DNA of 64,000 nucleotides from Ptychodera flava (Eukaryota > Hemichordata > Enteropneusta > Ptychoderidae): assembly GCF_041260155.1 (NCBI RefSeq), contig NC_091935.1:3018001-3082000 (forward strand), in the 5' to 3' direction. This document shows, piece by piece, positions 1 to 64,000 of this stretch. A program made the translations under genes and the position numbers. The notes below the pieces were generated by a model. That model searched no databases. It saw only the letters and a program-made list of their open reading frames with translations, and was not told where the DNA came from. Within the stretch, counting starts at the first letter, position 1. Each line of letters begins with the position of its first letter.

Positions 1-476
1 AGCAACCTAATTTCGCTAGATTTTAACTGGAGATACGTTTAAGTTAAAATATTTTTACAAGATATGCAATGAATACGTATTATAAGTGAAAACATCTTGT
101 AAGTGCCTTCCTTTATGACTCCAAAATCTTCACTTCCACTGGTATAGTGTGCCTTCGCTGGGGAAACTTAGCGCTTGCTCTCACTCTATCATTACAGAAG
201 AGTTCTACTCGCATCTCCCAATACGTATTGTTTGATAATAGTTGAGCAAGTTGTTTTTCTACGAAGGTCTTTCATTACAACATTACCTAGCTCTCTATTT
301 AGACTGTCACTGACCGGTGACTCTGGAGTGTCGGGTCAGCCATAAACGAACCCGGAAACGATATCGTGAGAAATTTGCACTCTATTGCTACTACCCAGAA
401 CGATAAGTACATATTTCTCGGTCGGTCTAATTTGAGTCAGTACAACTACAGACATTACACCTGTTCCAAGGTCGTC

Positions 477-540
477 ATGAAAAGATGCAGCGTTCTTTTT
501 CTCGTTCTGTTTGCCTTGGATGTAATGGTTTTATCGACGG
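477..540 (+). CDS. Gene 1 exon: signal peptide
   Basis: ATG at 477 opens a basic start (MKRC) and a hydrophobic core ([14 protein letters not shown]), typical of a secretory signal. The exon ends in phase 1 at a strong donor (G|gtaagt). That phase fits the WxxW exon at 3657. Assignment to the kinase gene rather than a small separate gene is inferred from order and strand. Confidence 0.65.
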
Positions 541-2384
541 GTAAGTCTTGGAAACTTTAAACTGTTAAACTTGAAGTATGGCAAACGTTTATAGGCGATT
601 TATTGTTCTTTCTAAAAGTAACTTACCTCTGAGTTCATAAGTGAGGTTTAAATCTGCTGAACAAATAGTGTAGGTTACCGGCCGCCTAATTCATCAGGGC
701 AGCTAACAGAAACTGAGGAACAGTCTATTAACAACTGTTAAGAATGAGGTCGCCATGGCATTAACCTATTGCAGTAGTGGTACTTAAGCGGAAATAAATT
801 GTGAAACAATTCCCAGGGAAAGGTAAAACTGTCGTTCCAGTTTTTATAGAGGCAATTGCACTTACCGTTTATATTTTTAATCGGCCTGACGAGAGTCTTA
901 AGCACCTTTTTACGGATGCTTTATGCTCGTAAAAATTTATGGTGTTATGTTCTACTCACTTCATGCCCTCTTCCGTGTGATAAATTTGTCGGACTGTATA
1001 TGTCTTTGTGTGTAAGAAACATGTATATGTTGGGGGGACCATGGGGAAAAACAGGAAATATGTGGGGCCATAGATTTTCTCCACAATTTAGTGGGAGGCC
1101 AAGGAAAAAATCCTCAGGAAAATAGAAAATCCTCCGGCCTAACCCTGGAAGTAAATTCTGCAGAGTCCCTATCTTCGATACTAGATGCTTTCAGTGTGTT
1201 TTGTGTATTTTAAAAGCGAACAATTAAGATATGAACAATGTGCGGTTGACGAGTTATTTTGACGCTTCCTTATTATGCCATCAGTAGTGTCTTGAACTGT
1301 TGTTTCACTTCCTTGATCTAACGGTTTGATCGGTACCTCGCCGTTTTCTGATAATGTTCTCAATGTATTCTATTCTGTATCAGGAAAGTATACAATAACA
1401 TTACATTTGTCTTATTAAAGTTTATTATTTACTTAGGGCATTGATAAACAAATGATCACATGTACAAGTTCAAGTTTATCACATTTATGGTTGAGTTTTA
1501 TTGCATTTATGGTTAATTTCTTTATGGTTCCGGGTTGTTACATTAATGGTACCTTAAGTTTGTGGTTGATTTAATACAATAGTGGTTAATATTACATTCA
1601 TAGGGATTATTACATCTATGGAGGTTACGAATGACAGTCACTTGAAGATCATGTACTGAACAGGCGACGCGTAAGCTTATGTGTTCAGCAACAAAATTCT
1701 TGTATCATCACCAGCGTTGACAGTGTACAGTATTTGTGCATATGTGTTTGCGTACAAACTTGTGCGTCCTGAGTTGATATGTATCTTAAAATGAAATCAG
1801 CAAGAATTTTCAGAGCTGTCTAGATCTACACGCAATCCTTTATCAATGTCGTCTGTATGTCCTGTACTGCATGTCAATGTACTCGTGTAATCTCACAGAT
1901 ACCAGCGTATATGTGCGCATGTATGTATGTGTTGCGCTCGTAGTTAGGGGAATTACGAGTTGAGAGGTACCAGCCTGGATCGTAATGCTTTCAGTAACTG
2001 AAGCCGACACACCAAGATGTAGATTTAACACAACCTTGTACTTTATTGCAAGATGGCGACCGTGTCGTTCACTGTCAACGGTCTGATCTCAAGTCTCCGT
2101 CTAAGCTCTCTACGAAGTTAAATACATATTCAAACTTACATAATTACAAAAGTTATCACGTGGTAATTTTCCCGCCAGTCTTTGATTGTTTCTTAAGATT
2201 AAATAAGATCACACCATGGAATATCCCATTCTCGATTGTTCTCAATGAAATCTTAAGCAATAATTAATTAAACTATCACACTATCTCTTATCTGCTTCTC
2301 GTACGATCTGAGTCAATGACCTTCACACGTCTTGGCCACGTGAAGGACGCTTCGAGATAAAATCTCTACAGGGAGGGGCGTTAC

Positions 2385-2415
<31 letters not shown>

Positions 2416-3561
2416 TGTATGTATGTATGTATGTATGTATGTATGTATGTATGTATGTATGTATGTATGTATGTATGTATGTATGTATGTATGTATGTAT
2501 GTATGTATGTATGTATGTATGTATGTATGTATGTATGTATGTATGTATGTATGTATGTATGTATGTATGTATGTATGTATGTATGTATGTATGTATGTAT
2601 GTATGTATGTATGTATGTATGTATGTATGTATGTATGTATGTATGTATGTATCTATGTATCTACGTATGTATCTATGTATGTATGTCTATTTGTGCATGT
2701 ATGTATGTGTATATATGTATGTAATTTGAAATTATTTATTAGCTGACATGAAAATGCAAAGAATCTTTCACTTATACATCATAATTGTCTCATCAATATA
2801 CATAGCAAATTTCATAAACTTTTTTAGGGTCCTTCCAGTTTTATATCCCTAATTGGGAAAGTTAGTTAAGTATGCAAATTGCAAATTTCGTCAACTTTTG
2901 TCATGTCAATCTATATATGTATCCCTCATAAGGAAAAATCGTGAAACACGATCAGTAATAATTTTATCTAAAACTGCTAAAACAACTTTCATGGTTGTTG
3001 TATCACTGTATCTCAAATATACATAGCAAGTTTCGTCAACTTTGATCATGCCGATCCAGATATATGTCCCTAATTTGGAAAGTTGGTTCAATATGCAAAT
3101 TGGTGATCAGCTGAAGTGAAAATGCTTAATGACTTTCAATATCCTTTTAACCTAGTATCATCAATGTACATAGCATGTTTCGCCAACTTTGATCAAGTTA
3201 ATCGAGGTGTATATCCCTAAATAGGAAAGTTCATAAAATGTACAAATTTGGAATTAGCTTCAGTAAAAATTGGTTAATGACTTTCAGTAATGTTGTATCA
3301 TTATATGTCAATTAAGATATTATTGGCATGGATTGAGACACAGAGGGAGGGTCACTGTTTTCATGCATAAAAACTGGGAAAGGTCATGCTGGTTTTCTTG
3401 AAACACTTTTGCAGGGTCACTATTTTTCGCGCATCGTCATTTTGAAGAGCACCGCCCCCTGTAATTTCTGTCTAGTCCCTTATTACTTGGAAAACGGGAA
3501 AAAGGCAAAACCTTTCTTTCGTTTATTGGTTTGTCGGTTGGCCCTTTTAGCCAATCATTTT

Positions 3562-3600
<39 letters not shown>

Positions 3601-6600
3601 GTCAGTGACAATGAGAATATTTATATCTCCATGCATTTTTTACATCAACACACAAGATGGAGTTTGGACTCGTTGGTTTAATCTTCCAAAGGAATTTCAA
3701 GGTGACTATGAAACACTAGACAGAATACTCACCGCATTTCCTCGTCTGGTCTGTGATAACCCGTCTGGAATTGAGGTGCAAACATCAGAGGGTATGCCAG
3801 CAGCCGAGACAGGTGAAGTGTTCCACCAGTACGGTGACCATGGCTTCATTTGTTTGGATAACCAACAAGATGACGGCATTTGTAATGATTACAGAATAAG
3901 GTTTTGCTGTCCTGGTGAGTTAGAAAATGACTTTAAAAAATCTTAATTTAGCCTGACCTATGGGAGTATGCTTTTTGTCGGGGTGTCTGTGTTGGTTTTT
4001 GGTTGATGTTTGCAGTTACCCTTAGGCCTTCACAATTCTCATCTACCACCGGAGAATAATAAAGTTTTCGTTAAATTTTCCGAAATAGTCGAAAAGAGCG
4101 CTCGTTCTGTGTTGTCCTCTCGAAAGCTCTTCAGGGCGGTCTTTTTTGGCCGTTTGCAATGAAATCGTGGACTGTTACCAGGCTCTATATTCGTATGTGC
4201 AGTTGCACAGACGGTCAGAAGCGGGTCCTAGATCGCACTCCTGCACACTGATATTGGAACTAAGAAGAAAAATTGTAGTTCATCGCATGCAAATGGTCAC
4301 TACTTGGCCATTTTTTACCCTTGTCACAAAATGTAAATTTTAAATATAAGGCTATTACGAAAACAAGGCAAAGTATGTACGATGACATTAGCGCTGCAAA
4401 TGGCTTCCCTTTCCGATCGGCGGAAGGCAGCAATATGATTCTCGTGAATACTGTTCGGGATTTTCATATGATGTCATCATTTAAGCATCCTGCTAAATGT
4501 TGATTTACTTTCACATTTTTATTTTGTTACTTCTTCGCCCCTTCTTGCAAGAAAATGTTCACAGGTTTATTTGTACCAGAATATTGGCGACGAAAAAAAG
4601 CGATTCGATAGGTTCACTAAGAAGTGACCATAACAGTCTCATAATCTCGATATGCAGCTTCCTGGAATTCTAGTTTCCTGTTATAATATGATTACAAGTA
4701 ACCAAACCTAGTATATTGGGTATTCCACTCGACGAGTTTAAACAGTTCATATATGCACTCGCGTCAAGTTTATGTCAACAAACAACAAGCTGCAATGATA
4801 TGGTTTTACACGAATAATTTCACGTACATACACGAGCGTGAGAAATGTACATTAGTCTCAACCATTGCTGCTGAACGATTCCACTTTGCTGTGACAACTG
4901 ACCGCGACAAGGGTCTCACAAAATACCAGGGGGATGTTGACTGAACTTTGCTTGCAAACAAATATACTACAACAACATTTGAAAAATTACTTGCCTTTTT
5001 GACCCGGTCGATATATCCGTCTGTGTGTCTGTCTGTCTGTCTGTTTGTTGTCATTTCTCTGTCATTCTCCCGTTGTCCTTCTCCTTTTCTGTAAGTCTCT
5101 ATTGGTCTCTTCTGCACTGTATCTGTCTCTCTCTCCGTCTTCGCCTCCTCTCTCTGTCTCTCTCTGTCTCTCTCTCTCTGTCTCTCTTTCTCATGAAACT
5201 GCATGGCTATGCACTTTTGCAGGGAAGTTTGGAGCAGAGCAGTGTTTCCGCTAGCATTTTTTTCACTGCGTATTTGTGTACGCAAGCCTTGTTAAAATTG
5301 CGTACGTTGTCGCAAAATCTGCGTACATTGTTTTCAATGGTTTACAAACGCAATATTGTGTGAATAAAGTAATAAAATACTAATTGAGTGTTTTTTCAAC
5401 AAAGAAGGTTAATTTTTACTGATCGTTTTATCTCAACACAAACTGCCGGCAAGGCAGGCTTAAAAAGTCACACAAGAGGACACAAAATGTGTCAATAAAC
5501 CATGCAAATAAACGAATTTGTATATCTCCGCAAGTCAAAATGTTCATGGTGACACGTTCACTCGGGTGATGCAAAAGGTAGACTTCGCAATGTCATGAAA
5601 GTGTTTATTTCCGTCTTTGTTTCTGACGTCGAAATTCATCCATTGCGCGTGGAAAATCGAAATCGCCAGCAGCTGGCCCCTCGATGGTTATCATCATCAG
5701 ATCGTCGATAACGTCTTCATCTAGCCGACTACGTTTTGACGTCTTGATTCGGTTTTGGCAGCTAAATCCGCGTTCGCACGGTACCGACGACACCGGAATG
5801 ATTGCAGCTATGGCAGCAAGTTCAGATATTGCTGGAAATATTTCGCGATACTCGTTAAACAACATAATGCAGACATCGATGAATGGCATGTGTCGGAGCC
5901 CGTTTAGCATGAGTTTGAACTGCGGATATTCCGCACGCAGTTGCTGTTCCTGTATCACTGCGCCAGCGCGTTCACCACTGTCCACTTCTCTGACCTGTCC
6001 GTAGTGATCAATTATCACATCAAGTGATGCCTCGCCGAAGTCAGCAAGTTCATTTCCATCTCGCGGTAACTTATTTGGATTCAATACATTGTCTAATGCT
6101 CTCAAGATGCTGACTTCGTTTTCTGGGAAACGTTGCTGCAAATTCCGATCAGTGTCTGAATGAATTCACGTCTTGTGCGATTGTGTGCTTGGATGTTCAC
6201 TTCCTCTGCATAACGCAAAGTTACCCCGTCGTATACTTTAGTTTCGCGATTATAGCTGGCAATAAACTCTCTTTCGAAGACGCCAGTAAACGGTCTTTCG
6301 CACATTTCTTGTAGCGTCGCGATGGTTGACATAACCATTGGTGAACAGCCGAAAGATCGACATTTTCGCGTTGAAAGAGAAGGTTTAGGCGATCCATGAT
6401 TGCAAGGACATCTTTCAACATTTTGGTCGTTGCTACGAAACTGTATAATGATATAGATTTCAATATGCCTGAGGCAGTCGCATTGCCTCGTTCGGCCTCC
6501 TCACTCAATTCAAAATTCAGGATTGACCAGATATTGTTCACGGCAGTTACGGCTCTTGAGAGTGAAAGCCATCTTACTGAACAGGGTTCTTTCAGTGACC

Positions 6601-9600
6601 GAAAGTCGCTCGTATCCATTGCCTCGCTGAGTTGCCGAAGTCTATTGTAGCGAACAGCGGAATACTTATAGAAGTTATACAAATTGTTTATTGTGGTTCG
6701 ATAATCACTGATTTTGTCAACACCTTTACCCCGTTTTGAGGCATCAGTTGCAGCCAAAGCAACTCGGTGAGCCGCACAATGCACAGACACGAGAAATGGG
6801 TTTTTACGTTTGAAGCGGGCGGCGACGCCATTGTGTTTTCCAGTCATCACGCTGGCGCCATCCGATCCCAGTCCCATAACTTTTCGTGGCGCGATATCGT
6901 TGGCTCTGAGAGTCTCCAAGATAGCATCCATCACTGTCTCAGCTGTGCCGTTATGCACGGTGACATTTCTCAAGAAGACAGTTTTCGGGCCTGCATGAGA
7001 AATTATGCGAATATAAACAATCAACTTTTTATGGACTGTTATATTGACGCTTTCATCGACAAGGATGCCTATGTAGGGACTGCGCCTGATCAGATTACCA
7101 AGTTCACCACGTACGGTATCGGCGATCGCTCTTTGCATGTCATGAATAGAGTCGGCATGGATGTATGGATCACATTTTTCGAAAGCCTCGCAACCATTGA
7201 GCTTTTGGAGCTCTATCATTTTCGTCAATTTCGAATCGGGGAGATCTTCCTTTGCCAGAAAGTAAACAGTACGCATAACACCGAGTTGCCCATCACTCTG
7301 CTGGTCCGAAAATTTTTCCACTGCCCTTGTCATGGTTGTCCGAAGTCCTCGCAAACCAATAGCATCACGATGAGATTGGCTATCTAAATGTCGCGTTAAG
7401 GCGGAGCGTTGGATGTCGCGGCTGCCTTTCGTGAATGAATTCACAGTTTTGGCTAGATCACAAATCTGACAGAACATTTTCCTTTTTTCCGAATCATATC
7501 GTACCCATGGAAATTCTTCAGTCCATTTTTTGTTAAACCTGTCATGGACACGTCTCAGTGGTTCCGTCGGAGGCAGGTTTCCAGTCACTGTCTGGTTTTG
7601 TATTGGTGTTTCACCACCTCGAACTTGGCTTGGATCGAAAGAGTCACCATCAGATCGCTGTTCTACAGTCGTAGTACCGTGACCGGCTGAACTTGAAGCC
7701 TCTCCGTTTGCTTCATTGTGTTTTTCAGACTCCAAATCATGATTATCACCACTGGCTGATGTGGTTGATTTCCACATAAAATCGAGTGTTTTTTGACGTT
7801 TGGCCATCTTACAGCACTGACGAAAATGTGGTTCTAGTACGGAACGAATCGGTACACTTGAGTGAGCGAGTCAAGAACATGTGCTCCAGACGACGCAATG
7901 AGAAATTGATTGACAGAAATGATCAAACTTTGTTGCAATTATTAGGTGCAAAGTATAGTGGAAACTTTTGTGTATCAATTGTTTCAATAGACAGCATGAC
8001 ACATGTGAAAGTGGAGCCGCCGTTCCGCAGTTCAGTTCAGTCAAAACAATCAGAAGGGGGGAGACACGTTAATCGACTGCGTACAGCATGTACGCAAGCA
8101 CTTATTATTTTGCGTACGGTCGCCCAAGAAATGCGTAAAATACGCAGAATTCTACGCTAACGGAAACACTGGCAGAGACCTGTCATACGGAAAAAGAGAT
8201 TGCTAACTACACCATGGCGAAGAATTCCAGTGTATCCATTCGAGAGGTATGGTAGAGATAAAAGTACATTTTAATATAACTGTAAATGGGGCTTTCTCAG
8301 CCTTAATGCACTTTGCGAATTGTACTGATGTACAGTATGCATGTATGTATGTATGTATGTATGTATGTATGTATGTATGTATGTATGTATGTATGTATGT
8401 ATGTATGTATGTATGTATGTATGTATGTATCTATGTATCTATGTATCTATGTATCTATGTATCTATGTATGCATGCATGCATGTATGTATGTATGTATGT
8501 ATGTATGTATGTATGTATGTATGTATGTATGTATGTATGTATGTATGTATGTATGTATGTATGTATGTATGTATGTATGTATGTATGTATGTATGTATGT
8601 ATGTATGCATATGTATGTATGTATGTATCTATGTATCTATGTATCTATGTATCTATGTATCTCTATATGTATGTATGTATGTATGTATAATTTCATATAC
8701 GTATCCTAAAATAGGTACTTTTATATATGATCTATTGCGGGATAAGTGATGGTATTTTTAAACGTCTGTACATCAATGTTTATGTTTGTTTATTGTTATT
8801 GCGAGTGCACACTACACAGTATCTTCCAGTACCTCAATTAATTTTTCAGAATACCGCTGTTGGCAGTCACGTTTTTAATGTTGAAGAGTGGAGGCTACCT
8901 TCACAGAATTACAGTTTACACATTGTCGACGGAAATACAGTAAGGGCGCTATGTTTATAAGGCGGAATATTCACTTACATTATATTATAAACTGTTTTTT
9001 AATTTACACGATGGAAAACTGTGGCAAGATTGTAATGGCGGTATATGACATATTGATAACTTTGTGTTCGTTAATATTACGTGTTAATTTGATCGCTATC
9101 ATTAGAAGCTTCGTACAGCGTCGTATTTTGTGCTATATACTTGTGCAAAATTTTCAAGAGAATAGCTCAAGTCGGTTTTCGGTATTTCTCTCTCTGGATA
9201 GTGTTACCAATTAACGCTTCGACGTAGTTTGCAAACTGAAACAGCGATCCGTGCATTTATATCAAATAAAGCTATGATTGAAACTCATAGTATCCCTAAG
9301 GTATCGCTTGTTGTTCTGTTATGCCATTGAACCAAAGAAACAAATTAACACGCTGCCATTGTTTATACATTTAAGCTGCATCCAATTTTTTATATTAATG
9401 AAATCTCTTTACATCAGTTCAATAGGTTTGGTATCAGTGAAGATAATACTGCCATTGTTGTTGCAAACCCCCTCGAAGCATCAATAACTGAGGAGTTTGC
9501 TCTTGCAATCCACGTACATATGATGGTAAGACTATTAAGGAACATTTCCTTTATTTCAGCAATACACTGGTGTATTTGTGAACCCTGGGGCCCTGTGAAG

Positions 9601-12600
9601 AGTATTTAAGTGTGCGTGTGTTATCATCAGATTATGTATGAATGTTTATGCATAGGAAATTTTCGAGAAGAAGGACACACAGTATGCTACAAAGGACAGA
9701 TGTTACAAAGTTTAATATACAGATTGATATTGTGGGCTGACATGTTTTACGGAGTCTTGAATTGGGAATTAGTACCATCTGAAAAAAAATCTTTATGGTG
9801 GTTATATGAAGCATGATACTTCGCATCGAAACTCAAAAAACGACTCCTTCATTGATGTTGATCCATAGCTATGAGTTTGCCGGGTGTTTATTCAAGAAAT
9901 AAACCGACGGGTTGATACAATTGTAGCACTGCAGAAAGATACATATCAATATAGCCGTACATGAATGAAATAGCATTACAAGATGGTCTAGAAAAACCTG
10001 AACTAAAGATTTTCAATAAAGGGCTTTAGTTTTTTTATGCCCTTAATCTAAAGAGGTCACACATGTTCGTGCTATGTCACTAAAACAGGAGATTAATGAC
10101 AGATTCATTCACCTATTTCAGCAGCGAGAAAACTTGGCTATAAAAACCACCAACCCTTTCACGTACAACACCAGTGTCTTTTTTACATTGAGGTGACACT
10201 GGTGCCGCTGAATAAGCTATTCGGTTTCCTCACACAGTACGTTGCCTATCACATGCAAGCTTATAAGGGGGCCGTATGTAGATAATTTAAACATGCGCAC
10301 GGTAAACGCAACTAATTGTGTACGCCCTCACCCCTCCCCTCCAAACGAAAGTTTGAAAGTGCGAAAATCCAACCAAACCTCATTCTGTATCAGCATACCT
10401 ACAATCGGTAATTATGTCGCTATGAAATCACGCACACGCTGCCCCCCCCCCGCATACCTCCTCTAAAATCAATCTTTGTTCAGCGCCAACTCAAAAATGA
10501 CACAACAAATAGAATGAAATGACTTGAACCAGTGTATCCAAAATGATTGTTACATTATTTTAAATGTGCACCGAACCACATGTATGTCAAACTGAAAAAA
10601 TGCTGGTGTAGTGCCGGCGCGGTGCCGCACTGGCCTGGTACACGCCAAACTATAAAGCGATATCTTGCGATACATAAAAACATATAGTAAGATTTTGCGA
10701 TATAAAAACATGTAGTGCGATTTTTACACATGGTAATCGAAATACAGCCAACCCGCCCAAAACCACAGAAGTTGCGTTTACTGTGCGCGTGTTTAAATTA
10801 TCCAGGGTCCCTAACGTGAACCGCGTTTATGTATTGAAAAGGTTACGGTTGGTAACCCTTGCCTGAACTTTCTGCCTTTCTTTATATTTACAGAGTGAGC
10901 ACACTAGAACGTTCGGATTGACAGTTCACGTAACAGCTGTAAATGATTGGCCACCCTATTACAACAAATCATGTGAAACACCAATCAAAGACGAGGTTTG
11001 TAAACAAACGAATCATTTTGTCCAAAAGGACAAAAATGCTCGGGCAGACGTGCTTAAAATTTCAATTATTGCGAGTTCATGAGTAAAATTTTCACCGTCA
11101 ATTTGTTTCTTTCATTATAAAGATGCTACAGGGACTTCATTTTTTAAAATTTGTTTATTTTAATACGTTGTTACGCTGTCTTGAATGTTTTTATACATAT
11201 CTGAGATGCGAAATGGGGAAATGCATTTCTGTAAGTCAATACACATTGAGCAATTGTCAAATAAAAATGCAGTTCGTAACTAAAACCGTTTTTTTTTTCT
11301 CGTTGCACGTATCAGCGTTCATGGCCACATATCGCTGATATCTCACTGGATGGTAAGAAGGCCTCATATGATGATCCAAATGTCGATTTGTCCAAGCAGC
11401 TAAGATATGTTGCCAACAACTCCCACTGTAAGTCACGCATTCACAACGTAATCAATCGAAGAAAACTTATAAGTTTCTTCGATTCATTACGTTGTCTTGT
11501 CAACAAAATATCTGCACAAACTTGTATTGCCAGACAGCAAGTTCTTTAATGAAATGGCCAATCAGATTTGTACTGCAGAAGGTTAATGGTTACTTGTAAA
11601 CTATCACCGGAAGTGAACGTTTTTATCCTAACTTTGGGAAATTTTGGGTGGTATGGAAAACATAATTTTATTTCTAATTAAATTATCTTTGTCATTTGTT
11701 ATGAACTATAAGGTGCCCTAGATATATATTTCGGACTGATTGACACAAGCGCTCTCTTCCCAAGGCGAGGCACTTCGAACGATGAGATCAGCTGGTATGA
11801 CACCGAAGTGAAAGTGACACTTTTGGATGAGTCATATGACGTAGAAATTGTCGAGTTAAACAGAGGAAACACAACACATTTTGGATTTGAAATCTTTGAG
11901 GTAAAAGAGTGTGTTTTCACATGTGCATTTTAAGAGAAGAACAAGAGTTTAGAGTCATAAATAATGTAAAATGAGGGTCTTTATGTTCCCAGAAACATTG
12001 ATTCCACGCCGCACATCAAGAAATCGCAAACGCGCCATATCTTTCTTCATGAATCGACATTTCAATGATATGTTGTTTTATTGGTTTCAAAATGCTATGA
12101 GTATAGGAAGATTTCACAGTCACTAATATGTGAACTGTTCATCACATTAGTTATGGTTTTCGTTCACGGATAGATAAAACAAACTTGGACTTCTGAGATA
12201 TGATGGAAAAGTCAGGTATTTCGATAAGAGTAATTATATCCTTCTTAAGGTAGAATGCGCTTCGGGGACAAATCGCCAACCTCTAAAATTTCTACAATTC
12301 TTTTCGGATCTACCACTTGTTGGGGTTCATTTCAAAGCGTTTGGAGAAAGAAAAACTTTCAGTGACATAGTTTTTCGAAAATCCAAAATTTAATTTTTCG
12401 CCAGAGAGTTAACACAGAAATGGCGGCAATTTTGAATTTCAAATAACGGTAAACTTCCGGTAATTTGTTTCTCTAGTACTAAAACTTGCACGGTGACCCC
12501 CGAATTTTATTTTTGAGTTTGAAAGAGCATGGTTCAAATATTCTTTGTGGAAAGTTTGAGCAAAAGTGTAAGTCTTTCACTTTGGAGGCGCATACTAGCT

Positions 12601-15600
12601 TAAGGTTATTGTAAGATAATTAAATCAGTGATAGTATGATATTATAACAATGACAAAAATTGAATGCATGTGCTGTTATAATAATAAATATGCGTGAATA
12701 TTAATTAAGCACTCATCAAACTCCTGAAATAATAGCTATAGCCAATTATTTAGGTATGCAGCCAAAAGAAGGCATAAAATTCATGTGTTATGAGAGTGAA
12801 GAAGAAGTCACCAATATCCGAAATCCGGTTTTTAACCTCTAGAATGTGGAATATGATCATTCATTAGGCAAAAGAAGGGAAGCCGATCCAGAACCGTATG
12901 GTAAAAGAAGTAAGCGAGTATATGGGTCTAAAACAGGTTGGAAAAATTACTTTGAAAATGATTGATACACATGTTCGTCAGAGATTTGAGGTTGATGTAC
13001 GCTTAGCAATAAAGGGGAGCATGAAGAGACCCTTTGGTTTTGGAGCTGTTGAATTGATTTATGTTGGTAGGTAGCTGTCGAGAAGAGAACATTTTGTTAC
13101 AGCAAATGAATAACAAACATATTCATAGATTCACATGCCTATCAAGTTGAAAGTCAACGAACTATGCCAAAGGATAAATGAAATTTCATTTTTATCCTTA
13201 TAATAGATAAATGACACATTAGGCTCGCCTATTGTATCGATAGAGTATGGCTAAACACATTTTAGAATCATATTTGTTGTACAAATCCAATTAAGGCTGC
13301 ATTCACAAACACCTCTGGAGGGGTGATTCCAAAATAGTTCTCAGATTTTTTCAAATACCCCCTATCAAACTCACAATGTGTTCAAGTCCCCTCTTCTGAC
13401 TTGCTATGATTTTGAAGTCAATCTCTAAGGAAGGCAAAATGTGGCCGATATAATACTTCGTCCAAATATATCAAATCATAATACACGGAAGTCTATTGGG
13501 CAAACTATTGACATTTTTTTCCATAAAAAAACACTATATTTCTACATTTATATGTGTATGATAATTCATGTAAATGTACTTTGCTTGAAGTGGCAGGCAA
13601 AAAGTGCATTTGTGTACAAAAATTTTTGATTTGTGGATTTTATCTTTAATGTTGATCGATACATACATGGAAGTCTATTAGAAAACTATGAACGTGTATT
13701 TTCCAATATAAAACTAGCAATATCTGTTCATCTACGGACGTTTAATAACTGATATAAATATAGTTGATTAGCTTGGGGTGTTTACTAGTGCACATGTGTA
13801 CAAGAAATTAAATTTTGGAATTTCACCGAAAATGTTGATCCACTGCACATTGGGGTCTATGACAAACGTTTAAATAATTTTTTCCCAATATAAAATTTGC
13901 AATATTTGTGCATATTGACCCTGAATAATTGACATAATTGTACTCGGAAGAAGGTGGTTACACGTGCATATATGTACAAGAAATTTGATTTTGGAATTTT
14001 GTCGAAAATGTTGAGCCACCATACACTGTACTATATGAGGAAACTGTGAATATTTTTTTTTTCAAAATACAAACTTGCTAAATCTTTGTATTTATAGACT
14101 CTTGATTATGGATATGAATGTACTTGATTAGAAGCAGGTGGTTACAGGTGCATGTGTGTGCAAGAAATTTGACTTTTGAATTTCACCTACTGAAATTTTG
14201 ATTCACTATATATATATGAGGAAACTATGAATAGTTTATTTTGTTTGCAATACAAAACTTGCTAAATCTGTGTATTTATAGACACTTGATTATTGATATT
14301 AATGTACTTGATTGGACTAGGATGGTTACAGGTGTATGTGTGTGCAAGAAATATAATTTTGGAATTTTACCGAAATGTTGATTCATAATATATTGAAGAC
14401 TATGAGGAACTACGAATATCTCAGGAGTTATCATCTCCCAAATTGCTATTCAAAGGTTGTTTGACCTGAAGCTTCTAGCTGTCATCGATGATACTATGCA
14501 CTATTCTAAGTAGTTTGTATTATATCAAAGACCTCAAAAAATGTACAAACAGCAACATGAACATTTGACACCGACCTAGACTCCATGTATTGTCAATGGG
14601 AAAATGTTATCAAATAAGTTATCTCCCAAATTGTTATTGAAAGGTTAAGTTGAAACTTTTAGTCATTATAGAGGACAGTTTTGCACAACAGAGGGGTTGG
14701 ATAAGTAGAAATCATGACAACCTGAATCTCTCGTCCTTGGGTGGCTGCTTTGATCATCAATAAATTATTTAATATACCGTAAAACCTGCGCCCAAAGGGC
14801 AAGCCGAAAATGGAAATGGCAGGAAATGAAAGTGCAAGAAAGTATTCAGAAAGAAATTTTATATTCAATAAGTCCCCCAGCCCTTTGCAATGCCATTTTT
14901 TTCAGACCTTCCCCGGCATGTTGTAATTTTTTTCAAGTCCTCCCCCCTGAAATCTCCCTCTCCCCTCCAGAGGTGTTTGTAAATGCAGCCAAAGTAACTC
15001 AAACACTTATTATGATCACTTTTGTGTTTTAATAACCAATCATACATGCTAAGAAAATCGACATGAAAGTCATGAAAGTGAGCGAAGTACTCGGTCAATG
15101 TCACATTGCCAGTTTACTGGAAACTGTCAACAAAGGTTTTACATCGCTCCGACACCAGATATCGATACGTACAAGATCTTACAGTGGTTGACTTCTTTCA
15201 AGAAACAATCTCATTGAATATTGCACTTAATGCACAAGAAAAGTAATCTGCGTCATATTATGTAAATCTCCTACCTTTATTACGTCAACGCTGATAAAAG
15301 TACTTCTTCTTCAAAGGATGTCCGCTGAACAAATATGGTGGTTCCTGTGAGTATGACTGTATGTGTCAGAATGGAGCAACCTGCCATGCATGGAATGGTG
15401 CTTGCCAGTGTGCTGAAGGCTGGCATGGTTCAGTCTGTGATATACGTAGGTTGTTTGCCTTACATTCTTATATTTCCTGATGGATAGTTATTGCATAGTT
15501 TTAAAGGCTCTCTAAGTTCACATATCTGTAAAGAGGTCACTTACAAGTTGCTAAGACTGCGAAGTATAGATAAATAATCACCCGACAGTTACAAATTAAC

Positions 15601-18600
15601 TACAAGTTCATTTGATGTACGACAAAGATCGTATCTTTTGAATGATATTCAGAACGACATCTTAAAATTATTGACTCATTTATTAGTTCGGAATGTGATT
15701 TTATTGGTCAACAATGATATTTTAATTGATAACATTCGTAAAAGACAATTTAAGTAAAATTTATCACTAAAACTATTTGTTAACCAGTGGTCACTTCTCG
15801 TGTTTTAGCAATGGATCCATCAGTAACATTGATGATTTCGAGTCAGGAAGTATTTTACTATTCGCCTGTGCGACTTATGTGTAATTTCATCAATGTTTCA
15901 CCCGCGGAATTATTTTTTGAACTGAATGAAAGGATATTGACAGAAGAAGAAAAGGCGGTGGTGATTTCTAATTCCATACCAGGGTAAGTTACTATCAACG
16001 TATCAGGTTGCGTACTCGTCGCAAGTGACAACAAATCGGAGGGGGAGTGGGCATTGAACTTCATGAACAATTCATACAGTGTATTCGATTTAGTTTAAAT
16101 TTTGCTAGGTAGAATTAAACTTGGTTGAAGTTGCACAAAACTAATAATAATGCCATTGAAGTCTCTAGAATAAATAGAATGATATAAGTATTATATTTAA
16201 AGATTGTATTAGGCCTTTCTTAGGCCAAAAATTGTTTCTGGTCCTTAAGATATAGCAAAAATGATGCGACGACGCAGTTTTCTTTTTTTTCCTTTTTCTT
16301 AATTTTTTTTTAATTCATAACGATGCTGGTTTGGCACTATTGATGCAACAGTTATTGTCTTTTATCACTGGCTGCATAATATTTCCGTTTTCTTTTTATA
16401 ATTTTAGGACATGCAAACAGGGATATCAAGGATAACTGTACTGTTGATTATGTAACCGCCGCCCCCTCCCCCAAAAAGACATGACCCGCAGGTTAAGAAA
16501 TGACGCGCGCGGTGACCAGAAACGATCTTTTTTATTTGGTCTTAGTAAATAAAGATTTGGACAATACCATTATATTACCTGCGCCTTCAGTAATCAACTG
16601 TCGAATATCGAACAGGTTCGAAAACGCTCAGCCCGAATCTGTTTTAATACTGCATTCAAATGATTGAAACGACATTAAAATTGCGAACCAATTTCTCATG
16701 GCGCCTTGTTCAAACGAGCGAAGTGAACTTTGATCCTGAACTACTCATTTAATAGATCGGAATTTATGTCTTTCCTAATATAGCCTAACTCAGCTCAAGA
16801 TCAAGAACATGTCCAGCGAATTTGAGGGTTCTTACAGATGTAACGTTTCTTCCAAAGACCCAAGTATATATGCTATCTCTAATTCTTTGGAGGTGAACAT
16901 TGAAGGTAAATATAAGGAACTTATGGACGAGTGACATTTGTTTATATTATGTTTACTGCTTTCCATCACTCCTTATTGTGAAAATCATGAAGTACTCTCT
17001 TGGAATTGACTGTGATGTTATCACCTCTAATACTCTGCCTGTGATTATTCAGGATGTCAAGTTGGTATGTGGGGAAACGTCTGTCAACACCGTTGTGACT
17101 GTGTCAATTATATCAACTGCAGCAGATACCACGGGTGTATGTGTGACACTGGATGGTCTGGAGAAAAATGTGATCGAGGTATACATTGGTTTATTACAGT
17201 CAATTTAAAATAGATATTAGAATAACTGCGTGTGCCCTGAAATATTTAGGCTTGCATATGTGCCATTGACTACAGGAGTGTGCAGAACAACCGAATCAGT
17301 CAGAAGAGCAGCAGGAATCATGTGTTACACATACCCATACACCTGACGATAGAGTTTTCCAAGCCCTGTACGTTTCCATAACTCAAGCGCTTAATGTGTT
17401 ATATTGATTGACAGACACACAGGCTCCAATTATCCAGTGTCCCTTAAACATTACGAAGTTTGTGAGAGATCCCTCGACCAAAGTGAACATCAGTTGGCCG
17501 AATGTTAGAAGCACAGATAACGCAGGTCCGCCGGCGGTCAGCGCCAATTTTCGGTCCGGTGATCTATTCGAAATTGGGACGACAATTGTTATTTATAAAG
17601 CTGTAGACAATAGTAATAACTCTGCATCCTGCATATTTGCTGTTACGATAAATGGTAAGTTTTTTTCCTACAAACTACCGTCTTTATTACTCTTTTAAAA
17701 TGTACATTGGACATTATTACCAAGGTGAAGACCAATGCAGAATTAAGTCGTGACTTTGAAAATGTCAAGAATGCACATGTTCACCAGCCTATCCACATTT
17801 ATTCATACATGTAATATACTATTGCACATGTTACCAAGTACTTTTTAACAAAATACTCATAAAATAAGGTTAATAATTAATTTGAAGGAATATCCTTTTC
17901 ACAGGAATACAATAACCTGCTTTAAATATTTTATAAAGGCATTTAAAACCTGTTGAATGACAGAACTCGAATGTAAAGTTCGCCTCAAAATTGTAAGGAT
18001 ATGCAATGAAATTAAATTGGCATGAATTGTGGGAAGGAACCGTAACCCACGTCATAACAGGAACGCCCTCATTAATTCAACTAATCCATTAGCTTAATTG
18101 AAAGAGTATCTAAAATGTATCCAGCGGATGTAGGTATGAGAGTATACGTCGATTTTCATTCATCGATTTCATTTTACAGCATGTATGTATTTCATGTTTA
18201 CTGCATGTATGTATTTTATGTTTACAGCATGTATGTATGTATGTATGTATGTATGTATGTATGTATGTATGTATGTATGTATGTATGTATGTATGTATGT
18301 ATGTATGTATGTATGTATGTATGTATGTATGTATGTATGTATGTGTAACCTGCGAAATACTAGTGCACACCATTTCAAATGCAATTAACATAGGAGTTTA
18401 TAGCATAGCCCCTGCTACCAATATTCTTTTATTTTTCTACTCAGACTTAAAAAGGCATATTAATGAAGAGTTATAAATATCTGACGATACCTAGCAGTGT
18501 GCATGACAATTGATAAATTTAATATTCTGAATTATGTGTGAAATGTAGGCATTACGCCTTATTTATTTTTGTGTTGACATAATTATGCATATTTACCATC

Positions 18601-21600
18601 AATTTTTTTTTACTCAGGGAAGAATCTGCTACTACATGAGTGTAACCATCTTATCAAAGTGCAATGACAAATGTGACTGACAAAAATCTTGCCATTCTCC
18701 ATACATATATTCTTGATTTGGCTTTAGGTCCAGCATATCTGAACGACAAAGTGACAATATCTTTGATTGGTTTGCTAACAATTATCGTTATTGCAATTGT
18801 CACATTGGTTCTTGTCATTTTATTCAAGAAGAGGAAGAGACATAACTACATGCCTTTGCGTGAACCGAGGCTGTCTCTCTGTATACCGGTAAGTCGTGTC
18901 TCAGTTTTGCAAAAGATTGGATATTGTTCCTGTTCTTTCTCTTTCTTTCTTTACCTACTCAAAAAAGTGTGTTTAAACACCTGCTACAGTTGATTGTACT
19001 TTATCTACAATTTAGCTGTTTTTACAATTTCTGTGAAAGCTAAAAAAGAAACTGTTGTTTTTATTTAGTTTCAGCTCGAGAAATCCTCTTCACTCTTCGA
19101 CTCTCAGCTGAAATTGTAAAAACAGTTACATTGTATATCAAATGTAATCAACTGTTCATTTGTAAGTCCAGACAAAGCTGCTCCATGCTGGTTTACTGTA
19201 ATTATTCAATCAGTTGCGGTTACTTTGAAATGTGTCGTGATACCCAAGCTGATGGTGTGTTTTGTACATTCCATGTATCCGTCTCATATATTGAGTTGTG
19301 GTACCGATGATTAAATGCACTGTACATTGTATTTAGCCTGCTAACACAGCCTCTTTACGCTTTACTCTTTATTTATTTAGTTTAAGAATATTCAAAACAC
19401 GATAATTTCGAGAAAGTTCTAAGAATTCACAACAAAATTATCACGTCACTAAAATTTCATTTTTTTTATTCTATTTTATTTTATTTAGCTAGGTAGACCA
19501 ACGGGCACAAGGCCCATTTACAGGTATCTTGGAAATATATTAAACTTAACATATAAAAAAGAAAACTATACGCAAAAAAACAATAAAATAAAAAGTGACA
19601 TCACAATCATAACTAACAGGTAGTTAAAAACAACAATCAAGGAAACTAGTAAAAACATGCACCCTGCAGCGCATGCCGAAAGGTGAAAGTAGAACTAAAT
19701 AAATCAATATTTGGATGATCTTTTAAAATTCAATTGATAGTATTTAAACATCTTAAAATTTAAGAATATTTCCGGAGATTAATTCTAGAAGCACTGATGC
19801 GGAAATTGTAGCTATTACGTAGCTGTCTGGACGGTACGTTAAAAGGTATTTTGTACGAAATGAACGAGCAATTATAGTGTGACTTGACCAGTTTGAACAC
19901 AAAAGTGCCATCTAAACATTTACGTCACTTTACCAGTGGGGGAAGCTTAAATCTGGTACTGAGAGAATAATACTCTGCTGAAGTATATTGCAGATTTGAT
20001 AAAAAGCATAAAAATTTGATAATCTTTTACTGCACTCGTTCGATTTTATCAATTTGTGTTACTTGCCACGGAGACCATATAACAATGCAGTATTCTAGGT
20101 GGCTTCTCACGTGGCTCACATACAAAGACCTCAGAGCAGAAATATTTGAAAAGTTAGCGCATGTACGCTCAATAAAACCCATCATTCTAAAAGCTTTTCT
20201 GACAATACTATCAACGTGAGTATTAAAACACATGTTCGAGGTAAGAAGAATACCAAGATCTTTAACACTATGAACGCGGGCTAGTGGTCCACCAGCAATA
20301 CTGTAATTGTAGGTGATCCGTTTCTTTTTGTTTGTAAATGTAATGATGCTGCACTTCCCGACGTTATTGTATAGTGTATTGCACCATTTATAAACGTTAT
20401 CAATATCTGCCTGAAGGGAAATACAATCATGTTGTGTGCTAATTGTGCGATAAATTTTAGCGTCGTCAGTATACATTGAGCACAGTGATGATCAATGGCA
20501 ATGAACAATGTCTGGCAAGTCGTTGACATACAGAATGAACAAAAGTGGCCCAATTACTGAACCTTGGGGTACACCTGACGAGACATCACATGGTGATGAC
20601 GTGTGACCATTGATAAATACACGTTGTGTTCTGTGTCGGAGGTACGATGTAAGCCAGGACAAAACACTGCCGGTGAAACCATATCTGCTCAGTTTATGTG
20701 ACAATAAGGAATGTGATACAGTGTCGAACACCTTACTGAAATCAGTATAAATGCTGTCTACCTGTAATTTCTGATCGATAGCATACGGAAATATACGGAA
20801 ACAGCTTGACTTGAGTACACAGTATAGATGTCATCCGTCCAGTATTACTTGACTTTTCTGTTTTATTTTCTTGCCTTTTGTGCTTTATTTTCCAGGATGA
20901 AGTGCCCGTTTTTGATAGGAAAGAAATCGTTGTTGGGAAAATCATTGGGCAAGGGGAATTTTCCATGGTACATTCTGGCACATTAACGGTTGGAAATGAA
21001 AAAAGGAGAGTTGCAGTGAAAATCCTAAAGGGTAAATTTATCCATGCTTCTTTATACGTATTTAACTTTTCTTGTCTGTGCATATTTTCATTTGCGTAAT
21101 CACTGTATTATTGCACGATCATCGGACGTTCGGTTGCATTTCTTACAAGTAATGGTTACCTAAACTTGCGTAAAGAGTATTTAAACCGGGAGGAAAAGAA
21201 TTTACAAAAGTGTAATGTCATGGTTCTTTTAGATAAGTTTTAATTTGCTTTGTATTTGATTGAAATGATCTTGTTTTCATTTGCACCAGATGACATTGAA
21301 TATCAGACTGCCTATCAAAATGAAGTGACTACACTTGCCTTGTTAAGTCAAAGTCCACATATAATCCAATTGATTGGCGTTATTACCAATTGGAAAACAG
21401 GTAAGAAATGGAGATAGATTCGTGTGAAGTCGAATGTTTGACGCCTTTAATAATGGTGCCTTACTTCGGATCATATTGAAGCGAATGGATTCGAATTTTA
21501 AAATGGCGAATTTCGTCGTTACAAACATGCCAGGATGGAGAATTTCACAGTATTTGGAAATATTCTTAACACTTTGTGGCATCCTCAAAAGCTTAGCATA

Positions 21601-24600
21601 CCTTGCTGGAATAAAGCATGTGTTGACCCAGTTTGAAACATATTAAAAGAAACTAACTTTTCATGATATTGGTTGTCAATATCGAAACGTTTATTTTGGC
21701 TCAAGTACTCTTGCTAATCTAATGCCATATCCATGTTTTCCGTCTGTATAGAAACATTTTTACTGGCTGATGTGTTTTCAAATTGGGAATTGCTAGAATA
21801 AGTTTGATTTTTGTGTCTTTAGATTGCATGATTGAAAATCTATGCGTCACTATTTTCAATAATGAAAGCCAGTGCTAACACCGTTGCTATGTGATCAATC
21901 GTAAATGAAGGTAAAAGTACATGTTATCAACATACCAGTTCTGCATTCTTTTCTAATTAAATCCGAAAGATGGCTTGCCATTTGCCAGCTTTACTACCCA
22001 TGCTGACCACCTGAATTAATATTCCGCAAAGCCTGCACAAAGACAATATGATGTAGCAGGCACATGCAGCTCAATTCCCTTTGTGGTGAGATCCGATATG
22101 TTAAAGTTTTGTAATTATTTCAATTTTCAAAACATTCCGAAGGTATAGGGACATTTAGCTACAGCATATGCATGCATAATGATCTGTTGAGCAATGCTAT
22201 ATTAATTCAACACAACGATGGCGTATGCTTTGTTGTTTGATGTCCGTAGCTGTACGTATCACTCAAACAGCCTCAATCATTTTTTTAAAGTCCATACGTT
22301 TAGAATATGTAACATTGTATGCAATAGCACGGAAATTTTTTTATGAAATGTATTCCTACAAAGACTCAGTTTTGCAAAACTTGAACCTACCCAATATGTC
22401 TTCATACTTTTGTGATAAGAAAATAATGTCATGGGGTAGATGATAATTTTCTTCTCTAAGTACCAGGCCGTCGCCAGTTGACATCTTGACTTGCTCCCTG
22501 GATAATGACGTCAAATGCATTTGAATATTTCAATCATTGCTTTCACTGAACGATGCTTGTTTATCGTCGACTTGCAGTTCTGACATAATAGAGAAGGGCT
22601 TAGCGTCTTGAGCATAATTTGAGAAAAAATTTGAAGGAAAATAGTTTTCGAAGAGCAGAGCATACTACGTTAAGATAAATTCAAAGGTTCAAATTGCAAG
22701 CTGACTTTGATACACGTTTTTTCTACAGACAAGAAGGTGATTATAACAGAGCTTATGTGTACCGATATGCACTCAGAGCTCAAGAAATTACAGCAACAAA
22801 ATGATTTCTCTTTGGAGTCAGGAAGACGTCTGATGAAGTTCTGTTGTCACGTTGCCCTGGCATTGCAGCACATGGAAAAAACGAAGGTGAATGACATATG
22901 TGTACAGTCTTTCAGCCTATGGCATTTGCGATATGACAGGTACAGTTGAGGGCGGCGTGCATGAGGTATCAAGAGACATGGCTCCGTTGGTCCTATAAAG
23001 ATTATCGTATCTACTCCTGAGAAATTTTCAAAATTTTCTAACAGCAGTGAACTTATGTTAGAAACACGCTGAAGAACCAACCGTGAATGTGCATATTTGC
23101 ATACGTATGGGACGATGCGCGCTATATAAATGAGGAAGGTTTTTGCCGATATTAAGGTTACGGCATAACTAATTATTATTTAATCATTAACTTGATGTTA
23201 TCATATGCTTTGTGACGAATCTTACTTGTCAATCAGTGATGCAGTTTATCAACTTCAATCAGTCATCTAAACTAAATTGACGAATTTATAGTTCCCTCCA
23301 CAGAATTATTATCAGATTTTGTATCGATGACTTTGTATGATATATGCAGTCCTCCATGTAGAATGATATCCTTTCCTAAGAACGAACACGGAGGAACGTA
23401 AAGAAAGACTGCGGCACAATAAATAATGTGAAACATGTTTGACATTCATCTCACTTCTATCAGGTAGTACATCGCGATATTGCAGCTCGCAATGTTTTGA
23501 TTTCAAACACTAACATTGCCAAGATCGGGGACTTTGGACTTGCAAGAGACATTTACCAGACTGCAATATATCAAAGACCTCCCTCAAAGGTAAGTATGGT
23601 CATTTGTGTTTTGACGTATATTTAGACGGATAAATAGCTATCATAAATTATGCTTTCATTTATTGGTCTACCATGCATACGAAATGATATGTAAGCTTCT
23701 TTGAGGTAAAAACGTATATGGACTTTCATGCTTGTGAGATTCCTTGTCCTATGTTCGAATGATTGATGAACAGTACCATATGGACCCTAGTTTGATCTCG
23801 TCCTAAACATAAACTACGATAATGAGATTACATCAATTACCTATGGTACCTGTCGGAAAGATGGTACCTGTCGGAAAGATGGTACCTGTCGGAAAGATCT
23901 CCAATTTAAAATTTCCTCTGGTTTTGGTACAGAGAAATTGCAGGGTTCCAGTGCGTTGGATGGCTCCTGAATCATTAACAAACAGCGTGTACACATCGTC
24001 TAGTGACATGTAAGTTTTTTACTCCTATAATTACTGAGTGAAATATTCCAAAGACATTGGTGACAGGTAGAATCATAACTTTTGGTGCAAAGCCAAAAAC
24101 GGTGTTTAAATGTTTTGAGATAGGGAATCATTGGACATGAGACATCATTGTATATGAGATATAAAATGTAAGCTTTGTTCAGAGGACTTTTCATATGGCA
24201 CGAACTTATAACTGGCCTAGTTTATAATCGTAACATTTATTTTGTTACTATGTGATTTCTTCAAATTGTCACTTTGCTCCTGTTTCAGATGGGCGTTTGG
24301 AGTATTCTTGTGGGAGACAGCAACACTAGGTAAAATTGTTTTCCTCATTAACATCTCAACATTGAACTAGTAAAATATGCTTTCGTTGGTTTTTAGTATT
24401 CGCTTTGTTTTGTTTTTTAATTTTCAAACTACATCACTTAACCGTCAAATCGGAACGGAGAGACACGGAGTTTGTCTTGTGTTTTGGTACATATCATGAG
24501 AAACAGAAGGCGGAAATGTTCAAGTTGCTCATTAACGGTTATCAATGAACATGAGCTGTCCATGATTTCTCATACCTACACAGGAGGTATGCCATATGAT

Positions 24601-25666
24601 AACATTGATATTGATGAGTTAGTGAGTCGACTGCAGAATGGTTACCGTCTTCGAAATCCACAACATTGTGATGAAGAATTCTACACTCTGATGAGACGAT
24701 GTTGGAAATGGAATCCAAGGGATCGGATCACTGCAACTATGGCCGTTGAAGTTCTATTTAAATTATCAAAGCATGAAAAGGTGAGTTTGAAATTATTTAC
24801 TAAAACATAATTTCACTTTGAACACTTTCCAATTAAGGCTTTGAAATTTTACGAATTCTGTTCTGATCTACCACTTATGGGGTTCATTTTAAAGCTCTTG
24901 ATGAAAGAAAAGTTTTCACTGTATTGCTTTTTTAAAATAAAAAAAAAATACATTTTCACATGGAGTTAACAAAAGGATGGCGGCCATTTGAATTTCAAAT
25001 ATCGGTATATCTTAGGTAATTTGTCTCTCTAGTACTATACTTTGGACGGTGACCCCCGATTTGTATTCTTGATTTTGAGAGTGAATGGTTGAAAGATTAC
25101 TGAGGAGGATTTGAGCAAAAGTTTAAGTCTTTTACTTTTGAGGCGCACACTATACCTTAAACGGAAATTGCGTTTGCTGACACTTTTATGTAGTGATAGG
25201 AAACCATAAACACTAGGTAATACATTCATGCGTACTCAAGATTTGACGGCACCCAGGTCGAAGATTGTGTAAACTACAGTAATTTCACTGAGTTTTACTG
25301 CATTAATGGTGTGTTTTATATTAAACGTTTTGACTGAGATTCCGCAATACTATCCAACGCCGTCTTTACGATTGTGGGAGGTCAACTCTCTGGGTAGTGG
25401 ATTTGCGCATCGAAGCTCGCGATAACTCCACTGCATCACTAAATTGGTTACTTTTCACGGACTTGGACCATGTCTAGGGTTGAATCAATAAAGCGACATG
25501 GGCTCTCAATTGTTCTTCTGTGCTTGTATGTGTTGCCCCGTACACAACTTGCCGTTTATGAGGATGTCATTAAAATGTAATTGTTGACTGCAACTTGTTC
25601 TGCATTTATTCACAGGGTGTATTTCATACGGAGGAGGGACATGTGCATCAGAGTGTTTACCTTTAA
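477..25666 (+). CDS. Gene 1: receptor tyrosine kinase with WxxW, cadherin-like, EGF, Ig, EGF and HYR ectodomain
   Basis: A single-pass plasma-membrane receptor predicted to bind an extracellular ligand and phosphorylate tyrosines inside the cell. Exons by splice sites and phase: 477-540, 3657-3914, 8850-8939, 9560-about 9594, 10894-10995, 11316-11427, 11713-11900, 12868-13066, 15317-15445, 15809-15983, 16784-16905, 17053-17178, 17415-17654, 18728-18888, 20896-21031, 21290-21400, 22729-22886, 23464-23589, 23933-24009, 24289-24329, 24584-24780, 25616-25666. From 10894 to the stop the 18 exons total 2451 bp and stay in one frame (816 residues). The link between 3914 and 8850 is not closed: the phases disagree, so at least one exon is missing, or the first two exons belong to a separate gene. 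The kinase keeps every landmark motif. The ectodomain order matches no family I know by name; kinase motifs alone do not separate Tie, FGFR or RET relatives. Confidence 0.8.
2384..2730. repeat. (ATGT)n microsatellite
   Basis: About 280 bases of uninterrupted ATGT units, then interrupted ATCT/ATGT variants. Open frames of Met-Tyr-Val-Cys in three frames are artefacts of the tetramer. Confidence 0.95.
2735..3310. repeat. Degenerate tandem repeat, unit about 145-150 bp
   Basis: The phrases 'tacatagcaagtttcgtcaa', 'atatccctaatt(g)ggaaagtt' and 'gactttcagta' recur at roughly 2797, 2885 (partial), 3022 and 3167. Three to four diverged copies. Confidence 0.7.
3563..3600. repeat. (CAT)n microsatellite
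   Basis: About 12 CAT/ATC triplets, 56 bases before the WxxW exon. Confidence 0.9.
3657..3914 (+). CDS. Gene 1 exon: mucin-2-type WxxW domain
   Basis: Phase 1 to phase 1 exon. The peptide carries WTRWFN, a GDYET turn, a middle cysteine (LVCDNP), QDDGICNDY and the end YRIRFCC. This follows the Mucin2_WxxW pattern known from mucins and CILP proteins: W-x-x-W-x-N, then GDxE, then QxDGxxCxDYxxRxxC. Such domains are extracellular and disulphide-bonded. Acceptor and donor (G|gtgagt) are both good. It is a whole single-exon domain. Confidence 0.8.
5240..8171 (-). mobile_element. hAT-superfamily DNA transposon
   Basis: Terminal inverted repeats start CAGTGTTTCCG at both ends (left 5240 onward, right end on the opposite strand to 8171), then TAGC. 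GCGTA-rich subterminal motifs lie inside both ends. GCAGAG flanks both ends (5234-5239 and 8172-8177), which suggests a 6-bp target duplication. hAT elements usually make 8 bp, though subfamilies with 5-6 bp are known. The transposase is on the minus strand. It lies between gene 1's WxxW and cadherin-like exons. Confidence 0.85.
5605..7807 (-). pseudogene. hAT transposase, two frameshifts
   Basis: Start at 7807 ([11 protein letters not shown]). The first 510 or so residues are in one frame. They carry a zinc finger of TTF/BED type (Cys113, Cys116, His140, His147), the catalytic-site segments ILVDES (Asp251) and [12 protein letters not shown] (Asp316), and CAAHR. The frame is lost near 6340 and again near 6140. 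The last part ends with the dimerisation signature [15 protein letters not shown], stop at 5605. It resembles ZNF862/KIAA1586-like transposases. With two breaks it is recent but inactive. Confidence 0.85.
8338..8690. repeat. (ATGT)n microsatellite with ATCT variants
   Basis: ATGT units with two blocks of 'atgtatct' octamers, which suggests a variant higher-order unit. It lies 160 bases right of the hAT end. Confidence 0.95.
8850..8939 (+). CDS. Gene 1 exon: first part of a cadherin-like repeat
   Basis: Phase 0 exon of exactly 30 codons between a pyrimidine-rich acceptor and a gtaagg donor. The peptide starts NTAVGSHVF and ends [10 protein letters not shown], resembling the opening 'N-T-x-V-G-x-x-V-F' and 'Y-S-h-x-x-G-N' segments of cadherin repeats. 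It lies just right of the hAT element and an ATGT array. Confidence 0.55.
9560..9594 (+). CDS. Gene 1 possible exon: middle of the cadherin-like repeat
   Basis: After a good acceptor (ttatttcag) the frame reads [11 protein letters not shown], the 'G-x-F-x-V-N-P' signature that follows the preceding exon in cadherin repeats. The donor is unclear: gtgaag after 9594 leaves phase 2, which does not fit the phase-0 exon at 10894. A small exon may be missing, or this one may be decayed. Confidence 0.35.
10894..10995 (+). CDS. Gene 1 exon: end of the cadherin-like repeat and linker
   Basis: Phase 0 to phase 0, 34 codons. The segment [15 protein letters not shown] matches the closing 'L-T-V-x-V-x-x-V-N-D-x-P-P' strand of a cadherin repeat. 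A cysteine linker ([13 protein letters not shown]) follows. It splices straight into the shared module, as the signal-peptide exons of genes 2 and 3 do. Confidence 0.65.
11316..11427 (+). CDS. Gene 1 exon: shared module, part 1
   Basis: Phase 0 to phase 1, 37 codons plus one base, ending VANNSH with the T of a cysteine codon before gtaagt. The counterpart exons in gene 2 (51838-51739) and gene 3 (62670-62784) have the same phases and the same split cysteine. I recognise no family. Confidence 0.7.
11713..11900 (+). CDS. Gene 1 exon: shared module, part 2
   Basis: Completes the split cysteine and reads [16 protein letters not shown], then alternating strands ([17 protein letters not shown]). 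Gene 2's matching exon begins [12 protein letters not shown] beta-sandwich is likely from the alternating hydrophobic pattern. It ends in phase 0 at gtaaaa; gene 2's partner ends in phase 1, so this border has shifted. Confidence 0.7.
12248..12600. mobile_element. TTAA-flanked MITE, copy 1
   Basis: The left end reads TTAA|GGTAGAATGCGC and the right end GCGCATACTAGC|TTAA, giving inverted ends of about 12 bp with TTAA on both sides. That target is used by piggyBac and Kolobok transposases. The body has no open frame. Copies 2 (24842-25156) and 3 (56801-57118) share the body, for example 'gagcaaaagt(t)taagtctt'. Confidence 0.75.
12868..13066 (+). CDS. Gene 1 exon: shared module, part 3
   Basis: Phase 0 to phase 1, 66 codons plus one base. 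The acceptor at 12866-12867 was chosen because an upstream AG would put a stop in frame. The peptide has strands [11 protein letters not shown] and [10 protein letters not shown] and ends VELIYV before the glycine that opens the EGF domain. Gene 2's partner exon is 47123-46956. Confidence 0.7.
13440..14410. repeat. Satellite-like tandem repeat, unit about 180 bp
   Basis: The phrase 'tttggaattt(ca)ccgaaaatgttgat' recurs about every 180 bases (near 13622, 13815, 13993, 14172, 14357). So do 'aatataaaact(t)gcaatatc' and 'tgtgtacaagaaatt'. About five diverged head-to-tail copies in the intron between module part 3 and the EGF exon. Confidence 0.8.
15317..15445 (+). CDS. Gene 1 exon: first EGF-like domain
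   Basis: A 129-bp phase 1 to phase 1 exon coding one complete laminin/MEGF-style EGF module: [35 protein letters not shown]. It has the same length and phases as gene 2's EGF exon; 26 of 43 residues are identical in my hand alignment. Confidence 0.85.
15809..15983 (+). CDS. Gene 1 exon: Ig domain, N-terminal half
   Basis: Phase 1 to phase 2. The frame begins [15 protein letters not shown] and contains the first Ig cysteine in VRLMCNF. Gene 2 splits its first Ig domain at the same place with the same phases. Confidence 0.75.
16784..16905 (+). CDS. Gene 1 exon: Ig domain, C-terminal half
   Basis: Starts at the acceptor before 16784, which restores phase 2. It carries [19 protein letters not shown], the 'L-x-I-x-x-x-x-x-x-x-x-G-x-Y-x-C' F-strand motif with the second Ig cysteine, and ends LEVNIE in phase 1. 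Confidence 0.8.
17053..17178 (+). CDS. Gene 1 exon: second EGF-like domain
   Basis: Phase 1 to phase 1, 126 bp. Reads [17 protein letters not shown] and then [14 protein letters not shown]. Cysteine spacing is of the laminin/MEGF EGF type. Gene 2 has no second EGF. Confidence 0.8.
17415..17654 (+). CDS. Gene 1 exon: HYR domain
   Basis: Phase 1 to phase 1, 240 bp, one whole hyalin-repeat domain. It begins [13 protein letters not shown], has VNISWPNV and STDNAG, then [28 protein letters not shown]. These match the HYR consensus: 'P-x-h-x-C-P', 'W', 'D-N-x-G', 'G-x-T-x-V-x-Y-x-A-x-D-x-x-G/N-x-x-x-x-C-x-F'. Confidence 0.88.
18227..18345. repeat. (ATGT)n microsatellite
   Basis: About 29 ATGT units after three spaced 'gcatgtatgtatt' starts, in the intron before the membrane-span exon. 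Confidence 0.95.
18728..18888 (+). CDS. Gene 1 exon: membrane span and juxtamembrane
   Basis: Phase 1 to phase 0. A hydrophobic stretch of about 23 residues ([15 protein letters not shown] through VLVILF) is followed by the basic stop-transfer KKRKRHNY, then [13 protein letters not shown] before gtaagt. It sets the kinase side as cytoplasmic. Confidence 0.85.
19460..20760 (-). mobile_element. 5'-truncated LINE, reverse transcriptase part
   Basis: Read on the minus strand: [20 protein letters not shown], then [20 protein letters not shown], then [10 protein letters not shown] (YADD-box variant), then the thumb region [20 protein letters not shown]. In-frame stops near 20490 and 20027 break it. 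The 3' end runs into A-rich sequence near 19460 (T-rich on the plus strand). Non-LTR retrotransposon, clade not resolved. It sits in the intron before the kinase exons. Confidence 0.85.
20896..21031 (+). CDS. Gene 1 exon: kinase ATP loop and catalytic lysine
   Basis: Reads [20 protein letters not shown], the glycine-rich loop (GQGEFSMV), then RRVAVKILK with the ATP-anchoring lysine. Phase 0 to phase 1. Preceded by a strong pyrimidine-rich acceptor. Confidence 0.88.
21290..21400 (+). CDS. Gene 1 exon: kinase alpha-C helix
   Basis: Phase 1 to phase 1. Contains [20 protein letters not shown]. The glutamate of NEV is the expected salt-bridge partner of the catalytic lysine, and [10 protein letters not shown] matches 'H-x-N-I-V-x-L-L-G'. 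Confidence 0.85.
22729..22886 (+). CDS. Gene 1 exon: kinase hinge and helices D-E
   Basis: Phase 1 to phase 0. [20 protein letters not shown] covers the hinge (ITELM). [16 protein letters not shown] matches the helix-E pattern 'A-x-x-I-A-x-G-M-x-Y-L'. Confidence 0.85.
23464..23589 (+). CDS. Gene 1 exon: kinase catalytic loop and DFG
   Basis: Phase 0 to phase 0. [13 protein letters not shown] is the tyrosine-kinase catalytic loop (HRDxAARN), and [13 protein letters not shown] gives the DFG magnesium site and the first activation-loop tyrosine. Confidence 0.92.
23843..23896 (+). repeat. Three exact 18-bp repeats in a kinase intron
   Basis: ATGGTACCTGTCGGAAAG three times in a row, 36 bases before the activation-segment exon. 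The frame stays open into that exon (MVPVGK repeated), but the kinase spacing shows it is intronic. Confidence 0.9.
23933..24009 (+). CDS. Gene 1 exon: kinase activation segment, APE
   Basis: Phase 0 to phase 2. [18 protein letters not shown] is the tyrosine-kinase P+1 loop and APE motif. The stretch from DFG to APE is about 27 residues, normal for receptor kinases. This supports the acceptor at 23931-23932 over reading the open frame upstream. Confidence 0.9.
24289..24329 (+). CDS. Gene 1 exon: kinase helix F
   Basis: A 41-bp micro-exon, phase 2 to phase 1. Joined to the previous exon it reads [18 protein letters not shown], matching the 'S-D-V-W-S-F-G-V-L-L-W-E' motif. Confidence 0.88.
24584..24780 (+). 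CDS. Gene 1 exon: kinase C-lobe end
   Basis: Phase 1 to phase 0. [20 protein letters not shown] matches 'G-x-x-P-Y-x-x-x', and [16 protein letters not shown] is the conserved 'CW-x-x-x-P-x-x-R-P' arginine motif. It closes the kinase domain. Confidence 0.88.
24842..25156. mobile_element. TTAA-flanked MITE, copy 2
   Basis: Left end TTAA|GGCTTTG, right end GCGCACACTATACC|TTAA. The body matches copies 1 and 3 ('gtgacccccgatttgtatt', 'ttgagcaaaagtttaagtct'). Internal parts are more diverged. It lies in gene 1's last intron. Confidence 0.7.
25616..25666 (+). CDS. Gene 1 probable last exon
   Basis: After the acceptor ttattcacag a phase-0 frame reads [16 protein letters not shown] and stops (TAA 25664-25666). 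The phase fits exon 24584-24780. No AATAAA is visible shortly downstream. If the donor at 24781 is not used, the protein instead ends VSLKLFTKT at 24810, and an AATAAA lies at about 25487. Confidence 0.5.
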   Translation, partial: GVFHTEEGHVHQSVYL

Positions 25667-26188
25667 CGCGGGAATGAACTCTTGTTATGACAGTATTAGG
25701 AAATGGTATCCATGGCACCATTGTCAGTGAGGGCAGGACTTGTTCAGGAAATTATTACATTTTATGTACTATTATACACCTGCGTCTGTAACCTATAGAG
25801 TTTTGCCATATAGTAAGTTTCGGTATCAGAGGACGTGGAGTCCAATAACTTTGACGCCGAGTACTTAAGTGTTATTGGTCGCTATTTGACCTTTGACGTC
25901 AAAACCCCTTAACATCAACACGAGGAAAAAGAAGAGAACACTTTTACACTTTTACAAAAATATATATTTCTTAACATTCAGTAAGCTTACTCCACAAATA
26001 ATGATCAGTCCAAAACCTGTGAATTTGAGTGAAATTATGCAGCTGACCTAGAATTTTGACAACGTGCACCGGGCAGCGGCGGGTTGAACGAGTTCCCAGT
26101 CTCCTCGCGATCGCTCAGTGCAGTGCGCGACGGGCATCCAAAACGCCTTAATTTCGACTTTTTGTTTGACTAAAAGGGTATTATAATA
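25667..26188. other. Region after gene 1
   Basis: No gene, RNA or polyadenylation signal seen. Confidence 0.4.
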
Positions 26189-26322
26189 AGGTTATTCACA
26201 AAAGTCTAGGATTTATGTCCTCGTACATCCTACGAGGCAATGTCTGAAATGCCTAGCGTCGAGGACAATACCTCCGCTACACGATGTATTCGGACATAAA
26301 TCCCGTATTTTGTGAATAACCT
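26189..26322. repeat. Short foldback repeat
   Basis: AGGTTATTCACAAAA at the left is mirrored by TTTTGTGAATAACCT at the right. Further in, GGATTTATGTCC is mirrored by GGACATAAATCC. The middle is GC-richer. MITE-like; no target duplication identified. Confidence 0.7.
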
Positions 26323-26429
26323 GACACTATTACATTCTATGTATCAAAATGATATAAGGAAAAGTCAGAACACGGTATGGTATTACACAAACATTCCCCG
26401 ATGTCCGTGTTGAGTGCAAAATGGTTCAA

Positions 26430-28722
26430 TAAGATGACATAAAACAGCATTTAGAACACTGTGAATATTACCACACTTCAAGAAGAACTTTCAGATTTAC
26501 CATCAAATGATACTAGTGCCAGTTTCCTTGCGTCAAATTACGATACTCTCCTTAGATCTCATCAACAAACTTGCTCCCCAGGTTACTAAAATTCGCTATG
26601 ATAAGCATCGAGCCCCATGGTATACAGTTCAACTAATGGAAGAAAGAAAACAACTTCGTCGATTGGAAAGACACTGGAAAACAACAGGACTTGATATACA
26701 TTGGGAAATTTTCAAAGCGGCTCGTTGTGATTGTGTAAAGATGTTGAAAGAAGCGCACGCTGCATACCACCGTAATCGAATTGAGAGTGCTGATCAACGG
26801 TCCCTTTTTAATATCATTGACAGCATCATCGGGAGTAAGAACGCCACAACAGGAATTTTTCCGGACTCTGAACTTTCCAATTTACCAGATGCTTTTGCTA
26901 ACTTTTTTCGTTCCAAAATTGAAAAACTACGTTCACATTTACCGGTTGTTACTTCATTTGATTGCCAAAGTGTAAATCATTCATTCTCACTTTTCTCTCC
27001 AGTTACAATCGAGTTGGTGTCAAAGCTCATTAACACCATGCCACCAAAGACTTCTATGATGGATCCAATTCCTGTCACATTCTTAAAGCAGTGTTGTGAC
27101 CAGGTGGCACCAGCTGTTTGTCAAATTGTAAACAAGTCTTTACTCTCTGGTGAATTTCCAGGTTCCTGTAAAAATGCTATTGTTCGTCCATTACTCAACA
27201 AGGCAAATCTGGACCCAAATATTCTCAGTAATTATCGCCCTGTGTCAAATTTAACCTTTGTGTCAAAACTAATTGAGCGCGTAGTTTCCACTCAATTGAA
27301 CGCATACCTACATAACAACAATTTGTTCGCTAAGTGTCAGTCTGCATATAGGGCGGGTTACAGCACAGAAACTGCCCTCATTAGAGTGCAGAATGACATA
27401 CTACGCTCTTTAGATAAACGTAAAGATGTAATTTTGATTTTACTCGACCTTTCTTCTGCTTTCGATACGATTGACCATGCCATTCTGTTACACAGGCTGC
27501 GTCATCGGTTTGGCATCACAGGTGTTGTTTTTGACTGGTTCAATTCTTACATTACGGGGCGTACACAGTCTGTTTGCGTCAAGTCAATCCTGTCGGAAGA
27601 ACAGTCGTTGTTTTGTGGTGTTCCTCAGGGTTCTGTCCTTGGACCAATTCTCTTTAGTCTCTATGTGGCACCCCTGGAGGACATTATTAACAAATATGAT
27701 TTAGATTACATGATGTATGCTGACGACACCCAATCCCATATTACATGCGATGGTAACCAGGTTTCCATTGCCACGATCGAGTCGTGTTTAGACGAGATTC
27801 GGGGATGGATGACGGTCAATATGCTTGCACTCAATGACGTTAAGACAGAGGTTGTACATTTTTCCTCAAAATTTGGGATTGAGGGAACTGTCCCTCGTTG
27901 TAGTTTTCGGATTGGTGATGTCAGTGTATATCCATCTGAATCAGTTCGCAATCTAGGTGTTACAATGGACTCTGCCTGCACCATGTTAGAACATGTTACA
28001 AATATTTGTAGATCTGCATCATATGCGATTTGGAGGTTAGGAAAGATTCGTGATCTTCTTGACCAACGTACCACGGAGAAACTTGTTCATGCCTTCATTA
28101 CATCACGTTTGGATTACTGCAACAGTCTTCTTTTTGGTCTTCCGAACTTTGAAATACGTAAACTCCTAGCTATTCAAAATTCAGCCGCTCGGCTTGTTAG
28201 CAGAAAGAAGAAAAGGGACCACATAACACCAGTACTACAAAATTTACATTGGCTTCCAGTCCAGAAACGAATTCATTTTTATAATTCTTTGTTTCACTTA
28301 CAAAATTATTACAGGCCAAGCCCCCGACTATCTAGCCGAAATGCTTACAGTACGTCATACTGGTCGTACACTTAGATCCCAGTCTAGTGGTGAGATCATT
28401 TTGCATCAGCCTGTTTGCAACACGGCTTTTTATGGCAATAGAGCCTTTTCTGTATGTGCTCCCCATTTGTGGAATGCTTTACCATTTGTGATAAGGCTTG
28501 CTAATTCTTATGACAATTTTAGAAGTCAGTTAAAAACTTATCTTTTAGATCATTTTATTCCTAGACACTTTTTAAAATTTTATCTCTTTGCATTTTATTG
28601 GTGTTTTCTCGTAATTTTTATTTATAATTTACCGCTTTTTTGTGTTGTGTAAAGCGCATTGAGATTTTAAAAATGTAATGCGCTCTATAAGAAATAAATA
28701 TTATTATTATTATTATTATTGT
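26430..28722 (+). mobile_element. 5'-truncated CR1/L2-like LINE with (ATT)n tail
   Basis: It starts within the linker before the reverse transcriptase and lacks the endonuclease. The long frame 26507-28375 carries PLLNKANLDPNILSNYRPVS, then LLDLSSAFDTIDHAILLHRL, GVPQGSVLGPILFSLYV and YMMYADDTQ. One frameshift near 28310 separates it from the C-terminal part 28341-28652 (FYGNRAFSVCAPHLWNALP). The 3' end has a small hairpin GCGCATT/AATGCGC (28654-28683) and an ATT repeat tail, as in L2-type elements. Confidence 0.88.
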
Positions 28723-28744
28723 ACTTGGGCCTCAGCCCAAGTAC
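28721..28744. repeat. Perfect palindrome at the LINE 3' edge
   Basis: GTACTTGGGC, 4-base loop, GCCCAAGTAC. It directly follows the ATT tail. Confidence 0.85.
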
Positions 28745-30144
28745 ATTTGTTTTCATTCCGTGGGAAAAAACTCTGTAAGGTATAACCATTTCTGGCTGAG
28801 ACCAGGGAGGGCAAAATGTCTTGGCTTCATCTTTCTTGGCATAATAAATGGCGTAATGATGTTAACTGAATGGAAGTGCTGCTCTCAGCCAGTCTTGAAT
28901 AAGTGAGATGTGAATATTAATGCTTCTCTATCTGAGTTTTTGCCACAAAATCTTCTGAATATAATCAAAATGTGCATCGAAATGCAACAATTAATGCACC
29001 CTCCGTTTCCTAGGCGATGGCACGACCCTTGCTACACCCACTGGACGAGCCAAAGTGGGAGGGGTAATTTCAGTTTGGTCGAACAAGAGGGCTCGAGACC
29101 AGAATTTAACATTTAAACTTGAAACATGTTTAATCGCTGACAAGATGTGGACTAGTGTTAATCAAAGTATTAAGTGTGAAAAAGAAAGGTTTTATATCCC
29201 GGACACAATGAAAAACATTACGACTGGAAACTGTACCCCAGTTGAGAATAGTAATGCCCACAGCGATGGAGAACACTTATCCTTGAGCTGAGAAAACCAC
29301 ACCATCATTTCGAAATAGAGCTGCAGATTCGAGAAGCTCGTTCAAAATAGCTAGGTACACCCATAAAGGGGTGGTTTCGAGTTTTGAGGGCAAATTTCGC
29401 CTCCTTCATATAGAAATCGTACGTTTGTTTTTCCAGCAGAACACACCATTTGACACAAAATTTGCATGTAAAGGGGTCGCCAGTAAGCACGTGGTCAAAT
29501 CTGGCATAAGAAACAACATGAAATGTTGGGTAAAGCCAGTCAATATAAACTGATTTGAACTTTTGTGTTTTGTAATTTATACCACTGCAGTAACATTACC
29601 TTTTTTTGACAACATCACACAATGTAATACGTTTTGAAACTGAATACTCCGACGTATTCTGTGTCTCCTTTGCTAAAAAATACGGTATGCCGATTACCAT
29701 GTAAGGAGATGATGACGTCAAAACAGATTTGTAGTGCGTTTGGTCCTCGATGGTGCACGAAGTTTTGTCAAGGTAGCTTGTGTATTTATTTCCTGAATGG
29801 GAGAGATTAGGGTCGATCTAAACGAAGGCCGAAGAATGTCATGATACTCTAAGCGAGCTGAACTCTAACGCGAATGGTTGGATAATTTGGAGGATGTATA
29901 GAATGATCTCGTCTCATTAAGATTATTTGGCGGTCAGTATTGAATTTCAACTGCGTCACAAGTTTGTGAAATGAGTATTCCGTCGAAGAACGGTCAACGA
30001 ACGATATTTTAGAAATCTGGAGACATGGCACATCGCATTTTTATTTTAGTATTTTATATTTTACAAAAGATTTAAGAAGCAATGATTTTGTCGAAAATTC
30101 TGAAAAAAATATAGGAAGATTTGATCGCGAACACATTTTCACTT
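28745..30144. other. Gene-free stretch
   Basis: I see no coding exon, RNA gene or clear repeat here; the short frames lack splice or domain support. Confidence 0.4.
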
Positions 30145-30153
30145 GGGGTCAAC

Positions 30154-30580
30154 TAGCCCTGCGTACGATGCTGTGTGTTCCGCTACAGCTAATCGCCCCG
30201 CTCACCACAGCCCTGCAAAGACCCGTACGTAGGTTCGGTGACTTCAAATCCATTTTGGGACTTGACGTAAAAAGCCAAATTACTGCCGAAATTCAGCGTT
30301 CTTGGGCCCAAGTCGCATCCCAGCCTACCTCAGCTACTTGATCGCTTCCAAAAATGACAGTCTTTTATTCACTTCTCGTAAATAACCGTCTATGTCGGCA
30401 ACTCTCGCTACTTTTAGCCTAGCCCTGCGTACGATGCTGTGTGTTCCGCTACAGCTAATAGCCCCGCTCACCGGGGCTACTAGCTGTAGCGGAACACACA
30501 GCATCGTACGCAGGGCTACTTTTAGCCCTGCGTACGATGCTGTGTGTTAGCTGTAGCACATAGCATCGTACGCAGGGCTA
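30154..30580. mobile_element. Palindromic foldback element with 9-bp target duplication
   Basis: The ends are TAGCCCTGCGTACGATGCT and its inverse, flanked on both sides by GGGGTCAAC (30145-30153, 30581-30589). Inside the right half are two nested hairpins: 30421-30465 with 30473-30517 (45-base arms, one mismatch), and 30524-30579. A 9-bp duplication is typical of Mutator-like elements, so a non-autonomous MULE/foldback is plausible. No open frame. Confidence 0.75.
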
Positions 30581-30824
30581 GGGGTCAACTTGGGGTCGCA
30601 GCCATGTTGCCTCAAAACTTATTTCTGTCTGCACTCAAAACTCAAAAATGTCGGATATGAACCTGAAAAATCGATGCAATTTTGTCAAACTTCGGCGAAA
30701 TTTCAGCCTATAGACAAAATTTCATCTAGGTAAGGTTTTCAAGCGACGGCGGCAGACCGTACGGGGCTCTGGATATGAACCTACCGCCGGTGTAGCTGTA
30801 ATAACTGTTGCGTTGTTTTTAGTG

Positions 30825-31235
30825 CCCACGGACGAAGTCCTGGGGGAGTTATAGGTTTGGTCATGTCAGTCCGTCCGTTCACGCAGATATCTCAGACATG
30901 CCCTGGTCAATTTCTTTCAAACTTTGCACAAGAATAGTACCCAACCCCATACAGATGCACGTCGATTTGTTTCACAATGCGATCGAATTTGGCCATGTTA
31001 GAGGACTTTTTAGTTTACACCTCCATAGACTCCCATGTATAAGGCAGTTCTCCATAGACTCCCATGTATAAGGCCAAGAAAATAAAAATTTAGTTTCTCA
31101 TCGTATTCATATTGCCTAAAGGATGCATTGACACAGTTTTTTGTCCCCACGGATAAAGTCCAGGGGGTTTATAGATTGGGTCATATCCGTCCGTGAGTCC
31201 ATCAGTGAGTCCATCGGTTCACGCAGATATCTCAG
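30825..31235. repeat. Repeat containing 'cacggacgaagtcc' segments
   Basis: 'gtgcccacggacgaagtcc' (30821 region) and 'gtccccacggataaagtcc' (31142 region) open two related segments. Each is followed by 'ttataga/ggtttggtcat' and 'ttcacgcagatatctcagac'. Diverged copies that lead into the tandem array. Confidence 0.65.
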
Positions 31236-31905
31236 ACATTTTGACAAAATATCATGTGACCTTGGTGACCTTTGACCTCAAATATACATTATTGTCCATA
31301 ACTCAGTAACCACAAGTGCTAAACCTTTCATATTTGGTATGATGGGACACCTTATGACGCCACATATTGTACCTCATTAATTATGCGCATATCTTATTTT
31401 GAGCGAGCCAATAGAGCTAGAGGTCTGATTTTTGGTATATAGGAATAACTTAGCAATACAATTATTATGCAAAATATCTTGTGACCTCAATGACCTTTGA
31501 CCTCAAATATATATATTTGTCCACAACTCAGTAACCACAAGTGCTACATCCTTCATATTTGGTATGATAAGACACCTTATGACACCACATATTGTACCTA
31601 ATTAATTATGCGCATATCTAATTTTGAGCGAGCCAATAGAGCTAGAGGTCTGATTTTTGGTAGGAATAACTTAGCAATACAATTATTTTGACAAAATGTC
31701 ACATGACCTCAATGACCTTTGACCTCAAATATATATATTTGTCCACAACTCAGTAACTACAAGTGCTACACCCTTCATATTTGGTATGATGGGACACCTT
31801 ATGACACCACATATTGTACCTCATTAATTATGCGCATATCTCATTCTGAGCAAGCCAATAGAGCTGGATGTCCGATTTTTGGTGTATATGGATAACTATA
31901 GGGTA
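31236..31905. repeat. Tandem repeat, unit about 222-225 bp, three copies
   Basis: TGACCTTTGACCTCAAAT recurs at 31266, 31491 and 31713. Each copy continues with 'gtcca(c)aactcagtaac', 'cttcatatttggtatgat' and 'taattatgcgcatatct'. Copies are very similar, so expansion is fairly recent. Confidence 0.88.
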
Positions 31906-32281
31906 GAAATCTAAATATGCCCATCTAAATATTAGACATCTACCATCGAGAACAAAAGAAATTTGCTGTAATTTGAATATTTAAGGAGTTTAAGCAATTT
32001 CCACTATAAATAAAGAACCCCTGCCTCAAACTCCACAAAAGTTGCTAGACATATTTTGCCGTTGTCATGCCATTGCTTCGTTTAATAACCAGTCAATCAA
32101 ATGCCTAATTGACAGGAGGAAATTCAAGACCATATTTGAATAGTAGTATATATTGTCCTCAAAATTACTCTATCACGGCCCAAGTACTCATTGCCTTCAG
32201 CAATACTGCCTTGTTATTATTATTATTATTATTAAGATTTGTCGGAATTCATGTAGAATGTAAAGACTATTTTATCTATTT

Positions 32282-33435
32282 TTTGCCGACGATCTGATTC
32301 TTTTTAGTTACAATGCCATTGGTCTTCAAAGTCTCCTGAACGATTTGTCAATTCATGAGGCGAAATTAAAAATCAATATTGACAAAACCATAGTAATGGC
32401 GTTTAGAAAAGCGGCAGGTCTGAGGCGTTATAAAAATGGTATTATAATAGTAGAAGACTTTCAGTTGTATCAAATTTTAGTTATTTAGGCGTTAAGTTTT
32501 CAAGTTTTTGGCCAGTTGGACATTGCTTAAAAGTTAATAGCCGAACAAGCTTTTACATCTATTTTTTCTTTAAAAAGAGCTAAATATATTTCTATTTACG
32601 TTGTAATTTCTATGACAATTTTTACCTATACTTACTTACGGAAGTGAAATTTGGGGTTTTCACAAAGCAGGAAACGTGGAAAGACCACACCGTAAATTTT
32701 GCAGATATGTACTGGGTTTACAAACTCAGGCAATCTAACTATATAAGGTGAACTGGGAAGAATGCCTTTAATTTACTGAAGATATATATTCGTATTGTAA
32801 AATATCGCTTAAAGATTTTTAAAATGGATACAAATTATTTTGCTTAAAAATGTTTTATGTATGAACATGCACAAGCAGAACTGAGACGTAAGTGTTGGGA
32901 AGTTAAACAGCTGTTATTTTCTCATGGTTTTGGTTTTGTCTGGCTCAACCAAGGTGTCGAAGATGAATCAGTTTTTATAGATATTTTAAAACAAAGACTG
33001 TGCGATGCTTACATTCAGTTGTGGAGGTCAGACATGGTCAGTTATTGCAAACTAGACAAGTATTGTGAATTCAAGATTAATTTTGATTGTGAATCATATT
33101 TATCAATTTTAGAGGATAATAAGTTAAGAATTGCACTTTGTAGACTTAGAACTTCTTCACATCATTTGAGAATTGAGACTGATCATAAATATGGTGTTGC
33201 AAGAAATGAGCGATTATGTTTACATTGTAAATTAAATGCCATTGAAGACGAATATCACTTTTATTTAATCTGCCCTTTTTATAACGATCTGCGCCAGAAA
33301 TACCTTCCTATTTATTTTTATACAAACCATACCTACCTACAACTTATGAAACTGGAAAATAGACCGGCTATTCATTTTGCAAAGTTTGTTTACTTCGCAA
33401 ACAAACGAAAAGTAAGATTCATACTTAATGAGTAG
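32282..33435 (+). mobile_element. Decayed LINE remnant (second clade)
   Basis: FADDLILFSYNAIGLQSLLN at 32282 is the reverse-transcriptase active-site box. The frame is lost, then 32857-33435 (192 residues) carries LRIALCRLRTSSHHLRIETD and a CLHCKLNAIEDEYHFYLICP zinc-knuckle-like C-terminus known from several metazoan non-LTR elements. It differs from the LINE at 26.4 kb. Broken. Confidence 0.75.
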
Positions 33436-33480
33436 ATTAACAAGTGTTGTACTGTACGTGTATCAAGATTTCGTATAGTA

Positions 33481-33658
33481 GGTATAAGTTATCGCACGAG
33501 TAACGGTGCGTTTACGGTTGTTATCACAACACTTTTGGTCATCAGTTTGTAAAAGTCACGAGGCCGCAGGCCGAGTGACTTTTACAAATTGATGACCAAA
33601 AGTGTTGCGATAACAACCGTAAACCCACCGTTACGAGTTGTGATAACCGACTTATACC
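33481..33658. repeat. Long inverted repeat, arms about 80 bp
   Basis: Left arm GGTATAAGTTATCGCAC onward and right arm ending GATAACCGACTTATACC pair almost throughout. The centre is 'cgaggccgcaggccgag'. Foldback MITE candidate; no target duplication evident. Confidence 0.8.
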
Positions 33659-34023
33659 ACGACAAACACGCAAATTTGGCCAGAATTGCGATGGTTGCCT
33701 TTGCCATCATTTCGAATGTCACTTGAATGACGACCGTTCATTTACATGTGAATTAGAACCAAGTACTAAAGAGAGCATCTGTGAGGAAGGAAACTGTTTT
33801 CTGATTGGCTCTTTTATACAGGCTCCCTTCTTTTTTTCTTATCCCCCCTTGCAAGCGCAGGTGGTGCTGAATGGGCTATTATTTTCTGATTGGCTTATTT
33901 TAGTTTCATACGCTTAGAGATTAATGTGATTGGCTGAAATCAATTAATTGTTCATGACGTTCTCACCACGTGCACTGCCCTCGCTAAAGTTCTCAGTTTC
34001 TGTTTGGCTCCTGGAGAGCAGAC

Positions 34024-34640
34024 ATGGACGCTGCTCAATATTCTGATATTTTCGACTATGACAGCGATATTGAACGTTTTGTGTCACAATATGATAAAGC
34101 AGATACCAACGAGGAAATAGCGGAGGAGGAAGCATTCACCCTGACCAAAACACAAGAGCAATTACGTTTTGCAGTTTTAGTCGGCGCAGAAAATGTTGCT
34201 AAAATTCAACGTTTGCGTGTGCCACAGAACACGAGTTTTGGGTGTTACTTACAGTCTGCGATACCTGCGGATGAGGAATGAACGTATCAGTAAATCGGGC
34301 TGTGGAAGTAGTGAAGTGTTTACATTTGTGCCTGCATTATCGTATAATATCGAAGCGAGGGAACTCAATTCTGGCTTTGTCGTTTCGTGGTTGAAGTTCG
34401 TCGGGCGGATGGGACAGAATATCCATCGCAAAGTTTGAGAGATTTGTGTCGTAGCATTCTGCGGTATTTGTAGAGTGTCGTCGGCGAGACCTGAATTTTA
34501 TGAACACCAATACGCACATTTTTCAGGATTTCCACCATACAATTGACCTAATGCTGAAAAACATTGATAGACGTGGTATCGGGGTCAACAAAAACAAGCA
34601 CTGCCTTACACATGAGATGGAGAATGTAAGTTGTGGGAGA
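34024..34640 (+). pseudogene. Broken Crypton/KIAA1958-like fragment
   Basis: A short acidic start (MDAAQYSDIFDYDSDIERF, 34024) is followed, in other frames, by FVVEVRRADGTEYPSQSLRD and DLMLKNIDRRGIGVNKNKH. These match the conserved order of DUF3504/KIAA1958-type proteins ('E-V-R-x-x-D-G-x-E-Y-P-x-x-S-L', 'L-D-x-x-M-K-x-L-x-x-x-G-I-G'), which derive from Crypton tyrosine-recombinase transposons. No catalytic C-terminus is seen. Broken in several places. Confidence 0.6.
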
Positions 34641-34869
34641 AAGTTTTCTCAGTCAATTCTGCCAAGTTGCGCTGTGTATTTCTATGTGTTTAAAGGAATC
34701 TGCAGGTTGTATTCTGATTCGCATTGAACATGGTCCAAAAAAAAGATGAATATCCATTTTTAGACCGTGTATGTCAATTATATGCCTTTCAAAAATTATG
34801 TGGCTTTTTGTGTTCATTGCATATGCGTATGAATGGTTGGAATTCTGAATTTTCAGGTGGTTTCTACTT

Positions 34870-35020
34870 GTATGCAGATTTTGTTATCAGCCACCCTTTC
34901 TTTCATATGTTGATAAGTTATCACCACTCTTTTTTGATATGTTAATTGTGTCTATTCATAAAAGTGTGGTGATATCTTATCAACAAATGAAAAAGTGTGG
35001 CTGATAATATAATCTGCATA
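34870..35020. repeat. Inverted repeat, arms about 60 bp
   Basis: 'gtatgcagattttgttatca' at the left is mirrored by 'tgataatataatctgcataa' at the right. 'gttgataagttatcaccac' is mirrored by 'gtggtgatatcttatcaac'. MITE-like. Confidence 0.75.
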
Positions 35021-35754
35021 AATACAATAGAAAACGTGTGAGTTTATGAGAATAAATGCACTGCAAGAACAATCGGTCACATGACCTAGAGTGGTATAAA
35101 CTTATTTATCCTCTGTGTTCTTGTGACGATGCATACGTATTCTTTATATATTAGCGTTACGTTGGCTGGAGGCCAAAGTACGAAATAAACATTATTATTA
35201 ATATTACTTGTCAAAAAAAATTGGTAAACATTAGACTTTGATGAATAAAAATTGCCGTCCCTCTTCTCTACATACTCTGGTTGAATAGATCCATTTGTAG
35301 AATAGACAAATGATCGACTCTGGAAATTGAAGTGTAGTGTTCTAAGGAATGGGGTGGAGAAGAAATAATGAGGTCGTAAATAACACAAATTATTGCAGTG
35401 TATAATTGTACTCATCCTTATATATTTCTATCACACACGGCATGCCATCTTTCGAAATCCAGTTTTTTTTTATATGAGTCGAAAACAACTTTACGAGACA
35501 TGTAACAGCGGGTTCAATCTAAAGAATTATAGATTTTAATAAACCTGTAAGGTCAGTGAGTATACATTTACAAGAAAACAGTATGACATGAGTTTTTACA
35601 GATACATGTTCAAAACTTACAGAAGTGCAAAAGGGTTATACCCAGCGAAACAATACATGGCAAGAACAAAATAGATCTTGTACTTCAGTACCTGCTTGGC
35701 ATTGATTGTGTGAGTTTTCTTTTGCCTTGTACCCCAAAAATGCGGAGTTGTCTT

Positions 35755-35960
35755 GCAGAAAAAACACGGCACACAAAAGTTTGCAATTGAACCAGACTTT
35801 TGGAAAGGAGGACTGGTGTAGCTTTCCCAAAGCATCCATGAATGAAATCTATATAGCGGTCAATCAATCTGCTTTTCGTCAAGAATTAAAGTGTACGCAG
35901 ACATCTCCTTTCTTACAGTTACAATGTTAGAAAGAGGCTTTATGAGTAGTTGATGGAAAG
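35755..35960. repeat. Diverged direct duplication, copy A
   Basis: Shares 'attgaaccag(a/g)cttt(t/c)gga', 'caatctgcttttcgtc' and 'gttagaaagaggct' in the same order with 37255-37430. A shared 'cacacggccgggtc' phrase also lies near 35986 and 36990. Confidence 0.65.
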
Positions 35961-36099
35961 AAGTTGACAGGCCTAAAAGCGCCCGCACACGGCCGGGTCC
36001 TTGACAATACTCCCTGGGGAAAGGACTACATTTTCGGACACTCACTCGTCACCTCATTCTTTACTTCCTTGGGAAGTTGAAATTCAAAACTCTTTTACT

Positions 36100-36610
36100 T
36101 CGAACATTTCCCATCTTAATCTCAGGTAAACAAACAGGACTGCAGACCGGACAACTCAAACTCAGACACTACTTTCTTTACGAACTCTCTTCCTGGGTAA
36201 CACAAGTACTCTTCATGACAGTGAACAAACTTCCAAAAGGGTTCCACAGACACCAGAAAAAGCTTAGGAAAGCAATAAGAAAAAAAGCTAAAAATGTTTT
36301 CTCCTCCTTTGATTCACATTGGGGTCAATCAGGTTCATCAACCTTACAATTTCACTCGTCGTCACATTCTACACTTCCATTGGAGCATAAATCTGTTTTC
36401 CCTCGACAATTAAACGAGAAGGGCTGCAGATCGGAAAACTATAACTCACGCATTACTTTCCTTACGGACTGTCTTCTTTGATGACACAAGAACTCTGCAC
36501 GAAATTGAATAAACCCAAGAACGGTTCTTTATACATTGGGAAAAGTTTATAAAGGTAAAACCCAAACAAAAGAAATTAAAAAAAATTGTCTTCATTTTTT
36601 GTTGACATGA
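36100..36610. repeat. Diverged tandem duplication of about 300 bp
   Basis: 'ggactgcagaccggacaact ... tttctttacgaactctcttcc' (36150 region) recurs as 'gggctgcagatcggaaaact ... tttccttacggactgtcttc' (36420 region). The open frame here is a by-product. Confidence 0.55.
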
Positions 36611-37254
36611 GTCAATCACGGCCCTTAACCTCACAAAATCACTGGAGTGGTACAGTTTCACGCATGCCACTGTTTGCTTTTTTGTCCCGATTAATTTAGA
36701 GAAAAATGTTGATCTGATGCAACTTTATTTCATTGCTAAAAGTCCACTTAAAAGTTACCACTGTTTGTTTTTTGATTAAGGTCTACCTACGTGTGCAGGT
36801 TTTTCATTCAATCATTGATCCGCTAGGTAGAGGTGGGTCAAAATAAAGTCAATAATTTGATTGAATATAGGGTAAGTCTGCAAAGTAAGTATATTTATTT
36901 GAATTTCAAGAGAAAAAGGGATAAGATACAGCCTATTCGGGAAATCCTTACGCTCCGGCGGCAGTTTTAATTATTGGGCCCAAAAGCGCCCACACGGCCG
37001 GGTCTATAAATTGACCAGTAAAAGTCATGAAATGCGACAAAATGCTTCTAGATTTTGATTAAGATAAACATTCGACCCATTGGATGTATGTCATGAAAAC
37101 GCTATTCATTTTGCATCAAATTACCTACCAAACAATGAAATCTGAAAAATGTTTTTCAGGTCCTCCCGTATACATCAAGTCCTCCTTTACTACCCTAAAA
37201 ATTTCCAAATCACCCGCAATTCCACCAGCCCCTCTCCAGTATTTGTGAATGAGG

Positions 37255-37430
37255 CCTAAATTTGGTAATTGAACCAGGCTTTCGGAATGAAGATGTAACC
37301 TTTCAAACGCATCCACGATTGCAATCTAGATGTAGCAGTCAGTCAATCTGCTTTTCGTCTAGCATAAATGTTCGTAGACGTCTCTGTTAGAAAGAGGCTG
37401 TGAGTAGTATTTGGACAAAATTGAAGACAC
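37255..37430. repeat. Diverged direct duplication, copy B
   Basis: Partner of 35755-35960 as described there. From 37430 to the end of gene 2 at 38038 I see nothing else. Confidence 0.6.
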
Positions 37431-38021
37431 GTGAAGTGAGTACACTGCTTGTACTTCAACAAAAACCCCGTGAACGTCATAATTGGACTCTCTTGTAGTC
37501 AAACACTGGTTCTTAAGACGAAACCAATAATAGGTTTCAGAAAACTGATAACCCTTATTCTCCAGAATTTAAAATCACATTGTCTATTTTTCTAAAATTG
37601 TCAGTAGATTTGATCGACTATTATATGCATGAACGTGGTAATAAAAGTATCAAAAGAAAGTGGAAATTTATGATATGTCACTAATATATCATATCATTCT
37701 TTTTATTGCATTTTTTAAATATTTGACTTACAAGTTCAGTATCACAAAAACTAAAATAGGAAAAAAAATATTGAACAAGAAAAATAGCTATATGCCAATC
37801 GAGTCTGGCCTTATGCTATCTTTGAAAAAAATAGTTTCTTGATCTAAAGCAATATTGATAATCAAGAATCAAGGATTTGGAATACACCGACTGTCTCAAA
37901 AAAGGCTTTTGGTAAAATTTCAAATATCAGCATTGATGTTTAATCGCAATTGCCACATTTTGACCGCTCGTTATTGACCTTTGTCGTGAAAAGGTCATCC
38001 TGTAAATTAATTCATTCACAA

Positions 38022-38027
38022 TTTATT
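38022..38027 (-). promoter_or_regulatory. Possible polyadenylation signal of gene 2
   Basis: AATAAA on the minus strand, 10 bases after the stop. So close a signal would give a very short 3' UTR; further TTTATT matches lie downstream. Confidence 0.3.
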
Positions 38028-38037
38028 TAGGAACTTC

Positions 38038-38423
38038 TTATCTTAAAGTTAAGAGTAGAGGTATATGTTCTTTTTCCTCCCCATTATTGTCAATGTTGTG
38101 TCTTTCGTTTCTATTTCTATTCGGTCGTTTTCTAGGCATAGCATACTTCAAGTTGTTCCAGAATTTCTCCGTGATACCGCCCTCTCTCGACCAAGGGATG
38201 TAAGAGATCTCCCTGAGCAGACTTTTCAGATTGGCATCCATGTCTTCCACTGGTGAGATATCTTCAAACATGATGGGGATTATTCTAGTTTTCTTCTTCA
38301 ACATTTCTTCCTGGGCTTTCAGGAATTCATAGCGACACCACTCACTCTCCACAAATCGAGGCGATAGAATGAGTATCGTACGACGGCTTGAATTGATAGC
38401 TTGCACGATATTCTCGTATATAT
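38038..38423 (-). CDS. Gene 2 exon 13: TIR domain end and C-tail
   Basis: Reads [20 protein letters not shown], then [17 protein letters not shown]. Box 3 is [11 protein letters not shown], close to the 'FW-K-x-x-x-Y-x-M-P' of IL-1R family TIRs. A charged tail of about 30 residues follows before TAA. A complete TIR. Confidence 0.92.
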
Positions 38424-41400
38424 CTGCGAGAAGAATGTGGAATGTAAAAATATCACTTTACATAAAAGGCAATTAATGGCAAGTATTGCCACAAAGGCGT
38501 TACGCGGATTATCGCTTACGCTAGCTGGTGCTACTATTTCAATTGCCATAAATTTGCAGGCGTTGGTGTTTACAAAGTGCTCGTCAGTACCCATGCGATT
38601 TATCGGAGATTTTCAGATGCCGCTTTTCTGGCAATTTTCATCAATACGGATAGACGCCTTTGTGACAAATACGAGGAACATCAAAAGGGCTTTCACAATG
38701 ATGCATTCGAATTCGGCTAGTACGGACATGATTTTGATAAAAGTGTCAATTTTTCTCAGTTTTTATTTGAGTAATGAACGAAATACAATGTCTCTTCCGC
38801 GGAAGTGGGAACACGCTAAAATACCCGGCTTTTTCAACTTTAGGGGACCTACAAGCATTTTGCTTTGCGAGTCTTTAAAATCAATAAACGTCGCATAAGT
38901 TCATTACCTATGCCTGGGACGAAGTTTCTGTGATGTTCACAAAGGATATATTTTCCGTCTCTCTCCAACTCCGGTATGAGAACACGCCGTACAAATTTCT
39001 CGTCCTCCGATTCACCATCCAAACTTCCGCAATAAGATACAAAGGCATCAAATGTCTTCCCATCTTTCAAGAAAAGAGATGGTTTATGGTATTTCACACA
39101 TATTCAAGTTGACACCGGCAATTCAAATAAGATACGTTAAGCCTTCAAAACTAAAGTGCAAATTTCATCATTTGCAGTAAATTAGTAACTGTATCAAATT
39201 TGGTGTCTTTTCGGACTAGTATCAGTGCCTGAAGTAATTGTCTAAATTGTCCCAGTTATGCGGACCTATAGCACTGATGTAACATAAACATAGTTACAAA
39301 GACTCAAGAAATACTGCCTCGTTTGACGTTACTACAGAATGTCTATATATAAATTTTGCTAAATGAATACAAATATGCAACAGTTTAAAGGCATATGAGA
39401 TAGATATCATTAGTTATATTGCTTCTGTACTAATATTGCCACTTCAGGATGCGGATTTGAATATGATATTAGGATACTTGTGAACAGAGACATACTTGTA
39501 TAAATTACACAAAATAACTTCATAACACACCATTTTCCTCATAGCCACCAAAATGCCATAGCAATCGACGTTGAATTCTGTATCGATGTCGATATGTCAG
39601 CACCGGTGCTACTGTCACCAGTATCAAACCAACGAATCCCACGAGAATTCCTGTCAACTGTGTCACCTTTTCGTCTAGAAAAAAATAGACAAAGAGGTTG
39701 ACATTCGTGACCATTTTGATGCTCTGTTTTTGCTGAATCATATGAGTGAAGGCCGGCTAGACAGAAAGATCCGTCGCTCGAGGAGCTTTCTACACTCCTC
39801 CCGGGTTTACTGTGAAATTTACTACTGTAACATCTTCTATCTAAACAAGGGCATGAATTTGGAATTTCAGATTATACGAGCTTCAATGGGAAGAATTCTG
39901 CGCATGTCGATATCAAGGAATGAAAAATCAAGCCCTGTTTATTTGCTAATTTTGAATATCTCCATGTTTTTCCTTTTGGTATACACGCAGTTGTTTGTGT
40001 ACTGTACATTGACAAAAATAAAAAGTCTATTAGGAGCGATTTTCGTAACACACTTTACATGTCTATCAGAGTATTAATCCATATGTATATTATCTGGGTG
40101 TAAATCTATGAATTTATCTCCGTAAAAGGAGATATGCATGTCCGTCTGTCGGTATGTACAGACTCAGGTAAGTATAGATGACTTAGTACGTAGATATACA
40201 TCTGCATTGGTACATATTTATACGTCCAAGCTATTCATCGACCCGTCAACAAATTTTCTTCCTTCCCTCCCTTTCTCCCTCCATCTCAGTCCTCCCTCTC
40301 CCCTCCCTTAACCCTTCCTTCCTTCCATCCATCCACCCATCCATTATTGACGGACGGACGGAAGGACAGAAGAACGGATGGATGTTCCCCAATTCCTCCA
40401 TCAATCCATCCATCCAGGAGAATTTCGTGTTATTTACACATACCTTTGTCAACCTTAACAGAGACGGCTCCATAACTACTACCAATGTCATTCGTTGCCC
40501 AACAGACAACGAGTATTGCCGAGTCTTGTCCTTTTACTCCATGGAGTTTTAACGAGGTGTCGTGCTGCCGTACTACAGGTACATGATCTACTTCCCAGCG
40601 ATACGTTATGTTGTTCGGGTTTGCGTCGACGTTGCAGTAGAAGGTGACGTCATTGCCATCTTTCGGCGCCTTGGGAAGATATGTTACGTCAACGAGTGGC
40701 TTATCTGTAACAGTTTAGCAGTTTAAATCGTAATTACTCACCCTTGCAGAAACCCAGTTGAAATGTTGACCTCAAGCGAAAGCCGAAAACGTTTCTTCGT
40801 GCTTTGTTTAAGATTAAACGGTATGAAAATTCGTCGAAAATTTTTAGTTTTAATGATTGGTCCATTTCCGGTGCAAAGTTATATAAATTTGGAAGGCTAA
40901 CTGCAGCTATTCTCAAGGTTAATCAAATATACACTTAAGAGAGAAACTTGTAAAGAGACATTATGACTCAATTATACAGTAAAAAATCCCATTTCGCGGT
41001 GGAGAGAGTTTTGCATAGAAAGAGTCACATTAATTGAAATACACTCATAAAGCGCCAGTAGTAATATTCCTAGCGCTACGCTAGGAAGGTAAAGAAATGT
41101 TAACTTTATACAAACTATAAAATGTTACGTGTGATCACTATACATAAATTAAATGTTGGCTTCTCTCTTATACTTTATAATTGATGAAAATAGCTGACTT
41201 GCGTGAATTTGGAGATTATTTTATCACTAATAAGCAAATTATCTTGAGAAATCTTGAAAAGCAGTCTTAAGTCTTCCTAGATATATGTTGAGTAAATCTC
41301 ATACTTACATTTAATATCTTCAAGTACTACCGATGTTCGATCATGGTACCCTAGAACATCGTTCCATGACTCGCATGTTATGTTTTTACCAACGTCTTCT

Positions 41401-43459
41401 TTAGTCAAAAACACTGTTAAGACACTGACGGTATTCATGCGATTCATAGTACCAACTTCCAGCTCGGTTGAGACATTTCTAGTCACCAATTCGCCGTTCT
41501 TATACCAGCGAATGCTAGCCGGCGGCTTACCATCATTTGCCCGACATGTTACTCTTACCGACTCGGACGAGCGGACTAGAAAACTCAAGCTTCCAAATTC
41601 AAAGGTATCCTCTATGTATGGCATGACAGCTCTTTCTACAAGTCGAAAATAATTTTAGGTCAATTATAATCACTTTGGGTAGCTTTTGATAGTCAAGTTG
41701 GAGGGCATTGTCATCTTTCCACTAACAATTCTAATGTAACTGATTTCATTCTTTGCCTTTGAATTTCTCGGTGATGTGACGTACATCCCATATCAGCTTT
41801 GACGTCATCGGCAGATGTAAAGATTTGGGGATATATATATTTTGAATATATGAAATGAGCAAGCCATTAAACAACACTTTTCTCACCTATTACTGTCAGC
41901 TGTGCAAAGTTTGAAACAATGCCCTTCTGAATATATGCCGGCCCAACTTCACAATGATATTCACGATCATCTTCAGTATTGACGTTTCCGATGTTCAGAT
42001 TGTAAGTTCCCTTCTCTGCAACGCTGTCTACACTAAAGTGTTCCTTCGCCCAATTTGCGACAATCTCATTTTCGACTGCCAAAAGAATATCTCTTTTTGC
42101 GAACCAACGACGTTGGCCGACTCTGTTAGCTACCGCACATTGCAACGTAACGTTGCCGCCTGCTGTAACAGTCACATCGGTAGGTTCCTCTATGAAATGC
42201 TGTTCACCTGGAAATTTACAAAAATATCAGTAAATGATTCATTTTACTAGTGCCCTAAGTATACGAACACCCTTGTTGGCATACTAAAAGTGTACTTAGT
42301 GACATTTTCGTCTGCAAGATTTGTAACACTCGGTAACAGGTTAAAGGGAGCCTGGTGTAGAAGATTACACAAACACGAAACACGTTGATATCACAGATCA
42401 TTACTTTAAAAGCATAACAAGTTTAGTTATTTAGTTTATGAGCACTTTGTATTTGAGGCGGTTTTCGTAACACCTTTCATTCAGAGCACACTCAAATATT
42501 GAACGCTACAATTGACATACTTAAGCCAGGAAGTCTTCATATTTGGAAAGTGTTTTACAGTTCCTACATACAAATGAACACTTTCAGATTTTTGCTTTTT
42601 TCTCACTTGAAGAAATCCTAAACCCCAATAACGTATATTTTTTTCTGAAAGCACTCATATAGGGAAATCCGACCAAGCACAGTACACACATTATTTGCAC
42701 AATGGTCACGTGATAAGCGTTTTGCTAAACCTTCCAAAAATCAATTTTTCCTCCCTATAGCAAACACGTTGCAAGCTTTAGATTTCCGTTTGAAATTTAT
42801 GCATTGACAAGGCTTGGTAATATCCTTTAAATCTGTGTCTGTGATTTTTTTTCCGAGTCTCCATTCAAGTTATATGGCGCGACAATTTCCATTCCTTGAT
42901 AGCACCTCAGTCTAACACCTTCAATAGTGCATAACAAATATTAAAGGCATATAAGGGAAATTACAGACACGGATTTGAAAGATTTTACCAAGACTAGTCA
43001 ACGCATAAATTTCAACCGGAAATCTTTCACCATGTTCGCTAAAGGGAGGAAAAGTAGATTTTTGAAAGGTTCAGCAAAACGCTAGTCATGTGACTATTAT
43101 GCGGATTCCTCTATATCAGGGCTTCCTGAACATGTACACTTTATTGGGGTTTAGGAGTTCTTCAATTGAGAAAAAAATAAATCTGAAAGTGTCTACTTTG
43201 TACGTAGAATCAATAAGGAGCAAAAGCAACATGTAAATGCAACATTTAACGTTTATATTGCAGCTACACGTTCTTGTTTTCCTCTTGGGTGGGGACTTTT
43301 TTCTCACCGATTGTCGTCAGGTTCAGTGTTGCTGTTAAATTTCTTCCATCAGGGTATACAGCATTGCACAAGTACAGACCTTCGTCATTGTGTTGGACTC
43401 TCACGATTTCTAGTATCAAAGCATCCCTAAAGTTGCAAATCAAAGGTAATCAATGAATT

Positions 43460-43533
<74 letters not shown>

Positions 43534-46500
43534 CCAATTAGACGTCTACATTGTTTAGTATTGGCCTACGGACAAGTCATACACATTGACGAAATCATAC
43601 ACAATGGACACTCTACAATTGAACGTATGCAGTGAATTTCAACAGGAGGTGACGGTGATGTAAATGTCAAATATTAAGGTCTGCTGGAAGAGGTGGCTTT
43701 ACTCTTGAACTATTATCAAAGGACAACAGTTTGATTCCGCAACAAAGCCAGCGATCTTGCACATAACAATAGGTTTCATACAAACAATTACTTAAGGAAT
43801 CCAACATAAAAGACGAAAAGTTTAGTTACCCAGATCGCCCCAAAGTGTATCTTTCTCTTGACATGATGATTTCTCCATTTCTGATCAAGTTCATCATCTC
43901 CGTGTTCATTCCGTATGCTTTGCAGGTCAAAGTGACGTTTCCGGTGTAAACTACTTTCTCTGAGGATTGGGTGAGCTCTAACAAAGGGTCATCTGCAGGG
44001 TGGAGATCAGTGACACAGTTTTATCTCTTGATCGGCCACTGCCGACGATTTAGTTACTTTTGTCAGCTAGCTATTCTTAGTCAACAGAGAGCGTTATTTT
44101 AAAGTGGAAATGCGAGCATAAAGTAGAATTAAATATATGGGAAATAGTTTTATCTAACCGAACAATATGCTTGCGTGAGCAGGCTAGCAGTTCGTTTCTA
44201 ACATTCACTAAATTTCACTGTAGTCCCGATCTCTGCAAAGTCAGACCGTATATTCAACTTCAGTCAATGCGTGGGCTTCTCAATAAATCCCATGTTTCTT
44301 AAAAGGCGGTCATTCAACATTAAACTTATAGTGTTGCAGGGGAAAAGAACTACTTGCAGTCCCTAAGTTGACCTCCGAACATGATAATTACTGCAGTAGG
44401 TAAGAGAATTTTCAGTTATTGTGGCCCGGTTGGGGCGGCTAAGTCATATTGCATTTCCGTAAAAATTGATGAACTCTCCACCAACGGAAATGTGTTACTC
44501 TCGAAGCAGAAAATGACAAAATTTCATGCCCAAAAATGTCATTGTCCACACATGTAGTAAGTATTGGTGATTTGTCGGAAATTGTATGCCTGTGCACTTT
44601 TCCATTCAGATGTTGCTTAGAGTGTTAGGGCACGCCATCATTTTTGTCCATTAAGTTTCTTAATTTCGGAGCCAGGGTCTATCTCTATGGGAAACAAAGC
44701 TTGGAGGCCTGAATTTACTGCGAATTCATCGCGACAGCCAGGAGAGGGCTTTCAGCCATGGCATCTAGAGCCTACCCACCTGAGGGGGCATTCTTTCTCA
44801 CGATACAATGTGCGCACTTGGCCCTGCATGGTCAATCTATTCAGAAGCACATATCGAAGTTATGGTCATAATTTGCTCGCTATTAGTCGAGACGATGAGG
44901 GAACAGTGGTTAGTGCAATATAATACCATCTGGAATATACTTGACAAAATTCGTATATTCAATATTCATTGAACGTGTATTGCAATGAAAAACAATGTAA
45001 TCATTTATTTCTAATTCATATAAAAGTAACACCAGCTGATAATGAAATGAGCCAACACACGGATCATCAATATTCCTTTGTGTTTAGTTAGTAAGATTGT
45101 TCATTTGTGTTTTGAACAAGGGTTGGACACCAACGACAATTAAGAAATTTATTCTCAATGACCAGAGTCTTTGGTGTTGTGGTATTTCTGCCAAAGTCTG
45201 CTATGTAGCGATCGTTTCCATTCAGTTGACAGTCTGCCTGCTGGACAAGCCTTCATCGACTTGCTAAGGCAAATTGTCAATAAAACAGATAATATTTGTA
45301 TTCTATAGGCTTTAGTGAAATGACAACAGAATATGGAAACTGGGGACATCCCCTCTGTTCTGTTGAATGTTTTTATACACTGAGTAAAGTTTTTTTTTAA
45401 ATGACGGTATATTTTCCATATCAAGAGCAATTCACTCTATGTTGTTTGAAAAAAAAGCCCCTGCTGCTCTCAGATTAGTATGACTCCTTGATTTTGCCTG
45501 GCCGTAATCACTCAACGCTGCCTTAGTATTTCGTTTAAAATGAACGCCAAACTAATGGGGGGCATGTTAGGAATTAGCCGGACTCATGGTAAAAAGAGAT
45601 CGTGTAAAAGGGCCAATATCTCGCCGTCGCATCGGCTTTAAAGCTCAGCTATGTTATTTTACGAGAAAGAACAACAATTTTGACCTTGAAATAGGTTGCT
45701 GTAGTAACATATTGAACATTCACAAAATAGAGCTTGGCGAATATAAAATCAAAGTTAACCTTGATTATTTAAAAAAAGGTATTTTTTAATTGTTACTCAC
45801 GTGTTCTACAATCACTCCCTGTCCAACCTTTCTGACAGTAGCAAGCTCCGTTGAAATCATGGCACAAACCACCATTTGCACAGTTGCAGTCGTGACTACA
45901 TTGGCCGCCATATTTATTGTGCGGACATCCTTGTAACAGAAATAATTTGAAAGGAATGTGTACGTAGATTGATCGATACAAAATCCACCCTTAATATGGT
46001 AAGCGAACATTGCAGCATAATGTGAACTTTGAAGTATGAATCGGGACACTTGTGCTGGTATTCGATATTTTTAATCTTTCTTTTATGGACTTCTATATTA
46101 CCAATTCTATTTATAGTACGTTTGTCACATTATCTGTTATTACAAATTGGCATTGAAATATATGTCACATTTCACGTCGTAAAAATATACAAAAGGAGAT
46201 CTTTTACAGAGAAATTTTATCTTTGAACGGTTTTCTTGCGACATACATGTAACATCTTTTCACTTCCTCAAAATCATACCAAATTGTTTACTGTTAAAGC
46301 AAAACTGTTAACAAAGCTTCAAGTTTATTTAATCATTTTGTATTTTTAATATTTCTTCGAATAAATTCAACACTGAACTTACCGCTGCCTACTGAATGCC
46401 AATCATTTTACTGGAATTCAAAATCGGTAGTATAACTTTGAATACGTTTACGAGTTCATAATCGACACACCAATATTCTGATGGATACCCTAATAGCCAT

Positions 46501-47476
46501 TTATATAGGTTCTAAGTGAAACATGAGTTCTTGTTCAGTCGCTGTGAGATAATATTTGAGACACTCTGATATTTCGGTGATTTCATTACTTTTTATTTTC
46601 CTGTGATCTTTTCAACTTGAACTTGATGAAAGGGAAAATCTGAAACAATGGCATTCGACTGTTAAGTCTCACCTTAAATGGTTACAACTAGATGTGTGCT
46701 GGTAACTATCAAGAATTACCTGAAAACCTTCCGCCTGTCCAAACACACGAAATAGTTCCCCTCCCTTAGTATGTAAATCCATATTATTTCTCTTCACATT
46801 TTGCTGCGTATTTCATTACTGTCATGCTAATTCAGAGTGTGTTTCCACGAACGACGGAAATTTGAACTCTTTTCAAGCAAAAGGTGAAGGAACTTTAACA
46901 AAATTAGTACTTTTCATCCAAAACTTACTCAAATGTACATTTCAATGAGGCTTACCTTTGAGATCCATGACAATTTTGAAGTCCGCTTTTTCTAATAAAA
47001 TGTCAAAGTACTTGATATGGCAGCCATATATAAGGACATCGATGAAATTGAATGTCTCAAAGTGGACTTGGGCAAGAATGCCATTACTTAACCATTTGGT
47101 TGGAATAGGGTGATCTGCTGTAACTGCATTGCCAAAGGAAAAAAATCATACCAACAAACATAAAGACAATCTGGCACATAAACAAACAAACGTTATTAAG
47201 CAAGGCAAACAATGGAGCTTCAAGCCGTGTCCTTTTCTGTGTTCGTTATTTTCTTCTTTTCATCTTGCCGTCACCTTGTCGACAATTTCATCTCCATGTG
47301 TCTACATAGCTTTGCTGCCGTCCTGCATGAGGTAGGTAGGTAGATAGGTAGGTAGGTAGGTATATGCATGTATGTATGTATGTATGTATGTATGTATGTA
47401 TGTATGTATGTATGTATGTATGTATGTATGTATGTATGTATGTATGTATGTATGTATGTATGTATGTATGTATGTA

Positions 47477-47519
<43 letters not shown>

Positions 47520-48111
47520 GTGTATGTATGTATGTATGTATGTATGTATGTATGTATGTATGTATGTATGTATGTATGTATGTATGTATGTGCGCGGACG
47601 GTCGGACGGGTGCACGCATGTATGTAATTTTGTTCTTTTCTCTTTCCTGTTCAATAGATATCCACCATGATTGTCTCTCTTATATTCTCTTTGTCTGTTA
47701 TGTCTACGCTTCGTAATCCTTTCTGTTTGCAATACTATCGTAAGGTCTGTTACAACCGATAACGTAGTAACTAACCGATAACGTAGCAAACCCGATAACG
47801 TAGTAAAAATTTACCGATAACGTAGTAAATCAACCGATAACGTAGTAACGAACCGATAACGTAGTAATTTTTCTAACCGATAACGTAGTAAAAATTTACC
47901 GATAACGTAGTAATTTTACCTAACCGATAACGTATCAACAAATTTACCGATAACGTATCAATGAACCAATATCGGATTAAATCAACTGATAACGTAGAAA
48001 AGTCAACCAATACCGCATCAAAACAACCAATAATATATCAATTAACTGATAATATCTGATTAAGCGATTCATTAGGAGCGATAGATCGATCGATTTATAG
48101 ATAAATAAGTA

Positions 48112-48176
<65 letters not shown>

Positions 48177-48177
48177 C

Positions 48178-48243
<66 letters not shown>

Positions 48244-50183
48244 GGAATAGGTCGAGCAATATATCGAAAAATAAATCGATCACTCAATCGATAGATCGAT
48301 GGATCTATCTATCGATGTTTGATAGATGGTCGATCAATCGATCAATCGATCGATAGATAAATTAATGGGCAGATCGATCGATAGAACAAAGGATTCATCA
48401 ATTCGATAGCAAGATAGATGAATTAATCGAGAGATCGATCGATCGGTTCGATAAATTGGTCAATAGATAGATAGATCGATTTGTTATCACATTGTCTCGT
48501 ACGAATTTTTTCTTTACTTCTATTTATTTTTTCCGTTTAGCATTAATTGTCACAAATTTCTGCAGCAAATTGTGTTTCGACTGTTTTCATGGTAGTACGG
48601 ACGACTAAGTTGATCTAAATGTTGTTAAACTACTGGAATAGGTTGGGAAGTTTTTCTAGTCTTGCTATAGTAGCTTTACAGTTTAGTTCTAGTTGGGTAA
48701 AATTCAAAAAGATAGTATAAGTACCGCAATCACCGACAGCCAACATCGCAAATTTCGCACACATATTGTATACGTCATCGATACAAGTAACTGCATATTA
48801 GTGATTGACTAAAGAACATTAATGAGTCATTCGTACAATCGACGATTCTTCGTGTTATTGAAAAGCTCCATCGGGTGTATTTGAGAAAGGTAACCATATC
48901 AGTGATTAATATGCAGGAATCTGCAATATAAATGTATAAGTTAACTCTGGTAAGGCCAAGAAAAATAAAAAGCTCGTTTCTCATCATCTTACTCATATTG
49001 CAAAAATGATGCGGTGACGCGGGTTTCTTTTCTCCTCAATTTTTTTATTCTTCAACCAACAAGAACGCGCAAAAAACATGAAAACGACACAGGAATGCAC
49101 GCAGAAATATATGCACAGCTGTGTTGCTTTAGTATTTTTGTATAGCAATAGTTCTGTTGACTTTAGTGCAGCAGTGCACAGTTTTGTCAATTTAATATAA
49201 AAGTGACGTATGCGTACAGTTCTGAATGGAATGTTATAGTGTCAGTTATTTTGTTTACAGATCTGTTTTATACAGCACTGTGTTATGCATCGCGTATTTT
49301 TGCGGGTTTTTAAAATCTTATTTTCTCATGAGCAGAAAAAAGGTTGACGTGTGGGTCTGAATTGACGCGCGCGAGGATGAGAAACAAACTTTTTATTTTA
49401 ATTGGCCTATGCGTTTTTTCTATCAGCTCTATAATATAATACTCAATAATATTGCGATGTCCTCGTAATCCTAATTCAAATAAGATATGACTTGACGCGA
49501 ATCACGACAGAAAGGATAAATAGGAATGAAAAAGCAATATGTTGTCTACAAAATATGTTGACTTGGCTTGCTTACATGAGTAACTTGCATGATTCTGAAG
49601 AATTCCATTGAACAATGAGTCAAGATTTACCTGTAATTCAGTCCCAGAATGAGAGTGACATTGTAAGCTTATTGTCATTTTGATATACTGACGTTGCAAA
49701 TAATGAAATTTCATAATCGGTCACGTTGAAAACTTTTTTCCAAGTCCTACCACCTTAGAAAGTGTGTCGATAAAGACACTCACATGTGTGTTGTATCTTG
49801 AATTCATCCTGCAGGAATATTTATTAATTATTTCGCATTTCCCCAATTGATGAAATTCGATTCGTGATGTCTGAGAAATATAACGATTGTAACTCTGAAG
49901 AAGTAACTAATTGAGCTATATATAAAAACGAAAGATACAAACTCATTAATATTCAATTAATTTCCATTTATTAATACATTATCGTTCGATTGATAATTTA
50001 TTTGTTGACTTTGTACATTTTCAGTTTATTGGAATCTTTACTCTTTGACTTGGCTAGGTTATTGGTTGGCTTGATACATAATCGGTTGATTTAATACGTC
50101 ATCGGTTACTTTGATATGTTATTGTTCTCTTGGGCACATTATTGGTTGATTTGATACACTATCAATCGATCGATCTATCTATC

Positions 50184-50250
<67 letters not shown>

Positions 50251-51840
50251 CAATCGTTCTATTAGTCAAGCAATCGATCAATTCATTCAATCATTCAGTC
50301 GATAGAAAGATCGATCGATTGATATATCAGTACATCGATAGATCAATCGGTCGATCTATCGATTGATCAATGGATTGATCGATCGATTTAGGATACATCT
50401 TTCCCTAAGAATATATTCCCATGATTCATTTGATCCAATACATTGTCAGTTGATTTGATACGTTATCGGTAAATTTGTTGATACGTTATCGGTTAGGAAA
50501 AATTACTACGTTATCGGTAAATTTTTACTACGTTATCGGTTAGAAAAAATTACTACGTTATCGGTTCGTTACTACGTTATCGGTTGATTTACTACGTTAT
50601 CGGTAAATTTTTACTACGTTATCGGGTTTGCTACGTTATCGGTTAGTTACTACGTTATCGGTTGTAACAAGGTCTCCCTCTAGCATTCTATCGTTACCAA
50701 GCGATTGGAGGCACGAATGCCATTCATGATAAATACGAGCACATTTTGCATATGGTAAGAGGGCGCTTAGATTAAGAAAAATAAGCTATTTGCAACTTCC
50801 TTTCAATTTAGGCCTCTTTAAAGAGGAGAATGTAACAATGTTGAACACACACTCACCGATGGTCTTGTCATTTTGATCTCCGACTCGGAGAAGATCCACT
50901 CGTCCATTGTCAACTTGACATAGCAATTGTATTTTGTCATGATTGATAAAGCCTACAGATATGGCCCAACCAGCATGGACATAAACGTCAACGGCACCTA
51001 TCGAATAATTATAATATGCAAATTATCATCCCCTGATTCACAACTTGCAATAAATTCAGAGGCAGCACTCTAACCTTCTTTCGAAAAACGAACAAAACTC
51101 AAAAGTTGAGGCTGGTATTTACACAATGATGATTCTACTTGTATAAACCACTGAAAGCCGATTCTAGATGATATGTTTTGTCTCTCTGTATATCATGAAG
51201 TAGACTTGGCTTTCGAACGTGCACCCTTCGCAATTCAACGTGTACACGAAGTAATGATGGCGCTGGAGAGGAGGTTTACACTGCTGCAGTAGGTGACTAA
51301 GCATGATGAAGGAACATAAATATTCATTTCCACCTCGTGTCACCATAGGATTCTTCGATATTTGAAAACCTTTTACAGCAATTTTATACTAAGTCATCAT
51401 TATATATACCAGATCAAAAACACATTCCTAATTTGCATTCTCTCTCACATTTTCGTTTGTACTTTGCGCGTAGAAAGTAAGCTTATATGCTGTACTCTCA
51501 GTTATAACAAATAAGATTAAATGTTATCATGCAAGTTTAGATTGGATGTTTTTGATCAACTTAATGTAAATGATTGTAAAAATTAAAAAAATAAATAAAT
51601 ACAAACTATAGATAGTGCCAGAAGAACAAAGTCAGAACGATTGAATCACATGTGCCCAAGGAGCAAGAATGCACCAGCCTCACCTTTTACTATTAAAGTG
51701 AAATCAAAACTTTAGAAAGTAACTCAAAATATACTCACAATGGTTACCAGTGAAGACCATGCTTTCAAGATCGATGAAAATGCCGCTTTTCGGCAGCAGT
51801 GCTGGTTCGGTGACGTCCACGGATATGACATGTTCACCCT

Positions 51841-51910
<70 letters not shown>

Positions 51911-52543
51911 TGATTTCCATCTTGTCATAATCTCGCTTTTGTCTCAAGGTAGTTGTGATCAAATAGTGGTCCACGGTTCGCATGCTGTTTGAATTGCTGT
52001 TGACCTGAGAAAGTGCTTGTGGCTCAGAAATGAACGGCAGCATACATTAGTTTGAACCAACCAAAATTGATATCGTGAATATCCCTGTATATTGTATTAA
52101 GATGCAGCCTCGTCCAACGATGACATCGAAAGATCGAAACTTAATCAAATTCAGACATATTGTGTAATGGTGCGCCGTTTTGCAACGCTTGTGATATCTG
52201 AAATAAAACAGCGTGCACCAGTAGGCCTATGTTTGTTCTGTTTCGTACATCAGACCATGGTAGCACAGCAAAACATAAATTACGTCGGTGAATATACTCT
52301 GAAATGACTTGCAAATAACGCAAGGCTAGCATGATTGGCTGTGTTGAATGAGTTTAAGTCAGTTCATTCAAAGTATTCTGTCTGTTTACTGACCTTTGAC
52401 CCGACGGAATCAAAACTCGCACGATCAGTTCTGTTTTTGTAACATGACCAATCGAACTCAGCTGGACAAGCATGCCCGATGAAAACACAACTCCAAATAC
52501 TTATTGCTGTAAAGATGCGTACTGCTGCGTTGATGCTAAACAT
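38038..52543 (-). CDS. Gene 2: IL-1-receptor-like receptor with EGF, four Ig domains and TIR
   Basis: A single-pass receptor expected to signal through TIR-TIR contacts, as IL-1R and Toll receptors do. Thirteen exons on the minus strand: 52543-52394, 51838-51739, 50997-50857, 47123-46956, 45929-45801, 43992-43830, 43426-43308, 42207-41887, 41635-41309, 40704-40444, 39674-39531, 39063-38908, 38423-38038. They sum to 2565 bp, an exact 855 codons with the stop, and all junction phases agree. Order: signal peptide, unrecognised module (three exons), one EGF, Ig1 (split), Ig2, Ig3, Ig4, membrane span, TIR (split). The TIR motifs are of the IL-1R rather than the Toll type. The EGF and the N-terminal module are unusual for an IL-1R relative and match gene 1. 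An AATAAA (minus strand, 38027-38022) lies 10 bases after the stop. A 2.9 kb inverted-repeat element sits in the fourth coding gap, and a foldback element sits between Ig1 and Ig2. Confidence 0.88.
38908..39063 (-). CDS. Gene 2 exon 12: TIR domain, box 1 and box 2
   Basis: Phase 1 to phase 1. [12 protein letters not shown] is box 1 in the form typical of IL-1 receptors (DGKxYDAFVSY). [14 protein letters not shown] is box 2, the BB-loop region. The intron falls inside the TIR domain, just after box 2. Confidence 0.9.
   Translation of the reverse strand: MGRHLMPLYLIAEVWMVNRRTRNLYGVFSYRSWRETENISFVNITETSSQA
39531..39674 (-). CDS. Gene 2 exon 11: membrane span
   Basis: Phase 1 to phase 1. About 20 hydrophobic residues ([18 protein letters not shown]) are followed by basic [17 protein letters not shown], placing the following exons in the cytosol. 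Confidence 0.85.
40256..40420. repeat. Pyrimidine-rich and (CCAT)n low-complexity run
   Basis: CTTCC/CCTCC and CCATCCAT units with a short inverted GGACGGAC segment, in the intron between the Ig4 and membrane-span exons. Confidence 0.8.
40444..40704 (-). CDS. Gene 2 exon 10: Ig4
   Basis: Phase 1 to phase 1. [20 protein letters not shown] and [13 protein letters not shown] give the two cysteines and the tryptophan. Membrane-proximal Ig domain of the ectodomain. Confidence 0.85.
41309..41635 (-). CDS. Gene 2 exon 9: Ig3
   Basis: Phase 1 to phase 1. [20 protein letters not shown] has the first cysteine and tryptophan, and [13 protein letters not shown] the second cysteine. Flanks are clean AG and GTAAGT. 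Confidence 0.85.
41887..42207 (-). CDS. Gene 2 exon 8: Ig2
   Basis: Phase 1 to phase 1, a whole I/V-set Ig domain. [20 protein letters not shown], then [11 protein letters not shown] with the core tryptophan, then [10 protein letters not shown] with the second cysteine. The opening resembles first Ig domains of nephrin/kirre-type proteins. Confidence 0.85.
42563..43210. repeat. Large foldback element in the Ig1-Ig2 intron
   Basis: The left arm (about 42563-42850) and the right arm (about 42945-43210) pair along their length: 'acactttcagattt' with 'aaatctgaaagtgt', 'cctaaaccccaata' with 'tattggggtttagg', 'aaatttatgc' with 'gcataaattt'. The spacer is about 90 bases. No open frame. Likely a non-autonomous DNA element. 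Confidence 0.8.
43308..43426 (-). CDS. Gene 2 exon 7: Ig1, C-terminal half
   Basis: Phase 2 to phase 1. [18 protein letters not shown] is the E-F strand motif with the second cysteine. It ends LNLTTI before gtgaga. The (ATCA)n array in the preceding intron ends about 20 bases upstream of the acceptor. Confidence 0.8.
43455..43535. repeat. (ATCA)n microsatellite
   Basis: About 19 ATCA units, just 5' (on the minus strand) of the acceptor of gene 2 exon 7. Confidence 0.95.
43830..43992 (-). CDS. Gene 2 exon 6: Ig1, N-terminal half
   Basis: Phase 1 to phase 2. [19 protein letters not shown] and LTCKAYG give the B-strand cysteine. The first residues align with gene 1's [14 protein letters not shown], and the intron falls at the same point and phase. 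Confidence 0.8.
45801..45929 (-). CDS. Gene 2 exon 5: EGF-like domain
   Basis: A 129-bp phase 1 to phase 1 exon: [35 protein letters not shown]. Six cysteines in laminin/MEGF spacing. Nearest relative in the window is gene 1's first EGF. Confidence 0.85.
46956..47123 (-). CDS. Gene 2 exon 4: shared module, part 3
   Basis: Phase 1 to phase 1, 168 bp. Reads [20 protein letters not shown], then FIDVLIYG and FKIVMDLK before the EGF glycine. Position, length and strand pattern match gene 1 exon 12868-13066; sequence identity is low. Confidence 0.72.
47338..47600. repeat. (GTAG)n, (ATGT)n and (GT)n compound microsatellite
   Basis: GTAG units, about 29 ATGT units, a GT run (47481-47510) and another ATGT block. 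It ends 150 bases before the inverted-repeat element. Confidence 0.95.
48112..48245. repeat. (GATA)n microsatellite inside the element
   Basis: Two GATA blocks split by one GACGAT, then GATC-rich sequence to about 48480. Confidence 0.95.
50190..50250. repeat. (AT)n and (AC)n microsatellite inside the element
   Basis: About 23 AT units then AC units, flanked by GATC-type palindromic tetramers (50160-50185, 50270-50390). Confidence 0.95.
50857..50997 (-). CDS. Gene 2 exon 3: shared module, part 2
   Basis: Completes the cysteine and reads [17 protein letters not shown], then [19 protein letters not shown]. The opening is parallel to gene 1's CALDIYFGL. Phase 1 at gtgagt. It lies between an intron of about 0.75 kb and the intron holding the 2.9 kb inverted-repeat element. 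Confidence 0.75.
51739..51838 (-). CDS. Gene 2 exon 2: shared module, part 1
   Basis: Phase 0 to phase 1. [19 protein letters not shown] is followed by [13 protein letters not shown] and the T of a split cysteine codon before gtgagt. Its acceptor directly abuts a long CT repeat that serves as pyrimidine tract. Confidence 0.75.
51842..51907. repeat. (GA)n microsatellite acting as splice pyrimidine tract
   Basis: About 33 GA units on plus, so CT on gene 2's strand. It ends 2 bases before the AG acceptor of exon 2. Confidence 0.95.
52394..52543 (-). CDS. Gene 2 exon 1: signal peptide
   Basis: ATG at 52543 opens [20 protein letters not shown], a basic start and hydrophobic core, with likely cleavage near GHACPA. 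The exon continues [11 protein letters not shown] and ends in phase 0 at AAAG|gtcagt. Gene 3's first exon has a matching FDASCHKQYD and the same phase. Confidence 0.75.
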
Positions 52544-55500
52544 CGTCGGCGTCTTCCAACAAGGCGGTGCCTAAGCACTGATATCTACATCACAACAAAA
52601 AAACACTGTCCAATAAATCCGATCTCCAAGAACGATTATCAATAATCCCTAAGACTTTGAAAAAACTGTTTTTAACTCACAGCGTAAATTTGATTAGATA
52701 TTTTGGGATTGAAATGTTGACAGACTTATAAGTTTTTTACATAGATGCATCAATCTTATCCTCATAGAAACTGACTTAAGCATTTTGCATATAAGATATT
52801 GTTGAACGCCATCGATTTTCGTGATACATTTGGCGTACATTTGAAAATAGACACCAGTAAAGTATGTTATTTTAGAGTGTATGGATAGACTTATAGGAGT
52901 CTTTCTTTAAGCTTTCTCGTAATCTCCATGGTAAACATTTTCAGACAATGATCTATCGTCTGGACTCTTTCTCGGTCGGATCGCAAAACTTGTCGCACCT
53001 GAAGTCTTTGCCGTGTATAGAACATACAGTCATGGGATCAAATATTTCAGCGATACGACATACCTACTGAATTTCGGGGCTGTTTACAGCTGTCTATAGA
53101 TATCCTCTTTTTAGTAAAAAACTTGTTTTTTTTAAAATAATTGAAAGAGTGTCAATTTTTAAATATCTTACGGTAAAATTTCAAATTCGAAATGTTTTAC
53201 AGACAACACTTTTCTAAAAAGCACTGCAGCGCTTATGTCAGTAAGATTATTTTGTCGCCATGGAAGTTTTGACTATGATGTAGATTAAGGCTTGATACTA
53301 TTGTTCTGATTCATAATGGAAACATTGAATGATTATTTTTACTGTATCAGTGACTATCCAACTTCGTGGCCATGTACTATTTGTCCTTAATTTCTCTCAG
53401 TTCAAACGCTACAAATGTACATGTATAAACCACGCACTTTAATACTTTAACGCAATTCAATTAATCAATAACATGCAGAAATACTGTCAATGTCATTTGA
53501 CGACAATAGCAAATCTAGAGCTCTGGCTTGTCAAATCTACCGAATCGGGCCGGATGGTACAGCAACCGTAAGGGTGCAGCCTCTACCACGAGTTGGCAGA
53601 GGTGAGTTTCAATGCCGTTACCTCAACTTCTGCCCTGGACGAGATATCCAGCGGGAAAAATTAGTAATATGTTCCGAGTGGCCTAGTTCACAAGTTATTT
53701 GGGAAGTTCGACCGTCTCTTGTGAGTCTGTCACCAAGACATACAACATTATCCTAAACCGTGACAAAAACGGTCGTCTGCCATCGTACTCTGACCTGTCT
53801 TCTTTGTAGTTTCGGTCAGTTTTCGACTAATGACGCCATTGGATAATATTTTGCACATAGAGAGCGAAAGGCCGTTCCATATCCGATCAGAGCTCGTGTA
53901 ATTAATATATAAATTGCGTTAATGTACGCGCATTTATACACAGTGTGCGACGATTTCTGAGAGTGTTGGATTGATTTTTTTCCCAAAACGTCGAACCCCC
54001 CTTTCCACACACTCAGTGGCCAGGAATGTGAGAAAAATTCGACACAATAAGCCTTTCCTCCTTGACGTGGTTTTCAGACACGCGGAAATAGTGCCTCTTG
54101 GTCTGCAGGAAGGACTAAATCTTTAGACGATGGAATTGTCAAGAGGCTGAAGAGGCTCAAATAAGCCCAACCTACATCCTTGCGTATCGGCCCGGATTTT
54201 GCCTGGCTGTTTCTCTATGAATTATGCATTGCGCTGCGTTGTGTTGACCTTTTTTATAACCTATTTCTGGGTTTTTTTCCTTAGCCTAGTATCATAAGAG
54301 GGAGACAGTGGCAGGTCGAAGCGCTGTTTAAAAATTTCAACCAAATCTATTGATCCGATTGTGCAGGTTCTATATCATTTTCTTTTCCGTGTCTTATTAC
54401 TTTCTCATATGACGTGGTTTATATATGGCATCGTACACAGTTATACATTTAATCTAGCGACATGAACGACCCTATTATGTGTTGACATTAAATTTTTAGC
54501 TGACCACTCATGTCTACGTGTCCGAACACGATCCCCAGTGATATAATAAGACATGTTTTATACAAAAATAAAAATTGATATTAAATTAACAAATCGTAAT
54601 GTAAGTTTCTCGTTAGGTCAGTCATATTATTTTACAGCTTACCGCCAAATCTCTTAATGGACTACAATCTCCAGAAGCTATAATGTTTTCTTCAATTTCC
54701 ATATCTTTACTGTGGGTTTGTGTATGGCACTGTTTACATATCAACATAGAAAAAATCTGCATCACTTTCAACTTCTTCATCCACAAAAGCGAGGACCCAA
54801 TCGATATATGACCCTGTCATTGGCTGCCTATGGAAGTTTTATTTTCTAGCAATTCAAACCACTTACACCTGACTGCCTAAAACCGGTCCTTGCAGATATC
54901 TACTGTACTCATCTAGTACAGTATAGTGCGTAATAAACGCCATTCGGAACAGCAATTCCGTTTCCAGGCGTCCCCAATCAAACGTCCAGTGCATTCTTAG
55001 ACTGCCCTGCTTTTCACTGAACGGTTTCAGCAATTGGACCATTGCCAGATTGTATTGCGCTATCTGTACGTGTTGTCGACCGTACACAGCAAGAAAACTA
55101 AAGGTAGATTTCAGTACTAGCCTGTAACAGGGGTCTGATCTGTACCTGCAACAGTCCCTCAAAAATGATCTCTGTTACAGGAGTTGTAAAATTGGTCAGA
55201 TATCAGGGGCGAATGAACAGGTCTGTATCAGGCCTGGTATTAAGGAATGTACACAGTGATGTAATTTCTGAGTGTATCAAGTGCTATGACCACATGACTA
55301 TACTGGTGTAGAAACAATGGTTTGTCAGTGTTGAATTTACAAAGCCTGTTAAAGGGTCTGAAAATCTGTCAGATTTCAGGGGTGTATATTTACAGAAAAA
55401 TGGTGCAATTTTGATGACAGAAATGAATACAGGCATAATTGTGTGCTCATTAAAAAATTATTGACCCTGTTACAGGCGTGTGTTCACACTGCTTTGTGCA

Positions 55501-56360
55501 ATCCTGTATAGCGATGCAACAGGCAGAAATTTCAGGCCTTGTCACATCACTGTGTCTACATCACTGTATATAGCCATATTATCACAGCATTGGCCACAGA
55601 CCAGTACATCAGGACGTCTTTGCTGACACAGACCTACACCACAGGGTTGTGTTCAGGGTCTGTACAGGGCCTGTTACAGGGGCAAATGTTTTTTTGATGT
55701 GTAGTCCACAGACTATATCCAGAAGCGCGTCCAACATGACTTTCAATACTTGCGCTATAATCGGAAGAAAAATTCTTCACATTTCATGAATACAGTCAAT
55801 ACTCGGCCAATTTGACGCTGCTGTAACGAATTTAATATGTATAATTATAGGGGTATTCAGGAAATACCGCAAAGAAACGTACTCGATCATAGACGCCGCG
55901 CCGCTTCTTATAGGACGATTTGCTGAGCCAATGTCCCAGTGCATCCTTAGAGGTATTTTCGTAATAAGCTGATATGAGTAAGTGACATTTGTCTAGCGTC
56001 GATGGGGTATAAATTAACCAGGCAAGATATAAAGGAAGTATTCGTTTGTTAGCTAAGCAGTAAATAACAGCTCCACCTGGCGTGTTTATTACAACGAGAT
56101 TGAAACGACACCATGATATGAAAATCATGATTTTTATATCAGACTGTATTCAGACCACCGTCAGATAAATTTAATTTCAATACATCATTCTTCCGGTTGT
56201 TGTTACTAGTTTTACTCGGTCAGTTTGGCAATTGTTTGCACTATAGCATAGGTATTACATTTATTAGAATCTGTAAATATAACGACACTTGTGGCTATAT
56301 CTGTTCAGGGTAGAAGTATCGTGAATAATTCTCATTGTAGGAATCTAACCATCATGATAA
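52544..56360. other. Divergent intergenic region between genes 2 and 3, first half
   Basis: No gene supported. An open frame of 88 codons at 53490-53756 lacks domain or splice support. 55100-55700 repeats 'ctgttacagg' phrases in both orientations without a clear unit. It probably holds gene 2's promoter, but I see no decisive core motif. Confidence 0.4.
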
Positions 56361-56367
56361 GGTATCA

Positions 56368-56412
56368 ATTACATTACATTACATTACATTACATTACATT
56401 ACATTACATTAC
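56368..56412. repeat. (ATTAC)n pentamer repeat
   Basis: Nine ATTAC units. Confidence 0.95.
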
Positions 56413-56697
56413 AATTGTATTAAATCTCATCACATTTGTATCAAATCTCATGAATGTATAGTTTAGTGACTTTAGAATGTGATTTTATGATCTTCTGGAC
56501 TTGTTTAGTTTTGAAATAATACCTTTGCGTTTTAAAATAAAAATCGTTAGTATGGCTTTGAAACCGGATAGACTATTCTTTCCCACGATAATCGTGCGTG
56601 CATGAATGTATCTGTTGCTACAACCGCACGGCGTTGAATTGCGACAGAGTATTGAAGCTGAGAAGGGGAGGGGGGCGATCAGTCGTGAACATAACAT

Positions 56698-57360
56698 ATG
56701 TTGCTCAAAACAGTCACGAAGATGTAGATCATGCGCCGAATAGTAAGTGAGAAAAGCGTCATGGAGAGTAAATTACAGATTAATCATAACCATACCTTTA
56801 GGTAGAACGCGCCTCGGGGACAGATATTAGGAATTCTCTATATATTCTTTTGTCTACCATTCGTGGGTTGTAGCAAAAATTTTCACTGTCTTATATTTTT
56901 CGAAAATCGAAAAATTTAATTTTTCTTCAAAGAGGTAACACAGGGATGGCGGCAATTCTGAATTCAAATATCTGTAAATCTTGGGTAATTGGTTTCTCTA
57001 GTACGAAAATTTGCACGTTGACTTTTCATTCTCGATTATGAAAGAATATGGTTGAAACATTCCTTGAGGAAAGTTTGAGTAAAAGTTTAGGTCTTTCACT
57101 TTTGAGGCGCATACTGCCTTGAGGCAGCGGCAGTTGACTTCCACTTGGCCACTTGTAGAAATCTGCAGCAAACGCGTAGTTCATTATTAAGTGCTTGCTA
57201 CGTTGCTTAAAACAGTCACCACGGAGCGACCGATGGATCATGAACCGAATATAAGTGAGAAAAGAACCATCGAGGGTAAATTACAGAGTATTCTATCACG
57301 TACCTTTAGTCAGCGGCAGTTGACTTCTACTCGGCCAGTTGAAGAAATCAACAGGAAACG
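56698..57360. repeat. Tandem duplication; copy A filled by a MITE, copy B empty
   Basis: Copy A ('gctcaaaacagtcac' 56701 to 56800, resumed at 57119) and copy B ('gcttaaaacagtcac' 57205 to about 57360) share 'gtgagaaaag', 'gtaaattacaga', 'acctttag' and 'cagcggcagttgactt'. Copy A is interrupted at 'acctTTA|G' by the MITE. Confidence 0.8.
56801..57118. mobile_element. TTAA-type MITE, copy 3, with paralogous empty site
   Basis: Ends GGTAGAACGCGCC and GGCGCATACTGCC, flanked by TTTA and TTGA (decayed TTAA). The body matches copies 1 and 2. The empty copy at 57305-57308 reads TTTA once, which fixes the element's borders. Confidence 0.8.
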
Positions 57361-60285
57361 AAATAAGGACGCGGATTGGGTGGAAACCTCGTCTAGATAT
57401 TAATATTAGTAATGTGAGATGACCGTTGTACTTCCTCATACGGTTCCCCCCAAGTTGTGTCGGACTCTTGTGGTTGCGAACGAAGAGTACGGCAGGCACG
57501 TTCTGGAAGTTGGTCTTTATTTTACCCACCGGGTCGTTCTCAAGCTCCAATCACAGTACACAGATCGGTGAAAGATTGTATGACGCTGAAAGGTGAGTAT
57601 TCTGTTAAACGTTAGTGAGATTTAATGTGTTAGCGAAGGCTTCGTGTGGTAAGAAGGCCGAAAAAATAATATCGTGTATTAGAAATCTTGGGAGAGAAAG
57701 GTAATGGCGAATAATAACGGCCTTTGAGATGACGCAATTGCAAACAATTATTGGAAAAAGTGCATCAAACTAACGCACTGTGCAGCTATACGAGTAAACT
57801 TATGATGAATAGCACTTTGGACCTCCTGCCAAATTTATTGAGCTGTTTTAGACCTGTGAGACAATCAATCCTTCACCCGTCCGTCCGTTGCCTGTCAACA
57901 AGTGGCTGCTTTTCAGAACATGACAGCTTTTCCCCAACACAGATCTAGACGTGGCCAGATTTGACTATCAAAACCGAGAGTCACAACTAGCCACGTCTAG
58001 ACGGCACACAACCATGATTCAGGTGTAACATGACGTGGTCAACTTGTCTTTACCTCATTACGCGGGTACCACACGATTACAGGAGTGTTGCACAGAGCTG
58101 CATGCGTCATTGCATGCGGACACATCGGAATTTCTAATTTTTTATCTGTGTATCAACATCATTTTCTTATAGTTAAAATATTTTAAATCATAATCATTTT
58201 TAAATTATTTAAGCTAACACAGTCTAAGCTGAGTAGTAACAGCTGCATGTGAATGAACACCATCAATGAACCAATTTTTAAATGCAAATTCCAACACTAA
58301 AAGGCTCAGGCGCTGAGTGGTCACAGCTACATGTTAGACCATGAGACTTGCACTACCTACAGACGTATCAACTGAATCATAGTTTAGTCCTAAATGGCTG
58401 GCAGGCACAGACAGATTTCAAAAGTGCAATCAATACTTGGTCTGCACTTCCATGTTGCATTATCCATTTGGATTATCAAACATTCATGTTCTGAGACCAA
58501 AGATAAACTATTAATAACTAAGTAAATTACCTTCTTCTGTAAACCAGTTTTCGTAAACTCTGTTCGCGAATAGTTTTTTGGCATTCGGAGCCAGCAAACT
58601 GGAAACCCCCAAAAATCAGGAACAGCAAAGAGTGTTATTCGTAAAAGAAATCGAAAACGATTTCTTGACGGGTGGGATAGCACTGTTTCCGTATCAGCAT
58701 GAGGGGAACGAGCGGGGGATTGATATTTCCACACTAGTTCAGAGGGCGTTTAATGTTCATTCTCTTGTATAGCAGGAAATTACAAAGTGGACCAATCGGC
58801 AGAAAGAAGGTATCACTCGATATCTTTCATGAATTTGCCGATTGGAGGTGAATAGGAAGGAAGCATGTACTGGGCCTAGAGACGATGATGCGGACTTTGT
58901 AATTAATACCGCAATGTGGGAAAGGGGAAAGATGATAATTCCTTGTAGGAAGAGGAGAGAACTGGTGAGAACCGTGAGGAGGAAAGTAATTTGGACCAAA
59001 ACCGCAGCAGGAAGACAATTAAGAGACGGCATGATTTTCCCCTCAAATCTTTGATTTAAAATAATTTAGGATTGAATATTTAGAAATAATCAGCTCTGGT
59101 TACAATTTCTCAAAATTGGCTAATTTGTTGCAAGACAACAGAAATATATTTTGGGTAATAATTCTGCTACACTAAATCTTCAAAAGCATTGGTGAATATG
59201 TATAATTTTGAAATTACGAAGTACCAAAATAGTGGTAATAATTAATCCAACTATGGTAAATAAGGCTAATGAGTGCTTACTTCTACAGACGCACATCTAG
59301 TATAATCTTTAACATCTGTTTCACAAACCGATGGCGTGTTTATGTATTTGGTTCCTTCATAGCCAAGGTTAGAGGTTGGAGCCACGTGACACCCAAAAAC
59401 ACATATAAGAAGACCAAGACAAACAAGCCATCTCTTCCAAACCCAATTAGCCAGTCGCGTATACTGTAATGAGAAGACCATTAAATGGTGTGTAAATGTT
59501 AATGAAAACATAATGTATGTGATAGATTGTTTACTCACATGACTTCAATTAATATCAACATATAAGACCAGCCAGCCTTTCACTAACACTAGTCAATCTT
59601 CCTAATATTTTTTCACTCGAACACATTTAATTAATTTAGTTATATGGGTCAAACAAATAATAATTGTGAAAGTCAAGTCTTGTTCACCATCATCTAACCA
59701 TTACATCCATTATCATCTTCTTTTCTTAGATAATATATAGTCAATTACAACTTTTTGTTATTAGTCTCCAATGAATTGAAATGTAACTCTATATAACACA
59801 TGGTACAAATTTAAGTTTCATATGTATGTTTAGATAGTAATGATAAGACACCGATATGTTTAACTAAAGAGCCTCATATCCCTTTACCCTGTTGTGTACG
59901 TGTTATTGTTGCAGACAATAGCTTACTTCTGAATAAGCAACGATTTTAAACAAATTACCCCTATAATATTTGACATTGTTGTCTTATGAAGTATCGAGGG
60001 AAAACAAAAACAGTATCAAATTTCCAGGGTTCGGGCCAGTCTTAATTTGTAGTACGATCTATAGCTTGTCTGAGACTTGCAACTGTACCTACCGTGTCCG
60101 GGAAGCTGTCAAACATATGAGATAGGTTTCGATGTTTGTATGAACTTTTGTCCTCGACTTCATCTACGACCCAGGGCGACCTTCTGTAATGAAGCCCAAC
60201 GGGTCCTGTAGCAAGACTGGTGTAAGGTTTTAAGTGTGTGCAATCTGAATGTAATATTATTCTTTATCTTGATTTTCTTCAGACA
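57361..60285. other. Divergent intergenic region, second half
   Basis: No gene supported. A small palindrome CTAGACGTGGC/GCCACGTCTAG lies at 57945-58000. Short open frames at 58.4-59.1 kb have no domain or splice support. Confidence 0.4.
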
Positions 60286-60417
60286 ATGCGCAGACTTGGA
60301 TTCAAGATTACTTCCTTAATTATGGTTGTGCAGCTTTTTCGAATGGCATCATCGACTTTCGATGCATCTTGTCACAAACAATACGATGGCGAAAACGAAT
60401 CATTGACAGATGCCGAG
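60286..60417 (+). CDS. Gene 3 exon: signal peptide
   Basis: ATG lies 3 bases after a good acceptor (gattttcttcag), so a 5' UTR intron is likely. MRRLGFKITSLIMVVQLF is a signal peptide. FDASCHKQYDGENESLTDAE follows and ends in phase 0 at gtaggt. Gene 2 exon 1 has [11 protein letters not shown] in the same place. Confidence 0.65.
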
Positions 60418-62555
60418 GTAGGTAAGAATGACAAGAGCAGGGGAAATGGTTTTAGAAAGGTAGTTAGTATATAGCTTAGTTTCTATAAAGAATCCATACT
60501 GTAAATAAGAAGTTAGGGTGCGCAAGAGAAAAAGGCGTTCACTTATGCTGTCACTAACATAGATTATAGCCAGAACAAAGGATTATGATCCCCGGGGCAA
60601 GTATCCCACTGCCTCGAGGGCACATAGTCCCTTGTTTGGGTTATTTAATGTTTTTATTACATATTACAATAGTTTTCACACCCAAAGTTGGGCTTATTTC
60701 CAAATGACAATCATATGCTTTATTTCCATTGTCGACAAAAGTCTGTTGAAAAATAGAACATTTTCTTCTTTGATCGACGCGTTGATATGCGACTGAATTA
60801 AATCACTGTTATGCGATTTATCGATTTTTATGTATAGTTTTCACAATACATATTTTCTTTAAAAAATATGTAATTTGATGGTTTTTAAATCCCGAAGTTG
60901 TAAAGTTAAAATAATTCCGGGTCACATTCTGTTAAATAATGACTGTGCGGCCCTCAACGTCATGAATAAGTTATTATTGAATCTTGGACGCGCCACATCT
61001 GAGAAATGAGACATGTAAGAATATAGCCTAAGCATGGGACTATGTTCCCATGGTAGGTGATCATTTGCCAGATGTAAGGAGTGCAAAAGGTGTCCTGTTT
61101 CGAGGGTACATACTCCCTTATTATATGCCTCATACATCGAACATCGCGCGCTCGATAAGAATCAATGGTAACGTCTTAATGACGTCGCGGGCGACATAGT
61201 CATCACTTGACTGATAGTGAACCGGAACTATTTTCAACTTGATAACTTCGGTATTACAAAATATAGAACTGCACGTTTTACATAGGAAATACAATTTTGC
61301 AAAATAATGTGAAAAAAATTCAATAAACAGCATAAGAGTGATTAAAATTTGTCAATGTGCCGTTCTATGACTTTTTCAACAAATTTTCGACTGACATTGA
61401 AATAAGCATATGATTGTCGTTTGTACGTAAACCCAAAAATTGGAATGAAAATTATGTTAGAGAGGCATGCAATAACACATTATAACCCAAACAATGGACT
61501 GAGCACCCTCGAGGCAGGAGACCATTTGCCCTCCTTAAATCGGGTAAATGGTCACCTACTCTCGGGGACATAGTCCAATGTTTTGGTTATATATTTTTTA
61601 GACTACAATGATTTTATTACATGCCTCTCTTATATAGTTTTCACGCCAAATTTTTGGGTTTACATACAAAGAGATGACAATCATCTGCGTTATTTCCATG
61701 TTAGACGAAAATCTGTAGAAAAAATGAAACTATTTTTATCATCGAACAGTGCATTAATATATTTAAATCACTGTTGTGTGGTTTATCGAATTTTAAATGC
61801 ACAATTTAGTGAAAAAAACAGTATTCTTAAGCAAAATATGTAAATCCTAAAGTTTTCAAAATGAAAATAATTCAGGTTCACTTTCAGTCAAATGATGACT
61901 ATACTATCGACGGGTTAGTATTGAATCCTACGGAGCGCTTGACGTTCGATACTAAGAGGCTAAAAGGCTCTTAATATTCACAATATTCCAAGTACAACTG
62001 AGTTATTGTCTGTGATGCGTAGCGCCGAGGGCAATACCAAAGCGTTCTGTATGATGTACTTTAGGTAGTTTGTGATCATCCTTATTATTATACACCTTTT
62101 TTTACCTGAAAAGGAGAAAAATTGTGTGTTCAAAGTGTCCTGCACGCACTGTCGCGTGCAGACTAGTTGTGCGTCCAACGCGTCATCTCGGCGTACAGAA
62201 CGAAAATTCAACTTCCGCAGTAAATGAATCTCAGTGCAGGATTTTTTCACATCAAATTTAAAAGGTTTTTGACTGGTCTTCTAACACTGTGTGTCTTGCG
62301 AACGAGAGATGTATACTTTTATGGATAAATATGAGATCATCTTACATTTACCAGTGTTTGTCATTAATTGGCTGGTGAAATAGCGTCCATTGACACCCAA
62401 AAAGTAAGTGTAAAGTAAGTGTTAAACTACAGTTTTCACCTTTAATATATGGGTGAAGTATTTTTTAACAAACAAGAATAGATTACTCTTACAAAAGTTC
62501 TGGTCCTGAAAACTAAAATGGAATATTGAATAATGTTATTGTTGTTGTTATTATT

Positions 62556-62593
<38 letters not shown>

Positions 62594-62784
62594 GGATATA
62601 CAAAAGACAGTAAAAATTGCGCTCTTTTCATTGAAATTTGCTGATGTTTTCATTCCATATACCACACAGAACATAAGCTTAAGCCTTATTGACGTAAGCA
62701 CCGTTGTGAAGATCCCTGTAGAGCAACTGCAAAACCCTGAAACAAGCAACCTAACGGACTACGTACTCTTCCCCTTGAGTAACT
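60286..62784 (+). CDS. Gene 3 (partial): third paralogue, N-terminal exons only
   Basis: Two exons are supported: 60286-60417 and 62670-62784. Spliced, they give a signal peptide followed by part 1 of the module shared with genes 1 and 2, ending in the same split cysteine (phase 1). I cannot find the next exon before 64000, so the gene probably continues past the edge and its cytoplasmic domain is unknown. It is divergent from gene 2, with start codons about 7.7 kb apart. The 60-64 kb intron space is rich in palindromic repeats. Confidence 0.6.
60560..60960. repeat. Half-palindromic repeat, related to 61195-61906
   Basis: From 'acatagtcccttgtttgg' on, this repeats the right arm of the next element: 'tagttttcac', 'gacaatcat', 'aatcactgtt', then 'ataattc(c/a)ggt' with 'aatgatgact'. 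Its left arm is mostly lost; a partial inverted piece lies at 61010-61140. Confidence 0.65.
61195..61906. repeat. Large palindromic foldback element
   Basis: Arms of about 340 bases meet near 61536: 'aacaatggactgagcaccct' is mirrored by 'gacatagtccaatgtt', 'agagaggcatgcaataa' by 'ttattacatgcctctct', and 'catcacttgactgatagtga' by 'ttcagtcaaatgatga'. No open frame. In gene 3's first intron. Confidence 0.8.
62537..62593. repeat. (TTG)n microsatellite
   Basis: TTATTGTTG variants then about 14 TTG units, 76 bases before gene 3's module exon. Confidence 0.95.
62670..62784 (+). CDS. Gene 3 exon: shared module, part 1
   Basis: Phase 0 to phase 1, 38 codons plus T of a split cysteine. NISLSLIDVSTVVKIPVEQL, then NLTDYVLFPLSN before gtaagt. 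The hydrophobic-D-hydrophobic-S/T start and the split cysteine match the exons of genes 1 and 2. Confidence 0.6.
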
Positions 62785-64000
62785 GTAAGTACTCTTTATA
62801 CGTTGTATTATCTAACAGGATTGGAACTAACTTGGGAGAATTGGATTTTTCAAATTTTAACAAAAGTGTTAGCTACCTATAGCTAAAGCAACATTACTTC
62901 TGTATCCGATTATAAATTAGTTCCGATCTTGTTAACTGTTAACGTGTTTGATGGATACACCTAGTTTGTGACGCGGCACAAATTACACTCAAATGCTGAA
63001 ACGATACAGTCAATATAGGGTAATCACTAAATAATGCCCAGCATTTTACAAATTACTGGAAAGATCATGGTTTAACCTACTTGTACCAATGAGCTCCAAA
63101 ATATCGAAATATTTATGTAAAAAAGGCTTCATTCATAAACTATACTACGTTTTGATTGACGAAACTCAAACGGCGACAATATTCCTCCATATCTCACTGA
63201 ACACAATCGGAAAAGATAACAGACCCGACAAAAGTGGCATGGAAAGAACTAGCTAGGCTACATTTAAAAATACCTCGGGGTGGGGGCGGGCGGGAGAATT
63301 AAAAGAATATCCCTGAATTTTTCAAATGCGTTCCTCACAAACTCAAAACGCGTTCAAATGACCCCTTCTAACTTGTTATAATTTTGGAAACCCTCCATCA
63401 AGATAACCTGGCCTGATTTTGGAATGGACATGAGATTTCTTCGGGGTATGTGTGGTGTGTGTTTGTATGTGCGTTTGTTCCTCTTCCATAGAAGTAGGTT
63501 GCCGTTTTGACATATTTTCTCTCACAGGAAAACTTAATCTTGTAGAACAGAATAACAGCGATCACATAAAAACTGTTTGTAAACAGGATGCCTTCCCTCA
63601 CCTGTCTGGAAAACTGAAAATAATGGAAATATTTGTACAAAAGGGACATGATTTGTACCTCTTAGCCAGTTTTTCAGTACGTTATGTTGTGTGTTTCTTG
63701 TTCTCCTCCCAACAGCGTGCCAGAAAAACCAAATAATCTGTCTAGCAAAATGTGTCAAGACCGTAATCATTGTTATTGATGACAAATGAATTCTGGTGGG
63801 CACTTGAATTAAATTTATTTTCTGACTGTATACGCACGGCTGTGTTGAGAAGCTAAAACTAGACTTTTCATCGCGCTTCGTGGAAGTAGAACAAGAAACT
63901 GCATTATATTACCATGTCCTGTCCGTCGCATTTTAATTGGTCGAGCTGAACCATGTGACCGACCACAAATACGCAATAATTGTTTGTTTACGTGCTTGTG
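62785..64000 (+). other. Right edge, gene 3 intron
   Basis: No further exon that fits phase 1 was found. A frame with LTGKLNLVEQNNSDHIKTV near 63520 looks protein-like, but joining it to the previous exon makes a stop codon. Confidence 0.35.

Follow-up and report, generated by a model that had tools for sequence, protein, structure and literature searches.

Neighbouring acorn worm receptor genes that appear to carry a related outer segment on a tyrosine kinase and on a TIR domain

Two receptor genes of Ptychodera flava, an acorn worm (enteropneust hemichordate, Ptychoderidae), lie next to each other and end in a tyrosine kinase and in a TIR domain, respectively. The question raised by this locus is whether their extracellular parts have a common origin and, if so, how they came to be joined to unrelated signalling halves. 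A first-pass annotation of the 64-kb window, the whole stretch of DNA that was analysed, had described the two genes as sharing one N-terminal half, and had proposed a duplicated receptor with a swapped signalling half. The observation is partly confirmed and holds with corrections, and the interpretation is partly supported: the genes appear to be neighbours with a related outer segment, placed on a tyrosine kinase in one case and on a TIR domain in the other. Gene 1, on the plus strand, and gene 2, on the minus strand, are arranged tail to tail, while gene 2 and a probable third gene lie head to head. The exon models are spliced readings of the window, with signal peptides and membrane spans called by eye in all of them; protein comparisons rest on predicted models throughout, and tblastn matches of database proteins to window exons were counted at E up to 0.01.

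Gene models in the window

Gene 1 (477 to 25666, plus strand) consists of 23 exons encoding 1013 amino acids, with consistent phases and no internal stops, in the order signal peptide, WxxW domain, cadherin-like repeat, module, EGF, split Ig, EGF, HYR, transmembrane segment and kinase. Exon 1 (477-540, phase 0 to 1), read by eye as the signal peptide, ends in a GT donor and is matched by residues 1-25 of the annotated protein P0012; exon 2 (3657-3914), also matched by P0012, encodes the WxxW domain (Pfam Mucin2_WxxW, 2.5e-20). The cadherin-like repeat starts in exon 3 (8176-8246, phase 1 to 0, matched by P0012), continues through exons 4 (8850-8939) and 5 (9418-9525), and ends in exon 6 (10894-10995), which also holds the S-C linker; exons 5 and 6 are matched by both P0012 and P0011. 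Jointly, exons 3 to 6 reach 3e-4 with Pfam Cadherin, a score below the curated cut-off, and make up one repeat only. Exon 4, for which a counterpart in P0011 was recognized by eye, is missing in P0012 and is the sole exon of the 23 with no tblastn match. The gene had initially been taken to start at 10894, with the linker; this proved wrong, the matches of the upstream exons to P0012 placing the real start near 477.

The module follows in three exons (11316-11427, phase 0 to 1, splitting a cysteine codon; 11713-11900, phase 1 to 0; 12868-13066, phase 0 to 1). P0012 matches the first two and the first part of the third, the last part of which corresponds to P0007. Next come EGF1 (15317-15445, 129 bp), the two parts of the Ig domain (15809-15983, phase 1 to 2, and 16784-16905, phase 2 to 1), a Tie2-like EGF2 (17053-17178), the HYR domain (17415-17654; Pfam HYR, 3.9e-17), a transmembrane segment (18728-18888, a hydrophobic stretch called by eye), seven kinase exons spanning 20896-24780 (20896-21031, 21290-21400, 22729-22886, 23464-23589, 23933-24009, 24289-24329 and 24584-24780) and a last exon of 16 codons plus stop (25616-25666), which matches the C-terminus of P0007. 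EGF1, both Ig parts, the transmembrane exon and all seven kinase exons are likewise matched by P0007. Pfam scores of the EGF domains and of the gene 1 Ig (Ig_3, 3.3e-4, for its first part) fall below the family cut-offs.

With a Pfam kinase domain (PK_Tyr_Ser-Thr, 8.6e-71) behind a membrane span called by eye, gene 1 has the layout of a receptor tyrosine kinase. Judged from its sequence, the kinase looks intact; its spliced frame contains a stretch of 15 residues and the motif RWMAPE, which we take to be key kinase motifs. Most of the 60 PDB matches listed, out of 2570, belong to FGF receptors; RET, Mer, FAK and the insulin receptor appear at similar scores, and the top one listed is named EGFR, a 678-residue chain aligned in two stretches. 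Since these receptors score alike, and the EGFR match is split in two, the kinase is assigned to no family.

Gene 2 (52543-38038, minus strand) comprises 13 exons encoding 854 amino acids, with GT-AG at all internal junctions, agreeing phases and no internal stops. It encodes, in this order, a signal peptide, the module, an EGF, a split Ig, three single-exon Ig domains, a transmembrane segment and a TIR domain. Exon 1 (52394-52543), with the signal peptide and an FDWSC linker, and module exons 2 (50857-50997) and 3 (46956-47123) are matched by P0002, P0004 and P0005, module exon 1 (51739-51838), which splits a cysteine codon, by P0002. The EGF exon (45801-45929, 129 bp) is followed by the two parts of Ig1 (43830-43992, phase 1 to 2, and 43308-43426, phase 2 to 1), by Ig2 (42207-41887), Ig3 (41635-41309) and Ig4 (40704-40444), which together span 40444-42207, and by the transmembrane segment (39531-39674, a hydrophobic stretch called by eye), all of these from Ig1 onward being matched by P0001. 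Two exons (39063-38908 and 38423-38038, within 38038-39063) encode the TIR domain (Pfam TIR, 5.9e-21). Four Ig domains and the TIR are recognized by Pfam. The acceptor of module exon 1 lies directly behind a long CT repeat (about 51840-51905), and splicing at this site could differ between individuals.

A third member of the family probably starts at 60286-63676 on the plus strand. Its exon 1 (60286-60417), a signal peptide and an FDASC linker read by eye, is laid out like exon 1 of gene 2, and is followed by module exon 1 (62670-62784, phase 0 to 1, splitting a cysteine codon) and module exon 2 (63498-63676), which runs from phase 1 to phase 0 like its gene 1 counterpart. Of two cysteines in a row, the split codon yields the first, which in the alignment is displaced by one residue relative to the D-I-F motif. 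Against the joint module profile, the spliced exons, which were hand-picked by eye for their likeness, outscore each of 3000 shuffles; in tblastn, none of them was matched by the database proteins. Gene 3 continues past the window, its signalling end lying outside the 64 kb.

The cassette of genes 1 and 2

Read in spliced exons, both genes run through linker, three-exon module, EGF and split Ig in that order. As described in the first-pass annotation, a cysteine codon is split by the first module intron in either gene, the EGF exons are both of 129 bp with 26 of 43 residues identical, the first Ig is cut in phase 1 to 2 in both, and the genes diverge downstream, into EGF-HYR-kinase and Ig-Ig-Ig-TIR, respectively. 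What had to be amended is the notion of a common N-terminal half: the module-EGF-Ig cassette is indeed common to the two genes, but it is internal in gene 1, where it lies behind the WxxW domain and the cadherin-like repeat.

Intron phases agree between the two genes at six of seven positions, the phase of the second module intron being the one that differs. All three linker exons, that of the probable gene 3 included, end in phase 0. Behind the split cysteine codon, genes 1 and 2 both read A-[LV]-D-[IV]-Y. The phase is 0 at the start of the cassette and 1 at its end. Its best conserved part is the EGF, and tblastn of gene 1 against gene 2 aligned the EGF exons only, with no detection of the module; paired similarity at the level of intron DNA was not seen by tblastn either. 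Common descent of the module-EGF-split-Ig cassette is supported.

The module itself, of about 135 to 165 residues, is a previously undescribed and probably beta-rich domain. Profile alignments of gene 1-type with gene 2-type modules show 22 to 25% identity. In the profile-profile comparison, which had been proposed as a check, a match of 67 columns exceeded all of 400 shuffled controls. Tests with single sequences indicate a weak or mixed homology. Out of 3000 shuffles, the number reaching the real score against the gene 2-type profile was 7 for gene 1, 614 for P0011 and 3 for gene 3, and against the gene 1-type profile 77 for gene 2, 40 for P0005, 141 for P0002, 1663 for P0004 and 1084 for gene 3; in runs of 5000 shuffles it was 13 for gene 1, or 12 when gene 3 was added to the profile, and 37 for gene 3. 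Against Pfam, the gene 2-type module gave no hit above cut-off, the best one being PF18711 (0.19, below cut-off, in one of four members), and a PDB profile search gave no match at E up to 1. Structure prediction for the module was of poor quality. With neither a Pfam nor a PDB relative in these searches, the gene 2-type module may be an enteropneust invention.

A narrower homology may be envisaged, limited to an EGF-Ig pair taken from a Tie-like receptor, with two unrelated modules placed ahead of it by chance. Residues 187-306 of gene 2 (EGF-Ig, interval 45929-43308) match residues 279-404 of Tie2, the angiopoietin-1 receptor, at 1.7e-10, and the EGF2 of gene 1 is the stretch of that gene best matched by the same receptor (2gy5, 5.7e-8). 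These similarities, together with the failure of tblastn and of several single-sequence tests on the module and with the diverging phase of the second module intron, would fit such an origin; it leaves aside, however, the split cysteine codon with its adjoining motif, the phase-0 end of all linker exons, that of the probable third gene among them, and a profile-profile score for the module higher than that of every control, and we regard it as unlikely. The Tie2 similarity is in itself of some note in an invertebrate deuterostome, concerning an EGF in a kinase receptor and an EGF-Ig pair in a TIR receptor.

Joining of the module to the TIR and kinase halves

For gene 2, the connection between module and TIR is backed by annotated proteins. 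Over 79% of its length, gene 2 is identical to P0001 (P. flava, interleukin-18 receptor accessory protein-like isoform X2), which is the model annotated for the window itself and begins within module exon 3; P0003 (83%) differs from gene 2 at its start. The full gene 2 order is found in the P. flava paralogues P0002 (72% identity, 840 aa) and P0004 (54%, 857 aa), and in P0005 (49%, 863 aa) of Glandiceps talaboti, a member of the Spengelidae, in which signal peptide, module, EGF, four Ig domains, membrane span and TIR are contained in one protein. By tblastn, P0002 matches 13 of the 13 exons, P0004 and P0005 11 each. The module-to-TIR join is thus carried by three annotated proteins from two acorn worm families.

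For gene 1, none of the database proteins found joins the module to a kinase in one piece. P0012 (P. flava) spans the signal peptide, WxxW domain, cadherin-like exons, linker and module as far as module exon 3, and eight of exons 1 to 9 are matched by it in tblastn; P0007 (P. flava, named insulin receptor-like, 94% identical to gene 1) covers every one of the 15 exons that run from module exon 3 to the C-terminus. The end of P0012 and the start of P0007 both fall inside module exon 3, through which the window copy reads. Gene 1 might accordingly be two genes, one for a WxxW-cadherin-module protein, secreted or short, and one for a separate EGF-Ig-EGF-HYR kinase receptor, as annotated for this nearest copy. 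We find this quite improbable: the window frame is unbroken through module exon 3 and the exon behind it, and P0007 has no signal peptide recognizable by eye. Furthermore, P0012 agrees with the window as far as EYMGL and stops after seven unlike residues, which speaks for a frame difference rather than a gene border, and P0011 unites the cadherin-like repeat, the module and a gene 1-like EGF in one protein. The simplest reading of the sequences is that the break between P0012 and P0007 reflects a shift of frame in that copy, whether genuine or introduced by the assembly; the published P. flava assembly is, according to the part of the paper available, based on polished PacBio reads (PMC11175523). 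For gene 1 as a single receptor, the module-to-kinase join would rest on the single unbroken, phase-consistent frame of the window and, for the module-EGF portion, on P0011.

P0011 and P0012 are short annotated forms with no membrane span by eye, and one member of the gene pair, or its short forms, could in principle act as a ligand trap that titrates what the other member binds. The divergence between the modules is large, however, no ligand is known, and the two short forms may be incomplete gene models, so that such a role seems very improbable. P0007 and P0012 (gene 1-type) and P0002 (gene 2-type) are each listed with a contig of 50.6 Mb, while P0001, P0003 and P0004 (gene 2-type) and P0011 (gene 1-type) are each listed with one of 45.7 Mb.

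Known receptors and a possible history of the locus

Tie receptors (Tie2/TEK) resemble both genes in the EGF and EGF-Ig matches reported above, and gene 1 also in being a receptor tyrosine kinase; EGF repeats adjoining Ig domains, typical of the Tie family, are present here. Tie receptors carry three fibronectin III repeats before the membrane, whereas gene 1 features a WxxW domain, a cadherin-like repeat, the module and an HYR domain instead: a Pfam search from the linker onward (E up to 1) lists 12 families for gene 1, with no fibronectin III domain among them, and the Tie2 kinase is absent among the 60 of 2570 PDB matches listed for its kinase. RET, which is among those 60, has a cadherin-like extracellular part on a tyrosine kinase, as gene 1 does. 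Ahead of its membrane span, RET carries four cadherin-like repeats plus a cysteine-rich domain; gene 1, in contrast, has a single such repeat (3e-4) and no cysteine-rich domain, but includes WxxW, module, EGF, Ig and HYR.

Members of the IL-1 receptor family feature three Ig domains, a membrane span and a TIR. Gene 2 resembles them in its extracellular Ig domains, single membrane span and TIR, as reflected in its NCBI name, IL-18 receptor accessory protein-like, but departs from their layout by the addition of the module, the EGF and a fourth Ig. Its TIR is nearest to those of Toll-like receptors 1, 6 and 10, then 2 (4.3e-25 for TLR1), with SIGIRR (4.3e-14) and IL-1 receptor members (2.5e-11 for IL-1RAcP) scoring lower, so that gene 2 looks IL-1R-like in layout, a descent of its TIR from that family being not clear from the sequence. 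Ig2 to Ig4 are nearest to Kirrel and SYG proteins. Unlike Toll-like receptors, gene 2 has no leucine-rich repeat among the 14 Pfam families listed for it. Cnidarian Ig-TIR proteins, whose TIR belongs to the TLR group and which converge on the IL-1R architecture according to the available text of PMC7075850, similarly place an Ig ectodomain on a TLR-type TIR; neither a module-EGF cassette nor a kinase partner sharing the ectodomain is described for them there, and EGF is mentioned zero times in the main text of that paper. Shuffling of extracellular domains onto a conserved kinase is well described for receptor tyrosine kinases (PMC8662651, in the part available), with the difference that here a TIR receptor of the same locus carries the shuffled cassette as well. 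The available parts of PMC8662651 and PMC7075850 describe no kinase and TIR receptors at one locus with the same cassette and common intron positions.

We consider it likely that an old ectodomain cassette was duplicated, and that its copies were then fused, at a phase-1 intron, with two signalling halves unrelated to each other. The genes would belong to a small family of acorn worm type I membrane receptors, whose common cassette would consist of a cysteine-bearing linker, the module and one EGF, extended in genes 1 and 2 by an Ig that a phase-2 intron divides. This cassette follows the signal peptide in gene 2, where the remaining Ig domains, three in number, the membrane span and the TLR-type TIR come after it; in gene 1 it stands behind the WxxW and cadherin-like domains and ahead of EGF, HYR, membrane span and kinase. 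After a duplication long ago, the phase-1 intron behind the split Ig would have served for the joining to different signalling halves, and a separate replacement would have occurred in front of the linker. The proposed swap of the signalling half is supported in so far as the cassette is common and the switch falls at the phase-1 intron after the split Ig; since the N-terminus of gene 1, with WxxW and cadherin-like domains, differs as well, two cassette borders have changed rather than one. A cassette starting in phase 0 and ending in phase 1 is not a symmetrical exon block able to enter any phase-1 intron, and its phases thus fit duplication with partial replacement better than block insertion. 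The event is probably old, as suggested by the missing similarity of intron DNA and by the occurrence of the gene 2 layout in two acorn worm families.

Each receptor may be clustered by a ligand or contact on its ectodomain, upon which the kinases of gene 1 would phosphorylate each other in trans, and the TIR domains of gene 2 would assemble with one another. A shared ligand is an unsupported conjecture, the modules being 22 to 25% identical and the EGF the best conserved part. Only tentatively, and with considerable doubt, could one go further and suppose that one new cassette was given to several outputs next to each other, kinase and TIR at least, gene 3 having either of these or a further one, and that a single recognition chemistry feeds both growth-type and innate-immune-type signalling. 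Receptor outputs seem to have been exchanged here by exon shuffling; the locus, if confirmed, would provide a concrete case of a swapped signalling half, in which one could study whether a change of output left the recognised partner the same.

The window also contains several repeats. Remains of a hAT-type transposase (5608-7870, minus strand; Dimer_Tnp_hAT, 8.4e-9; zf-C17orf113, 4.7e-16) lie in the gene 1 intron between the WxxW and cadherin exons, and a reverse transcriptase fragment (20495-20830, minus strand; RVT_1, 9.5e-12) within the intron before the kinase; another such fragment is found at 26465-28372 (plus strand; RVT_1, 7.8e-32). Long tetranucleotide microsatellites of the ATGT type, which read as MYVC/HTYI frames, are located at about 2390-2660, 8330-8690, 18220-18345 and 47350-47620. 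Finally, three copies of a dispersed repeat, about 250 to 315 bp long and 77 to 80% identical, occur at 12286-12597, 24844-25152 and 56875-57124.
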